Shown here: one piece after another, positions 1 to 45,022 of the stretch
Position numbering within the stretch: the stretch's first letter is position 1
Layout of the letters: the number at the start of each line of letters is the position of its first letter
Assembly: GCA_022572465.1 (NCBI GenBank)
Contig: JACZVV010000010.1
Span: forward strand, 1 to 45,022
From: Chloroflexota bacterium
GTDB taxonomy: Bacteria > Chloroflexota > Dehalococcoidia > SHYB01
Direction of reading: 5' to 3'
DNA: 45,022 bases
Made by a program: the position numbers and the translations under genes
Notes under the pieces: generated by a model
Databases searched by the model: none
The model's input: the letters and a program-made list of their open reading frames with translations, nothing else
What the model was told of the DNA's origin: nothing

Positions 1-178
1 GCCGCGGCAACATTTCCGGCCCACGCGGGCTGGCGGCTGAGCCGCAGCAACATTTCCGGCCCACGCGGGCTGCCCACTAAGGGGAGTCCAGCGGAGCGAA
101 GCCCCGGTGCCGTGGCTGAGTACTAGCGGGCTGTTGGTGCCCGCGTGGGCCGGAATAATGATGCGGCTCAGCCGCCGG
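1..178. repeat. Dispersed GGCTGAGCC repeat cluster (two direct copies and one inverted copy)
   Basis: Bases 1-32 and 41-72 are the same 32-bp sequence with one mismatch (40-bp period), containing GCAACATTTCCGGCCCACG. Bases 139-176 are close to the reverse complement of the 35-72 copy and end in GCGGCTCAGCCGCC. The cluster therefore can fold into a large stem with the bases 73-138 as loop. It is a diverged member of the 54-bp family seen at six other places in the window. The left part is cut by the window edge, so the gene it follows is unknown. Confidence 0.85.
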
Positions 179-187
179 TGGTAATCT

Positions 188-583
188 ATGGTTGAAACTG
201 CCCGGCAGCGGGGTTCCCCAAGGAGATATCGTTTGCCACGACTGCGGCCATCCCGGCTGCTCTCCCGGGTCATGCTCGGGTGGGCGCTGGTTGTGCTGTC
301 GACCGTCTTCTTGATCCTCATCCCGGTCGTTTGGCTCCTGCCCTTGAACGGCGCGGTCAAGGGTTCGCTGACAGCCGCCTTTGCCATAGCGGGCGAGGTG
401 ACGTTCTGGCCCGGAGCGGCCATGCTCGGCTTCGAGTTCGCTAAGCGCTTTCGGGCGAGGCTGAATCCGCTGAGATTGATCCGCGGGCGCCGAAACTCGA
501 CCGCATCAACCGCCAGTCCCGGCAGCGATAGGGCCACTGCTCCCGTCGACTCGCCGGCCGGCGGGAGTCCGCCGCGGGGATGA
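188..583 (+). CDS. Small two-helix membrane protein, transporter-suffix-domain-like
   Basis: This 131-residue protein has a basic N-terminus (residues 1-27), a hydrophobic segment at about 28-52, a second at about 58-82, and a charged, Ser/Pro-rich tail. The segment LIPVVWLLPLNGAVKGSL followed by GEVTFWPGAAMLG resembles the small 'transporter suffix domain' proteins, in which two helices flank a similar turn; no catalytic function is known for them. The assignment rests on remembered family pattern. The ATG at 188 has no good ribosome binding site and lies 10 bases after a repeat copy, so GTG/ATG alternatives inside the N-terminal basic region, for example Met29, are possible. The gene converges on the cupin gene. 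Confidence 0.6.
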   Translation: MVETARQRGSPRRYRLPRLRPSRLLSRVMLGWALVVLSTVFLILIPVVWLLPLNGAVKGSLTAAFAIAGEVTFWPGAAMLGFEFAKRFRARLNPLRLIRGRRNSTASTASPGSDRATAPVDSPAGGSPPRG

Positions 584-635
584 CCGCGCATGGCGGCGGC
601 TAAGATCGGCGTGGACGTTCAACTGATTCGCTAAT

Positions 636-735
636 CCGCCGCGGGCGTCGGCCGGAAATACCGATGTGGCTCAGCCACCTCAGCCGCTGCAACATTGGCC
701 GGAAATACCGATGTGGCTCAGGCGGCTGAGCCGCC
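636..735. repeat. Dispersed GGCTGAGCC repeat, two minus-oriented copies
   Basis: Two copies of GGAAATACCGATGTGGCTCA lie at 654-673 and 701-720, followed by GGCGGCTGAGCCGCC at 721-735. Both copies are in reverse orientation relative to the 54-bp consensus. The block fills most of the 153-base gap between the convergent 131-residue gene and the cupin gene and ends one base from the cupin TGA stop at 737-739. The rest of the gap (584-635) shows nothing recognisable. Confidence 0.85.
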
Positions 736-736
736 G

Positions 737-1078
737 TCAGGCCAGCGGGATGATGGCGATGCGCCGGTCTCCCGAACCGCGGGTGATGTGCCCCTGGCCC
801 GTGGTGTCCTCCGCCAGCAAGACGTCGCCGGCGACCAGGCGCCGTTTGCTCCCGTCGCCGATCTCGACCTCCATCTCGCCCGAGAGGATGATGACGTATT
901 GACGCTGCGGGGCGCCATGCCAATCCATGAACGTCTCGCCCTTGGTGTGGCGGAACATGATGCCTGTCGTCGGCTGGTAGGCAGCCGCGTCCCGTGCCCC
1001 TGAAGCCGTGAACAGCCCTTCGATCTCCTCGAAATGCGTGCGGCCATCGTCGCCGGTATAGATTCGAAGCGTAGCCAA
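737..1078 (-). CDS. Small single-domain cupin protein
   Basis: The 113-residue product looks like a single cupin barrel: a central run QYVIILSGEMEVEIGDG followed by LVAGDVLLAEDTTGQGH matches the conserved turn-glycine pattern of the two cupin motifs. The usual metal-binding His-X-His of motif 1 is not complete (only one His, in DWHGAPQ), so it may not be a metal enzyme; substrate unknown. The start is TTG at 1078, chosen because AGGAGG lies six bases upstream and the N-terminus MATLRIYTGDDG reads naturally. The gene lies downstream of recG, separated by a 30-bp palindrome, and its stop touches a repeat cluster. Confidence 0.8.
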   Translation of the reverse strand: MATLRIYTGDDGRTHFEEIEGLFTASGARDAAAYQPTTGIMFRHTKGETFMDWHGAPQRQYVIILSGEMEVEIGDGSKRRLVAGDVLLAEDTTGQGHITRGSGDRRIAIIPLA

Positions 1079-1158
1079 AGCAGGCCTCCTTTCGCGTCGA
1101 ACGCCGGGCGTATGCTACCGGGGGCTCGGCGCCTACGTCAAGAACGCGGAACGAGTCA

Positions 1159-1188
1159 CCCCCTCTCCATGTCGACATGGAGAGGGGG
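1159..1188. terminator. 30-bp perfect palindrome downstream of recG
   Basis: The two 15-base arms (CCCCCTCTCCATGTC and its exact complement) meet with no spacer, giving a 30-bp perfect palindrome 18 bases after the recG stop codon. As RNA it would form a 13-bp stem. No T-run follows on the minus strand, so intrinsic termination is only inferred; it may instead be a dispersed hairpin or protein site. Confidence 0.5.
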
Positions 1189-1206
1189 ACGGGGGCCAAC
1201 GCCGCG

Positions 1207-3729
1207 CTAGGCCTCGCCGGTGGCCAGCGTGCGGTGGCGCCATGCCCGCTCGACGGCGGCGGCCAGCTCCCGGTGCTCCGAGCGCTCCAGCGTCGGGTCC
1301 GCTTCGAAGATATCGCCGGCCACCTCTCGCGCCTCTTCCAGCAGCGGCAGGTCGGAAATCCGCGCCATGCGCAGGTCGGGCATGCCGCTCTGACGGGTGC
1401 CGAAGAACTCGCCGGGGCCACGCAGCCGCAGGTCCTCCTCGGCCAGCTGGAATCCGTCGTGGACCGTCTCCATGAGCCGCAACCGCTCGCTGGCCCCCGG
1501 CGTCGGCGATTCCGAGATCAGCATGCAGTAGCTCTCGTGCTCGCTCCTGCCGACGCGGCCTCGGAACTGGTGCAGCTGGGCCAGGCCGAAGCGCTCGGCC
1601 GACTCCACCAGCATCACCGTTGCGTTGGGCACGTCGATCCCCACCTCGACGACCGCGGTGGCGACCAGGATATCGAGCTCGCCGGCCCCGAACCGGCGCA
1701 TGATCTTGTCCTTCTCGTTGGCCTTCATCCGGCCATGCAGCAAGCCCACGCGCAGGTCGGGAAAGACCTCCTCGCTCAACCGCCGGTGCTCTTGCCGCGC
1801 GGCGGCTTGTTGCAGCCTCTCCGACTCTTCGATCAGCGGGTAGATGATGAAGGCCTGGCGACCCTCGCCCACCTGCTTCCGAATGAACGCGTAGGCCGAA
1901 TCGCGCCGGTCGGCATCCAGCCAGCGAGTTCGGATCTCGCGGCGTCCCGCGGGGAGCTCGTCGATGACCGAAATGTCCAGGTCACCGTACAGGGTCAGAT
2001 AGAGCGTCCTTGGAATCGGCGTTGCCGTCATCACCAGGAGATGAGGATTGTAGCCTTTCTGGCGCAGCTCCGAGCGCTGCATGACGCCGAACCGGTGCTG
2101 CTCGTCGACGATCACCAGTCCCAGGCTGGCGAACTCCATGTCTTTCTGGAACAGGGCGTGGGTGCCGACGACGATGTCGATCTCGCCGCGATTGGCCAGC
2201 TCCTGGACCTCCTGCTTGCGCTTTCGCGAGAGGCCGCCGGTGAGGACGGCGACGGTCACCGGCCTGGACTGGGGAGAGAGCGTTACCGTGACGATCCCCT
2301 GGGTCTGGCCGGGCTTGGCGACCACCTTCAGGAGCTGCTGGACGGTGCGGAAGTGTTGCTCGGCCAGGATTTCGGTGGGCGCCATGAAGGCCGTCTGCTG
2401 TCCGTTGGCCGCCGCGACCAACGCCGCGGCCAACGCGACCACGGTCTTCCCGCTGCCGACCTCCCCTTGAAGCAGACGGCTCATCGGCGTCGACCGGCCC
2501 AGATCGGCCATGACCTCCTGAACGCAGCGCCGTTGGGCTCCGGTGGGCTCGAAGGGCAGCGCCGCGAAGAAAGCGTCCAGCACCGCTGGATCGGCCCGCA
2601 ACGGGTGGCCGGGCATGCTCTGTTTCCACTCCCGCTTGCGGTGCAGCACCCCGAGCTGGATCAGCAGCAGCTCGTCGAACGCCAGACGACGCCGGGCCCG
2701 CTCCTTGCTCTCCAGCGAGTCGGGGAAATGGGCTTGGCCTATCATTTGGGGCAGCGCCGCCAGCGACCGCCGCCGTCGATGCTCCTCCGGTAGAAAGTCG
2801 GCAACCTTCCCCACGCAAGCGTCGACCGTTTTTTTGATCAGCGTGCGAAGCCGGCGGGAGGTCAGCCCCTCGGTCAGCGGGTAGACGGGCACCAGACGGG
2901 CCGTGTGGACGAGCTCTTTCTCGGCCATCGGCTCGTACTCCGGGTTCTCGAAGACCCTATGGCCTCGGTGCAAGGCGACACGCCCGCTGAGCGCGATGCG
3001 CGTGCCCGGCCGGAGCCCGCGAGCGACCCACGGCTGGTTGAACCACACCACCCGCACGTTGCCCGAATCGTCGCCGACGACGGCCTCGGTCGACCGGCGC
3101 CGGGACGCCCCCATCTTGACCTCCGACGCCTCCCACACCGTCCCCATGGCCGTCTGCTCGCGGCCGACCTCGAGCGACGCGATGGGCGAGACTCGCGTGA
3201 AATCGATATGCCGTCTGGGAAAGAGATACAGCAGCTCCCGGACGGTCGAGACGCCCAGCCGTTCCAGCTTCCCGATCACGAAGGGAGTGAATCCGTTGGC
3301 CTCGCCCAGCGGCGTGTCCAGGGACTGGCCGGCTCGCAGCACCGTCGCGGCGTCCGCGGCGCGTTTGGCCGGCCTGGCCGCGGCACGCTTGGCCGGTTGC
3401 CGCCGGCTCGGTGGCGGCTGCTCCCCCTCCTGGGGCACGCCCGCGAACCCATCGGCCCAGCGCAGCACACGCTCGATCCAGTCGGCGCGCTGCCGCGGCG
3501 ACTTCGAAGCGTAGTCCGGCGACACCAGCTCCAGCCGGCGCAGGGTAGAGCGAAACATGGGGTGAACGACGTTCCGGTGCGCTTCCAGCGCCCACTGCTT
3601 CACGAACCCGTCCATCCCCCCGATGACGGCGCCGTCGGTAAACTTTTTTTCTTTTTCCAGCAGCAAGACCTTCCGAAGCCGATGGGTCATGATCGCCGGA
3701 TCGTTGCTATCGAGGCGCTGCTCGCTCAT
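1207..3729 (-). CDS. recG: ATP-dependent DNA helicase RecG
   Basis: RecG is the branch-migrating helicase that remodels stalled replication forks and Holliday junctions. The 840-residue protein carries an N-terminal extension (about 1-155, with a Lys/Arg/Ala-rich linker near 100-130), the OB-fold wedge domain (about 165-330), then two helicase lobes: Walker A GEVGSGKT at about 421, the DEQH box in VIVDEQHRFGVMQR near 540, MTATPIPRT motif III and LQQFRGRVGRS-type motif VI (seen as LHQFRGRVGRSEHESY). It is about 150 residues longer than the E. coli enzyme because of the N-terminal extension, usual in several phyla outside Proteobacteria. The start ATG at 3729 overlaps the stop of the DegV gene (ATGA), which implies translational coupling. 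Confidence 0.97.
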   Translation of the reverse strand: MSEQRLDSNDPAIMTHRLRKVLLLEKEKKFTDGAVIGGMDGFVKQWALEAHRNVVHPMFRSTLRRLELVSPDYASKSPRQRADWIERVLRWADGFAGVPQEGEQPPPSRRQPAKRAAARPAKRAADAATVLRAGQSLDTPLGEANGFTPFVIGKLERLGVSTVRELLYLFPRRHIDFTRVSPIASLEVGREQTAMGTVWEASEVKMGASRRRSTEAVVGDDSGNVRVVWFNQPWVARGLRPGTRIALSGRVALHRGHRVFENPEYEPMAEKELVHTARLVPVYPLTEGLTSRRLRTLIKKTVDACVGKVADFLPEEHRRRRSLAALPQMIGQAHFPDSLESKERARRRLAFDELLLIQLGVLHRKREWKQSMPGHPLRADPAVLDAFFAALPFEPTGAQRRCVQEVMADLGRSTPMSRLLQGEVGSGKTVVALAAALVAAANGQQTAFMAPTEILAEQHFRTVQQLLKVVAKPGQTQGIVTVTLSPQSRPVTVAVLTGGLSRKRKQEVQELANRGEIDIVVGTHALFQKDMEFASLGLVIVDEQHRFGVMQRSELRQKGYNPHLLVMTATPIPRTLYLTLYGDLDISVIDELPAGRREIRTRWLDADRRDSAYAFIRKQVGEGRQAFIIYPLIEESERLQQAAARQEHRRLSEEVFPDLRVGLLHGRMKANEKDKIMRRFGAGELDILVATAVVEVGIDVPNATVMLVESAERFGLAQLHQFRGRVGRSEHESYCMLISESPTPGASERLRLMETVHDGFQLAEEDLRLRGPGEFFGTRQSGMPDLRMARISDLPLLEEAREVAGDIFEADPTLERSEHRELAAAVERAWRHRTLATGEA

Positions 3730-4577
3730 GACGGTCTTTCAGGGGTGCTCCAGACAACGATGCCCAGGGCCCTGGGGCCGAGATGGACGCCCATCACAGA
3801 AGAAAACTCGGAGACCAGGACCTCGGCGTCGGGGAAGGCCTCGGACGAACGGCCCGCCAGGGCCTGGGCATCGTCCAGGCAGACGCTGTGAATAAAGCCC
3901 AGCGAACGGACGTTTGCGGAAGCGCGGACGATCTGGCTGAACCGCTCCAGGAGGCGCTTGCGACTCCGCACGCGCTCCACAGGATGCGTTTCTCCCTCTC
4001 GGACGACCATAATCGGCTTGATGTCCAGCAGCGACCCCAGGAAGCCCTGAATGCGGCTGGCCCGTCCTCCGCGCACCAGGTATTGGAGCGTGTCCACCGA
4101 AACATAGCACACGATGCGGGGGAGCTCCCGTTCGAGGAACGTCAAGGCCTGGTCCAGCGAGCCTCCGGCCCGGACAAGCTCGGCCACCGCTTTGACCGCG
4201 ACGCCCAGGCCCAGCGATACCTGCAACGAGTCGATCACCTCGATGCGAGGGCCGGCGGACAGCTCTTGGCTGGCCTGGATCGCCGACCGGTAGGTGCCAC
4301 TGAGCTTGGACGAGATGTGGATCGACAGGACTTCGTCACCGCTTCTGCCGAGCTCTCGGTAGACCTCGAGGAAATCGCCGACGGACGGCTGCGAGGTGGT
4401 GGGGTGCACGCCACCCGACGCCAGCCGTTGATAGAACGCGGAGGGCTGGATATCGACCCCTTCGCGGAGAAGCTCGTCGCCGAAGTGTACGATGCACGGC
4501 ACCACGGTAATGTCGAGGCTGCGGACGAGGTCGGCGGGGAGGTCGCAGCTGCTGTCGGTGACGATTCGAAGGGTCAT
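3726..4577 (-). CDS. DegV family fatty-acid-binding protein (FakB-like)
   Basis: DegV/FakB proteins hold a fatty acid in a hydrophobic pocket and present its carboxylate to the kinase FakA for phosphorylation. The 283-residue length and the opening MTLRIVTDSSCDLP, the TTSQPS strand near residue 61 and SSKLSGTYRSA near 90 are typical of the family. It lies 64 bases downstream of fakA on the same strand and overlaps recG by four bases, so the kinase and its carrier are probably co-transcribed. No strong ribosome binding site precedes ATG 4577. The family call is certain; the lipid ligand cannot be read from sequence. Confidence 0.95.
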   Translation of the reverse strand: MTLRIVTDSSCDLPADLVRSLDITVVPCIVHFGDELLREGVDIQPSAFYQRLASGGVHPTTSQPSVGDFLEVYRELGRSGDEVLSIHISSKLSGTYRSAIQASQELSAGPRIEVIDSLQVSLGLGVAVKAVAELVRAGGSLDQALTFLERELPRIVCYVSVDTLQYLVRGGRASRIQGFLGSLLDIKPIMVVREGETHPVERVRSRKRLLERFSQIVRASANVRSLGFIHSVCLDDAQALAGRSSEAFPDAEVLVSEFSSVMGVHLGPRALGIVVWSTPERPS

Positions 4578-4641
4578 GGCTGGGCCTGTTCAGTTTCGCC
4601 CCGAGACTGGCCCGGAGAGCTTCTGTGTCCTTTTGGCACGG

Positions 4642-6276
4642 TTACTCGGCGGAGACCAGGTAATGGTAGAGAGGATGGCCTCCCGCGAACGATTCTACGT
4701 CGACGCCGGGAAACCGCTGGCAAACCCGGTGCGCCAGCCCCTCGGCGTCGGCCTGGGAGACGTCCCCGCCGAAATACAAGGTGACGGTGTCGCCTTTTTT
4801 GACGGCGATACGCTCCAGCAGGCGCTCCACGGCGGTCTCGACCTGGGCGTGGGCAACCACCAGCTGGCCGCCAGCCAAGCCGATGAACTGGCCTCGCTTC
4901 ACCGTTCGCCCTTCGAGCCGGGTTTCTCGAACCGCCTGGGTAATCTCTCCCGTGCGAACGGCCAACCGGGCCTGGTCCATGGCGGTAGCGTTGGCCTCAG
5001 CGTCCTGTTCGTAGTTGAACGCCAACATGGCGGCCACGCCTTGGGGAAGGTCTTGAGTCGGGACCACCACGATGCGCTGCGCCGAGCCGATCTCCTGGGC
5101 CTGTCTCGCGGTGGCGACAACGTTGGCGTTGTTGGGCAGGAGGATCACCGTTTCGGCGGCGACGGTTCCAGCCGCGTCCAGCAGGTCTCGTGCGCTGGGG
5201 TTCATGGTCTGTCCGCCTGGGACGATGGCGGACACCCCGAGGCTGCGAAACAGGTCGGCCAGGCCATCGCCCGACACGACGGCCACCACGCCGACCACAC
5301 GCAGCAGCGGTAGCCGTGAGCTAAACGCCTCGTGCTGCTCGTCGATGTTGTCGATCTTTATGTGGGCCACGCTGCCCACCGAGCGCAGGTATGCCAGGGT
5401 CGAGTCGGTATCGAAGGTGTGGAGATGAACCTTGGCCAGCGTCGCGTCGCCCGCCACCAGCACCGAGCTCCCGAACGAACTGAGGCGGTCACGGAGACGA
5501 CCAGTATCCACGGAGCAATCTTTGACCAACACTTCGGTACAGAAGCCGTAGGCGGAGGGCGCCTCGTCCTCGGTGCGCCCGGCGATTGGCAGCGCACCCA
5601 CCGAGGGTTGCCCAGCGGCAACCTTCAGTGGTCCCTCGTCGCCGACGACGAACCGCAGCGCCCCTTGCAGAATCACCGACAGCCCCTCGCCCCCCGCGTC
5701 CACAACCCCGTTCTCTCGCAGAACGTCGAGCTGGAATGGGGTCCTTGCAACGGCGGTTTTGGCAGAGGAGGCGGCAACGTCCAGCACCGCGGCCGGAGTC
5801 GGCGTCCCGGACAAGATCTGGCCCGTCGTCGCGGCGGCGACCTCGCGTATGACGGTGAGGATGGTGCCTTCGACAGGCTCGGTGACGACTTTGTAGGCTT
5901 GGGCCGAGGCTTCTTGGAGCGCAGCGGCGATATCGCCGCCGGTGATGCGGGCCTTCCCCTGGATGCTCTTGCTGAAGCCGCGGAGGATCTGGGAGAGGAT
6001 GACGCCGCTGTTGCCCCGGGCGCCCATGAGCGAGCCTTTGGCCATGGCCGCCGCTATCTCTCCGGCGGCTTCGCTGGGACAACCAGCGGCCTCTTCCAGG
6101 GCCGCCCGCATGGTCAGCAGCATGTTCGTCCCCGTGTCACCGTCGGGCACGGGGAAGACGTTGAGAGCGTTGATGGCCTCCGCTTGGGCCTCCAGAGCAT
6201 CGGTCGCGGCGGCGAACATCTTTCGCAGCGCCACGCCGTCCAGGGTGTCCAGCGAAGGGGTGGCTGCTTTGGACAT
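4642..6276 (-). CDS. fakA: Fatty acid kinase catalytic subunit FakA (DAK2/YloV family)
   Basis: FakA phosphorylates FakB-bound exogenous fatty acids to acyl-phosphates for phospholipid synthesis. The 544-residue protein begins with a DhaL/DAK2-type ATP-binding domain (about 10-205) containing the Mg-binding NVFPVPDGDTGTNM motif (Asp45, Asp47) and GARGNSGVILSQ, followed by the FakA-specific middle and C-terminal domains (about 225-544), ending with the FPGVDVESFAGGHPLYHYL segment. Length is normal for the YloV family. It is the first gene of a minus-strand unit with the FakB-like gene and recG and is divergent from rpmB, a neighbourhood common in Gram-positive-type genomes. Confidence 0.95.
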   Translation of the reverse strand: MSKAATPSLDTLDGVALRKMFAAATDALEAQAEAINALNVFPVPDGDTGTNMLLTMRAALEEAAGCPSEAAGEIAAAMAKGSLMGARGNSGVILSQILRGFSKSIQGKARITGGDIAAALQEASAQAYKVVTEPVEGTILTVIREVAAATTGQILSGTPTPAAVLDVAASSAKTAVARTPFQLDVLRENGVVDAGGEGLSVILQGALRFVVGDEGPLKVAAGQPSVGALPIAGRTEDEAPSAYGFCTEVLVKDCSVDTGRLRDRLSSFGSSVLVAGDATLAKVHLHTFDTDSTLAYLRSVGSVAHIKIDNIDEQHEAFSSRLPLLRVVGVVAVVSGDGLADLFRSLGVSAIVPGGQTMNPSARDLLDAAGTVAAETVILLPNNANVVATARQAQEIGSAQRIVVVPTQDLPQGVAAMLAFNYEQDAEANATAMDQARLAVRTGEITQAVRETRLEGRTVKRGQFIGLAGGQLVVAHAQVETAVERLLERIAVKKGDTVTLYFGGDVSQADAEGLAHRVCQRFPGVDVESFAGGHPLYHYLVSAE

Positions 6277-6287
6277 GGTCCGGCTTC

Positions 6288-6316
6288 TTGATGAACAACA
6301 GGTTACATGGTATTCT
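6288..6316 (+). promoter_or_regulatory. Putative rpmB promoter
   Basis: TTGATG at 6288-6293 and TATTCT at 6311-6316 are separated by 17 bases, the ideal spacing for a housekeeping sigma factor. Transcription would begin near 6323, about 29 bases before the L28 ATG. It lies within the 75-base fakA-rpmB divergent gap. Confidence 0.6.
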
Positions 6317-6351
6317 ATGGAGCGATCCCATCCCCGTCAAAGTGCTCTCTC

Positions 6352-6534
6352 ATGGCCGCCTGCGAACTCTGTCATAAAACACCCGGCTTCGGCTACAACG
6401 TCAGCCATTCGAAGCGCCACACCAAGCGCACCTGGAAGCCGAACATCCAGCGCGCCACGATCTACGTCGACGGCCGCGCCAAACGGGTGCACATCTGCAC
6501 CCGGTGCCTTCGTTCGCAGTACCGCGTTCGGTAG
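6352..6534 (+). CDS. rpmB: Large ribosomal subunit protein bL28
   Basis: The 60-residue protein starts MAACELCHKTPGFGYNVSHS and ends with an ICTRCLRS zinc-knuckle half, giving the paired CxxC motifs of the zinc-binding form of L28. It is a structural protein of the 50S subunit. An upstream in-frame ATG at 6307 exists but would add 15 residues with no family counterpart and would overlap the promoter, so ATG 6352 is preferred. It is transcribed alone, divergent from fakA and convergent with rpe (61-base gap, no clear terminator seen). Confidence 0.96.
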   Translation: MAACELCHKTPGFGYNVSHSKRHTKRTWKPNIQRATIYVDGRAKRVHICTRCLRSQYRVR

Positions 6535-6595
6535 AGCCGTCGTCTCCGGCAAATCAGCGGAACGATCGGCGTGACCCCCTGACGACTCCCGCCCC

Positions 6596-7282
6596 TTATG
6601 TCGTCTCGATGCCTGCCACGCTCCGCCGCAGGCGCACCATCGCACTGCCAACGTCTTCGCGGTCGTTGAAGACCGCCGACCCGGCAACCAGCACCCGGGC
6701 GCCGGCTGCCACCACCAGGGCCGCCGTCCCGGCGTTGATCCCGCCGTCGACTTCGAGCTCGGCGTCGTAGCCACGCTCGTCGAGCAGCGATCGCAGGCGC
6801 CGGATCTTGGGAAGCACGCCTTCGATCAGTCGTTGGCCGCCGAATCCGGGGTTGACCGTCATCACCAGCACGAGGTCGACGTACGGCAAGACCTCGTCGA
6901 TGGCTTCCAGGGGCGTGCTGGGGGTCAGCGTCACCCCCGCCTTGACCCCGCCGTCTTTGATGGACTGGATAGCTCGGTGCACGTGCGGCGTCGACTCGAC
7001 GTGGACGGTGATAATGTCGGCGCCGGCCTTGATGAAATCCGGGATGACGCGCTCCGGGGCTTCGACCATCAGGTGACAGTCCAATGGCAGCTTGGTCCTG
7101 GGCCGCAGCGCCTCGACGACGATGGGTCCAACCGTCAGGTTGGGGACGAAGCGGCCGTCCATCACGTCCACGTGAATGTAGTCCGCGCCGGCGCGCTCGG
7201 CCTCACCGACCTGCTCGCCCAACCGGCTGAAGTCCGCCGAGAGAATCGATGGCGCCAGCTTGATCCGGTCGCCGCTACCCAT
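6596..7282 (-). CDS. rpe: Ribulose-phosphate 3-epimerase
   Basis: Interconverts ribulose-5-phosphate and xylulose-5-phosphate in the pentose phosphate pathway. The 228-residue TIM barrel shows the family landmarks in order: [14 protein letters not shown] at 9-22, [14 protein letters not shown] with the metal-binding His/Asp at about 37-50, [11 protein letters not shown] at about 67, [10 protein letters not shown] at about 139 and EVDGGIN near 175 with the catalytic Asp. Its start overlaps the argH stop by eight bases, so it is the last gene of the argH-containing unit. Confidence 0.97.
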
Positions 7283-8651
7283 CGTCCGAGAGCCTCCTTT
7301 TCGCCTCGCTGATGGCCTGCCGCACCTGCCGAGGCGCCGTGCCGCCGGGAAGAGAGCGGGCCGCGATGGAAGTCGACACGTCGATGGCCAGCACGTCCCG
7401 GTCGAACTCAGGCGAGACGCGCTGGTACTCCTCCATCGTGAGGCCGCCGAGCTCCTTGCCCTGGTCGTCGGCCTGCCGAACGAGCTCGCCGACGATGCGG
7501 TGGGCCTCGCGGAACGGCACGCCCTTTTTCACCAGGTAGTCGGCGACGTCGGTGGCCAGCAGATGGCCGCCGGTGGCCGCCTGGCGCATTCGCTCGGGGT
7601 CGAAACGCAGCCCACCCAGCATCGCGGCGAAGATGTCCAACGTCGAGGTCAGCGTATCGACCGTGTCGAACAGGGCCTCCTTGTCCTCCTGAAGGTCCCG
7701 ATTGTAGGCGAGGGGCAGCGCTTTCATGACCGTCAGCGCGCCCATCAGATGGCCGTACACCCGGCCGGTCTTAGCGCGGGCCAGCTCCGCCACGTCGGGG
7801 TTCTTCTTCTGCGGCATGAGGCTGCTCCCGGTGGCGTAGGCGTCGTCCAGCTCGACGAACCCGAACTCGGTGGACGACCAGAGGATCAGCTCTTCCGCCA
7901 GCCGTGAGAGGTGCATCATCGCGATGGCGGCGGCGGCGTGGAGCTCGATGACGAAGTCGCGGTCGGAGACGGCGTCCATGCTGTTGCTGCTCACCCGGCT
8001 GAACCCCAGCTCTCGGGCGACCGACTCCCGGTCGAAAGGATACGGCGCGCCGGCCAGAGCGCCGCTGCCCAGGGGCATGACGTCGGCGCGGCCGTAGCAG
8101 CCGGCGAAGCGCTCGCCGTCCCGCGCCAGCATCTCGTCGTAGGCCAGCAGATGGTGGGCCAGGAGCACCGGCTGGGCGCGCTGGAGGTGGGTGTAGCCGG
8201 GGATGACGGTCTCGACGTGGGCTTCGGCTTGCTCCAGCACGGCCTTCCGGAGGCGACTGAGCCCGTCCTGGACTTGCGCTGCGGCGTCTTTGCAAAACAG
8301 GCGCATGTCCAGGGCGATCTGATCGTTGCGGGAACGCCCCGTGTGGAGCTTGCCCGCCACGTCGCCGATGCGCTCGGCGAGCCGCGCCTCGACGTTCATG
8401 TGAATGTCTTCCAGGTCGTCGCGGAAGGGGAAGGCCCCTTCGGCGATCTCGCGGCCGATGGCCTCCAGACCCGCGACGATGGCCTCGGCGTCCTCGCCGG
8501 GAATCACGCCCTGCCGGCCCAGCATGCGCGCATGAGCGATGCTGCCGGCGATGTCATAGGGCGCCAGCCGCCGGTCGTAGGCGATGGAGGCGGTGTAGCG
8601 TTGCACCGCCTCGGCCATGGGTTTCTTCAGGCGCGAGCGTGTGGGTTTCAT
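7275..8651 (-). CDS. argH: Argininosuccinate lyase
   Basis: Catalyses the last step of arginine synthesis, cleaving argininosuccinate to arginine and fumarate. The 458-residue protein has the fumarase/ASL signature [12 protein letters not shown] (about residue 280) with the flexible loop, the HTGRSRNDQ motif near 104 and [13 protein letters not shown]-type helix (seen as [13 protein letters not shown]) near 219. Length is standard. The ATG at 8651 overlaps the stop of the 62-residue ORF upstream (ATGA) and its own end overlaps rpe, so it is translated in a tightly coupled series. Confidence 0.98.
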
Positions 8652-8836
8652 CTAAGCATCTTCAAACGTTGCAACAGTTTGGCGGTGTCGCCTGAGTCGA
8701 CGTGCAAAAACGACCGTGATTCCCCGGGATTAGCTGCCGAGTAGATTCGGTTGAAGACGTCATGGAGGGTTTTCAGAACCTCTCGAGCGTCAACTTCCTG
8801 TACGGGCGGATGTTCGAACGACTGATTCGAGCTCAC
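8648..8836 (-). CDS. Small conserved-position ORF, 62 residues, unknown function
   Basis: A 62-codon frame starts with GTG at 8836, five bases after the MaoC-like stop, and its TGA overlaps the argH ATG. It begins MSSNQSFEHPPVQEVDAREV and includes a likely amphipathic helix (about residues 18-34) and a second basic helix at the C-terminus ([10 protein letters not shown]). I do not recognise it. The exact packing between two genes with no wasted bases is the main evidence that it is translated; it may serve mainly to couple argH translation. Start choice is uncertain because the AAGG upstream is only a few bases from GTG. Confidence 0.6.
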   Translation of the reverse strand: MSSNQSFEHPPVQEVDAREVLKTLHDVFNRIYSAANPGESRSFLHVDSGDTAKLLQRLKMLR

Positions 8837-8841
8837 CCGCC

Positions 8842-9330
8842 TTACATCCCCGCCTTCAGCGCGCCCTCTTTGGTGAGGACCATGAAGCTGCGCTTCAGGC
8901 TCATGACCTGCTCGCCGCGGTGGTTGGTCACGGTGGTCTGAACGCGCACGATGCCCCGGTCGGGCCGGCTCTTGGACAGGCGCTTGTCCAGCACCTCGGT
9001 CCGGGCGTAGATGGTGTCGCCGATGAAGGTAGGCCCCAGGTGCTTGACCTCCTCGTAGTCCAGGGCGGCGATGGCCTTGCCGCTGGTGTCGACGACGCTC
9101 ATGCCCACGGCCAGGCTCAGCACCAGCAGGCCCACCACCAGGCGCTGGCCATGCTGGCTCTGCTCGGCGTAATGCTTGTCGATATGGAGCGGCATGTGGT
9201 TCATCGTGAGCAGCGCAAACATATCGTTGTCGTGCTCGTTGATCGTCTTGCCCGGCCAGTGCTTGTAGACGTCGCCGACCTCGAACTCGTCGAAGTAGCG
9301 GCCGAACCGGTCCCGGAAGTCGTGCTCCAT
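8842..9330 (-). CDS. MaoC-like hot-dog fold dehydratase
   Basis: The 162-residue product is a single hot-dog domain of the MaoC/(R)-enoyl-CoA hydratase group: FEVGDVYKHWPGKTINEHDN is the usual N-terminal strand/helix, MNHMPLHIDKHYAE carries the substrate-facing Asp/His-type dyad region, and FIGDTIYARTEVLDKRLSKS is the typical second half. It probably hydrates or dehydrates an acyl-CoA; substrate unknown (mesaconyl-CoA hydratase-type relatives look similar). ATG 9330 is chosen because TAGGAG precedes it by nine bases; longer frames run into the repeat sequence. It sits between argG and argH but is not an arginine enzyme. Confidence 0.88.
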   Translation of the reverse strand: MEHDFRDRFGRYFDEFEVGDVYKHWPGKTINEHDNDMFALLTMNHMPLHIDKHYAEQSQHGQRLVVGLLVLSLAVGMSVVDTSGKAIAALDYEEVKHLGPTFIGDTIYARTEVLDKRLSKSRPDRGIVRVQTTVTNHRGEQVMSLKRSFMVLTKEGALKAGM

Positions 9331-9353
9331 ATCGAGTGCTCCTACTGTCGGCG

Positions 9354-9470
9354 GGTGGCTGAGCCACATCAGTTTTTCCCGCCCAATGTCCCTACGGCTC
9401 AGCCGCCCGGAATTGCTGACCTGGCTCAGCCACCCGCGTGGGCCGGAATACTGCTGCGGCTCAGCCGCCG
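9354..9470. repeat. Dispersed repeat: one full 54-bp copy plus a diverged copy
   Basis: Bases 9354-9407 form a complete 54-bp element starting GGTGGCTGAGCCACATCAG and ending ACGGCTCAGCCGCC. Bases 9422-9470 form a second, diverged copy with GGCTCAGCCACCCGCGTGGG at the left and GCGGCTCAGCCGCC at the right, like the copy at 139-176. Both occupy the argG-maoC gap, 11 bases after the argG stop and just upstream of the MaoC ribosome binding site. Confidence 0.9.
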
Positions 9471-9481
9471 GCCACCAGCGA

Positions 9482-10696
9482 CTATAACTCCTCGTCCTGG
9501 GCCAGCGGCTGGGCCTGGGCCTGGGTCCTGGCGGACAGGCCCCACAGGTGGATGAATCCCTCGGCCGCCGAATGCCGGAAGGCGTCGTCGTCACCGTAGG
9601 TCGAGAGGTCCCGCCGGTAGAGCGACGCCTCCGACTGACGGCCCACGACGGTCGATGTCCCCTTGTGCAGTCGCACGCGGACGGTCCCGCTCACGTACCG
9701 TTGGGTGCTGCTCACATACGCCGCCAGGTCCTGGCGCATCGCCGTAAACCAGAGACCGTTGTAGATCAGATCGGCATACTCCTGGGCGACCCTGGCCTTG
9801 AACCGAAGCTGGTCCTTGCTCAGCGTCAAGGCCTCCAGGGCGCGGTGAGCCTGGCCCAGCACCGTCGCCGCCGGCGCCTCGTAGATCTCCCGGGACTTGA
9901 TGCCCACCAGCCGGTCCTCCATGTGGTCGATGCGGCCGACGCCATGCAGGCCCGCCACGGCGTTGACGTGCCGGATGAGGCTCACGCCGTCCAGCTCCTC
10001 GCCGTCCAACGCCACCGGCACGCCGCGCGCGAACGCTATCTCGACGTAGGCGGGCTCGCCGGGCGCGTCCTTCACCGAGCGGGTCCACGCGTAGACCTCC
10101 TCGGGCGGCTCGGCCCACGAGTCCTCCAGCACGCCGCCCTCGACGCTGCGGCCCCACAGGTTCTCGTCGACGGAGTAGGGCCGGTCGACGGTCACGGGCA
10201 CGGGGATGCCGTGCTTCTTGGCGTAGGCGATCTCGACCGCGCGATCGGTCATCTCCCACTCCCGCGCCGGGGCGACCACCTTCAGGTCCGGCGCCAGCGC
10301 CTGGATGCTGACGTCCAGGCGCACCTGGTCGTTGCCCTTGCCGGTGCAGCCGTGGGCCACGGCGGACGCGCCCTCCTTCCGGGCCGTGTCCACCAGCAGC
10401 CGGGCGATCAAGGGACGGCCCAGCGCCGTTGCCAGCGGATAGACGCCCTGATACAGGGCGCCGGCCTGGAGCGCGGGGAAGACGTAGCTCCGCACGAAGC
10501 GGTCCCGGACGTCGGCGACGTGGGCGCTAACGGCGCCCGCTCGCAGGGCCTTCTCGCGCACGCCGTCCACGGTCCCGTCGCCGCCCAGATCGGCGGTGAG
10601 CGTTATCACGTCCATGCCGTAACGCTCGTGGATCCACCGTATAGCCACCGAGGTGTCCAGACCGCCGCTATATGCCAGGACCACTTTCTCGGCCAC
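9482..10696 (-). CDS. argG: Argininosuccinate synthase
   Basis: Joins citrulline and aspartate with ATP to form argininosuccinate. The 404-residue protein opens MAEKVVLAYSGGLDTSVAI, the PP-loop ATP-binding motif (SGGLDTS), and has HGCTGKGNDQVR near residue 115 and YSVDENLWGRS near 178, all standard. Its start lies 16 bases after the argD stop, consistent with one transcript. The C-terminus ends in a Gln/Ala-rich tail (about 390-404). Confidence 0.98.
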   Translation of the reverse strand: MAEKVVLAYSGGLDTSVAIRWIHERYGMDVITLTADLGGDGTVDGVREKALRAGAVSAHVADVRDRFVRSYVFPALQAGALYQGVYPLATALGRPLIARLLVDTARKEGASAVAHGCTGKGNDQVRLDVSIQALAPDLKVVAPAREWEMTDRAVEIAYAKKHGIPVPVTVDRPYSVDENLWGRSVEGGVLEDSWAEPPEEVYAWTRSVKDAPGEPAYVEIAFARGVPVALDGEELDGVSLIRHVNAVAGLHGVGRIDHMEDRLVGIKSREIYEAPAATVLGQAHRALEALTLSKDQLRFKARVAQEYADLIYNGLWFTAMRQDLAAYVSSTQRYVSGTVRVRLHKGTSTVVGRQSEASLYRRDLSTYGDDDAFRHSAAEGFIHLWGLSARTQAQAQPLAQDEEL

Positions 10697-10712
10697 GGAT
10701 GCTCCTCCCCAC

Positions 10713-11909
10713 TCAACCCATCTGGCTGGCGATCTCGCCCAGGGCCGCCGCCAGTTTTTGAAGCGCCTCGTCGACCTCGGCCTCGGTGACCACCAGCGGC
10801 GGCATGAACCGCAGCGTGTTGGGGCGGGGCGCGTTGACCAGCAGCCCCTGTCCCAGACAGGCGGTCAGAGCGTCGGCGGCCAAGTCCCGGTCGAAATCGA
10901 TGGCCTGAAGCAAGCCCCGCCCGCGAACGTCGGTGATGAAGGAGACCCGCTCCTTCAGGTCCAGCAGGCCCGCCGTCAACCGCTGGCCCGACCGCCGGAC
11001 GTTGGCCAGCACGTGATCGGAGATGACGTGGTCGACGACGGCGTAAGCCACGGCGCAGGTGAGAGGGTTGCCGCCATAGGTCGAGCCATGGTCGCCCGGC
11101 TCGAAAACGGCCGCCTTCTCGTTGGCCAGAAAGGCGCCGATGGGCACGCCGCCGCCCAGGCCCTTGGCCAGCGACATGACGTCGGGCTCCACACCGAACT
11201 GCTCGTAGCCGAACATCGTTCCCAGGCGCCCGATGCCCGTCTGCACTTCGTCGAAGATCAGCAAGAGCCCCTGCTCGTCGCACCACTCGCGCACCTGGCC
11301 CAGATAATCATCGGGGGGCACGATGACCCCGGCCTCGCCTTGAACCGGCTCCAGCATGACGGCGCACGTCTTGTCGCTGGTCGCCTTTCGGATGGCGTCG
11401 ACGTCGGCGTAGGGGACGTTGACGAAGCCCTGGGGAATCGGCTGGTAGGTCTCCTGGTGCGCCGGCTGGCCGGTGGCCGCGACCATGGCCAGCGTCCTGC
11501 CGTGAAATGAGTTCAGGGCGGTGATGACCTCGTAGGCGCCTCCTCGGTTCAGCCTGCCGTACTTTCGGGCCAGCTTGACGCTGCCTTCGTTGGCTTCGGC
11601 GCCGCTGTTGCAGACGTAGACCCGGCTCATGCAGCTATTCTCGACCAGGATCTCGGCGAGCCGGACCTGGGGAATCGTGTAGAACTGGTTCGATGTCTGG
11701 ATCAGGGTGCGGCCTTGCTCTTCCAGGGCCTTGACGATCACGGGGTGGCAGTGACCCAACGTGTCGACGGCCCACCCGCCGACGAAATCCAGGTAGCTGT
11801 TGTCCTCATCGTCCCAGACCCGCAGGCCCTGGCCCCGGACGATGGTCAGCGGCACGCGGCGGCCCGTTTGCATGTAGACGCGAGCCTCGCGCTCCTGCCA
11901 TTGACTCAC
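10713..11909 (-). CDS. argD: Acetylornithine aminotransferase (class III, PLP-dependent)
   Basis: Transfers an amino group from glutamate to N-acetylglutamate semialdehyde in arginine synthesis. A GTG at 11909 gives a 398-residue protein starting MSQWQEREARVYMQTGRRVP, the usual N-terminus; longer frames to 12140 begin with non-family sequence. Landmarks are DFVGGWAVDTLGHCHP, CNSGAEANEGSVKLARKY for the phosphate cup, LLIFDEVQTGIGR with the PLP-binding Asp, and SLAKGLGGGVPIGAF with the Schiff-base Lys. A GGCAGGG sequence precedes the GTG. It heads argD-argG. Related ornithine or other ω-aminotransferases are the only real alternative. Confidence 0.95.
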   Translation of the reverse strand: MSQWQEREARVYMQTGRRVPLTIVRGQGLRVWDDEDNSYLDFVGGWAVDTLGHCHPVIVKALEEQGRTLIQTSNQFYTIPQVRLAEILVENSCMSRVYVCNSGAEANEGSVKLARKYGRLNRGGAYEVITALNSFHGRTLAMVAATGQPAHQETYQPIPQGFVNVPYADVDAIRKATSDKTCAVMLEPVQGEAGVIVPPDDYLGQVREWCDEQGLLLIFDEVQTGIGRLGTMFGYEQFGVEPDVMSLAKGLGGGVPIGAFLANEKAAVFEPGDHGSTYGGNPLTCAVAYAVVDHVISDHVLANVRRSGQRLTAGLLDLKERVSFITDVRGRGLLQAIDFDRDLAADALTACLGQGLLVNAPRPNTLRFMPPLVVTEAEVDEALQKLAAALGEIASQMG

Positions 11910-12211
11910 TGGAGCCCTGCCTTTCAACCAAATTGGGGGCCCGTCTTCGGGGGGCTTGGCTACTCGAAGGGAAAAACGCCTCCCCATTATAAACGATCGC
12001 TCCCGCGAGTCCCGGCGGGCGGCTCTCACGCTCTCAGGCGAGTCGAGCGCTACGTCCAGACAACCGCTCGACCCTCTGTCTCGCGTCGAATCGCGGGCTC
12101 GGCGGAGGGGAGTTTGGCCGGCCCACGGACGTTCCATCAAATGCCCACGGAACAGACGTCAGAACGGAAGGAGATCGACGGAAGGAACGCGGGCCGCCCG
12201 GCGTTGGCCGG
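11910..12211. other. 302-base gap between UPF0182 and argD
   Basis: No gene was recognised. It holds a probable argD -10 box (11986-11991), an imperfect hairpin at 12128-12160 (GACGTTCC paired with GGAAC and CGTC around a three-base bulge), which might end UPF0182 transcription, and two short direct repeats CGGAAGGA near 12165-12185. No arginine-repressor-type box could be identified by eye. Confidence 0.4.
11986..11991 (-). promoter_or_regulatory. Putative -10 box for argD-argG
   Basis: A perfect TATAAT on the minus strand lies 76 bases upstream of the argD GTG. The region 17 bases further upstream (CGGGAC) does not resemble a -35 hexamer, so the promoter is only partly supported. Confidence 0.4.
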
Positions 12212-15010
12212 CTACCGCTGCTGGTCGCGCAAGCGTTGGAGCTGCTCCAGCAGCTGCTCGACCTGGTCGACCAGATCGTCGATGTTCACCTCGCCGGGCG
12301 CGGGAGTCGCCGGCGGCGGCCCGGTCGGCGCGGGAGTCGCCGGCGCCGGCTCGCCAGGTTCCGGCTCGTCTGTAGGCGGCCGTTCGACGGGAAAGCCTCC
12401 GGGAATCTCCGACGGCTCCTTGTAGCCCAGGGCCACGTCCAGGCTTCTCCGCAGCGTCGTCTCCATCACCGGCCTGCGGGAGCCCATGACCACGACGACC
12501 CGTTTCAGCTCGGGGAAATTGAGGTTTCTGGCCTGAAGATAGATCGGCTCGATGTACAGGATCGACGTGGCCATGGGGATGACCAGCAGGTTGCCCCGGA
12601 TGATGGTGGAGCCTTGCTGTCCCCAGAGCGTGAACTGCTGTGAGATCAGCGGATCGTTGTCGATCCTCGCCTCCACCTGCAGCGGCCCGTCGACCGTCCG
12701 GTCCTTGGGAAAGGTGAAGGCCACCAGCTCGCCGTAGTGATCGCCGTCGCTTCGGGCCACCAGCCACGCCACCATGTTCGGTTTCTGGAACGGCGTGAAC
12801 GGGACCATCAGCAGGAACTCCTCTTTCGTCTCACCCGGCAGGGGCATGATGATGTAGTAGGCCTCCATGGGCTGCTGGTTCTCGTAGAAGACCTCGGAGG
12901 GCCGGCTCCAGATGTCTTCCCTGGTGAAGAAAACCCTGGGATCGGTGACGTGGTAGGTCCGGAACATCTCCTCCTGGACGTTGAACAGCCCCTCGGGATA
13001 TCGAATGTGGTCCCTCAGACTCTGGGGCATATCGCTGATGGGCTTGAACAGGTCGGGGTAGATGTTGGAGTAGGTCCTGACGATGGCGTCGTTGGGATCG
13101 ATAACGTAAAAATCGGTGGTGCCGTTGAACGCATCGACGACGACCTTCACGCTGTTGCGAATGTAGTTGAATTCGCCGCGGTATCGTTGAGAGTAGGGAA
13201 ATCGACTGGTGGTGGTGTACGCATCCTGGATCCACCAGAGCTTGCCATCGGCCACGACGAGGTAGGGGTCCGAGTCCAGCGACAGGAACGGCGCCAGCCG
13301 GCTCACGCGGTCCTGCACCTGCCGGAAGTAGAGGATTCGGCTGTCCGAGGTGAGCTGGCCGCTGATGAGGATGTTGAAATCGCCGAACCGCCAGGCGAAC
13401 GCCACCTTCTTGATGATGTTGTCGAGGCGGACGCCGCCTGCGCCGTCGTACGTCGTGAAGGCGGAGCCCTGCTCCAGGGGAAAGTCGAACTCCTCTTCCT
13501 TGGTGTTGACGATGACGTAGCTCCTGCTGCGCTCGCCGTAGTAGATCGAAGGCTGGTCGACGGGCAGCAGACCCTTGGGCGGCACGTCTTTGACGAAGAA
13601 CTCCGGCCGTCCCTCCAGGGTAAACTCGGTGACCGGACTCATCGCGAGGCCGTAGCCGTGGGTGTACTGGAGTCGCTGGGCCACCCACTTCTGAGCGTCT
13701 CCCGGAAGGTTCTCCGGCGCCAGCTCTCTGGCCGCCAGCATGACCTGCTCGATCTTGCCGTCGATCACATATCGATCGACGTCGACGTCGACGAAGGTGT
13801 AGTAGGGCCGCAGGAACTGAATCTGATTGTACGTGTCTTTCAACGGCCGATGGTCCCAGAGCCGGATATTGTCGATCGTTCCTGGATTGGCGGCGATATC
13901 CTCTGCTGTCAGCTCGTCGCCCAGCCGGAAGGGCCTCACCTCAACGTTGTCCAGACCGAAGGCGCCTCGAGTCAGCTCGATGTTGCGTTCGATGTAAGGC
14001 GTCTCGCGAGAGAGCTCGCTGGGCTGCACGCTGAATCGCTGGTACGCCGCCGGGTAGATGCCGAGGATGAAGATGGCCGAAAGGGCCCACAATCCGAACG
14101 CCGCGGCAGGGAGCTTGTAGTCCCGCATGTACGCGCTGACGATGGCCAGGATCGCCACCAGGGCCGCGATGGCCATCATGAACCGTAGCGAGAACAGCCT
14201 CGCGGCGACGTCGGCGGCGCCGGCGCCAAAAACCTCTCCGTCCGAGAGCACCAGCTCGTTGATGTCGAACCAATAGCTGATGCCGATGGTCACCATAAGC
14301 AGCGCGAACAGGATGCCCAGGTGGAGCTTGACCGGTCTCCCGAAGTCGAACCGAAAGCCCCGGAGGCTGAAGCTCACTCCGTAGATCGACGCCGCGCCGA
14401 CGATGAGCATCAGCACCAGCCCCATCGTCCACGTCTGAACGAACCGGAGCAGGGGCAGGATGAAGACATAGAACGACGGGTTGTGGCCCCACTGGGGGTC
14501 GGCGATGGACAGGCCGGCGCTGTCGACGAAATTCTCCGCGTTGGCGATGCGCAGCAGGTTCTCCCACTGGCCCGACGCCACGGCGCCGAAGATGATCGCG
14601 AAGAGCCCGGCGACCAGGACGATGCCGACTCGGGTGAGGCCACGGACCAGCACGATCGTTTCGGGAGGCAGCAGGGCCGGCTCGCCCCGGCGGGCAAAAC
14701 GCAGGGCGATCGCGATGTTGAGCAGGAAGATCACGGCGAAGAGGGAGGCCCCGGCGAAAAACAGCCACGTGCGCGTGACCAGCCGCTTCACGAAGACGTC
14801 GCTGTAGCCCAGGGAGTCGAACCACAGCCAATCGGTGTAGAGGTTCTTCGCCAGGTTGAGCATGACGATGGCGAAGATGACGCCGCCGATGATGGAGCCC
14901 CATATGGCGATGCGGCGATAGGGGATCGTTGGGGCTGTCCGGGCAAAGTCGCCGAGAACGTCCGAGGGCCCGCGCTGTCCGCCCCTGCGTTGTCCGCCAT
15001 TGAATGCCAT
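12212..15010 (-). CDS. UPF0182 (COG1615) large membrane protein
   Basis: This 932-residue protein has a cytoplasmic Gly/Arg-rich N-terminus, about seven hydrophobic helices between residues 30 and 330 (for example IAIWGSIIGGVIFAIVML and LFFAGASLFAVIFLLNIAIA), and a large C-terminal soluble part of about 500 residues containing family-typical stretches such as LWDHRPLKDTYNQIQFLRPY and YTHGYGLAMSPV. A low-complexity Pro/Ala/Glu/Thr linker (about 880-905) leads to a short coiled coil ending LLEQLQRLRDQQR. Function of the family is unknown. The start is six bases after the argB stop, so it is in the arginine transcript, which is probably chance of operon packing. Confidence 0.93.
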   Translation of the reverse strand: MAFNGGQRRGGQRGPSDVLGDFARTAPTIPYRRIAIWGSIIGGVIFAIVMLNLAKNLYTDWLWFDSLGYSDVFVKRLVTRTWLFFAGASLFAVIFLLNIAIALRFARRGEPALLPPETIVLVRGLTRVGIVLVAGLFAIIFGAVASGQWENLLRIANAENFVDSAGLSIADPQWGHNPSFYVFILPLLRFVQTWTMGLVLMLIVGAASIYGVSFSLRGFRFDFGRPVKLHLGILFALLMVTIGISYWFDINELVLSDGEVFGAGAADVAARLFSLRFMMAIAALVAILAIVSAYMRDYKLPAAAFGLWALSAIFILGIYPAAYQRFSVQPSELSRETPYIERNIELTRGAFGLDNVEVRPFRLGDELTAEDIAANPGTIDNIRLWDHRPLKDTYNQIQFLRPYYTFVDVDVDRYVIDGKIEQVMLAARELAPENLPGDAQKWVAQRLQYTHGYGLAMSPVTEFTLEGRPEFFVKDVPPKGLLPVDQPSIYYGERSRSYVIVNTKEEEFDFPLEQGSAFTTYDGAGGVRLDNIIKKVAFAWRFGDFNILISGQLTSDSRILYFRQVQDRVSRLAPFLSLDSDPYLVVADGKLWWIQDAYTTTSRFPYSQRYRGEFNYIRNSVKVVVDAFNGTTDFYVIDPNDAIVRTYSNIYPDLFKPISDMPQSLRDHIRYPEGLFNVQEEMFRTYHVTDPRVFFTREDIWSRPSEVFYENQQPMEAYYIIMPLPGETKEEFLLMVPFTPFQKPNMVAWLVARSDGDHYGELVAFTFPKDRTVDGPLQVEARIDNDPLISQQFTLWGQQGSTIIRGNLLVIPMATSILYIEPIYLQARNLNFPELKRVVVVMGSRRPVMETTLRRSLDVALGYKEPSEIPGGFPVERPPTDEPEPGEPAPATPAPTGPPPATPAPGEVNIDDLVDQVEQLLEQLQRLRDQQR

Positions 15011-15016
15011 GTTTTG

Positions 15017-15793
15017 CTACCCGATCCTTGTGCCCACCTGTTGGCCCGCCATGCAATCCCGCAGGGCGTGCGGGCGCCGGCCGTCGAGGATCACCGCCAG
15101 CGGCACGCGCTGCACCGCTTCCAGACAGGCCTCGACCTTCGGAATCATACCACCCGCGATGACGCCTTCGGCGATGAGGCCTCTGGCCTCCTCGGCCGAA
15201 AGCTCCGGCACGATCTCACCGTCGCGCCCGCGGACGCCGGGCACGTCGGTCAGAAATACAAACTGGCTCGCACCCACTGCGGCTCCGATCTCGGCGGCAA
15301 CGCTGTCGGCGTTGATGTTCAGGAGCGTCCCCGCGCCTTGGGAATCATGCAAAACGCCGATAGGCGCGATAACCAGTATATAGCCATCGCCAAGCAAGGT
15401 CTCCAAGAGTGCGGCGTCGACGGAGGAGATGGCGCCTACCAGCCCCAGCTCGGGGTCCTTCACCCGGGCGCGCAGCATGCCGCCGTCGGCCCCGCACAGG
15501 CCGACAGCCCGCCCGCCCGCGGCGTTGATCTCGGCGACGAGCCGCTTGTTCATCAGTCCCGCCAGCACGGCCACCACGACATCGATGCTCCCGGCGTCGG
15601 TGACGCGCAGGCCCTCGACGAACCGGGTCGGCACGTCCATGCGCTCCAGCCACTCCGTTATCGTCTTGCCCCCGCCGTGGACGACGACCGGCAGATAGCC
15701 CTGTTTCTGAAGCGACACCAGGTCGGCGACCGTGGTATCGTCCCGCCCCAGGGCGTTTCCTCCGATCTTGATCAGGACTCGCTGTTTGCTCAC
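15017..15793 (-). CDS. argB: Acetylglutamate kinase
   Basis: Phosphorylates N-acetylglutamate, the second step of arginine synthesis. The 258-residue amino acid kinase has MSKQRVLIKIGGNALG with the catalytic Lys, the VVVHGGGKTITEWLE loop, NINADSVAAEIGAAVGA for substrate binding and FLTDVPGVRG, with the final GGMIPKVEACLEAV Lys. The short N-terminus lacks the helix that makes arginine-inhibited hexameric enzymes, so feedback inhibition by arginine is doubtful (inference). The start overlaps the preceding orf133 stop by four bases. Confidence 0.96.
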   Translation of the reverse strand: MSKQRVLIKIGGNALGRDDTTVADLVSLQKQGYLPVVVHGGGKTITEWLERMDVPTRFVEGLRVTDAGSIDVVVAVLAGLMNKRLVAEINAAGGRAVGLCGADGGMLRARVKDPELGLVGAISSVDAALLETLLGDGYILVIAPIGVLHDSQGAGTLLNINADSVAAEIGAAVGASQFVFLTDVPGVRGRDGEIVPELSAEEARGLIAEGVIAGGMIPKVEACLEAVQRVPLAVILDGRRPHALRDCMAGQQVGTRIG

Positions 15794-16191
15794 GCTGAGC
15801 TGAAGGCGCCGATGACCCCGCGGACCTGCTTTTGCAACGCCATGTCCAACTCCCGCACCTCGTCCAGATCCTGGGCCTGGGCGATCTTCCGCACCTCTTC
15901 ATCGATCATCCGCCGCACCTGCTCCTTGATCCTCAACGGGGCGGCGCTCTGCTCCATCAAGAGTCCCAAGACGCTGATGTGCCGCAGCACGGTGAACTTC
16001 ATCACCTGAACGAACTGCGTCTCTTGCGCCGATCGGACCCGCTCGAGCATCGACTCCAGCTCGGCGATCCGGGTGGTCAGCTCCCGCAGCGGTCCGTCCC
16101 GGGTGCTTTCGGCGTCGGCGTTCCGCTCAGGCGCGCCGCCGTCCACGCCCCGGCGCCGTCCCTTGGCAGAGGTCCGCTGGCTGATGGTCAC
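15790..16191 (-). CDS. Hypothetical 133-residue helical protein between argJ and argB
   Basis: Not recognised. The N-terminal 35 residues are Arg/Gly/Glu/Asp-rich and probably disordered; residues about 37-60 (ELTTRIAELESMLERVRSAQ) suggest a coiled coil, and the rest is predicted helical with many Glu/Arg/Lys pairs (KEQVRRMIDEEVRKIAQAQD). It overlaps argJ by four bases at its start and argB by four bases at its end (ATGA on both sides), so it is translated with the arginine enzymes. A role in arginine synthesis is not shown by sequence; it could equally be a scaffold or regulator. Confidence 0.75.
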   Translation of the reverse strand: MTISQRTSAKGRRRGVDGGAPERNADAESTRDGPLRELTTRIAELESMLERVRSAQETQFVQVMKFTVLRHISVLGLLMEQSAAPLRIKEQVRRMIDEEVRKIAQAQDLDEVRELDMALQKQVRGVIGAFSSA

Positions 16192-17405
16192 GTGCTGTAC
16201 TCGCTATTGAATCGCACGTACTCCTCGGTGAGGTCGCATCCCCACGCCGTCGCTCGATAGCGGCCCATCCTCAGGTTCGCGCGGATACGCACCTCGGGCT
16301 CCTTCATCGAGACCCTGGCCGCTTCTTGATAGAACGGCACGGGTCCGCCCTCGTCGAAGACGCAGATTTCGTTGAGGTAGAGGGCCAGTTTCTGCTCTTC
16401 GATCTTCGCGCCGCTTCGCCCCAGGGCCATCATCACCCTGCCCCAGTTGGGGTCGGCGCCGTGAATCGCGGTCTTCACCAGGGGCGAGCTGGCGACGGTC
16501 CTGGCCGCCAGCCTGGCGTCCTCCACGCTGGTAGCCCCCTCCACGGTGACCTCCAGCAGCTTGGTGGCCCCTTCGCCGTCCCGCGCGACCTCCTTGGCCA
16601 ACGAGACACACAGCTCGCTCAGCGCTTCGGTGAAGGCCTCCGCCTCGGGCGACTCCGCCTGGATGGGGGCGTTCCCCGCCATGCCATTCGCCATCGCCAG
16701 GACCGTATCGTTGGTGCTGGAGTCGCCATCGACGGTGACCATGTTGAACGAGAGATCGGCCGCCGATTTCAGGGCGGCCTGCAAGAACCCCGGCTCCACG
16801 GCGGCATCGGTGGCGACGAAGCACAATAAGGTGGCCATGTTGGGGTGAATCATCCCGACGCCTTTGACGGCCGCGCCGATGGTGCAGGGCGTTCCCCCCA
16901 CCTCCAGAGTCACCGCCCCCTGTTTCGGACGGCTGTCGGTGGTCATGATGGCGCGGGCGAAGAGGCCGCCGCCGTCGGGCGTCAGCTCGATCCGGTCGAC
17001 CGCCGATCGGATCATGGCCATCGGAAGCTCGACGCCGATGATGCCGGTGCTGGCCACCAGCACGTCCTCCTCGCCGATGCCGAGCTTCCCTGCGCCGAGG
17101 GCCGCCATCTCTCTCGCGTCGATCATGCCCTGGGGCCCGACACAGGCGTTGGCGCACCCGCTGTTCACGATCACCGCCTGCGCCCGCCGCCGCGCCACGC
17201 GCTCTTTGTCCAGCTCGACGCTGGGCGAGACGATGCTGTTGCGCGTGAAGACGCCGGCGATGACGCATGGCGTCTCGGAGACGAGGATGCAAAGATCCAG
17301 CTTGTCGTCCGCATAGGTCTTGAGGCCGGCGTAGGTCGCGCCGGCTCGGAAGCCCTTCGGAGTGGTGACGTTGCCCCCCGGAACGGGGATGCATTGCTCG
17401 GCCAT
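16188..17405 (-). CDS. argJ: Bifunctional ornithine acetyltransferase / N-acetylglutamate synthase
   Basis: Recycles the acetyl group between acetylornithine and glutamate (and may make acetylglutamate from acetyl-CoA). The 405-residue precursor should cleave itself before the Thr in GMIHPNMATLLCF (about residue 190) into two chains. Other landmarks are VNSGCANACVGPQG near 80, STGIIGVELPM near 120 and the C-terminal ADPNWGRVMMALGRSG and TEEYVRFNSEYST end. ATG 17405 is preferred over a start 81 bases upstream because the protein then begins at the normal place. A TATAGT lies only seven bases before the ATG, suggesting a leaderless message. Confidence 0.95.
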   Translation of the reverse strand: MAEQCIPVPGGNVTTPKGFRAGATYAGLKTYADDKLDLCILVSETPCVIAGVFTRNSIVSPSVELDKERVARRRAQAVIVNSGCANACVGPQGMIDAREMAALGAGKLGIGEEDVLVASTGIIGVELPMAMIRSAVDRIELTPDGGGLFARAIMTTDSRPKQGAVTLEVGGTPCTIGAAVKGVGMIHPNMATLLCFVATDAAVEPGFLQAALKSAADLSFNMVTVDGDSSTNDTVLAMANGMAGNAPIQAESPEAEAFTEALSELCVSLAKEVARDGEGATKLLEVTVEGATSVEDARLAARTVASSPLVKTAIHGADPNWGRVMMALGRSGAKIEEQKLALYLNEICVFDEGGPVPFYQEAARVSMKEPEVRIRANLRMGRYRATAWGCDLTEEYVRFNSEYST

Positions 17406-17487
17406 GGCACCTACTATAACACCGGTCGAACAAGGGAACACCGGCCGAATAAAGACGTGGCGATTCGAGCCGGCCCTGGGCAACACG

Positions 17488-18729
17488 CTAGCCGCTCTCC
17501 AGATCGCGCTGGAAGCTCTCGTAGCTGGCGTAGCCGGCCATGCGGCTGAGGAACTCGCCCAGCGTCGCGCCCTCCTCGCGCGCCGTTCGGACCTGGTCGC
17601 CTATGGGGCTGACCCGCCCGGGCCGGGAGGCGTAGGTCCCATGAAAGGCGAAGAAGGCCTGGTTGAGCTTGCGGAAGTAGTAGCCGTTGTCCGCCAGGAA
17701 TTGACGCCGCTCCTCCATGTAGGCCTCGGCCTCCTCGATCTTGCCCTCGGCCAGCAGCCGGTCCGCCGTCTGCCTCGTCTCGCGCATGGCCCCGTTGAAG
17801 TCGAACGCCGGCGCCTCGCCTTCCGGCGGCGAGCGTTCGGGGGCCGCTTCCGGCCCCAGCTCACCGGGCGCCGCGAAATGGTCGCGGTACACCGCCCGGC
17901 CGATCTCCGTCCCCACCACGTCGGCGACGGTCTCGTTGAGGGTGGTCATGTCCTGGGTGGCGTTGTAGGCGCGGCCCATCGGGTGGAAAAAAAGGTAATG
18001 GTGAGTCCACTCGTGGGCCGCCAGCTCCAGCACACGCTGGAGCGAAGAGCCGTCGGGGATCAGGCTGGGGTAGGTGGCGACGCCTCCCAACCCCTGCACC
18101 AGCGTCGATAGGCCCCGCGCGTCGATGGCCGCCTCCAGGGCGTCCCGGTCCTCGTCGGTGATGTCGGGGTCGATCAGCCGCGTCTGCATCAGCGAGATGC
18201 GGTCCCGAGGCGAGACGATCAGGACGTTGGGAACCACGTCCAAGCGGAAGTCGACGGGAGGCCACAGGAGCCGCCAGAGGAGGAGCTTGCTGGACACCCC
18301 GGCGTCTTTCAGCGTCGACGTGATCAGCGATTCCAGCGTCTCTTCGACGCCGGGCTCCAGCTTCTCTTGCCGCCGCTGAAGGGCGGTCAGCTCCCGCTCC
18401 AGCCCCGGCAGATCGGGCTCGTCGACGAACCCGTCTCTCGCCTGCTTTATCCGAAACCTCAGCCCTTTGGTCTGGTCGGCCAAATCGAAGAGGCGCCGCA
18501 CCTGCTCGATCTTCTCTTCTTGCGAGGTGGCCCCCGGGAACAGCTCTCGAAACTCCCGGGTCCATTTCTTCAGAAAGTTGCCCATCTCCCAACGGGCGAT
18601 GCTGTAGAGGTGAGGCCGGGCGATCCCCGCGATGGCGTCGCCGGTGCCGAAGGTGTCGCCGGCCAGGAAAAAGAGGGCCAGTGCCAGGAGGAGACCCCAG
18701 GCGATCTTGGCAGTCCTTCTGCGCTTCAC
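17488..18729 (-). CDS. Membrane-anchored HExxH-motif putative zinc metallopeptidase
   Basis: From GTG 18729 the 413-residue protein begins MKRRRTAKIAWGLLLALALF, a basic start plus hydrophobic segment that is either a signal peptide or an anchor. Residue ~239 starts HEWTHHYLF, an HExxH motif, followed about 25 residues later by NETVADVVGTEIG, whose Glu could be the third zinc ligand (gluzincin-like arrangement). A coiled-coil-rich region (about 65-150) precedes the catalytic part, and a Pro/Glu linker lies near 285-300. I do not recognise a named family; substrate unknown. An ATG at 18798 would add 23 residues without a better ribosome binding site. It lies 82 bases upstream of argJ. Confidence 0.8.
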   Translation of the reverse strand: MKRRRTAKIAWGLLLALALFFLAGDTFGTGDAIAGIARPHLYSIARWEMGNFLKKWTREFRELFPGATSQEEKIEQVRRLFDLADQTKGLRFRIKQARDGFVDEPDLPGLERELTALQRRQEKLEPGVEETLESLITSTLKDAGVSSKLLLWRLLWPPVDFRLDVVPNVLIVSPRDRISLMQTRLIDPDITDEDRDALEAAIDARGLSTLVQGLGGVATYPSLIPDGSSLQRVLELAAHEWTHHYLFFHPMGRAYNATQDMTTLNETVADVVGTEIGRAVYRDHFAAPGELGPEAAPERSPPEGEAPAFDFNGAMRETRQTADRLLAEGKIEEAEAYMEERRQFLADNGYYFRKLNQAFFAFHGTYASRPGRVSPIGDQVRTAREEGATLGEFLSRMAGYASYESFQRDLESG

Positions 18730-18835
18730 GATTGGAGGATACCTTAATCGCCGCTCCGGCGTGTCGGGACCGGCCAGCCGGGCATGCCGCCGGTTCACTC
18801 ACCATAGAGAGAGTACGAACACGGCATTTTCCTAG

Positions 18836-18864
18836 TTGCAGGGCCTATGCCGCTGCTCTACAAT
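18836..18864 (+). promoter_or_regulatory. Putative promoter of the EF-G-like gene
   Basis: TTGCAG at 18836-18841 and TACAAT at 18859-18864 with a 17-base spacer. Transcription would start near 18871, leaving a leader of about 28 bases that contains the AAGGAGG ribosome binding site. Confidence 0.7.
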
Positions 18865-18898
18865 GGGGCCGCGTTTCGCCAGAAGGAGGCACCGAGAC

Positions 18899-20920
18899 AT
18901 GCAGGTCTACGCTACCGGGGCCATTCGCAACGTCGCTCTCCTCTCTCACAGCGGCGCGGGTAAGACGAGTCTCGCCGAGGCGATGCTCGTCGCGTCCGGC
19001 GCGCTCAACCGCTTGGGCGACGTGGAGGAGGGCACGACCGCCGCCGACTTCGAACCCGAAGAGATCGAGCGCAGCAGCAGCATCCAGACTGCCGTCGTCC
19101 CGTCCGAGTGGAAAGACGTCAAGGTCAACATTCTGGATACGCCGGGGTACGCCGATTTCGACGGCGAGGTGCTCTCGGCGCTGGCGGCGGCCGACTGTGC
19201 ATTGGTGGTGGTGAGCGCCGTCGACGGTGTGGAGGTGGGCACGGAGGTGACCTGGAACGGCGCCGCCGACAGAGGCCTGCCCCGGATCGTCCTGGTCAAC
19301 AAGATGGACCGGGACAACGCCGACTTCTACCAGGTGCTGGATGCCATCCGATCGCGTTTCGGCCGGCAATGCGTTCCCGTCCTGCTGCCCATCGGGGCCG
19401 GGGACTCCTTCTCGGGCGTCATCAACCTGCTGGACCCGAGCAACGCCGACCAGGACCCCAGGTTCGGCGAGTTCCGCGAGCAGCTGGTGGAGGCGGCGGC
19501 CGAGACCGACGACGCCTTGACGGAAAAATATCTCGACGAAGGCGATCTGACGCCTCAGGAGCTGGCCTCGGGGCTCAAGGCGGGCGTCCTCGCGGGCACG
19601 CTCTTCCCGGTGCTGGCGTCATCGGCGACGAAACAGATCGGGGTAACGGAGCTGCTGGATTTTCTCGTCGAATACGCGCCGTCACCGGCGGACCGAGGCC
19701 CCGTCGCCGCGTCCGGCTCATCGGGAGACGCCGTGGAGCTGTCGCCAGTGTCGGGGAACGGCCCCGTCGCCTTCGTGTTCAAGACGTCGGCGGACCCCTA
19801 CGTCGGCAAGCTGTCGTTCTTCCGCGTCGTGGCCGGGACCATGAAAAGCGATTCGCATTTCTGGAACGCCAACAAGGAGGAGCCAGAGCGTTTCGGCCAG
19901 CTCTTCGTTCCCCGGGGCAAGGCGCAGGAATCGGTGCCGACGCTGGAGGCGGGCGACATCGGCGCCGTCGCGAAGCTTCAGCACACCTCCACCGGCGACA
20001 CCATCTGCCTGAAAGAGTCGGCGGTCACGCTGCCGGCCATCGAATTCCCCAAAGGGGTGTATAGCGTGGCCATCGGCCCCAAGACCAAGGCCGACATGGA
20101 CAAGATGGGCGCTGCCTTGAATCGACTGGTCGAAGAGGACCCCACCCTGCGAGTCACCCGGGACCAGGAGACCGGCGAGACGCTCCTCTCATCGCTGGGC
20201 GAAGCCCACGTCGACGTGGCGGCCAAGAAGCTGAAGCGTAAGTTTGGGGTCGACGTGCTGACCGATACGCCCCGGGTCCCCTATCGCGAGACGATCACCG
20301 GCAAGGCCAACGCCGAGTACAAGCACAAGAAGCAGACCGGGGGCCACGGCCAGTATGGACACGTCTATCTCGAGCTGGAGCCGCTCCCCCGAGGGACCGG
20401 TATCGAGTTCAGTACCCGCGTCTCCGGTGGAGCCGTGCCCAGAGAGTACTTCCCCGCAGTCGAGAAGGGTGTGAAGGAAGCGGTGACGAAAGGTGTGCTC
20501 GCCGGAAGCCGCGTCGTCGACGTGAAGGTGACGCTGTACGACGGCAGCTCGCACCCGGTCGACTCGTCGGGCATGGCGTTCCAGATCGCCGGCTCCCAGG
20601 CCTTGAAGAAAGGGCTCGAGCAAGCGAACCCGGTGATCCTGGAGCCGATCATGCGGCTGAACGTGACGGTGCCCGACAGCTACACCGGCGACGTCGTCGG
20701 CGACCTCAACGCCAAGCGATCGAAGGTGCTCGGCATGAACCCCGAGGGCGGCCTGACGTCCATCGAGGTGCAGGTGCCGTTGGCGGAGGTCCAGCGCTAC
20801 GCGACGGACCTCCGCTCCATGACCCAGGGCCGGGGACGCTACACCATGGAGTTCAGCCACTACGAACAGGTCCCGGCCCACCTGGCCCAGAAGATCGCCG
20901 CCGAGGTCAAGCAAGAGTAG
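18899..20920 (+). CDS. Elongation factor G-like translational GTPase (EF-G2 subfamily)
   Basis: The 673-residue protein has the EF-G layout: GTPase domain with P-loop SHSGAGKTS at 16-24, G3 DTPGYADF near 82, G4 NKMD near 137, then domain II, III, IV (GGHGQYGHVYLELEPL near 482) and V. The P-loop SHSGAGKT instead of AHIDAGKT, the EEIERSSSI effector region and overall shortness place it in the EF-G-like paralog group found in many Chloroflexota, Actinobacteria and others, whose role (elongation versus ribosome rescue/recycling) is not settled; the main fusA would be elsewhere with the str operon. ATG 18899 is supported by AGGAGG nine bases upstream. Confidence 0.92.
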   Translation: MQVYATGAIRNVALLSHSGAGKTSLAEAMLVASGALNRLGDVEEGTTAADFEPEEIERSSSIQTAVVPSEWKDVKVNILDTPGYADFDGEVLSALAAADCALVVVSAVDGVEVGTEVTWNGAADRGLPRIVLVNKMDRDNADFYQVLDAIRSRFGRQCVPVLLPIGAGDSFSGVINLLDPSNADQDPRFGEFREQLVEAAAETDDALTEKYLDEGDLTPQELASGLKAGVLAGTLFPVLASSATKQIGVTELLDFLVEYAPSPADRGPVAASGSSGDAVELSPVSGNGPVAFVFKTSADPYVGKLSFFRVVAGTMKSDSHFWNANKEEPERFGQLFVPRGKAQESVPTLEAGDIGAVAKLQHTSTGDTICLKESAVTLPAIEFPKGVYSVAIGPKTKADMDKMGAALNRLVEEDPTLRVTRDQETGETLLSSLGEAHVDVAAKKLKRKFGVDVLTDTPRVPYRETITGKANAEYKHKKQTGGHGQYGHVYLELEPLPRGTGIEFSTRVSGGAVPREYFPAVEKGVKEAVTKGVLAGSRVVDVKVTLYDGSSHPVDSSGMAFQIAGSQALKKGLEQANPVILEPIMRLNVTVPDSYTGDVVGDLNAKRSKVLGMNPEGGLTSIEVQVPLAEVQRYATDLRSMTQGRGRYTMEFSHYEQVPAHLAQKIAAEVKQE

Positions 20921-20921
20921 G

Positions 20922-21039
20922 CGGCGGCTGAGGTGGCTGAGCCACATCGGCGTTCCCGGGTGGCTGAGCCACGTGAGCGTTCCCGGGTGGCTGAGCCACA
21001 TCAGCATTTCCGGACTAATGTTGCTGCGGCTCAGCCGCC
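20922..21039. repeat. Dispersed repeat: three left ends in 27-bp tandem, one complete 54-bp copy
   Basis: Three units beginning GGTGGCTGAGCCAC start at 20932, 20959 and 20986, exactly 27 bases apart; the first two end in GCGTTCCCG and the third continues through the 26-bp core to GCGGCTCAGCCGCC at 21026-21039, making a full 54-bp element. An isolated GGCGGCGGCTGAG precedes them, starting one base after the EF-G-like TAG stop. The remaining convergent gap (21040-21159) contains a hairpin GTCCCGAC/GTCGGGAC near 21074-21091. Confidence 0.92.
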
Positions 21040-21159
21040 TGAGCCGGGAAACCGTCGACTTCCTCTCGCAGTCCCGACGGGTCGGGACGCAGGCATCGCA
21101 GAAATCGGAGCCCCGGCTCGTCGGGGTCAAGAAAACGAAAGGCCCTGCGGCGGCGGGAG

Positions 21160-21606
21160 CTACTCTTTCGGGCTTTCCCAGATCGTGTGGTACTGCTTGC
21201 CGGTGATGGCGGCCGCGATCTCTTTGCGCTCCAGGGACCGCAGCTGCTCCAACGCTCGCTCGCAGGACCGGATGCTGTCGGCGTGGCCGGTGTCGGCGAA
21301 TCGCTGGACCACCTTCTCCCACACGCCCAGCCGCACGAGGCTATCGACATACTTGGGCCAGGGGATGATCGTCACCTTCTCCGGCTGAGGAAAGCGGGGG
21401 CGCAGCCGGCGCAGGCTGCGAAAGCGGTCTTCCACCGACTTGGCCATGGGCACCACTTTGGCCAGGGGTGGGTCTTCCACGTCGGACCGAGTATCGAGAA
21501 TCAGCGTCTTCCGCAGCAGGGGGAAGTGCAGACAGATGACTTCCGCCGTTTGGATGTTCTGGATGATCTCATCCAGATCCATCCCGTAGGAACCGTCCAT
21601 TCCCAT
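21160..21606 (-). CDS. Hypothetical 148-residue protein downstream of etfA
   Basis: Not recognised as a named family. The start [20 protein letters not shown] is followed by a probable β-strand segment ([20 protein letters not shown]), a basic middle with [20 protein letters not shown], and a helical C-terminus with several Arg/Glu pairs. No signal peptide or membrane helix. The start is 33 bases after the etfA stop, so it is probably the third gene of the etfB-etfA unit; a role tied to electron transfer flavoprotein is only a guess. Met3 at 21600 is an alternative start. Confidence 0.75.
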
Positions 21607-21639
21607 GAGCCACCCCGCAGAACCAGCGATGGCGCGGCC

Positions 21640-22632
21640 TCAAGAGCCGCGCAGCTCCTTGACCATCTCGATAAAGGCAGGCAGCACCTCTTCCCAACTT
21701 CCGACGACACCGAAGCGCGACTCTTTGAAGATGTTGGAGTCTTTGTCCTTGTTGATGGAGACGATGTTCTTGGAGCCGGAGCAGCCGGCCATGTGCTGGC
21801 TGGCGCCGGAGATGGCGACGGCGATGTATAGGTCGGGCGTGACCGTCTTCCCGGTGAGGCCGACCTGGTAGGAATGGTCCAGCCAACCGGCGTCGCAGAC
21901 GGCCCGGCTGGCCCCGACGGCGCCGCCCAGGACCTTGGCCAGCTCCTCGAGCTGCTCGAACGGCTCCGGGCCTCCGAAACCGCGGCCGCCGGACACGACG
22001 ACCGAAGCGTCCTCCAGCCGGATCCCTTCCGCCTCTTGTCTCTTGACCTCAACCACCCGGACCCTTACGGCCGACTCGTCGATGGGGGCGTCCAGGGCCA
22101 CGATCTCGCCCAGTCTCGAGCCGTCGGGCTCCAGGGCCTCGACCGCCTTGGCCCGGAGCGTCACGGCGTGGAGATCGGCGTCGCTCTCGTATATGCCCTG
22201 AGCGTTGCCGCCGTAGACCGGCTTGGTGGCCACCAGCTTGCCGTCTTCCAACGTGACGTCGACGCAGTCCATCGAGAGGCTGCTTTTGAGCCGGAACGCC
22301 AGCTTCGGCGCCAGGTCTTTCCCCGTATCCGTCTGGCCAAGGACGATGACCTTGGGGTTGGCCGTCTCGACGGCCTTCAGGAGGACCTGGAGATAGGCGT
22401 CGGGCTGATAGTCGGCCAGGTCGGCGCTCTCGAAGGTATAGACCTTCTGGGCGCCCGAGGCGATGAGCTCTTTGGCTTGGGCCTCGGCGTCGGGGCCGAT
22501 AACGATGGCCGTCACCTGGCCGCCGGCCTCCCCGGCCAGCTGAAGGCCCAAGGCGACGCCTTCCCGAGCGAGGCCCGTCAGCGCTCCGTCTTTGACCTCT
22601 CCGAAGACGAGGACCCCTCGATTGTCCGCCAT
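21640..22632 (-). CDS. etfA: Electron transfer flavoprotein alpha subunit
   Basis: EtfA with EtfB accepts electrons from acyl-CoA dehydrogenases via FAD and passes them to a quinone oxidoreductase or other partner. The 330-residue protein has the N-terminal α/β domain (about 1-190) and the FAD-binding C-terminal domain with [18 protein letters not shown] near 214, [20 protein letters not shown] near 271 and [16 protein letters not shown] near 295, the family signature. ATG 22632 is preceded by AAGGAG at seven bases. It lies 35 bases after etfB. Confidence 0.96.
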
Positions 22633-22667
22633 GCTCCGTCTCCTTGCGCGTGACCGCGCAGTCGGGT

Positions 22668-23468
22668 TTAGATAAGTTTGGCCTCTCGCAGCTTGAGGGC
22701 CAGCTTCCGGCCGGCGTCGGCATCGTTCTCCCCCTCGATCAACTCACACTCCCCCTCCACCTCGGGGATGAACAGCTTGCTAAGGCTGACGACCCGGCCG
22801 TTGGCGCCCAGCTTGGCGGGATCGGCGCCGATGTCGGCGGCGGTCCACACCGTAGGGCTCTTCCGGCCGGCCTGCATGATGCCTCGGAGGGTGGGGTAGC
22901 GCGGCTCCCCCAGCTCGTTGCTGACGGTCACCAACGCCGGCAGCGGCGCCTCCACGATCTCGCTGCCGTCGGTCCTCACGCGCTCCACGACGACCTTGCC
23001 GTCCTTGACTTCGACCCGCTTGGCCATGGTGATCGCCGGGAGCCCCAGGTTCTCGGCGACGGCCAGGGCAACCTGGCCCCGGTCGGTGTCGGACGCCTGG
23101 CGTCCGCAGATGATGAGATCGAAGTCGCCCACCTTTTTGACGGCCATCGCCAGGGCGTATCCGATCGAGTAGGCGTCGCCGTCCTCGAAGGCGTCGTCTT
23201 GCAGCAGAATCAGCTCATCGGCGCCCATGGAGAGGGGTTTCTTGATGACGTCCAGGACCAGGTTCTTACCGAGGGAGATGACGGTGATGGTGACGTCGTG
23301 GTCCTCTTTGAGCCGCAGGGCGGCCTCCACGGCGTTCTCGTCGAACCCGTTGACGACCGGCGCAACGCCCTGAACGGGAGCGACGGCGTTGGTGGCCGAG
23401 TCGATCTTGAAACTCGCCGTGGGCGTCTCGGGGTCCATGACCTGTTTGATGAAGCAGATGACGTGCAT
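22668..23468 (-). CDS. etfB: Electron transfer flavoprotein beta subunit
   Basis: The 266-residue protein starts MHVICFIKQVMDPETPTASF, the usual EtfB opening, and has GFDENAVEAALRLKE near 41, the AMP-binding-domain segment DLIICGRQASDTDRGQV near 118 and the LPALVTVSNELGEPRYPTLR signature near 177. ATG 23468 was chosen over a frame starting at 23537 because it matches the family start and has GAGG eight bases upstream. First gene of etfB-etfA-orf148 with its own promoter. Confidence 0.96.
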   Translation of the reverse strand: MHVICFIKQVMDPETPTASFKIDSATNAVAPVQGVAPVVNGFDENAVEAALRLKEDHDVTITVISLGKNLVLDVIKKPLSMGADELILLQDDAFEDGDAYSIGYALAMAVKKVGDFDLIICGRQASDTDRGQVALAVAENLGLPAITMAKRVEVKDGKVVVERVRTDGSEIVEAPLPALVTVSNELGEPRYPTLRGIMQAGRKSPTVWTAADIGADPAKLGANGRVVSLSKLFIPEVEGECELIEGENDADAGRKLALKLREAKLI

Positions 23469-23510
23469 GGCGCCGACCTCGTCCTTCTCCACCTCGCCTG
23501 CAAGAATAAC

Positions 23511-23542
23511 GCTGGGCTGCCGCCTGAGGCGGGTCACCCAGC
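23511..23542 (-). promoter_or_regulatory. Nested hairpin in the etfB leader
   Basis: GCTGGG (23511-23516) pairs with CCCAGC (23537-23542), and inside it CCGCC (23520-23524) pairs with GGCGG (23528-23532) around a three-base loop. It lies between the predicted start of transcription (about 23555) and the etfB ATG, so it would be in the mRNA leader. Confidence 0.45.
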
Positions 23543-23561
23543 GCGGGAGGGGCCAGGAATC

Positions 23562-23591
23562 ACTCTAGCACTCGGCGAATTTGAGTGTCAA
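23562..23591 (-). promoter_or_regulatory. Putative etfB promoter
   Basis: On the minus strand a consensus TTGACA (23591-23586) is followed after 18 bases by TAGAGT (23567-23562), preceded by TGC as in extended -10 promoters. Leader length would be about 87 bases. Confidence 0.65.
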
Positions 23592-23653
23592 GGCGATGAA
23601 CTCGTTGAAAGCAGCCGTTGCCGATAGGCCCGGACGCCACCCAAAGGGCCGGG

Positions 23654-23682
23654 TTGTGGAGATACACGGAAGCGTGTACCAT
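23654..23682 (+). promoter_or_regulatory. Putative xre promoter with an overlapping dyad operator
   Basis: TTGTGG at 23654-23659 and TACCAT at 23677-23682 are 17 bases apart. A perfect inverted repeat TACACG-GAAG-CGTGTA (23663-23678) fills the spacer and overlaps the -10 box. Its position fits an autoregulatory operator for the small XRE protein encoded just downstream; this binding is inference. Confidence 0.5.
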
Positions 23683-23710
23683 CCCGGCATACGCCCAAGG
23701 AGGGGCCGGC

Positions 23711-23977
23711 ATGAGCCGAGGGAGGGAGACACCACGGCGCCGATGGCACGGAGTCGGAGTCAAGGCGCTTCGAGAGCATCTGGGCTATAGCCAGCAGCGC
23801 ATGGCCCAGGACCTAGGGACCCGCCAGCAGACGATCAGCGAATGGGAGACCGGCCTCTATGCTCCCGGAGGCATCTCGTCGACCCTGCTGAACGTTCTGG
23901 CGGAGCGGGCAGACTTTCACTACGAGGCGGGGGCAGGCGATCGGGATGATGCAGGCAGGAAGCAAGCAGGGCGATAA
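23711..23977 (+). CDS. Small XRE-family helix-turn-helix regulator
   Basis: The 88-residue product is essentially one HTH_3/XRE DNA-binding domain: KALREHLGYSQQRMAQDLG (about 18-36) is helix 1-2 and TRQQTISEWETGLYAP (about 37-52) includes the recognition helix with the typical Q-x-x-I-S-x-W-E pattern. A basic N-terminal arm precedes it. ATG 23711 has AGGAGG seven bases upstream; an earlier ATG at 23618 lies before the likely promoter. Its last 32 bases overlap the start of the DUF2851 gene, implying joint expression. Confidence 0.88.
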   Translation: MSRGRETPRRRWHGVGVKALREHLGYSQQRMAQDLGTRQQTISEWETGLYAPGGISSTLLNVLAERADFHYEAGAGDRDDAGRKQAGR

Positions 23978-25349
23978 AAGAGGGCCGCTTTCCCCGGCGA
24001 GGCGGGCCCGGGACGCCAATGCCGTGGGGCCACGGCACGCGCCGGCGGAGAGCGAGCTCCACCAATGGTGGCGAGACCGGCGCGTGGCCATGGTGCCTCC
24101 CAAGGGCTCGTCCGCGGGGCCGCTGCGGGTCATCTTCCCCGGCTGGTCGAATAGCGGCCGGGGGCCGGACTTCACCGGCGCGGTGGTTCAAACGCCGGAA
24201 GGAAGTATGCTTCGCGGCGACGTCGAGATCCACGTCGACGACCACGGCTGGTATCGCCACGGACATCACCAGGACCCCGCCTACGACAACGTCGCTCTCC
24301 ATGTGGTGTGGCGCGCCAAGGATACGACCCCGCCGGCCCGAACGTCCCGAGGCCGGCAGATCCCGATGTCGATGGTCGAGCGGGCGGCGGCATCGCACCG
24401 GCAAAGCGACGCCCGGCCCTGCGTGCGGCGGGCGGACACCCTCGAGGCCGAGACGATCGGCCAGACGCTGGACCACCACGGCGACCGGCGGTTCCAGGAG
24501 AAGGCCGTGAGCCTGGCCGGCAGGGGGCGTCGGGACGGCGCCGACCAGGCCCTCTACCGAGGCCTGCTGACGGCGCTGGGATATAGCAAGAACACGGGGC
24601 CCTTTGGCGACCTGGCGGACCGGTTGCCCTATCCAACGCTCTCCCGCATAGCCGAGAACGTGCCAAAGAAGGGACGCCGGGCCACCATCGAAGGGCTGCT
24701 CTTCGGAGCGTCCGGGCTGCTGCCGTCGCAGCGGGGGCTGACCAGCGACGGCTCCGATTGGGTCGATGCCCTGGAGGCGGCGTGGGCCAGCTCGGGCCTC
24801 GGGCCGGACGGCCCGCCGCCCGCATGGCAGTGCTTCCGCCTGAGGCCGGAGAACGGGCCGGTCCGCCGGGTCGCGGGAGCGGCGGCCCTGGTCGAGGCCT
24901 TTCTCTGTGAGGGCCCGGCCGCCGCTCTGGAACGAGTGCTGACGGCGCTGGGCGGCGCTCCAACGGCTTCGACGCTGCGGCAAGCGCTGACGATCGTGGA
25001 GCACGGATACTGGGCCGGTCATTGGGACTTCGGCAAGCGCCGGAAGCACGCGGCGACGCTCATCGGAGCCGACCGGGCGTCGGACATGGCGGTCAACGTT
25101 GTCCTGCCATTCTTCTACGGCCGGGCTCTGCTCACCGGAGACCGCCGCCTTCAGCATCTCTGCCTGGAGACGTACCGGGCCTATCCGCCGTTGAGCCCCA
25201 ACCACGTGACCCGCGAGATGGAGCGCATGCTGCGGCCCGGCCTCGCCCGCGGCACGATCGCCACCGCCCGGCGCCAGCAGGGCCTTCTTCGCCTCTACGG
25301 CACGCGCTGCTCGAAGCTGCTCTGCGCCGGCTGCCCTATCGTCCCTTGA
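23946..25349 (+). CDS. DUF2851 family protein
   Basis: The 467-residue product carries the DUF2851 landmarks: AESELHQWWRDRRV near 34, VIFPGWSNSGRGPDFTGAVV near 62, the strongly conserved RGDVEIHVDDHGWYRHGHH near 89 with several His/Asp, and DPAYDNVALHVVW just after. The C-terminus has the Cys pair region CSKLLCAGCPI. The family has no established function; the His/Asp cluster looks like a hydrolase or nuclease metal site (inference). The start (ATGATG) overlaps the xre gene, and the end overlaps the convergent crotonase gene by 14 bases. Confidence 0.88.
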   Translation: MMQAGSKQGDKRGPLSPARRARDANAVGPRHAPAESELHQWWRDRRVAMVPPKGSSAGPLRVIFPGWSNSGRGPDFTGAVVQTPEGSMLRGDVEIHVDDHGWYRHGHHQDPAYDNVALHVVWRAKDTTPPARTSRGRQIPMSMVERAAASHRQSDARPCVRRADTLEAETIGQTLDHHGDRRFQEKAVSLAGRGRRDGADQALYRGLLTALGYSKNTGPFGDLADRLPYPTLSRIAENVPKKGRRATIEGLLFGASGLLPSQRGLTSDGSDWVDALEAAWASSGLGPDGPPPAWQCFRLRPENGPVRRVAGAAALVEAFLCEGPAAALERVLTALGGAPTASTLRQALTIVEHGYWAGHWDFGKRRKHAATLIGADRASDMAVNVVLPFFYGRALLTGDRRLQHLCLETYRAYPPLSPNHVTREMERMLRPGLARGTIATARRQQGLLRLYGTRCSKLLCAGCPIVP

Positions 25350-26124
25350 ACCTGGGCGGGCGTTTCTCGGCGAAGGCCAGCGGCCCCTCGCGCAGGTCCT
25401 CGGTGTGGGCCACTTCGGGCAGGACCGACCAGGCGTAGTCGAGGCCATCGTGCAGGCCCCGGTCGAGAGCGCCGAGGATGGCCTTCTTCGAGCCCTGGAC
25501 GGCCAGAGGCGCCGCCTCCTCGACGATGTGGCGGGCGATCTCCTGCGCTTTGGCCATCAGCTCCGACGGGGGCGTCACCTCGCTGACCAGTCCCCACTGG
25601 TAAGCCTGCTGGGCAGTGACGCGAAAGCGCCGCCCTTCCATGACCATCCGCATCACCACGCCCAGGGGCATTTTGAAGGCCAGGCCCGCCGACTCGACTC
25701 CGCTGATGTAGCCGATATTGACGTGGGTGTCGAAGAACGAGGCGTTCTCCGAGGCGATGACGATGTCGCTGTCGGCCACCAGATGCCAGCCGCCGCCGAC
25801 GCAGTAGCCGTTGACGGCGGCGATGAAGGGCTTGTGGATGGAGCGCATGATCTCGGCGGCCGGTCTCCACCCGGTGACGTCCGGCGTTTCGGGCTCCTTC
25901 GCGGTCCTGGCCCGATCCTTGACGTCCATCCCCGTCGAGAAGGCCCGATCGCCCGCTCCGGTGACGATCATGCACCATTGGTCCGGGTCGTCGCGGTAGG
26001 CGGAAAAGACGTCGACGAACTCGGCGATGGTGTCCGCGTCGAAGGCGTTCAGGCGCTCGGGCCGGTTGATGGTCACGCAGACGATGCGGTCCCGCTGTTC
26101 GACCAGTAGATTCCGAAGCTCCAT
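25336..26124 (-). CDS. Enoyl-CoA hydratase/isomerase (crotonase) family protein
   Basis: The 262-residue length and INRPERLNAFDADT near 19, the oxyanion-hole loop AFSTGMDVKD near 61, and NGYCVGGGWHLVADSDIVIAS-like second oxyanion segment near 105 identify a crotonase-fold protein. The position usually holding the first catalytic Glu (the PE of F-x-x-PE) reads FFDTHVNIG, with His/Val instead, so it may not be a classical hydratase; other crotonase reactions are possible. GGGAGGG precedes ATG 26124. It converges on DUF2851 with a 14-base overlap and is divergent from the reductase gene. Confidence 0.9.
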   Translation of the reverse strand: MELRNLLVEQRDRIVCVTINRPERLNAFDADTIAEFVDVFSAYRDDPDQWCMIVTGAGDRAFSTGMDVKDRARTAKEPETPDVTGWRPAAEIMRSIHKPFIAAVNGYCVGGGWHLVADSDIVIASENASFFDTHVNIGYISGVESAGLAFKMPLGVVMRMVMEGRRFRVTAQQAYQWGLVSEVTPPSELMAKAQEIARHIVEEAAPLAVQGSKKAILGALDRGLHDGLDYAWSVLPEVAHTEDLREGPLAFAEKRPPRFKGR

Positions 26125-26209
26125 CGCTCCCTCCCGTGCTACGCCGTTTCAGGGCGCGGCCCTAGAGGCAATTCCCAAAATGCCCCCCGGATCCCCCGCA
26201 GTATCCTGG

Positions 26210-26237
26210 GGAAACCTCTTTTTCGCAAGAGGTTTCC
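26210..26237. repeat. Perfect 11-bp-stem hairpin upstream of the reductase gene
   Basis: GGAAACCTCTT (26210-26220) pairs exactly with AAGAGGTTTCC (26227-26237) around TTTCGC. It sits in the 166-base divergent gap between the crotonase and reductase genes, preceded by a CCCCCGGATCC...ATCCTGGGG partial dyad (26184-26211). It could be a dispersed hairpin element or a control site; no function is shown. Confidence 0.6.
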
Positions 26238-26272
26238 ACGATATCCCGAAGGAGTGGGGTGCACTTCAGCGG

Positions 26273-26278
26273 TACAAT
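26273..26278 (+). promoter_or_regulatory. Putative -10 box of the reductase gene
   Basis: TACAAT lies 12 bases before ATG 26291; no clear -35 was found at the right distance. Transcription from it would begin within a few bases of the start codon, consistent with a leaderless or near-leaderless message, and there is no ribosome binding site before this ATG. Confidence 0.4.
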
Positions 26279-26290
26279 GACCACAACGTC

Positions 26291-28405
26291 ATGACCACCG
26301 ATACCATCACCCACATTCGAAAGCGGGACGGACGCATCGTTCCCTTCGATCCCGTCAAGCTCGTCAACGCCGTCACCAAGGCGTTCGAGGCCTCGGGCGT
26401 CGCCCATCCGGGCGCGCCCCGGCAGGTCGCCGACGAGGCGGCGACCCGAATCCACGAGCGCTTTCCCGGCCTGACCCCCGGCGTGGAGGACGTGCAGGAT
26501 GCGGTGGAGGAGGCGCTGATGTCGCTGGGCCACGGCGAGGTCGCCAAGGCCTACATCCTGTACCGCCAGAAGCGGACGGAGGTCCGGTCGGCCAAGGAGC
26601 TCCTCGGTGTCAGCGACGAGCTCAAGCTTACGGTGAACGCCATCAAGGTCCTGGAGCGTCGCTACCTCCGAAGTGACGAGGACGGCCGCCTCATGGAGAC
26701 GCCCCTCCAGATGTTCCGCCGGGTCGCGGGCGCCGTCGCGTCCGTGGAATCCCGATTCCATCGGGACGTGGGCGAGGCGGAGGAGCGCTTCTTCAAGGCC
26801 ATGGCCAGTCTGGAGTTCCTGCCCAACTCCCCGACGTTGATGAACGCCGGAACGGCCATCGGCCAGCTCTCCGCTTGCTTCGTCATTCCCATCGACGACG
26901 ACATGGCCAGCATCTTCGGCGCGGTGCGCAGCATGGCGCTGATCCACCAGTCGGGCGGCGGGACCGGCTTTTCGTTCTCCCGTGTACGGCCCAAGGGCGA
27001 CATCGTGCGCTCTACCCATGGCATCGCCTCGGGGCCCATCTCGTTCATGCGCGTGTTCGACACCGCCACCGACGTGATCAAGCAGGGCGGCCGGCGCCGA
27101 GGCGCCAACATGGGCATCCTGCGCGTCGACCACCCGGACGTCCTGGAGTTCATCGCCGCCAAGAGCGCCGAAGGCGTCCTGACCAATTTCAACGTCTCCG
27201 TCGCCGTGACCGACGCCTTCATGGAGGCCGTCGATCACGGCCACGACTACCCGCTGATCAATCCTCGAACCGGCATGGAGGTGCGCCGGGTCAGCGCCCG
27301 TCACGTCTTCGATCTGATGGCGACCGGCGCCTGGAAGAGCGGCGACCCGGGCCTGGTCTTCATCGACGAGATCAACCGGCACAATCCGACGCCGGACCAG
27401 GGGCCCATGGAGTCGACCAACCCCTGTGGCGAGCTCCCTCTGCTGCCCTACGAGAGCTGCAACCTGGGCTCCATCAACGTCGCCAGAATGGTCCGCGACG
27501 GAGCGTTCGATTGGGACCGGCTCGGGGCGACGGTCGAGCTCGGAGTCCGCTTTCTGGACGACGTCATCGAGGCTAACCGGTACCCTCTGGCCGAGATCGA
27601 TGCCCCGACCAAAGGCAACCGCAAGATCGGCCTGGGCATCATGGGGTTCGCCGACGCGCTCGTTCTGCTGGGCCTGTCGTACGCCTCCGAGGAGGGCGTC
27701 GCCTTCGGCGAAAGGCTCATGGAGTTCGTCCAGCGGGAGGCGATGCGGGCGTCGGAAGGTCTGGCCCGGCAGCGAGGGCTTTTCCCCAATTTCCCGGGCA
27801 GCGTCCACGACCGTCCCGATGGGCCTAGACCGCGAAACGCCACGGTGACCAGCATCGCGCCCACCGGCACCATCAGCATCATCGCCGGCTGCTCCAGCGG
27901 CATCGAGCCCATGTTCGCCCTGTCGTTCGTGCGCAACGTCATGGATGGAGTCCAGCTCCTGGAGACCAACCCTTACTTCGAGCAGGTCGCCCGGGACCGG
28001 GGATTCCACTCGCAGCGGCTGATGGCCCAGGTAGCCCGGACAGGGACCGTTGGCGGCCTGGAAGAGGTGCCGGAGGACGTGCAGCGTCTCTTTGTGACCG
28101 ACTTCGACATCGCCCCCGAGTGGCACGTCCGGATGCAGGCGGCCTTCCAACGCCACTGCGACAACGCGGTCTCCAAGACGATCAACCTGCCCAAGGACGC
28201 CACCGTCGACGACGTGCGCAAGGCCTACTTGCTGGCCCACCAGCTCAAGTGCAAAGGCATCACCGTCTTCCGGTACGGGAGCAAGGGCCAGCAAGTCCTG
28301 TACCGCAGCGGCGACATCGTCGAGGGCAAGGGCGAGGTGGCGCCCTTCGTGAGCGCCGACTCGGAGTACGCCGGCGGCTGTCCCGATCCCACCTGCGAGT
28401 ACTAA
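26291..28405 (+). CDS. nrdJ: Adenosylcobalamin-dependent (class II) ribonucleotide reductase
   Basis: Makes deoxyribonucleotides using a vitamin B12-derived radical. The 704-residue protein has an N-terminal ATP-cone (about 5-95, starting THIRKRDGRIVPFDPVKL), then the 10-stranded α/β barrel: FLPNSPTLMNAG and SACFVIPIDDDM (redox Cys), FSFSRVRPKGD, the thiyl-radical Cys379 in TNPCGELPLLPYESCNLGS with the partner Cys, and PTGTISIIAGCSSGIEP. The C-terminal tail GGCPDPTCEY supplies the redox Cys pair. No separate small subunit gene is adjacent, as expected for class II. The in-frame frame extends upstream to 26027 but ATG 26291 is the first Met giving a normal start. Confidence 0.95.
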   Translation: MTTDTITHIRKRDGRIVPFDPVKLVNAVTKAFEASGVAHPGAPRQVADEAATRIHERFPGLTPGVEDVQDAVEEALMSLGHGEVAKAYILYRQKRTEVRSAKELLGVSDELKLTVNAIKVLERRYLRSDEDGRLMETPLQMFRRVAGAVASVESRFHRDVGEAEERFFKAMASLEFLPNSPTLMNAGTAIGQLSACFVIPIDDDMASIFGAVRSMALIHQSGGGTGFSFSRVRPKGDIVRSTHGIASGPISFMRVFDTATDVIKQGGRRRGANMGILRVDHPDVLEFIAAKSAEGVLTNFNVSVAVTDAFMEAVDHGHDYPLINPRTGMEVRRVSARHVFDLMATGAWKSGDPGLVFIDEINRHNPTPDQGPMESTNPCGELPLLPYESCNLGSINVARMVRDGAFDWDRLGATVELGVRFLDDVIEANRYPLAEIDAPTKGNRKIGLGIMGFADALVLLGLSYASEEGVAFGERLMEFVQREAMRASEGLARQRGLFPNFPGSVHDRPDGPRPRNATVTSIAPTGTISIIAGCSSGIEPMFALSFVRNVMDGVQLLETNPYFEQVARDRGFHSQRLMAQVARTGTVGGLEEVPEDVQRLFVTDFDIAPEWHVRMQAAFQRHCDNAVSKTINLPKDATVDDVRKAYLLAHQLKCKGITVFRYGSKGQQVLYRSGDIVEGKGEVAPFVSADSEYAGGCPDPTCEY

Positions 28406-28409
28406 CGCC

Positions 28410-28465
28410 GGTGGCTGAGCCACATCAGCATTTCCGGCCCAATGTTGCGGCGCCTCACCAGCCAC
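28410..28465 (+). repeat. Dispersed repeat copy with a degenerate right end
   Basis: It begins GGTGGCTGAGCCACATCAGC four bases after the reductase TAA stop and keeps the TTTCCGGCCCAATGTTGC core, but the right terminus reads CGCCTCACCAGCCAC rather than GCGGCTCAGCCGCC. It separates two copies of the reductase tail-coding sequence. Confidence 0.88.
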
Positions 28466-28506
28466 GCTGGCGGGTGTCCCGATCCTACCTGCGAGTACTG
28501 ACGCCG
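28466..28506 (+). repeat. Second copy of the reductase 3' end
   Basis: These 41 bases match 28370-28410 (the last eleven codons, stop and following bases of the reductase gene) at 37 positions, 96 bases downstream. Read in frame it again gives AGGCPDPTCEY and then TGA. The three differences inside codons are all synonymous third-base changes; the fourth changes TAA to TGA. It is a non-coding remnant here because the upstream copy already ends the gene. Confidence 0.85.
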
Positions 28507-28552
28507 CCCTGATCTCGTGCAGAATGATGGGCAGCCCTGGACGCCCGCGCCC

Positions 28553-28581
28553 TTTACGTTGCAACGGCGGCGGACTAGAAT
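28553..28581 (+). promoter_or_regulatory. Putative promoter of the FmdB-type gene
   Basis: TTTACG at 28553-28558 and TAGAAT at 28576-28581 with 17 bases between. Transcription would begin near 28588, just before the large inverted repeat, leaving a leader of about 106 bases. Confidence 0.55.
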
Positions 28582-28589
28582 GTTCGCAA

Positions 28590-28667
28590 GAAGCCATCCC
28601 GAAAACCCCTCGCCCTTGAAGGGTGAGGGCGGTCCCAATCTGGCGGCCCCATTTTCGGGATGGCTTC
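28590..28667 (+). repeat. 78-bp element with 16-bp perfect terminal inverted repeats in the fmdB leader
   Basis: GAAGCCATCCCGAAAA (28590-28605) is the exact reverse complement of 28652-28667. Inside, CCCTCGCCC (28607-28615) pairs with GGGTGAGGG (28621-28629) around TTGAA; one pair is G·U in plus-strand RNA but would be a C·A mismatch in minus-strand RNA. The element could be a small MITE or a structured 5' leader; the wobble favours a function in the plus-strand transcript. Different in sequence from the GGCTGAGCC family. Confidence 0.75.
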
Positions 28668-28693
28668 GAATCAGGCCCAAAGCAGGCGTTGCG

Positions 28694-29095
28694 ATGCCCG
28701 TCTACGAGTACACGTGCCACAGCTGCCGCAAGATCGTGAGTATCTTTCATCGGAGCATCTCCTCCCAGGTCGAGGCCGTCTGCCCGAACTGTCAGAGCAG
28801 CGACCTCCAACGGCGCATCTCGCGCGTCATCATCGCCAAGGGGACGCGACGCCACCTCGACGAGATCGACCGGGACCGGCTCATGGGACAGTACGAGGGC
28901 ATCGACAAGGGAAGCCAGGCCTCATGGGCCCGGCGCGTGGCCGGCGAGCTGGGTGAAGCGGGAACCGAGTTCCGGGACATGGCCGAGAAGGTCGAGGCCG
29001 GCGAGGACGTGTGGGACCTCTACGACCCGGCGCCGATGCTCGACCACAAGATCAACGCAAAAAAAGAAGAGCTCTCAGGCGGCGGCGGCGGCTGA
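28694..29095 (+). CDS. FmdB-type zinc ribbon protein
   Basis: The 133-residue protein starts MPVYEYTCHSCRKIVSIFHR and has a second knuckle CPNCQSSDLQRRIS near 31, the four-Cys zinc ribbon of the FmdB putative regulatory family. The remaining ~90 residues are charged and helical (EIDRDRLMGQYEGIDKG), longer than minimal FmdB proteins. Function is not established; regulators and RNA-polymerase-associated roles have been suggested. The last codons GGC GGC GGC GGC GGC TGA lie inside a dispersed repeat, so its poly-Gly end and stop codon come from the repeat. It converges on the cation exchanger gene. Confidence 0.85.
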   Translation: MPVYEYTCHSCRKIVSIFHRSISSQVEAVCPNCQSSDLQRRISRVIIAKGTRRHLDEIDRDRLMGQYEGIDKGSQASWARRVAGELGEAGTEFRDMAEKVEAGEDVWDLYDPAPMLDHKINAKKEELSGGGGG

Positions 29096-29152
29096 GCCGG
29101 TGGCTGAGCCACATCGGTATTCCCGGCCCAATGTTGCTGCGGCTCAGCCGCC
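29084..29152. repeat. Complete 54-bp dispersed repeat shared by two convergent gene ends
   Basis: A GGCGGCTGAGCC end (29087-29098) is followed by a full 54-bp copy at 29099-29152, GGTGGCTGAGCCACATCGGT to GCGGCTCAGCCGCC. The GGCGGCTGA at 29087-29095 gives the last two codons and stop of the FmdB-type gene; the same sequence on the minus strand (29152-29144) gives the last two codons and stop of the exchanger gene. Confidence 0.93.
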
Positions 29153-30400
29153 TCTGGGCTGGGCCAGCGTTCCGATGGATCGCAGGCCCCTGACCACGCC
29201 GCCCACGAGGGCCCACATAGCCTGCCGCCGCTCGCGATTCACCATCAAGATCGTCAGGGAAAGCCCAAGGTAGATCATCGCGAACGTTATCCGGATCGTG
29301 GAGTCGGTGAAGAAGAGCTGGCTGACGAACAGGACGAAGAGCGCCAGGGCGCCACGCCACGAGATGCGCAACGTCACGATCATCAAGATGGCGAAGAGCG
29401 ACTGGGCCGCCGTGAGGAGAAACTCGTCGAGCTGACGGTCGTCGAGGGGGAGGCCTTCCACCGAGCCCAGGTTGATCATATACACCAGCGGCAGCGACCC
29501 CACCAGCAGCGTCCACTGGTTCACCTTCGCCGACACCAGCACCCCCATGGCCATCGTGCCCATGCCGCGAAAAGCGAAGTAGGCCGCGATGCCGATCTCC
29601 GGCGCTTCCGACGCCAGCGGCGCGACCCACTGCACCAGGAAGAACTCGTCGATCCCGATGTCCCTGCCGGTCTCGATGAGGCTGCTGGCGAAGGGCTCGG
29701 CCACGGCGATGATCACCAGGGCCGGAGCGATGAACAAGCCGGCGATGACCGTCCATCTCCGTCCGCGGCTCAGGCGCGTCAGCGCCGCCATGGGCCCGGC
29801 CGCATGCTCGTCGCCGCCGGGTTTGGACCGAGCGCTCAACACGATGTACACGGCGAAGAGCCCGAAGAGCACCGCCGTGTCCACGATGTTCAACGACCCG
29901 TCTAGAAAGTAGGCGCGCAGAAAGATGGTGAAGGCCCAGGCCGTGGCCAGCAGAAGAAAGGTCAGCTCCAGCGTCTGCCGTTTGTCCAGAATCAGCGGTT
30001 TTCGACTCTGCCGGTACCAGAAGATCAGGACCACCAAGGCCCAACCGACACCGATGAGCAACCGGTTGCTCCCAGTCATGTTGGCGGCGGCGTACTGGGC
30101 GAACTGGGGATCGTCGGCCGCCTTCCAGGCGAACACCAGGTCGACGGCGTACTCGGGAAGAATCGCCACCAGAGCGATGAGGGCCAGTGCCAGCGACCTG
30201 GAGATCTCCACCTCGGCCAACTCGCCGCCCGCTCCGAGGAGAAATGCCGCGCCCAGGATAGCGATGCCGTAGAGTGCCGTCTCCACCACCGGCTCGTCGC
30301 TGAAGCCCGTCACCCGAAGCGCCAAGGCGGGCGCCGTCAGCGCCGCAGCGGCGGCAATCGCCAGCCACGGTCCTCTCATGCTGCCCGGAGCTGAGTTCAT
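29144..30400 (-). CDS. CaCA-family sodium/calcium exchanger-like membrane protein
   Basis: The 418-residue protein has about ten hydrophobic helices and the two α-repeats of the cation/Ca2+ exchanger superfamily: GGELAEVEISRSLALALIAL leading into VAILPEYAVDL near 83, and VQWVAPLASEAPEIGIAAYF near 244. Each repeat retains the acidic ion-binding Glu after Pro. It probably exchanges Na+ or H+ for Ca2+; ion choice cannot be read. A long charged cytoplasmic loop (about 195-220) separates the halves. The last residues (PRGG) and stop are within a repeat element. ATG 30400 is weakly supported; Met8 is an alternative. Confidence 0.87.
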   Translation of the reverse strand: MNSAPGSMRGPWLAIAAAAALTAPALALRVTGFSDEPVVETALYGIAILGAAFLLGAGGELAEVEISRSLALALIALVAILPEYAVDLVFAWKAADDPQFAQYAAANMTGSNRLLIGVGWALVVLIFWYRQSRKPLILDKRQTLELTFLLLATAWAFTIFLRAYFLDGSLNIVDTAVLFGLFAVYIVLSARSKPGGDEHAAGPMAALTRLSRGRRWTVIAGLFIAPALVIIAVAEPFASSLIETGRDIGIDEFFLVQWVAPLASEAPEIGIAAYFAFRGMGTMAMGVLVSAKVNQWTLLVGSLPLVYMINLGSVEGLPLDDRQLDEFLLTAAQSLFAILMIVTLRISWRGALALFVLFVSQLFFTDSTIRITFAMIYLGLSLTILMVNRERRQAMWALVGGVVRGLRSIGTLAQPRGG

Positions 30401-30419
30401 GGGAGTTCGCTCTCGGCAA

Positions 30420-30453
30420 CGAAATGAGCCTGCAACGATGCAGGCTCATTTCG
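30420..30453 (-). terminator. Strong hairpin after the GreA-like gene
   Basis: A perfect 15-bp stem (CGAAATGAGCCTGCA with its complement) closes on the tetraloop ACGA, 29 bases past the stop of the GreA-like gene and 20 bases before the exchanger start. Only a short T-run (ATTTCGTTGCC) follows on the minus strand, so it may be an imperfect intrinsic terminator or an RNA-stability hairpin between the two genes. Confidence 0.65.
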
Positions 30454-30481
30454 ACGACTGCGGGGAATCTATTGTCTTGGG

Positions 30482-31279
30482 CTAGGTCTCGACGCGCTCG
30501 ATACGGTACTCAAGGGTACCGCCCGGCGCATGGACCTTAACCGTGTCGCCGGAGCCCTTTTTCAGGAACGCCTTGCCCGTCGGCGACTCGGTAGAGATCT
30601 TCCCCTCACGGAGATTGACCTCCGACGGGCTGACCAGGTGATATGTCAGCTCCTCGTTGACCTTGAGGTCGGTCACGACCACGCGGCTGCCCAGACGCGC
30701 CCTGACTCGCACCGACTTGGCGCTGCCGTCCAACACCTCGGCGTAGCGCAACGTCTGCTCGATCTCCCTGATGCGGGCCTCGAGGTGGCCTTGCTTCTCG
30801 CGAGCCGCGTCGAGCGGGGCGTTCTCTCGGAAATCCTTGTCCGCTGCGGCCACCCGCATCGCCTCCGCAACCTCCACTCGCTGGCCGATCAGCTTCTGCA
30901 GCTCCACCTGGGCCTTCTTAAAACTCTCAGGGGTCAACGTCTCGGTCTGGACGTCGGCGGTCGCCCGTTTGGCGCCGGGCCGGCCGGCTCTTTTCTTGGC
31001 CTTGACGTGGGCGCCAAGGTTCGAACCCGTCAGGCCTTCTCCGTGGGCGTAACGGAGGAAGCCCCGCACGGGGGCAAGCTCCGCCGCCGAGTCGGCGCCC
31101 GAGGCCTCGCAGTACGCTTCGATGATCCTGGGGGTCAGCGTATCGACCGATCGAGTGCGCCCGGTCCAGCGAATAAACTTTTGGAGCGCGGGCTGCAGCA
31201 CGGAGGACTTCGCGTCCGATTGGGTCGTCAGGAACCGGGTTATGGCTTCGGTGAGGGTGGGAGCGTTCGAAGCCGTCAT
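30482..31279 (-). CDS. GreA/GreB-type transcript cleavage factor with an N-terminal integrase-like SAM domain
   Basis: Residues about 116-265 form a complete Gre factor: coiled coil with the acidic tip DKDFRENAPLDAAREKQG (Asp149/Glu152 aligning with GreA Asp41/Glu44 that activate RNA cleavage in RNA polymerase) and the C-terminal FKBP-like domain ending with SPTGKAFLKKGSGDTVKV. Residues about 8-92 look like the core-binding SAM-like domain of tyrosine recombinases (FIRWTGRTRSVDTLTPRIIE, FLRYAHGEGLTGSNLG), followed by a basic linker. No catalytic recombinase domain is present. ATG 31279 has AAGGAGG nine bases upstream. Probably a Gre factor with an extra nucleic-acid-contacting domain. Confidence 0.9.
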   Translation of the reverse strand: MTASNAPTLTEAITRFLTTQSDAKSSVLQPALQKFIRWTGRTRSVDTLTPRIIEAYCEASGADSAAELAPVRGFLRYAHGEGLTGSNLGAHVKAKKRAGRPGAKRATADVQTETLTPESFKKAQVELQKLIGQRVEVAEAMRVAAADKDFRENAPLDAAREKQGHLEARIREIEQTLRYAEVLDGSAKSVRVRARLGSRVVVTDLKVNEELTYHLVSPSEVNLREGKISTESPTGKAFLKKGSGDTVKVHAPGGTLEYRIERVET

Positions 31280-31428
31280 ACGCGGGGCCTCCTTGACATA
31301 TCGCAGAAAGCAGAGTAAACGTTGGGGCCGTAACGAGGCGGGAACGCCTCGCGATGGTTCAGGTTCATCATAGCATAGGTCCTGAGCGGGGGGTCCTCCC
31401 AATCCGGCGTCGGCGCGCCCGTCGTTTT

Positions 31429-31437
31429 TGGTATAAT
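31429..31437 (+). promoter_or_regulatory. Extended -10 promoter of ftsH
   Basis: TGGTATAAT combines a perfect TATAAT (31432-31437) with an extended TGn motif, which can work without a -35 box; none is evident. Transcription would start near 31444, 82 bases before the ftsH ATG. Confidence 0.7.
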
Positions 31438-31456
31438 GGAGCGTACCCTGTAGATT

Positions 31457-31519
31457 TTGATGCCTCGCGCATCAAGCAGACGCCGGCTAGGTGAGGGGGT
31501 CCGGGCTTGCGGCCCGGAG
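31457..31519 (+). promoter_or_regulatory. Two hairpins in the ftsH leader, one masking the ribosome binding site
   Basis: TTGATGC/GCATCAA (31457-31463 and 31469-31475, five-base loop) and CCGGGC/GCCCGG (31501-31506 and 31512-31517, loop TTGCG). The second stem ends in the GG of the GGAG ribosome binding site (31516-31519), so it could restrict translation until melted. Confidence 0.45.
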
Positions 31520-31525
31520 TCGTGG

Positions 31526-33409
31526 ATGAATCAACGATTGGTCCGGAACAGCATCGTTTACGTCCTCATCCTTGTGGCGGTGATCGCCATTTTTTGGGCC
31601 GTTTTCAGCGGCGGATCCACCGATGAGGAGGTAACGATCACCCAGATCGTGACCACGATTCGGGACGAGAGAGGATCGGTCAAGCAGGTCATCGTCGATG
31701 GCGACAAGGTCACCCTGGAGTTCACCGATCCTGACCGTTCCAAGATCAAGGCCCGCAAGGAGAAGAACGTCGGGATCCAGGAGTACCTGACGGACGCCGG
31801 CGTGCCGACGGCCGGCGCTCAGGCGGTCCCGATCAACATCAAGCAGTCCAGCTCCTTCGGCAACCTCTTCGGTCTTTTCCTGAATTTCCTCCCCTTGATC
31901 TTCTTTGGCGCGATCATCCTGTTCATGATGCGCCAGGCCCAGGGGAGCAACAGCCAGGCCATGAGCTTCGGTAAAAGCCGGGCCAGGAAGTTCGTGGAGA
32001 ACCGGCCCACGGTGACCTTCTCCGACGTGGCCGGAATAGAGGAGGCGAAACAGGAGCTCCAGGAGGTGGTGGAGTTCCTGACGTACCCCGAGCGGTTCGC
32101 CAGCCTGGGCGCCCGCATTCCCAAGGGCGTGCTGCTCGTGGGCCCGCCGGGCACCGGCAAGACGCTGCTGGCCAGGGCCGTCGCCGGAGAGGCCGGCGTG
32201 CCGTTCTTCAATATCAGCGGCAGCGAGTTCGTGGAGATGTTCGTCGGCGTCGGCGCGTCCCGGGTGCGGGACCTGTTCGAGCAGGCGCGCCGCAACGCGC
32301 CATGCATCATCTTCGTCGACGAGATCGACGCGGTGGGCCGCCACCGGGGCGCCGGGCTGGGCGGCGGCCACGACGAGCGGGAGCAGACGCTGAACCAGAT
32401 CCTGGTGGAGATGGACGGCTTCGACGCCACCACCAATATCATCATACTGGCCGCCACCAACCGGCCCGACATCTTGGACCCGGCGCTGCTGCGGCCGGGC
32501 CGGTTCGACCGCCGCGTGGTGCTGGACGCGCCCGACATCAAGGGCCGCAAGTCGATCCTGGACGTGCACATCAAGGGCAAGCCCCTGGATGAGGACGTCA
32601 ACCTCGAAACCGTCGCCAAAGAGACGGCGGGCTTCACCGGCGCCGATCTGGCCAACCTGATCAACGAAGCGGCGCTCCTGGCCGCCCGGCGCGGCAAGAA
32701 AACGATCACGATGGACGAGCTGGAGGAGTCGGTGGACCGGGTGATCGCCGGGCCCGAACGGAAGAGCCGCGTCGTCACCCAGCACGAGAAGGAAATCACC
32801 GCCTACCACGAGGCGGGCCACGCCCTCGTCGCGAGCAAGCTGGAGCACGCCGACCGAGTCCATAAGATCACCATCGTCCCCCGCGGCATGGCCGGCGGGT
32901 TCACGCGCTTCCTGCCCCAGGAAGAGCGGCGGTACGCCAGCGTCAACTTCCTGAAGGACGGCTTGGCCGTCGCCCTCGGCGGGCGCTCGGCTGAGGAGAT
33001 GATCTTCGACGATGTCACCAGCGGCGCATCCGACGACCTGAAGCGGGCCACCGCCATCGCCCGCAAGATGATCACCGAGTGGGGCATGAGCGAGAGCCTC
33101 GGACCCCGCACCTTCGGCCAGAAACAAGAGATGGTCTTCCTGGGCCGGGAGATCACCGAGCAGCGGGACTATGGCGACCGCATCGCCAATCAGATCGACG
33201 AGGAGATCCTTGCCCTGGTCGAAGAGGCCCACAACCGGGCCCGCGCGACCCTTACCGAGAACAAAGCGAAGCTCGTCCAGCTCGCTCGGCGCCTCATCGC
33301 GAAGGAAACCATCGACCGGAAAGAATTGGACGAGCTCCTTGAGTCCGAGGTGCCGCCCCTCGACGACGACACGCCCGAGCAGCAAGCCGTTGAGGCGTCG
33401 GTCCCCTAA
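31526..33409 (+). CDS. ftsH: ATP-dependent zinc metalloprotease FtsH
   Basis: Membrane AAA+ protease that degrades misfolded membrane proteins and selected regulators. The 627-residue protein has an N-terminal helix ([20 protein letters not shown]), a periplasmic domain (about 30-105), a second helix ([19 protein letters not shown]), then the AAA domain with Walker A GPPGTGKT at 206-213, Walker [12 protein letters not shown], and [13 protein letters not shown], and the M41 protease with zinc motif HEAGH at 428-432. ATG 31526 is preferred over 31457 because it has GGAG six bases upstream and matches the family. Divergent from the GreA-like gene. Confidence 0.98.
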
Positions 33410-33442
33410 CGCTGCTTCCGGGACCCCGCGAGGCAGCCCCCT

Positions 33443-33473
33443 CAACCGAGGAGCGCCGGCGCTCCTCGGGTTG
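33443..33473 (+). terminator. ftsH terminator-like hairpin
   Basis: A 24-bp perfect palindrome (33446-33469, CCGAGGAGCGCC and complement) extended by CAA/TTG lies 33 bases after the ftsH stop. There is no T-run, so termination is inferred from strength and place. Its right end abuts the -35 box of the next gene. Confidence 0.55.
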
Positions 33474-33500
33474 ACGCTCCGTTCTGCCCACGCGTATGAT
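33471..33500 (+). promoter_or_regulatory. Putative promoter of the thiolase-like/DUF35 pair
   Basis: TTGACG (33471-33476) and TATGAT (33495-33500) separated by 18 bases; transcription would start near 33507 and the leader would hold AGGAGG at 33529-33534. Confidence 0.7.
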
Positions 33501-33542
33501 ATCGGCGATTTTCCTCGCGGACCCGCTTAGGAGGCGACCACC

Positions 33543-34709
33543 GTGTACTCCCCCAAGGAACTCAGCAACAAGACGTGTGTCGTCGGCATCGGCGAAACCA
33601 CCTACTCGCGAAAGTCGGGCATGACCGATCTGACGCTGCAGCTCACGGCCGCGATGAGAGCCATCGAGGACGCCGGCATCAAGCCGGGCGACATCGACGG
33701 CATCTTGCCCCAGGCGGCCGGCGCCACGTCGGAAGACTTCGCGACCAACCTGGGCATCAAGGACCTTCGTTACTCGGCCCAGATCAACATGGGCGGGGCT
33801 AGCCCCTGCGCCGCCATCCAGAACGGTGTCTTGGCCGTCGCATCGGGCGTATGCAACTACGTCCTGCTGCTGTCGGGCCGCAACGGCTACTCGGGCGCGC
33901 GCACCGCCCAGTCCATCGGGGCCGGCCTCGGCAGCGGGCCCATGCGTACCATGGGCGAGTTCGAGTACATCTACGGCCTGGTGGCGCCGATGCTCTGGTA
34001 CGGCCCCATGGCGCGGCGCCACATGCACCTCTACGGCACCACCAGCTTGCAGTTCGCCGAGGTCTCCATCGCCATGCGCCGGCACGCCTCGATGCAGTCC
34101 AACGCCCAGATGAAAGACCCCATCACCATCGAAGACCACCAGAGCTCGCCGATCCTGGCCGATCCCTTCCGGCTGCTGGACTGCTGCCTCCAGACCGATG
34201 GCGCGGCGGCTTGTGTGATCACGACGCCGGAGCGGGCCAAGGACCTGAAGAAAAAGCCGGTCTACATCAGCGCGTTCGGCGAGGCCCACCCCGACTCCCC
34301 CAGCTCCATCACCCAGCGGCCCGACATGACCACCTTCGGCATCGCCAAGCTGGCCCCTCGGGTTTTCGAGATGGCCGGCATGACCCCCAAAGACGTCGAC
34401 GTCGCGGAGCTCTACGACTGCTTCACCTTCACCGTGATCAATCAGCTCGAGGACATCGGGTTCTGCGGCAAGGGCGAAGGCGGCCCGTTCGTCGAAGGCG
34501 GGCGAATCCAGATCGGTGGAGACCTGCCGGTGAACACCCACGGGGGCCTGCTGTCCCAAGGCCACATCATGGGCATGAACCACGTCATCGAAGGCATCAA
34601 GCAGGTTCGCGGGTCCAGCGACGTCCAGGTCAAGGACGCCGAGGTCGCCCTGGTGAGCGGCTACGGCGACTTCGGCGACGGCGCCCTGGCGATCTTTAGC
34701 GGGAGGTAA
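33543..34709 (+). CDS. Thiolase-like (SCP-x / lipid-transfer type) acetyl-CoA acetyltransferase family protein
   Basis: The 388-residue product has the thiolase-fold opening KTCVVGIGETTYSRKSG, a Cys in NMGGASPCAAIQNG at the nucleophile region near residue 90, AELYDCFTFTVINQLEDIGF near 284 and the NTHGGLLSQGHIMGMNHVIE loop near 340 typical of the lipid-transfer/SCP-x thiolase group rather than biosynthetic thiolases. It probably acts on acyl-CoA chains or sterol-like side chains; substrate unknown. GTG 33543 has AGGAGG eight bases upstream. It pairs with the DUF35 gene two bases downstream, a pairing these thiolases need for activity in known cases. Confidence 0.9.
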   Translation: MYSPKELSNKTCVVGIGETTYSRKSGMTDLTLQLTAAMRAIEDAGIKPGDIDGILPQAAGATSEDFATNLGIKDLRYSAQINMGGASPCAAIQNGVLAVASGVCNYVLLLSGRNGYSGARTAQSIGAGLGSGPMRTMGEFEYIYGLVAPMLWYGPMARRHMHLYGTTSLQFAEVSIAMRRHASMQSNAQMKDPITIEDHQSSPILADPFRLLDCCLQTDGAAACVITTPERAKDLKKKPVYISAFGEAHPDSPSSITQRPDMTTFGIAKLAPRVFEMAGMTPKDVDVAELYDCFTFTVINQLEDIGFCGKGEGGPFVEGGRIQIGGDLPVNTHGGLLSQGHIMGMNHVIEGIKQVRGSSDVQVKDAEVALVSGYGDFGDGALAIFSGR

Positions 34710-34711
34710 GC

Positions 34712-35137
34712 GTGACCACCACGTCCGAGTACAAAAAACCCATTCCCCGGCCCACCGGCGAGAGCCAGCCGTTCTGGGATTTCTGCAAGAAGCACGAGCT
34801 GCGATTCCAGCGGTGCAGCAAGTGCAACACCTTCAGGCACTATCCCCGCCCGCTGTGCGGCGAGTGCGGCTCTTTCGATTTCGATTGGGTGCAGGTCGCT
34901 CCCAAGGGAACGGTCCACAGCTGGGTGACGGCCCACCGGGCCTTCCATCCCGGCTTCGCGGAAGAGCTCCCGCTGGCCATCGTCATCGTCGACGTCGACG
35001 AAGCGCCGGGCATCCGCATCATGGCGAACTACAACGACGGCACCAAGGCCGACGAGGTCGCCGTGGGCGCTCCGGTCAAGATCGTGTTCGACGATGTGAC
35101 GGAAGAGTTCACCCTGCCCAAGATCGCCCGGGCCTGA
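34712..35137 (+). CDS. DUF35 zinc-ribbon/OB-fold acyl-CoA-associated protein
   Basis: The 141-residue protein has the DUF35 layout: an N-terminal helix, a rubredoxin-like zinc ribbon (RCSKCNTFRHYPRPLCGECG, four Cys) near 34-53, and an OB fold (VQVAPKGTVHSWVTAHRAFH onward) ending in VKIVFDDVTEEFTLPKIA. Such proteins partner thiolase-like enzymes, bringing the CoA substrate. GTG 34712 starts two bases after the thiolase stop, with GGGAGG in the end of that gene as ribosome binding site. Its stop is followed ten bases later by the repeat array. Confidence 0.92.
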   Translation: MTTTSEYKKPIPRPTGESQPFWDFCKKHELRFQRCSKCNTFRHYPRPLCGECGSFDFDWVQVAPKGTVHSWVTAHRAFHPGFAEELPLAIVIVDVDEAPGIRIMANYNDGTKADEVAVGAPVKIVFDDVTEEFTLPKIARA

Positions 35138-35145
35138 TGGCCCGT

Positions 35146-35567
35146 GGCTGAGCCAGTGGCTGAGCCACATCGTTATTTCTGGCCCAATATTGTTGCGGCC
35201 CGGCAGCGTGAGCAACATGGCCATTTCCGGCCTAATGTTGCTGCGGATCAGCCGCCGGGTGGCTGATCCACATCGTTATTTCTGGCCCAATATTGTTGCG
35301 GCCCGGCCGCTTGAGCAACATGGCCATTTCCGGCCTAATGTTGCTGCGGATCAGCCGCCGGGTGGCTGAGCCACATCGTTATTTCTGGCCCAATGTTGGC
35401 TGCGGCCCAGCCGCGTGAGCAACATGGCCATTTCCGGCCCAGGGTTGCTGCGGCTCAGCCGCCGGGTGGCTGAGCCACATCGTTATTTCCGGCCCAATGT
35501 TGGCTGCGGCCCGGCCGCGTGAGCAACATGGCCATTTCCGGCCTAATGTTGCTGCGGCTCAGCCGCC
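35146..35567. repeat. Tandem array of four 103-bp units built from the dispersed repeat
   Basis: Units start GTGGCTGA(G/T)CCACATCGTT at 35156, 35259, 35362 and 35466, spaced 103, 103 and 104 bases; the last ends at 35567. Each unit is two head-to-tail elements: the first keeps a good left end but a degraded right end (GCGGCCCGGC), the second a degraded left end (GCGTGAGCAACATGG) and a good right end (CAGCCGCC). Within the second half AGCAACATGGCC pairs with GGCCTAATGTTGCT (two-base bulge). An extra partial copy lies at 35144-35155. This fills most of the 551-base gap between the DUF35 gene and dxs; 35568-35590 shows nothing. Confidence 0.95.
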
Positions 35568-35590
35568 TCCGCCACCAGGTTCGCAACTGA

Positions 35591-35619
35591 TTGACAGGGT
35601 ATACCCGTTATGCTAGGCT
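35591..35619 (+). promoter_or_regulatory. Putative dxs (hopanoid operon) promoter
   Basis: A consensus TTGACA (35591-35596) is followed after 17 bases by TAGGCT (35614-35619) preceded by TGC as an extended -10. A perfect GGGTATACCC palindrome (35597-35606) lies directly behind the -35 box and is placed for operator use. It is 24 bases after the repeat array. Confidence 0.65.
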
Positions 35620-35688
35620 CCATTGCCATCGTATGCCGAGGTATCGAAAATTGGGTCGCCTCGAAGGCTGGTAAGGAGTCCGTACCGG

Positions 35689-37602
35689 ATGGGACGACTG
35701 CTCGACAGCATCCAGGAACCCGCGGACCTGCGCGGCCTCGACTATCCGGCGCTGGACCGGCTGGCACGGGAGGTCCGGCGGACGATCATCGACGTCATCA
35801 CCCAGCGGGGCGGCCACCTGGCGTCCAACCTCGGTGTGGTGGAGCTCACCATCGCCCTGCACCGGGTCTTCGACAGCCCCAAGGACAAGCTGGTGTGGGA
35901 CACCACCAATCAGTGCTATACCCACAAGCTGCTGACCGGGCGCCAGGACCAGTTCGACACGATCCGGCTGGAGAGGGGACTGTCGGGCTTCGGCGAGCCG
36001 TCGGAGAGTCCCCATGACGTCATGTGCGCCGGCCATGCCGGCACCGGCGTCTCGATGGCGCTGGGTATCGCTCAAGCCGAGAAGCTGCGGGGCGGACACG
36101 CCCGGACCGTGGCCATCGTCGGCGACGGCGCGCTGACGGCGGGCCTGAGCTTCGAAGCGCTGAACAACATCGCTCACCTCGCGCCGGAAAACCTGGTCGT
36201 CGTGCTCAACGATAACGGCATGTCCATCTCGGAGAATATCGGCTTCCTGACCCACTGGCGGCAGCGCATCACCTCGCACCCCGAGTACCAGGCGATGGCG
36301 GCGAGGACCCGCAAGCTCGCGCAGAAGGTCCCCCGCGGGGAGCTGGCCTATCGGCTGGCCAAAAAGTTGAAGGATGGCGTGGAGTCGATCGCCATGCCCA
36401 CCACCCTCTGGCGCGAGATGGGGTTCGAATACATGGGCCCTGTCGATGGCCACGACATCGAAGCCCTGGAGCGCGTGCTCCATCAGGCCCTGGGGTTCAC
36501 CGGCAAGACCCCGCTGATTCACGTCATCACCCAGAAAGGCCGGGGCTATCGCCCCGCCGAGGAAGACCCCGTCAAGTACCACCAACCCGGCTCTCCACTG
36601 GGCGCCGGCTCCGGGGCCCCCACCTACTCCCACGTCTTCGCCCAGACCCTCGTGCGGCTCATGCAGTCGGACCCGAGGGTGACCGGCATCACCGCGGCCA
36701 TGCTGGAAGGGACAGGCATGGTGGAGGCCCAGCGGGCCTTCCCCGACCGCGTCTTCGACGTGGGCATCGCCGAGCAGCACGCGGTGACGATGGCCGCGGG
36801 CATGGCGCGGGCCGGTTACCGGCCCTTCGTGTCGATCTACTCCACCTTCCTTCAGCGCGCCTTCGACCAGATCCTCCACGATGTCTGCATCCAGGCGCTG
36901 CCGGTGGTGCTGGTGGCCGACCGGGCCGGGATCGTCGGCGAGGACGGCAAGACGCACCACGGCGCGTTCGATATCTCCTATCTGCGGTGCCTGCCCAACG
37001 CCGTCGTGTGCGCGCCCAAGGACGAGAACGAGTTCCAGCATCTGCTCTACACCGGGTACAAGCACGCCGGCCCCTTCGCGATCCGGATCGCCAGGGGCAG
37101 CGCCGTCGGCGTTCCGATGGAGCCCGATCTCCGTGAGCTTCCGCTGGGACAGGGCGAGCTGCTCCGGGACGGACGGGACGTCACCATCATCGCGTTGGGC
37201 AAGACGGTCTACCCGGCGCTGGAGGCGGCGCAGAGCCTGGCCGAATCCGGAATCTCCTGTATGGTGATCAACGCGAGGTTCGTCAAGCCGCTGGACCGGG
37301 ACCTGATCGTGCGGACGGCCAGGGAGACGGGCCGCGTCCTGACGGTGGAGGAGAACGTCCTCGCCGGCGGTTTCGGCAGCGCCGTGCTGGAGGCGTTGAG
37401 CGACGCCGGCCTCAGCGACATCCAGGTCGCCAGGTTGGGCATGCCCGATGCGTTCGTGGAGCAGGCCACCGCGGAGGTCCAGCGCGCCAACCTCGGGCTG
37501 GACGCAACCGGTATCGCGGCCAGGGTGCGAGAGCGCTTCTTTCCCGGTATGCTAGCCGTCGAGACCGTGCACGGAGAGGCTGGAGCGGCGGCGCCCGCGT
37601 GA
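35689..37602 (+). CDS. dxs: 1-deoxy-D-xylulose-5-phosphate synthase (divergent)
   Basis: First enzyme of the MEP isoprenoid pathway, joining pyruvate and glyceraldehyde-3-phosphate with thiamine diphosphate. The 637-residue protein has GGHLASNLGVVELTIALHR near 41, the ThDP motif GDGALTAG at 145-152 with NDNGMSIS at 174-181, GIAEQHAVTMAAGMA near 375, and HHGAFDISYLRCLPN near 430. Two usual segments differ: WDTTNQCYTHKLLTGR (instead of WDVGHQ.Y) and AGHAGTGVSMALG (instead of GHSSTSISAALG). ATG 35689 has AAGGAG ten bases upstream. First gene of the operon leading to hopanoids. Confidence 0.92.
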   Translation: MGRLLDSIQEPADLRGLDYPALDRLAREVRRTIIDVITQRGGHLASNLGVVELTIALHRVFDSPKDKLVWDTTNQCYTHKLLTGRQDQFDTIRLERGLSGFGEPSESPHDVMCAGHAGTGVSMALGIAQAEKLRGGHARTVAIVGDGALTAGLSFEALNNIAHLAPENLVVVLNDNGMSISENIGFLTHWRQRITSHPEYQAMAARTRKLAQKVPRGELAYRLAKKLKDGVESIAMPTTLWREMGFEYMGPVDGHDIEALERVLHQALGFTGKTPLIHVITQKGRGYRPAEEDPVKYHQPGSPLGAGSGAPTYSHVFAQTLVRLMQSDPRVTGITAAMLEGTGMVEAQRAFPDRVFDVGIAEQHAVTMAAGMARAGYRPFVSIYSTFLQRAFDQILHDVCIQALPVVLVADRAGIVGEDGKTHHGAFDISYLRCLPNAVVCAPKDENEFQHLLYTGYKHAGPFAIRIARGSAVGVPMEPDLRELPLGQGELLRDGRDVTIIALGKTVYPALEAAQSLAESGISCMVINARFVKPLDRDLIVRTARETGRVLTVEENVLAGGFGSAVLEALSDAGLSDIQVARLGMPDAFVEQATAEVQRANLGLDATGIAARVRERFFPGMLAVETVHGEAGAAAPA

Positions 37603-37626
37603 GACCGCCGAAGGAGACGAGGGTCC

Positions 37627-38649
37627 ATGGCCCTGCCGGACGTGTTCACCAGATACCGTCCCGCCATCGACGCGGGGCTCCGTCAGGCGTTGGATGGCGG
37701 CGCCTCCGACTTGTACGCCATGCTGCGCTATCACATGGGCTGGCTGGACGAGGAGGGGCGGCCAACCGAGGGCGCCTCGGGCAAGGCGGTGCGGCCGGCG
37801 CTGTGTCTGTTCGCCTGCGAGGCCGCCGGAGGCGTCGCGGAGCAGGCGTTGCCGGCGGCGGTGGCCATCGAACTGGTGCACAACTTCTCGCTCATTCACG
37901 ACGATATTCAAGACGGGGACACCGAGCGGCATCATCACCCAACGGTGTGGTACCGGTGGGGACACAGCCACGGCGTCAACGCCGGCGACGCGATGTTCGT
38001 GCTGGGCCACCAGGCCCTGATCGCCAGCGACGGGCTCGCGCCGCGGACCGCTCTGGCCGTGTCGCGTATCCTCACCCGAGCCTGCGCCGAGATGATCGAG
38101 GGCCAGGTCCTGGACCTGACGTTCGAGCAGCGCGCGTCCGTGGGCGTCGAGGAGTATCTGCGGATGATCGGGAAGAAGACCGGCGCGCTGCTGGAAGGCT
38201 CGTTGCATATGGGGGCCGTGATCGGCTGTGAGGACCCGGCGACGATCGAGGCCATGCGCTGCTTCGGGAACGCTCTCGGGTTGCTGTTTCAGGTGCGTGA
38301 CGATATGCTCGGTGTCTGGGGCGTGGCCGAAAGGACGGGCAAGCCGGTGGGCAGCGACATCCACCGCAGAAAGAAATCGTTGCCCATCGTCCACGCTCTG
38401 GAGACGGCCGAGGGCGCGGGCCGCGAGCGCCTGGTGGAGATCTACCGGAAAGACGCGCCCCTCGACGAGGCCGATATCGAGTCCGTGCTCGGCGTGCTGG
38501 CCGACCTGGGGACGCAGCAGGTCTGCGAGGCCATAGCCGACAAGCAAGCCGACCGTAGCGTGGCCGAGCTGGACACGGTGGAGCTCTCGCCGAAGGCTCG
38601 TCGCGAATGTGAGGAGCTGACCCAGTTTTTGTTGAAGCGGGACTACTAA
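37627..38649 (+). CDS. Polyprenyl diphosphate synthase (E-type)
   Basis: Adds isopentenyl units to allylic diphosphates; here probably supplying farnesyl diphosphate for squalene or a longer chain. The 340-residue protein has the first Asp-rich motif DDIQD (92-96) after VHNFSLIH, and a second motif DDMLG (225-229) in FQVRDDMLGVWG, in which the last Asp of DDxxD is absent, as in a recognised subgroup. GKPVGSDIHRRKKSLPIVHA follows. Product chain length cannot be read reliably. ATG 37627 follows AAGGAG, 24 bases after dxs. Confidence 0.92.
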   Translation: MALPDVFTRYRPAIDAGLRQALDGGASDLYAMLRYHMGWLDEEGRPTEGASGKAVRPALCLFACEAAGGVAEQALPAAVAIELVHNFSLIHDDIQDGDTERHHHPTVWYRWGHSHGVNAGDAMFVLGHQALIASDGLAPRTALAVSRILTRACAEMIEGQVLDLTFEQRASVGVEEYLRMIGKKTGALLEGSLHMGAVIGCEDPATIEAMRCFGNALGLLFQVRDDMLGVWGVAERTGKPVGSDIHRRKKSLPIVHALETAEGAGRERLVEIYRKDAPLDEADIESVLGVLADLGTQQVCEAIADKQADRSVAELDTVELSPKARRECEELTQFLLKRDY

Positions 38650-38660
38650 AAGGACGGCTT

Positions 38661-38691
38661 GGGCCGTCCCGGCGAAGGTCGGGACGGTCCC
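38661..38691 (+). other. Hairpin between the prenyl synthase gene and hpnH
   Basis: GGGCCGTCCCG (38661-38671) pairs with CGGGACGGTCCC (38680-38691) with a one-base bulge and an eight-base loop. It may be an attenuator or an mRNA processing site; the gene order shows the operon continuing past it. Confidence 0.4.
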
Positions 38692-38711
38692 TGGAAAAGG
38701 ACGCATAGACC

Positions 38712-39734
38712 ATGTCCGTACCGGCAGCGCAAGCGTGGGCCGTGGCGCGCCACGTGGTGACGAATAAACTCCTGCGGAGGAAGCGGTATCCCCTGGTGAT
38801 GATGCTGGAGCCGTTGATGCGATGCAACCTCGCCTGCGCCGGCTGCGGCAAGATCCAGTACCCCGCGCAGATCTTGAAGAAACACCTCACCATCGAGCAA
38901 TGCCTGGCGGCCACGGACGAGTGCGGCGCGCCCATGGTCAGCATCGCCGGCGGCGAGCCGCTGATGTATCCCCTCATCGGCGAGCTGGTGCGGCGGCTGG
39001 TCAAGCGAAAAAAGTTTATCTATCTCTGCACCAACGCCCTCCTGCTGCGGGAACGTTTGGCCGAGGGCACCTTCGAGCCGTCTCGCTACCTCGCCTTCAG
39101 CGTGCACATGGACGGACTGGAGGAGGACCACGACGAGTCCGTCTGCCGCGACGGCGTGTACGCCGAAGCTACCGCGGCCATCAAGGACGCCGTCGGCCGC
39201 GGGTACCGCGTGACGACCAACACCACGCTCTTCGACAACTCCCAGCCGTTTCGGGTGCGACGCTTCTTCGACGAGATGATGGAGCTGGGTGTGGAGGGGA
39301 TGATGGTATCGCCGGGCTACAGCTACGCCAAGGCGCCCGACCAGGAGCATTTTCTGCGACGCGAGCGGACCACTCAGCTCTTCAGCGACGTGCTGTCCGA
39401 CAAGGCCAAGTCGTGGAAATTCAACCAGTCGCCGCTGTTCTTGCAGTTCCTGATGGGCAAGAAGGACTTCGAGTGCACGCCTTGGGGCAATCCCCTGTAC
39501 ACCATCTTTGGCTGGCAGCGGCCGTGCTATCTGCTCCAGGAGGGCTACGCGTCCACGTTTCAGGAGCTCCTGGACACCACGCAATGGGAGAACTACGGCC
39601 GGCAAAGCGGCAATCCCAAGTGCCAGGATTGCATGGTCCACTGCGGCTACGAGCCGACGGCGGTCAACGCGACGTTTTCGAGCTTGAAGGAGTTGAAGAA
39701 CACCGTGGTCGCGATGGTCACCGGGAAGATCTAG
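38712..39734 (+). CDS. hpnH: Adenosyl-hopene transferase HpnH (radical SAM)
   Basis: HpnH adds an adenosyl group to diploptene, the first step in making extended C35 hopanoids. The 340-residue protein has the radical SAM iron-sulphur motif MRCNLACAGCGKIQYP (Cys38, Cys42, Cys45), GGEPLMYPLIGELV near 82 and the C-terminal Cys-rich region NPKCQDCMVHCGYEPTAV near 301, both typical. It lies in an operon with hpnG, hpnA and squalene-hopene cyclase, which strengthens the call. Confidence 0.96.
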   Translation: MSVPAAQAWAVARHVVTNKLLRRKRYPLVMMLEPLMRCNLACAGCGKIQYPAQILKKHLTIEQCLAATDECGAPMVSIAGGEPLMYPLIGELVRRLVKRKKFIYLCTNALLLRERLAEGTFEPSRYLAFSVHMDGLEEDHDESVCRDGVYAEATAAIKDAVGRGYRVTTNTTLFDNSQPFRVRRFFDEMMELGVEGMMVSPGYSYAKAPDQEHFLRRERTTQLFSDVLSDKAKSWKFNQSPLFLQFLMGKKDFECTPWGNPLYTIFGWQRPCYLLQEGYASTFQELLDTTQWENYGRQSGNPKCQDCMVHCGYEPTAVNATFSSLKELKNTVVAMVTGKI

Positions 39735-39832
39735 CGGAGATGCGGCCCACAAGCGTTCGATGTCACCTGAAGGAGACCCGCGCCAGCTGAAGGACGGCTG
39801 AGACAAGTTGGCCGCCGGGACGCACACACGCC

Positions 39833-40177
39833 ATGGAACAAGAGCGAAGCCTCGAGGGGTGGACGCCGGAGCTGGACGGGTCGATGACCCTGGAGCGGGT
39901 CATCGACCTGGCCTTCGACTATCGGGGCAACACGACGATCGTATGCACCGACGGCTCCGAGATGGTCGCCTACGTGTTCAATCGGAACAAAGAGGTCGCC
40001 GAGCCTTTCATCCAGGTGTTCGACGACAAGGGAAACGGTCCCTTCACCATCCCTTACGCTCGAATCCAGAGCATCCAGTTTACGGGAAAAGACACCGCCG
40101 CCGGCAGGTCCTGGGAGGCGTGGGTCAAGCGCCGCGAGGCTGGGGCCAACGAATCGCGGCCCCAGCCTGGAACGTAG
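39833..40177 (+). CDS. Conserved-looking hypothetical protein in the hopanoid operon
   Basis: A 114-residue protein of unknown function. After a short acidic start, MTLERVIDLAFDYRGNTT, TDGSEMVAYVFNRNKE and FTIPYARIQSIQFTGKDTAA suggest a small β-barrel with alternating strands; there are no membrane helices and no Cys/His metal sites. It lies between hpnH and hpnG, where I recall similar small proteins in other hopanoid clusters, but I cannot name a family. A clear ribosome binding site is not visible before ATG 39833, and the 98 bases upstream hold two CTGAAGGA copies. Confidence 0.75.
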   Translation: MEQERSLEGWTPELDGSMTLERVIDLAFDYRGNTTIVCTDGSEMVAYVFNRNKEVAEPFIQVFDDKGNGPFTIPYARIQSIQFTGKDTAAGRSWEAWVKRREAGANESRPQPGT

Positions 40178-40198
40178 TCATCCTTCGGGAGTGACATC

Positions 40199-40984
40199 TT
40201 GATCGTGTTCATCGCCGCGTTGAAGCAGGAGCTAGCCGCCTTCGGCGAGGTCGTCGCCATCGATCGGCGGGAGCAGGTCGACGGCGTGCCGCTGGCCGAA
40301 GGGCACGCCGATGGAGTCGCCGTCGCTCTGGTCCAATCGGGGATCGGCCGCCAACGGGCGTCCGAGGCGACCCGGCTGGCCATCGCGCGCTACCGCCCCG
40401 ACATGATCGTGTCGGTGGGCTACTCCGGCGGCCTATCTCCGGAGATCCGGGGTTCAGACCTGGTGCTGGGCCAGCGCCTTCTGGCTGCGGAGCCAGCGTC
40501 GCCGGGAGGCGAGCCCCATCTTGTCGGCGAACCCATCGAGGTCGAGCCGTCGCTTCTGGACACCACGGCCATCGCCATGGAGGAGTCACTCCTTGCGGCG
40601 CGCAGCGGAGACTTCGTTACCGTTCCCGCGATCGTGCGCGGCTATGGCGAGAAGGACCGGCTGCGACGCCGGTCGTCGGCGTTGCTGGTGGATATGGAAA
40701 GCTACTGGGTGGCGCTGGCGGCCCGGGAAGCCGAGGTGCCCTTCGTCGCGGCTCGGGTGGCCTCCGACGAGATCGGCGATACGTTGCCCGATTTCACGAA
40801 GTTCGCGGACGCCATGGGTGGGATCCGGCCCCTGTCCGCGGCGTGGTACTATCTGACGCACCCTCACCATGTGTTGGGGGCGGGAGTCTTGGCCTATAAC
40901 GCCCGCCAGGGCGCCCGCAATCTCGCGGCCTTTGCCGCGCTGTTCCTTACCATAGCGTTTCGAGGAGCGCCCGTGCGGCGATGA
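40199..40984 (+). CDS. hpnG: Adenosylhopane nucleosidase/phosphorylase HpnG
   Basis: HpnG removes adenine from adenosylhopane, giving ribosylhopane (or the phosphorylated form), the step after HpnH. The 261-residue protein has the nucleoside-phosphorylase fold: LVQSGIGRQRASEATR near 44, VSVGYSGGLSPEIRG near 70 and the ribose-binding VDMESYWVALAARE near 164. Start TTG 40199 has GGGAG seven bases upstream (GTG 40205 is the alternative). Its stop overlaps the hpnA ATG (ATGA). Confidence 0.9.
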   Translation: MIVFIAALKQELAAFGEVVAIDRREQVDGVPLAEGHADGVAVALVQSGIGRQRASEATRLAIARYRPDMIVSVGYSGGLSPEIRGSDLVLGQRLLAAEPASPGGEPHLVGEPIEVEPSLLDTTAIAMEESLLAARSGDFVTVPAIVRGYGEKDRLRRRSSALLVDMESYWVALAAREAEVPFVAARVASDEIGDTLPDFTKFADAMGGIRPLSAAWYYLTHPHHVLGAGVLAYNARQGARNLAAFAALFLTIAFRGAPVRR

Positions 40985-41965
40985 AGGCCTTGGTCACCGG
41001 GGCCACCGGGTTCATCGGGAGCAACCTGGTGCGGGCGCTGCTCGATGACGGCGCCCAGGTCCGGGGCCTGGCGCGGCCAGGGAGCGACCGCCGGGCGTTG
41101 CAGGGCCTCTCGGTGGATATCGTCGAGGGGGACCTGCTGGACGTGGCCTCGCTCCGGCGGGCCGTGGCCGGGTGCGACACCCTGTTCCACGTGGCCGCTC
41201 TGTACGCCTACTGGCCGCCGGACCGCGATCTGTTCTACCGGGTCAACGTGGAGCACCAGAAACGTCCTGGAGGCCGCTCGGGATGCGGGGGTCCAGCGGA
41301 CCGTTTTCACCAGCTCGTCGGCGACGATAGGCCCGGCGAACGGGACGGGGCCCGCAAACGAGGAGACGCCTGCCAAGACCGGCGGACTCCTCAAGGGGTA
41401 CAAGGAGTCAAAATATCTGGCGGAGCAAGAGGCGATCAAGGCGAACGCCGCAGGTTTTCCGGTGGTGGTGGTCAACCCCACGGCGCCGATGGGCCCGTGG
41501 GACGTCAAGCCAACGCCGACGGGGAGGATCGTTCGAGACTTTCTTCTGGGGAAGATGTTCGGCTATGTCGATACGGGACTCAACGTGGTGCACGTGCGAG
41601 ACGTTGCTCGGGGGCACATCCTGGCGGCCGAGAGAGGCAAGCCGGGCCGGCGCTACATCCTGGGCAACCGCAACATGGCGCTGCGGGAGATCTTCCAGGC
41701 GTTGGGGACCATCGCCGGCCGCCGGCCGCCGAGGCTGCGGGTGCCGTACGCCCTCGCCCTGGCCTTCGCCCATCTCGACGAACTGGTGGAAGGCAGGATG
41801 GCGCGCGGGACGCCTCGAGCGACCGTCGCGGAGGTCAAGCTGTCACGCAAACCGATGTATTTCGACGCCTCTCGGGCAGTGCAGGAGCTCGGCATGCCCC
41901 AGACCTCGGTGGAAGAGGCGCTCAGCGACGCCGTCGATTGGTTCCGGGACCATGCGCATGGATAA
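40981..41965 (+). pseudogene. hpnA: Hopanoid-associated sugar epimerase HpnA, interrupted by a frameshift
   Basis: Frame 1 from ATG 40981 reads MKALVTGATGFIGSNLVRAL (Rossmann GxxGxxG) up to FYRVNVEHQ near 41258; the protein continues in the next frame as TRNVLEAARDAGVQRTVFTS, then GYKESKYLAEQEA with the catalytic Tyr-x-x-x-Lys and the normal C-terminus to 41965. The break falls at about 41251-41256, where GTGGAG CACCAGA would need two more bases (GGCACC) or one fewer. Total length, 985 bases, equals 328 codons plus one. The rest is intact and conserved, so a sequencing error is as likely as real inactivation. The family is NAD(P)-binding short-chain epimerase/reductase-like. Confidence 0.88.
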
Positions 41966-41986
41966 CCAACCACATTTGGAGGGACG

Positions 41987-44005
41987 ATGACCGAGATTAC
42001 GTCCGGAGAGACGATCACCGAGGCTACGTCGGCAGCCCACACAGGGGTTGAGGGACAGATGGCGGTAGACGCCCAGCCAGTCGATGCCTTCGAGACCAGG
42101 CTGGACCGTTGCATCGGCCGGTCTCAAGATTATTTGCTGGGGCTGCAATCGCCGGACGGGTATTGGTGGGGTGAGCTGGAGGCAAACTGCTCGATCCACG
42201 CCGAGTATCTGTTACTGACCCATTTCCTGGACGTGGCCGACCGGGAGCGCTGGCGCAAGATCGTCAACTACCTCCAGGCCCACCAGCTCCCCGACGGTGG
42301 CTGGCCGGTTTGGAGCGGCGGTCCCGGCGATCTCAGCATCGCCGTCGAGGCCTACTTCGCCATGAAGCTGGCGGGGGTGGACCCGAACGACCCTTCGATG
42401 ACCAGGGCCAGGGAGTTCATTCTGTCCAAAGGCGGCGTGCCGAACGCCCGAATCTTCACCAAGCTCTGGCTGGCCTTCTTCGGCCAATGGGACTGGGCGG
42501 GCACGCCGTCCTTTCCCGCGGAGGTCATCCTGCTTCCAAGCTGGTTCCCGTTCAACATCTACGAGTTCGCCGGCTGGGCGCGGGGGACGATGGTGGGCTG
42601 CATGGTGCTGTTGACCACCAAGCCGGTGTGCCCGGTGCCGGAGAGCGCCCGCATCGACGAGCTGTATCCCCTGGGTCGCGAGGAGACCGAATACAAGTAC
42701 GGCAAGAGCGGCAAGAGCGGCAAGACGTTGAGCTGGAACAGCTTGTTCCGGGGGATGGACCGGGCGCTGCGCGTGCTCGAGCTTTCGCCCGTGAAGCCGC
42801 TGCGCAAGGCGGCGCTGCGCAAGGCCGAACGTTGGATCGTCGAGCGGCAGGAGGAGGACGGCTCATGGGGCGGGATCCAGCCCCCCTGGGTCTACTCGTT
42901 GATGGCCCTCAAGAGCCTGGGCTACTCCATGGACCACCCCGTCATGAAAAAAGGCCTCCAGGGGTTCGAGGGCTTCGCTCGAGAGACCGAGGACCTTTTC
43001 TGGATAGAGCCCTGCTTGTCGCCGGTGTGGGACACGTGTCTCGCGATGCTGGCGTTGCAAGACTCCGGGCTTTCTCCCGACCATCCTGGGCTGGCCAAAT
43101 CGACCGATTGGATCCTGGACAAGCAGATCCTGGACCACGGCGGAGACTGGCAGGTGAAACGGCCGAACGTCCGGCCCGGCGGATGGGCCTTTGAGTTCGC
43201 CAACAACGTGTACCCCGATGTCGACGACTCAGCCATGGTGCTCATCGCGCTGCACAAGATGGGCCGCGACGACGAGCGAATGCAGCGTGCGCTGAGCCGC
43301 GGCGTCGAATGGATCGTCGGGATGCAGAGCAAGGACGGCGGCTGGGGCTCCTTCGACGTCGACAACACCCGGTCGTGGGTCGCCGAGATCCCGTTCTGCG
43401 ACTTCGGCGCCGTGCTCGACCCGCCCACCGAAGACGTGACCGCCCACGCCGTCGAGCTCTTGGGCCGCATGGGTCTGAACGGCGGCGACAGCCCGGCTGC
43501 CCGGGGCCTGGAATTCCTCAGGCGGAGCCAAGAGCCTGACGGCTCATGGTGGGGACGGTGGGGCGTCAACTATATCTACGGCCTGGGATCGGTGGTGCCC
43601 GCGTTGAACGTCATGGGCGAAGACATGAGCCAGCCCTACGTCCGGAAAGCCGTGGCCTGGCTGGAGACCCATCAGAACTCCGACGGCGGCTGGGGCGAGG
43701 GCTGCGAGAGCTATCGCGATCCGTCCCTTCGGGGTCAGGGGCCCAGCACCGCGTCGCAGACGGCGTGGGCGTTGCTGGCTCTCATCGCCGCGGGCGACGC
43801 CGGTGGAGACGCGGCCGGAAGGGGGGTAGCGTTTCTGCTGCGGACCCAACAGGACTTCGGCTCCTGGGACGAGTCTCAGTTTACCGGCACCGGCTTCCCC
43901 GGCGACTTCATGATCAACTACCACCTCTACCGGGACTACTGGCCCCTGATGGCCCTGGGCCAGTACCGCACGGCGGTCCGCAACGGGGCCGGCGGAGGCG
44001 GCTGA
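41987..44005 (+). CDS. shc: Squalene-hopene cyclase
   Basis: Cyclises squalene to hopene/hopanol, the core of hopanoid synthesis, on the membrane. The protein of up to 672 residues has the protonating DVDD motif (Asp411, Asp413, Asp414) in NNVYPDVDDSAMV and many QW repeats: QSPDGYWWGE, QLPDGGWPVW, QEEDGSWGG, QSKDGGWGSF, QEPDGSWWGRWG, QNSDGGWGEG and QDFGSWDE. N-terminal ATG 41987 has GGAGGG only three bases away and the first ~24 residues contain a 27-bp tandem duplication; Met25 (42059) is a reasonable alternative giving 648 residues. The C-terminus ends GAGGGG and the stop lies in GGCGGCTGA. Confidence 0.97.
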   Translation: MTEITSGETITEATSAAHTGVEGQMAVDAQPVDAFETRLDRCIGRSQDYLLGLQSPDGYWWGELEANCSIHAEYLLLTHFLDVADRERWRKIVNYLQAHQLPDGGWPVWSGGPGDLSIAVEAYFAMKLAGVDPNDPSMTRAREFILSKGGVPNARIFTKLWLAFFGQWDWAGTPSFPAEVILLPSWFPFNIYEFAGWARGTMVGCMVLLTTKPVCPVPESARIDELYPLGREETEYKYGKSGKSGKTLSWNSLFRGMDRALRVLELSPVKPLRKAALRKAERWIVERQEEDGSWGGIQPPWVYSLMALKSLGYSMDHPVMKKGLQGFEGFARETEDLFWIEPCLSPVWDTCLAMLALQDSGLSPDHPGLAKSTDWILDKQILDHGGDWQVKRPNVRPGGWAFEFANNVYPDVDDSAMVLIALHKMGRDDERMQRALSRGVEWIVGMQSKDGGWGSFDVDNTRSWVAEIPFCDFGAVLDPPTEDVTAHAVELLGRMGLNGGDSPAARGLEFLRRSQEPDGSWWGRWGVNYIYGLGSVVPALNVMGEDMSQPYVRKAVAWLETHQNSDGGWGEGCESYRDPSLRGQGPSTASQTAWALLALIAAGDAGGDAAGRGVAFLLRTQQDFGSWDESQFTGTGFPGDFMINYHLYRDYWPLMALGQYRTAVRNGAGGGG

Positions 44006-44058
44006 TGGCTGCAACGACTCGGATGCACAGGATTCCAAGCCTCCGATAAAGCAGACGA

Positions 44059-45022
44059 ATGAGCAGGCGCAGCACCAAAGTAGTGCAGGTCGGCCACGTG
44101 GCCATCGGCGGCGACAATCCCATCGTCGTCCAGTCGATGACCGACACCGACACCGGCGACGTCGAGGCGACCGTGGCCCAGACGAAGCTGCTGGCGGATG
44201 CCGGAAGCGAGCTCGTCCGCGTGACGGTGAACAACGACGCGGCGGCAGCGGCCGTCCCCGAGATCCGCTCGCGCCTCGACGGCCTCGGCTGCAACGTTCC
44301 GCTCATCGGCGACTTTCACTTCAACGGCCATCGCCTGCTCCGGCAGCACCCTGACTGCGCCAGGGCGCTGGCCAAGTTTCGAATCAACCCGGGCAACGTG
44401 GGCCGCGGCCCCCGGCACGACGAGAACTTCCGGGCGTTCATCGAGGTTGCGCGGGAGCTGGACAAGCCCGTCCGCATCGGCGTCAACGCCGGCAGCCTGG
44501 ACCAAGAGGTGCTGGCGCAGAGAATGGACGCCAACTCGCGTCGCGCGACGCCGATCTCGGCGGACGAGGTGGAGCGCGAGGCCCTGGTGGAGAGCGCCGT
44601 CGCCAGCGCCGAGGCCGCCGTCGCGCTGGGCCTGCCCGGCGACAAGATCGTGATCTCGTGCAAGGTGTCCCGGCTGCCGCAGATGGTGGCCGCCTACCGC
44701 CAGCTTGCCGGCCTGGGCGACTACCCCTTGCATCTGGGCCTGACCGAGGCCGGGATGGGCGTCAAAGGCATCGTGGCGACGACGGCGGCCCTATCGCCGC
44801 TGCTCCACGACGGCATCGGCGATACGATCCGCGCCAGCTTGACCCCGGAGCCCGGCGGCGACCGCGCCCGCGAGGTGCGGCTGTGCCAGGAGATCCTCCA
44901 ATCGCTCCAGCTCCGTTCGTTCCGGCCGGCGGTGACCGCGTGTCCCGGGTGTGGGCGCACGACATCGACCCTGTTCCGGGAGCTGACACAGCATATCCAG
45001 ACTCACCTCGACGAGCTGCTGC
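44059..45022 (+). CDS. ispG: 4-hydroxy-3-methylbut-2-enyl diphosphate synthase IspG (cut by window end)
   Basis: Late MEP pathway iron-sulphur enzyme converting MEcPP to HMBPP. The visible 321 codons begin [20 protein letters not shown] followed by [19 protein letters not shown], the standard IspG start, then [18 protein letters not shown] near 114, [26 protein letters not shown] near 233 and the first cluster ligands in [13 protein letters not shown] near 298 (Cys-x-x-Cys). A third Cys and the stop lie beyond 45022. ATG 44059 is 53 bases after the cyclase stop; the frame is open throughout. Confidence 0.95.

Follow-up and report, generated by a model that had tools for sequence, protein, structure and literature searches.

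The systems closest to the repeat family analysed here are the two large super-families of GTAG- and CGTC-tagged REPs, whose monomers also combine into inverted heterodimers and into arrays (Di Nocera et al. 2013, PMC3733652). Of their copies between convergent genes, most are less than 20 bp from both 3' ends, and their termini often supply stop codons (TAG); the CGTC REPs have no dedicated transposase (PMC3733652). REPINs with a RAYT pair two inverted REPs across a short spacer, can fold into one long hairpin and are dispersed as a unit (Bertels and Rainey 2011, PMC3116915). The BIMEs and REPs of E. coli form mosaic arrays at transcript 3' ends, and those REPs that are no further than 15 nt from a stop codon have been reported to stall ribosomes (PMC12306157). 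Finally, QMITE2 of Coxiella burnetii is a small repeat found mostly in 3' untranslated regions that can change the C-terminus of a gene (PMC5896051).

The repeat described here comes from a genome of the class Dehalococcoidia. It shares with the GTAG/CGTC REPs (PMC3733652) its short, high-copy extragenic palindromes, its heterodimers and arrays, its 3'-end sites and its donation of stop codons, and, as with the CGTC REPs, no dedicated transposase was found for it (in a genome that is 82.9% complete). However, it carries neither tag, and its stop codon is a TGA in the hairpin loop rather than a TAG in the tag. It resembles REPINs (PMC3116915) in its two inverted units, short spacer, possible long hairpin and dispersal as a unit, but no RAYT or Y1 transposase was detected and covariation backs the long hairpin weakly. 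Mosaic arrays at transcript 3' ends and copies no more than 15 nt from a stop codon are also features of E. coli BIMEs and REPs (PMC12306157), which differ in sequence and phylum, the stop codon here often lying inside the hairpin loop. The position in 3' regions and the ability to alter a C-terminus recall QMITE2, which in contrast is 150-190 bp long, has direct repeats and contains a GTAG REP (PMC5896051). The element works like a REP, but it has no tag and, within the limits of an incomplete genome, no RAYT. What is new is an untagged family, its taxon and a frame-phased TGA borne in the loop; 3'-end clustering, heterodimers and stop donation were already known from tagged REPs. Literature searches returned nothing usable on a mycobacterial-repeat precedent or on repeats in Dehalococcoidia.

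The window, meaning the whole stretch of 45,022 nucleotides that was analysed, is a complete contig of a 2.9-Mb genome in 160 contigs. A conserved protein places this genome in the Dehalococcoidia, with a Lake Baikal genome as its closest named relative (61% identity). Three relatives of the same family and one more of the same order were compared; the median orthologue identity to one of the same-family relatives (G002) is 49%. Anatomy and gene ends were analysed in 0.60 Mb, comprising 19 contigs taken by number, 20 contigs that hold copies and the window, with genes called by our own codon-usage script. The original prediction described three 54-bp copies, at 9354-9407, 20986-21039 and 29099-29152, whose coordinates and exact length are confirmed; its end sequences also agree, except at one base in the 9354-9407 copy, whose right end is ACGGCTCAGCCGCC and not GCGGCTCAGCCGCC. 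The partial copies that it placed at 1-178, 636-735, 9422-9470, 28410-28465 and 35146-35567 are real. The copies in the window are these:

1..178: at the contig start, copies that are partial or rearranged, with arms at 33-45 (TGA on the + strand) and 163-175 (TGA on the - strand) and the GGCCCACGCGGGC tail variant; the array meets the assembly break
636..735: arms at 666-678 and 722-734 plus a truncated arm, at whose TGA the ORF 718-1047 (-) stops
9354..9407, + strand: full 54-bp dimer
9421..9470, + strand: shortened dimer; the argininosuccinate synthase gene 9482-10696 (-) stops 13 bp away from it
20924..21039, + strand: array behind an EF-G-like gene (stop 20918-20920), with a truncated arm, tandem 27-bp units and a full dimer (20986-21039)
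28410..28463, + strand: left arm, core and a decayed right arm, 5 bp downstream of the B12-dependent ribonucleotide reductase stop codon
29088..29100, + strand: extra arm GCGGCTGAGCCGG; the zinc-ribbon gene 28694-29095 (+) takes its stop from the TGA of this arm (29093-29095)
29099..29152, + strand: full 54-bp dimer; the Na/Ca exchanger gene 29144-30313 (-) stops at its right-arm TGA (29144-29146, - strand)
35144..35567, + strand: tandem array with 4.0 copies of a 104-bp unit that comprises two adjacent elements, 6 bp past the stop of the gene 34712-35137 (+)

The monomer consists of a 13-14 bp hairpin arm, with a five-pair stem and a TGA loop, and a tail of about 14 nt ending at CCGG, and agrees with the broad definition of a REP as a short (20-40 bp), high-copy and mostly extragenic palindromic unit. 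The dispersed unit is an inverted dimer of 52-54 bp in which two arms are joined tail to tail. Among successive arms in the 0.60 Mb, 33 are tail-to-tail, and 24 of these 33 have exactly 39 bp between arm starts, which is the REPIN arrangement of two inverted REPs dispersed as a unit with a short spacer; 75 are head-to-tail, at many spacings, and 7 are head-to-head. The dimer is a heterodimer, with a left arm that is mostly GTGGCTGAGCCAC and a right arm GCGGCTCAGCCGC, and their tails, each read on its own strand, approximate RTCRGCNTTTCCGG and AGCAACATTRGGCCGG respectively, with CCGG as the meeting point. Arrays have periods of 12, 18, 27, 48, 74 and 104 bp, and local amplification is evident at 20932, where the unit is 27 bp, and at 35156, where it is 104 bp. 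No unpaired GTAG or CGTC stands at the base of the stem in any of the 39 full copies; their outer G is preceded by A, C or G, and the inner flank is ATCA/GTCA or TGCT/TGAT. The predicted REPIN/BIME-type architecture is upheld by the fixed-spacing inverted hairpin pairs, the BIME-like arrays, the high copy number and the extragenic 3'-end sites. A tail variant in which GGCCCACGCGGGC or a similar sequence replaces the right half of the dimer is found at positions 1-130 of the window, L064:25-153 and L055:15843-15921, and may represent a second sub-family.

The family is not limited to the copies in the window. Exact arms (GYGGCTSAGCCRC) number 295 genome-wide against 6 for a reversed-pattern control, and 66 arm pairs lie 20-34 bp apart. 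In the window, GTGGCTGAGCCAC with up to two mismatches occurs 36 times against 2.15 in shuffled sequences (a count of 36 is reached in 0 of 100 shuffles), and GCGGCTCAGCCGC occurs 42 times against 8.1. Although the 0.60-Mb sample is 86% coding, 6 arms lie deep within coding sequence and 128 in intergenic DNA or at the ends of genes. The true copy number is probably higher than the count, since contig starts fall in arrays: arms are carried by 6 of the 39 contig starts examined, as is expected of repeats, which break assemblies. Contigs L039, L055, L056, L059 and L064, as well as the window (1-178), start inside arm arrays, and genes flanked by elements may be missing from the assembly.

Twelve relatives have 0-4 arms per genome, within the range of their controls. 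A class-wide search detected one lone arm pair, in one of 392 other genomes, which was taken as chance. The exact bipartite pattern is absent from GTDB r220 contigs and IMG/VR, a searched set to which the source genome possibly does not belong, and an Rfam search of the window gave zero matches. The family is restricted to its taxon and is a REP variant new in sequence, extending REP-type repeats to a little-studied class.

When arms are collected by their tail alone, two classes emerge, a background with 0-3 pairs and a distinct class with 5-6. In the latter the loop is TGA almost without exception, while pair 2/12 may be T-A, C-G, A-T or G-C and pair 3/11 may be G-C, C-G or T-A. In an alignment of 39 dimers, 15 cells of the two-hairpin structure are changed on both sides, whereas shuffling gives 4.1 and 0 of 500 shuffles get as far as 15; the intra-arm covariation score is 0.154 against 0.080 +/- 0.010. 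The predicted minimum-energy form is a single long hairpin (-34.5 kcal/mol, z -6.5), for which the same alignment has 10 cells changed on both sides against 7.1, a value reached in 64 of 500 shuffles. This form was rejected as the conserved one because inter-arm covariation is weak and near the shuffled level, and, with strong covariation inside the arms, each arm is best seen as its own hairpin. Compensatory changes within palindromes can also come from quasi-palindrome templated mutation, without selection on structure.

The repeat had been predicted to mark gene 3' ends throughout the window, and statistically this is the case for both tandem and convergent genes in the larger sample, about half of which was picked for holding copies. 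Between tandem genes, 12 of 19 elements lie no more than 15 bp from the upstream stop (5.1 expected, p = 1e-4), and just one of the 19 is that close to the downstream start. In 11 convergent pairs, 18 of the 22 gene ends are within 15 bp of an element (7.9 expected, p below 5e-5), and in 7 of the 11 the element fills the intergenic gap to within 4 bp. Copies are thus mainly downstream of coding regions, as REPs are; the marking is not complete, however, as 7-9 of approximately 40-50 clusters sit between divergent genes.

The original prediction did not note that the arm loop is TGA and provides stops. Of 18 overlaps between an arm and a coding end, about 14 have the arm TGA as the stop codon of the gene, against one third by chance (binomial p = 1.4e-4). 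At 29,088-29,152 both convergent genes stop at arm TGAs. Where the stop precedes the element, the frame of the arm is random (7, 5 and 7). Six arm-stopped proteins end between -4 and +8 residues from their G002 orthologues, and are therefore essentially full length. TGA stop codons were considered as an insertion target, and this was rejected, as the stops just ahead of elements, where the element does not itself provide them, are a mix of TGA, TAG and TAA similar to that of the gene set. Selection against out-of-frame insertions could account for the in-frame use of TGA without targeting. An outward stop codon at both ends, and gene-overlapping copies in frame far above chance, illustrate in numbers how repeats of this type can persist in dense genomes.

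The original prediction noted that the window contains no transposase, and this is borne out there and in the whole available genome (82.9% complete), where searches for Y1/RAYT (PF01797, NF047646), TnpB (PF07282) and IS110 (PF01548) gave zero matches. PF01797 was not found in the four same-family or same-order relatives either, and is carried by 12 of the 41 genomes searched. Because contigs start in arm arrays, a transposase flanked by elements could have been lost in an assembly gap. The repeat adds one more REP family without a detectable RAYT, and bears on what moves untagged and CGTC REPs.

The reading that we favour, with a probability of roughly 0.75, is that of a lineage-specific REP-type family that spread as non-autonomous hairpin DNA in trans and persists at gene 3' ends. 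Two slightly different monomers would have joined tail to tail to form the dispersed 52-54 bp REPIN-like heterodimer, with local duplication giving rise to the head-to-tail arrays. The family would be mobile, most likely copied via single-stranded hairpins by a Y1/RAYT-type enzyme, or one equivalent in function, that acts in trans. Copies would persist where harm is least, at gene 3' ends, where, judging from the sequences, the outward-facing TGA of either arm can close an in-frame coding sequence at near-normal length. The transcribed hairpin (the -34.5 kcal/mol fold) would then become the 3' end structure of the gene, and might protect the mRNA or, as E. coli REPs are reported to do, damp translation at the stop codon.

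A variant of this reading, in which the TGA loop is kept as a portable stop, phased to the reading frame and near-harmless when inserted in the last codons of genes, and the REP family spreads by means other than a Y1 (RAYT) transposase, is unlikely. It seems less probable still that the repeat is a non-mobile transcription terminator or RNA processing signal, evolved by the host and selected at gene ends, as the strong 3'-end position and a hairpin stable in both orientations might suggest. The flank composition of full dimers reveals no T-run of the kind that follows an intrinsic terminator, and just three arms in the 17 kb scanned, all in the 35144 array, look terminator-like. Furthermore, clusters also occur between divergent genes (7 in the gene-gap analysis), the copies form arrays, and relatives in the same family lack the repeat despite shared orthologous genes. 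The core is also conserved across copies, though structure alone would suffice for a terminator.

Improbable as well is passive spread, in which replication slippage and template switching multiply a hairpin-prone sequence and no transposase is involved. The many head-to-tail arrays and their varied periods, together with the failure to find a Y1 transposase, are what it would lead one to expect, and the copy at 28410 offers a local example: it is bracketed by a 43-bp direct duplication (37/43 identical) that takes in the 3' end of the ribonucleotide reductase gene and its stop codon, with copies at about 28370-28412 and 28464-28506, the downstream one continuing without an element. Slippage accounts for local arrays, but not for some 50 separate clusters in 0.6 Mb that share one dimer spacing. 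A small MITE, which the original prediction had also entertained and which would derive by deletion from a DDE-transposase insertion sequence and move by means of its terminal inverted repeats, is just as improbable, since such repeats, a fixed 52-54 bp length and the bracketed 28410 copy are outweighed by the lack of a target-site duplication in all 39 full copies at any offset tried, by the lack of flanking duplication above background in 41 of 42 clusters (28410 being the exception), and by ends that are each a covarying palindrome with little covariation between them. Also in this part of the window, a long inverted repeat, AAGCCATCCCGAAAA ... TTTTCGGGATGGCTT, is located at 28590-28667, between the ribonucleotide reductase and zinc-ribbon genes, and may belong to another repeat family.

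Follow-up and report, generated by a model that had tools for sequence, protein, structure and literature searches.

To our knowledge, Gre factors have been taken to act through the secondary channel of RNA polymerase alone. Core-binding domains of tyrosine recombinases contribute to site recognition, and their helices 2 and 4 face DNA. In the GreA of Escherichia coli, D41 and E44 work on the catalytic Mg2+, and the suppression of arrested complexes is impaired in the D41A E44Y variant, as stated in excerpts of PMC7527559. For a Gre paralog acting as an inhibitor of cleavage there is a precedent in Gfh1 of Thermus, going by the title of a reference cited in the same source.

Here we describe a gene in which a domain resembling the recombinase core-binding domain is joined to an entire Gre factor. 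It lies in a stretch of 45,022 nucleotides from a Chloroflexota bacterium (contig JACZVV010000010.1 of assembly GCA_022572465.1), referred to below as the window. No description of this fusion was found in the open-licence literature, which is no proof of absence. What is new here is that the catalytic acids are kept in the fused Gre and usually lost in its unfused partner. The first-pass annotation of this DNA, which had proposed the fusion, overlooked both this loss of the acids and the finding that the fusion is the sole Gre found in Dehalococcoides-like genomes.

Results

The fusion gene occupies positions 30482..31279 on the minus strand, exactly the coordinates first proposed, and encodes 265 amino acids plus a stop (start codon ATG at 31279, final codon at 30485, stop codon at 30482-30484). 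An AAGGAGG ribosome-binding motif (31288..31294, minus strand) ends 8 nt ahead of this ATG. The claim that a good ribosome-binding site is found at the long start only was largely borne out: no such motif was found at codon 115, the in-frame TTG with which the Gre portion starts, but GGAGG-like runs were present upstream of the ATG at codon 141, which falls within the coiled coil. Downstream on the same strand is a gene of the sodium/calcium exchanger family (PF01699; 29144-30400), and ftsH (31457-33409) is divergent from the fusion gene. The ftsH gene adjoined the fusion in 7 of 81 loci, the window among them; no gene was found to be conserved next to the fusion, the most widespread neighbouring family occurring in 20 of the 81 loci.

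The Gre portion is complete. Matches of the window protein to the Pfam families GreA_GreB_N (residues 115-182; 63.5 bits against a cut-off of 24.5) and GreA_GreB (residues 194-264; 71.2 bits against 26.9) both exceeded the cut-offs. Together with the structural model, they delimit a coiled-coil domain (PF03449; residues 115-182, positions 30734..30937, minus strand) and a C-terminal globular domain (PF01272; residues 190-265, positions 30485..30712, minus strand). The NCBIfam GreA models scored below their own cut-offs (PRK00226.1-4, 127.5 against 145; TIGR01462, 122.7 against 139). The closest solved structure by sequence was E. coli GreA (1grj), with whose Asp41 and Glu44 the tip residues Asp149 and Glu152 align (149 to 152; positions 30824..30835, minus strand). 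The annotation had numbered these residues correctly, and both were invariant in a 25-row alignment.

The N-terminal part had been described as resembling the core-binding domain of tyrosine recombinases. A Pfam scan of the window protein gave no match in this domain, and among 25 relatives the matches were weak, comprising PF13495 in 6 (best 0.015), PF02899 in 2 (0.0048) and PF22022 in 2 (0.0035). Profile comparison by hhalign of 67 arms with 25 Xer-type recombinases from the same class revealed a likeness well above chance. The arm profile matched the Xer profile with a probability of 96.8%, against at most 0.5% for 20 column shuffles, 0.2% for the reversed profile and 0.1% for the Gre part. 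When the sequences were scored singly against the Xer profile, 65 of the 67 arms had E <0.01, and the best reversed control had 0.03.

AlphaFold2 modelled the whole protein with a mean pLDDT of 87.7, low confidence at linker residues 99-111 and a pTM of 0.43; therefore, no fixed arrangement of the arm relative to Gre is predicted. Structure prediction had been put forward as a means of refuting the resemblance, and it yielded the recombinase core-binding fold. This SAM-like domain spans residues 7-96 (positions 30992..31261, minus strand), with helices at residues 9-19, 22-39, 50-60, 69-80 and 88-91. The arm modelled alone (pLDDT 79.8) matched the integrase N-terminal domain 3nrw (Z 13.0, rmsd 2.1, 91 aligned), XerD (Z 10.7, rmsd 2.3, 84 aligned) and lambda integrase (Z 10.4-10.6), and rows 1-22 of the fold comparison were all recombinases or phage-integrase fragments; for helical bundles, a Z of 13 lies only at the edge of what the fold tool warns about. 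The best Foldseek match was likewise 3nrw (probability 1.00, TM 0.70, E 0.012), the E-values of this tool being weak by themselves. Core-binding homology was accepted because the profile and fold lines were taken together. Chance likeness of a helical bundle was ruled out by the shuffled and reversed controls and by the recombinase-only composition of the first 22 rows. The recombinase catalytic domain is absent, residues 115-265 being Gre and the Pfam scan giving no integrase catalytic match. Between arm and Gre lies a flexible linker, basic as had been noted (residues 97-114, positions 30938..30991, minus strand; model pLDDT <50 at 99-111), and residues 92-114 carry a median net charge of +5.

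Across 78 arm rows, Lys or Arg was frequent at positions 34 (83%), 37 (86%), 43 (91%), 72 (97%), 80 (88%), 93 (99%) and 96 (96%), and the conserved basic residues are concentrated in helices 2 and 4 and the linker (34, 37, 72, 80, 93 and 96). Comparison of arm and Xer positions through a common profile, in which 37 arm segments were above the inclusion threshold, identified three basic positions common to both groups (near 67, 72 and 96, ~96% basic in Xer). The window protein itself has non-basic residues at some positions where other arms are basic (67 and 80) and His at 79. Because of the conserved Lys/Arg in helices 2 and 4 and the linker and the three positions common to Xer, we infer that the arm moors the protein to nucleic acid, with DNA as its probable target. 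Alternatively, the arm could be a protein-protein module that docks on a clade-specific RNA polymerase surface or on a partner such as a repair helicase, the ribosome or the unfused Gre. The most conserved arm positions are hydrophobic or structural (F35, W38, G40, Y56, F74, L75 and L88), some recombinase basic residues are gone (profile column 55 is basic in 88% of Xer and 0% of arms), and a core-binding fold can serve protein contacts too. However, the several strongly conserved basic positions, including those common to recombinases, and the net charge of the linker argue for nucleic acid, and protein docking appears rather unlikely.

Of 294 genomes sampled from the class, which we infer to be Dehalococcoidia from the titles of named relatives and the reductive dehalogenases of closed genomes, 247 contained the arm, as did 167 of the 180 class genomes with >=90% completeness and <=5% contamination. 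In a phylum sample of 201 genomes, full-length fusion matches were present in 23 of the 24 genomes from the class and in 29 of the remaining 177. Of these 29 matches, 7 start further along the profile and diverge more strongly. The fusion, whose absence from all relatives would have told against it, was thus found throughout much of the class and in some other Chloroflexota. Most of the best 80 of 318 relatives from a wider contig search were titled Chloroflexi, Chloroflexota, Dehalococcoidia or Dehalococcoidales, and the Deltaproteobacteria (L066) and Actinomycetes (L077) titles among these 80 were taken for mislabelled bins. An artefact of a single assembly or a frameshift was ruled out by the occurrence of the arm throughout the class sample and of the fusion in closed genomes. 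Viral origin was also considered, and none of 17 pattern matches in viral contigs coded for a relative. Closed genomes of 1.4-1.9 Mb within the class are rich in reductive dehalogenases, the five that were searched having 19-30 matches each.

Arms were not listed for the class genomes G006, G066 and G096, whose Gre tips were TGTEENADY, GDITDSAQY and similar, or for G244 and G253, in which GPDQLDGQY was the only Gre tip seen. No Gre match of any kind was found in the class genomes G009, G046, G053, G071, G114, G177 and G290. In G006, where no arm was found, two unfused Gre genes adjoin one another (G006:C8:7071-8031; tips GDITDSAQY and GDITDDSQY). Within one family of the class, Gre without an arm was present in G080 (L264; fusion-type tip KDFRENAPL) and G197 (L284; tip GDFSENAPL), a probable secondary loss of the arm; the arm is therefore not strictly needed. 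Fusions in G054 (L263), G020, G103, G088 and G073 (L265-L268) carry an extra acidic extension before the arm, the open frames being 347-377 aa long; in G020, G103 and G073 the tip of the unfused Gre is rewritten to PGARDEGDG or PGARDEGEG.

In a tree of 145 Gre domains, all 74 fused rows fell to one side of one branch (93/92), with the bootstrap not fully settled, and the unfused Gre of fusion-bearing genomes mainly clustered with ordinary GreA of the phylum. Read without a root, the tree fits a single origin of the fusion, which is probably an ancient, class-wide Gre paralog. In three Dehalococcoides-like pairs, dN/dS was 0.007, 0.039 and 0.035 for the arm against 0.065, 0.072 and 0.100 for the Gre part. 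Values for the arm were obtained for 14 of 15 pairs, the other 11 ranging from 0.029 to 0.404; the closest pairs showed few changes. These values place the arm under purifying selection and therefore indicate that it is translated and kept for its sequence.

The GreA of D. mccartyi CBDB1 (cbdbA743) is acetylated at K17, to a greater extent in stationary phase, according to excerpts of PMC7918482. In three Dehalococcoides-like genomes, residue 17 is Lys when counted from an internal Met at the Gre start and Asn or Ser when counted from the long start. Placement of acetyl-K17 within the arm was rejected, K17 being incompatible with long-form numbering. Judged from these three genomes, the numbering suggests that the public D. 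mccartyi GreA lacks the arm through annotation. The same lysine would also be accounted for if the working product were a short Gre from an internal start, with the N-terminal part not always made, and in-frame start codons are indeed found close to the Gre start in 63 of 77 fusion loci. However, truncated annotation explains the K17 numbering equally well, and a ribosome-binding motif was present at the internal start near the Gre start in just 9 of the 77 loci, compared with 30 of 77 at the long start, where the window has its AAGGAGG. With the arm also showing lower dN/dS than the Gre part in the Dehalococcoides-like pairs, a short working product is very unlikely.

A second, stand-alone gre had been named as something to look for, and one is present in the window's own genome (G000:C33:3544-4008; L001, L163). 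Its tip reads ESTVNNAEY, with both catalytic acids replaced. When 162 genomes were compared, both acids were kept in all 79 fused copies, which were not picked by tip pattern, whereas the loci of the 80 listed relatives were. Among 132 unfused copies from 118 genomes, each either a class member or a carrier of the fusion, Glu44 was present in 14, Asp41 in 44 and both in 7, as counted by alignment column with distant extra paralogs included. Genomes for this count were taken from lists, not randomly, and duplicates from the same genome were merged on the basis of their final 60 residues. The phylum's fusion-less genomes (n=13) contributed 20 unfused copies, of which 20 had Glu44 and 20 had Asp or Glu at position 41. 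Both kinds of Gre were read in 48 genomes, 45 of which were without any two-acid unfused copy (the exceptions being G373, G394 and G464). The two-acid unfused copies were those of G080, G197, G234 (short frame), G121 (L288, possibly a contaminant), G373, G394 (doubtful alignment) and G464. The copy in the class genome G121 (L288:136-1998) is a 620-aa protein in which a C-terminal Gre with intact acids follows a long and unrelated N-terminal region.

The fusion was the single Gre match in seven closed genomes, three of them Dehalococcoides-like and four of the sister genus; in one of the seven, G123, another profile search gave a second, weak Gre match.

Discussion

Collectively, we judge it probable that the fusion is the working transcript-cleavage factor of these bacteria, held at the elongation complex by a nucleic-acid-binding arm. 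The Gre globular domain would dock at the rim of the secondary channel of RNA polymerase, and the coiled coil would bring Asp149 and Glu152 to the active site, where they would trigger cleavage of backtracked RNA. The core-binding domain, derived from a tyrosine recombinase minus the catalytic half, is attached by a flexible basic linker of ~20 residues, with its junction to Gre at the point where a recombinase would run on into its catalytic domain. By analogy with GreA, the arm would begin at the outer base of the coiled coil, and the ~20 flexible, mostly basic residues would give it reach to nearby nucleic acid. Outside the channel, the arm would most likely grip nucleic acid close to the polymerase, with the downstream duplex as the first candidate and extruded RNA as the second; this grip would lack strict sequence specificity and would keep the factor on the complex. 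We give very little probability to an arm that directs Gre to particular DNA sequences, with rescue aimed at certain sites, since, although recombinase core-binding domains help to recognise sites and there is usually one such arm per genome, no neighbour is conserved around the 81 loci and a general elongation factor would presumably gain little from specificity.

Alongside a moored cleavage factor, the unfused GreA, its acids usually lost, would probably occupy the same channel without stimulating cleavage and, by analogy with Gfh1, act as a non-cleaving competitor. More tentatively, the class and parts of the phylum may possess a two-protein Gre system in which the moored factor and a catalytically dead GreA compete for the channel, the balance between them setting how backtracked polymerase is handled, and in which Dehalococcoides has been left with the moored form alone.

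If mooring by the arm is correct, a nucleic-acid arm would be a new way of holding a cleavage factor on the elongation complex, and one that is retained in most of the genomes sampled from the class to which the dehalogenating Dehalococcoides belongs. The loss of the acids in the unfused partner leads to the prediction that the ordinary-looking greA of these genomes is not the cleavage factor. Annotation can also credit the wrong protein with the function or cut the arm off.

With GreA and GreB, as exemplified by E. coli GreA (1grj), the fusion has in common the coiled coil, the globular domain and the Asp/Glu pair at the tip. It differs from E. coli GreA in its additional N-terminal core-binding domain, and fusions have a further Asp two residues ahead of the catalytic Asp and, in most cases, an ENAP tip. 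With the core-binding domains of tyrosine recombinases (3nrw, lambda Int 1z1b and XerD 1a0p), the arm shares its fold, its profile and several conserved basic positions, and Gre stands in place of the recombinase catalytic domain. In contrast to Gfh1 of Thermus (2eul), the window fusion keeps the acids; the Gfh1-type loss of the cleavage acids is found instead among the unfused copies, only 7 of 132 having both. The long-chain Gre proteins of NCBIfam (PRK06330, 718 positions; PRK14720, 906 positions) and the 620-aa protein of L288 all carry Gre at the C-terminal end, as the fusion does, but their N-terminal part is other and far longer, and the window protein matches PRK06330 and PRK14720 in the Gre end only. 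In the GreA/B-C conflict proteins with TPR and PIN domains, as described in excerpts of PMC8195603, a Gre domain is also coupled to other modules; there, however, the C-terminal domain alone is joined to a nuclease, whereas the window protein contains the entire cleavage factor.

Follow-up and report, generated by a model that had tools for sequence, protein, structure and literature searches.

The window, by which we mean the whole 45,022-nt stretch of DNA that was analysed, belongs to a Chloroflexota draft genome (G000; 2.9 Mb in 160 contigs, 83% complete). In the region considered here, a thiolase gene and a gene for a ChsH2/DUF35-type protein precede dxs in the same direction, and a tandem array separates the DUF35-type gene from the dxs promoter (Table 1). 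The genes downstream of dxs encode a polyprenyl synthase, a radical SAM protein with DUF3463, a phosphorylase-superfamily protein, an epimerase and a squalene-hopene cyclase, a content that fits a hopanoid cluster; the best named matches of dxs itself are Chloroflexota MAGs, and the class is probably Dehalococcoidia. The −35 box of the probable dxs promoter was identified by eye and is absent from the list returned by a consensus promoter scan; a similar promoter is found upstream of dxs in five relatives (G001, G002, G003, G006 and G009). Directly past the promoter, positions 35625-35646 carry a conserved motif, GCCATCGTATGCCGAGGTATCG, which looks like a candidate protein-binding operator of the dxs cluster: a similar GCATCG-N4-CCGAGGTATC occupies the corresponding site in G001, G002 and G003, and is inverted in G009 (L123). 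The promoter spacer also holds a perfect 10-bp palindrome, GGGTATACCC (35597-35606), which is not conserved in the relatives seen.

Table 1. Genes, array components and other repeat clusters in the window
Position	Strand	Feature	Basis
627..732	-	cluster of fused elements	
9354..9469	+	intergenic cluster, four monomers	
20932..21038	+	27-bp array: three single units, with one full 54-bp element at its end	
28410..28460	+	element 4 nt past a gene's stop	
29090..29151	+	element between two convergent genes; gene 29144-30313 (-) ends at a hairpin-loop TGA	
33543..34709	+	thiolase gene, before the DUF35-type gene, same direction	Pfam PF22691
34712..35137	+	ChsH2/DUF35-type OB-fold and zinc-ribbon protein gene, stop TGA 35135-35137	Pfam PF01796, PF12172
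35144..35156	+	extra partial hairpin GTGGCTGAGCCAG preceding unit 1, 7 nt past the DUF35 stop	sequence; repeat family D2
35156..35567	+	whole four-unit tandem array	TRF and repeat finder
35156..35258	+	unit 1, 103 bp: half A 35156-35207, half B 35208-35258	
35211..35242	+	unit 1 second-half hairpin	fold, -17.4 kcal/mol
35259..35361	+	unit 2, 103 bp, nearest relative unit 1	
35362..35465	+	unit 3, 104 bp, damaged stem in second half	
35466..35567	+	unit 4, 102 bp, nearest relative unit 3	
35314-35345, 35522-35553, 35418-35449		second-half hairpin: same in units 2 and 4 (first two positions), weaker in unit 3 (last)	
35591..35619	+	probable dxs promoter TTGACA-N17-TAGGCT, 23 bp past the array	sequence; similar in relatives
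35689..37602	+	dxs, first gene of the putative hopanoid cluster	Pfam PF13292

A sequence-only reading of the window had described a four-unit array of 103-bp repeats at this place, and both TRF and the alignment of the units bear it out; its location, past the DUF35-type gene and ahead of the dxs promoter, is likewise as described. In TRF it is by far the strongest array of the window (period 104, 4.0 copies, 94% matches, score 712). Its four head-to-tail units, of 103, 103, 104 and 102 bp, are 90-97% alike, and each consists of two fused copies of a 54-bp element; counted from the DUF35-type stop codon, a partial copy begins at 7 nt and unit 1 at 19 nt. Units 1 and 2 agree at 100 of 103 positions and units 3 and 4 at 97 of 104, the cross pairs giving 94-96 of 104. 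Aligned with each other, the two halves of a unit match at only 36-40 of 54-56 columns, well below the same half compared between units (46-50 matches in 51-53 columns), which indicates that the fused pair formed first and was multiplied afterwards, the order that had been proposed. The additional proposal that the inner ends of the dimer had decayed stands only in part, since the fused junction, GCGGCTCAGCCGC followed by CTGAGCC, was found again at four other loci (L009, L010, L011 and L013); the junction is therefore not simple decay but largely the usual form in which elements of this family fuse. Four strong hairpins in a row had likewise been announced, and three are there: units 1, 2 and 4 keep the full stem AGCAACATGGCC/GGCCTAATGTTGCT, which in unit 3 is damaged (GGCCCAGGGTTGCT) and makes a weaker hairpin. 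The predicted RNA folding that the same reading had called for as a check gave -222.6 kcal/mol for the array, far below its dinucleotide shuffles (-175.0 +/- 5.5 kcal/mol; z -8.7). At the junction of units 1 and 2 (35242-35272), a paired change affects both arms, GGATCAGCC/GGCTGATCC in place of GGCTCAGCC/GGCTGAGCC, and is either compensatory or the product of a template switch.

We analysed the anatomy of the repeat in 61 fetched stretches holding 287 monomers. The monomer is a mini-hairpin, GYGGC-TGA-GCCRC (5-bp stem, 3-nt loop), followed by a 9-nt tail. Its loop reads TGA in 267 of the 287 copies, and 204 have a perfect 5-bp stem of one of several types, among which GCGGC/GCCGC, GTGGC/GCCAC, GTCGC/GCGAC and GTAGC/GCTAC are compensatory. 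Two inverted monomers make up the 54-bp element, and a spacing of 27-28 nt separates 63 of the 76 plus-minus neighbours. In an alignment of 34 elements, the mini-hairpin showed covariation in 8 double-changed cells, a value that none of 500 shuffles reached. The long 54-bp stem (cruciform) was also tried as a conserved structure and rejected, with 1 double-changed cell, a value reached in 217 of 500 shuffles. The base at the stem foot together with the next three reads CATC in 146 of the 287 monomers, CAGC in 59 and CGTC in 23, and GTAG does not appear among their common flanks. Against Rfam, the best match to a known RNA family scored 23 bits, versus a gathering cut-off of 84.

The array is one member of a large dispersed family. 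A similarity search over the whole draft found 48 places resembling the array element. The monomer pattern GGCTGAGCCRCAKCARCATT occurs 358 times in the 2.9-Mb draft with up to three mismatches, versus 6 times for the reversed control, and 283 times with up to two, versus 0-2 per genome in 293 other genomes of the class (one genome per species; three are of the same family, and no other member of this genus was encountered). The exact repeat pattern was not found in viral contigs. Elements are present singly, as pairs and as tandem blocks. Tandem arrays are numerous among the sampled clusters, with 2-9 copies and periods of 18-148 bp (18, 27, 35, 40, 41, 48, 51, 74, 80 and 104 bp among them), and the array of the window has the top score of those seen. 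Arrays with periods of 48, 35, 41, 74 and 80 bp lie at L009:1828-2120, L132:2280-2503, L149:2089-2224, L168:1-298 and L141:1969-2147; at L147:1549-1991, ten monomers, nine of them one-way, follow an irregular 48-bp period, a monomer number second to L009 among those sampled. Some arrays stand at contig starts, implying that the repeats probably break the assembly, and the assembled copy number of identical units could be an under-count by the short-read draft. Repeat content is uneven: 27 monomers occur in the 45 kb of the window, versus almost none in contigs C1-C6, C11-C17 and C21-C31 (L188-L207), which have a similar base composition, a pattern that comes either from strong clustering by region or from mixed binning. 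A second contig set, biased against repeats by leaving out the contigs known to hold them, gives 132 monomers per Mb, mostly from the window, a figure that we set aside.

We then related the monomers to genes predicted with our own codon-usage caller, bearing in mind that the 61 stretches were selected for holding repeats, so that the fractions below do not describe the whole genome. Firstly, 271 of the 287 monomers are intergenic, although only 14% of the fetched sequence is. A monomer lies between -10 and +30 nt of the stop codon in 58 of 198 genes, and equally near the start in 9. Secondly, at these gene 3' ends the orientation is nearly invariant, the hairpin coming first (sense) in 57 of 58 cases. 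Singletons are in sense in 11 of 11 cases, and singletons together with one-way clusters in 17 of 18 (P 1.4e-4), implying that the bias does not merely arise from pairs carrying their hairpins on the outside; it could still come from an insertion preference instead of an RNA function. Thirdly, 11 genes take their stop codon from the TGA of the loop. The ending GGC-TGA is found in 19 of 59 genes adjoining elements versus 3 of 142 others (Fisher P 5e-9), and under a stricter edge rule, of 15 genes running into an element, 10 stop in its first loop, where frame alone would predict one third (P 0.0085). For gene 29144-30313, which ends at a loop TGA, the orthologues in G001 and G002 align to within ~10 residues of the C-terminus and stop nearby without an element; the element thus arrived at or near the end of the gene and cut off no domain. 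The same comparison on a second gene returned distant homologues only.

The gap that holds the array can be compared with that of G002, which belongs to the same family but another genus and retains the thiolase-DUF35-dxs order. There, the gap contains a textbook intrinsic terminator, GGCCCCTCCCGCACGCGTGCGGGAGGGGCCTTTTTCTT, and no repeat element, suggesting that the gap is probably a transcription boundary. A scan of the array found no convincing U-tract terminator, its three matches being 5-bp stems with a distant ATTT. The array could be a dedicated insulator of the hopanoid operon, an idea that goes back to the sequence-only reading, selected here to keep upstream transcription away from the dxs promoter, and its location past a gene end and ahead of a promoter, its strong predicted folding, the terminator of G002 in the same gap and the highest score among the sampled arrays all speak for this. 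We consider it unlikely, as the same family is found at dozens of other gene ends and in arrays of other periods, no hairpin is followed by an adequate U-tract, and nothing connects the repeat family to hopanoid genes. Since tandem arrays of many periods recur, the array is a habit of the family and not a device of the hopanoid operon; and since the family abuts the 3' ends of many unrelated genes, the array belongs to the end of the thiolase-DUF35 unit, in whose 3' region it lies, outside the predicted dxs transcript. The earlier view, which tied the array to the hopanoid operon promoter, falls on the same dispersal, and the array is probably incidental to the hopanoid genes themselves.

A 54-bp element with imperfect ends, GGTGGCTGAGCC...GGCTCAGCCGCC, could also be a MITE moved by a classical DDE transposase, a reading that we find quite unlikely. 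Imperfect terminal inverted repeats of ~12-15 bp and a dispersed, lineage-restricted distribution between genes speak for it, but half elements (single monomers) are placed as well as full ones, both ends are hairpins in their own right and carry compensatory changes, and inspection by eye showed no target-site duplication in the flanks, themselves a mosaic of additional copies.

A broader role was considered as well, in which the hairpin family would be a general gene-end signal, combining a stop codon in the loop with a 3' hairpin, in a genome whose intrinsic terminators have largely been lost. Terminator-like signals were detected in 3 of 137 non-divergent gaps at repeat-bearing loci, versus 17 of 130 in the same-family genomes G001 and G002 (Fisher P 8e-4), and in 4 of 112 gaps of a second, mostly repeat-poor set (Fisher P 0.01 against the same 17 of 130), the window being included in both gap sets. 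The RNA-binding domain of Rho (PF07497) was not found in the 83%-complete draft and is present in 22 of 25 relatives, an absence from which we conclude nothing, as it may reflect no more than the completeness of the draft. We regard this broader role as decidedly improbable.

Very unlikely, in our view, is an element acting at the DNA level, in which the palindrome GYGGCTGAGCCRC would be the site of a nucleoid or regulatory protein and arrays would raise its local occupancy. A perfect small palindrome in high copy number and in clusters would suit such a site; however, the changes to GTCGC/GCGAC and GTAGC/GCTAC preserve pairing while altering the sequence that a protein reads, and the orientation to gene 3' ends is fixed, singletons included. 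An assembly artefact, the real chromosome having fewer or no tandem units, is scarcely credible: short contigs, some of which begin inside such arrays (C20 and C74), would allow it, but the units are distinguished by substitutions and an indel and are thus not one unit read four times, the flanking gene order is that of G002, and assemblers collapse such repeats more often than they expand them.

We therefore favour, with a probability of roughly 0.85, the reading that the array is a local amplification within a lineage-restricted, REP/REPIN-like repeat family. We infer that the family is mobile: copies would have spread as a small hairpin-ended element, helped by an enzyme, and at the DUF35-dxs site a fused pair would then have been multiplied via slippage or unequal exchange. 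Once transcribed, copies would fold into RNA hairpins, shielding the upstream message at its 3' end and reducing read-through, and the array would act as a transcript end, probably a leaky one, where G002 has its intrinsic terminator. On this basis some insulation of the dxs operon by the array is plausible; that the array has a measurable effect on read-through or on the stability of the upstream mRNA is a tentative proposition, which we would sooner doubt than expect.

Families of this general kind are known from other bacteria. In Pseudomonas fluorescens SBW25, REPINs are inverted pairs of short palindromes, present in hundreds of extragenic copies and also as singlets, with a spacing of 71-110 bp; they also line up in 16 ordered tandem clusters, whose units are almost identical and the largest of which has four REPINs and exceeds 700 bp, and REPIN clusters adjoin all three RAYT genes (PMC3116915). 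The Chloroflexota family resembles them in having the inverted pair as its main unit, singletons and ordered tandem clusters, and differs in its unrelated sequence, its 5-bp stem with a TGA loop and its 54-bp unit (versus 71-110 bp); unlike in SBW25, a search for a RAYT/IS200 transposase (PF01797) found none in the 83%-complete draft. REPs of the GTAG and CGTC types are stem-loops of 20-40 bp, located mainly between convergent or co-directional genes and often less than 20 bp from ORF ends; the termini of GTAG REPs often provide a TAG stop codon, and CGTC REPs, with a stem of 8-9 bp and a loop of 4-5 nt, have no known transposase (PMC3733652). The present repeats are likewise short stem-loops beside ORF ends that supply stop codons, and share with CGTC REPs the lack of a known transposase. 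Their stop codon is, however, a TGA in the hairpin loop, unlike that of GTAG REPs, and their 5-bp stem and 3-nt loop fall outside the CGTC range; a consensus GTAG or CGTC tag was not found at the end of the 287 monomers, CGTC being a minority form. In E. coli, REPs within 15 nt of stop codons are linked to ribosome stalling in work cited in PMC12306157; the family shares with E. coli REP/BIME sequences its hairpins near stop codons and its mosaics of alternating orientation, and differs in its unrelated sequence and in the many copies that contain the stop codon. As in an intrinsic terminator, a hairpin stands at the gene 3' end, but the tail AKCARCATTTCC provides no T run right after it.

A high-copy short palindrome, extragenic and mostly downstream of coding regions at the repeat-selected loci, agrees with REPs in the broad sense, and an inverted pair at a fixed short spacing with ordered tandem clusters agrees with REPINs and BIMEs. 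As the tag is lacking and no RAYT was found, we class the family as a broad-sense REP with REPIN-like architecture, outside the tagged superfamilies. REPIN clusters, REPs at ORF ends and REPs supplying stop codons have all been described, so that the kind is known; this particular hairpin family appears undescribed, our literature search having found no paper that joins 'Dehalococcoidia' with 'intergenic repeats' or 'REPIN', although the family may still be described elsewhere. To the known systems it adds a large and sharply lineage-restricted REP/REPIN-like family from a little-studied group of Chloroflexota, set apart by the absence of the usual tag and of a detectable RAYT, by a near-absolute orientation to gene 3' ends and by stop codons in the loop, and it offers a natural case for asking whether REPs sit at gene ends through an insertion preference or as useful RNA hairpins.
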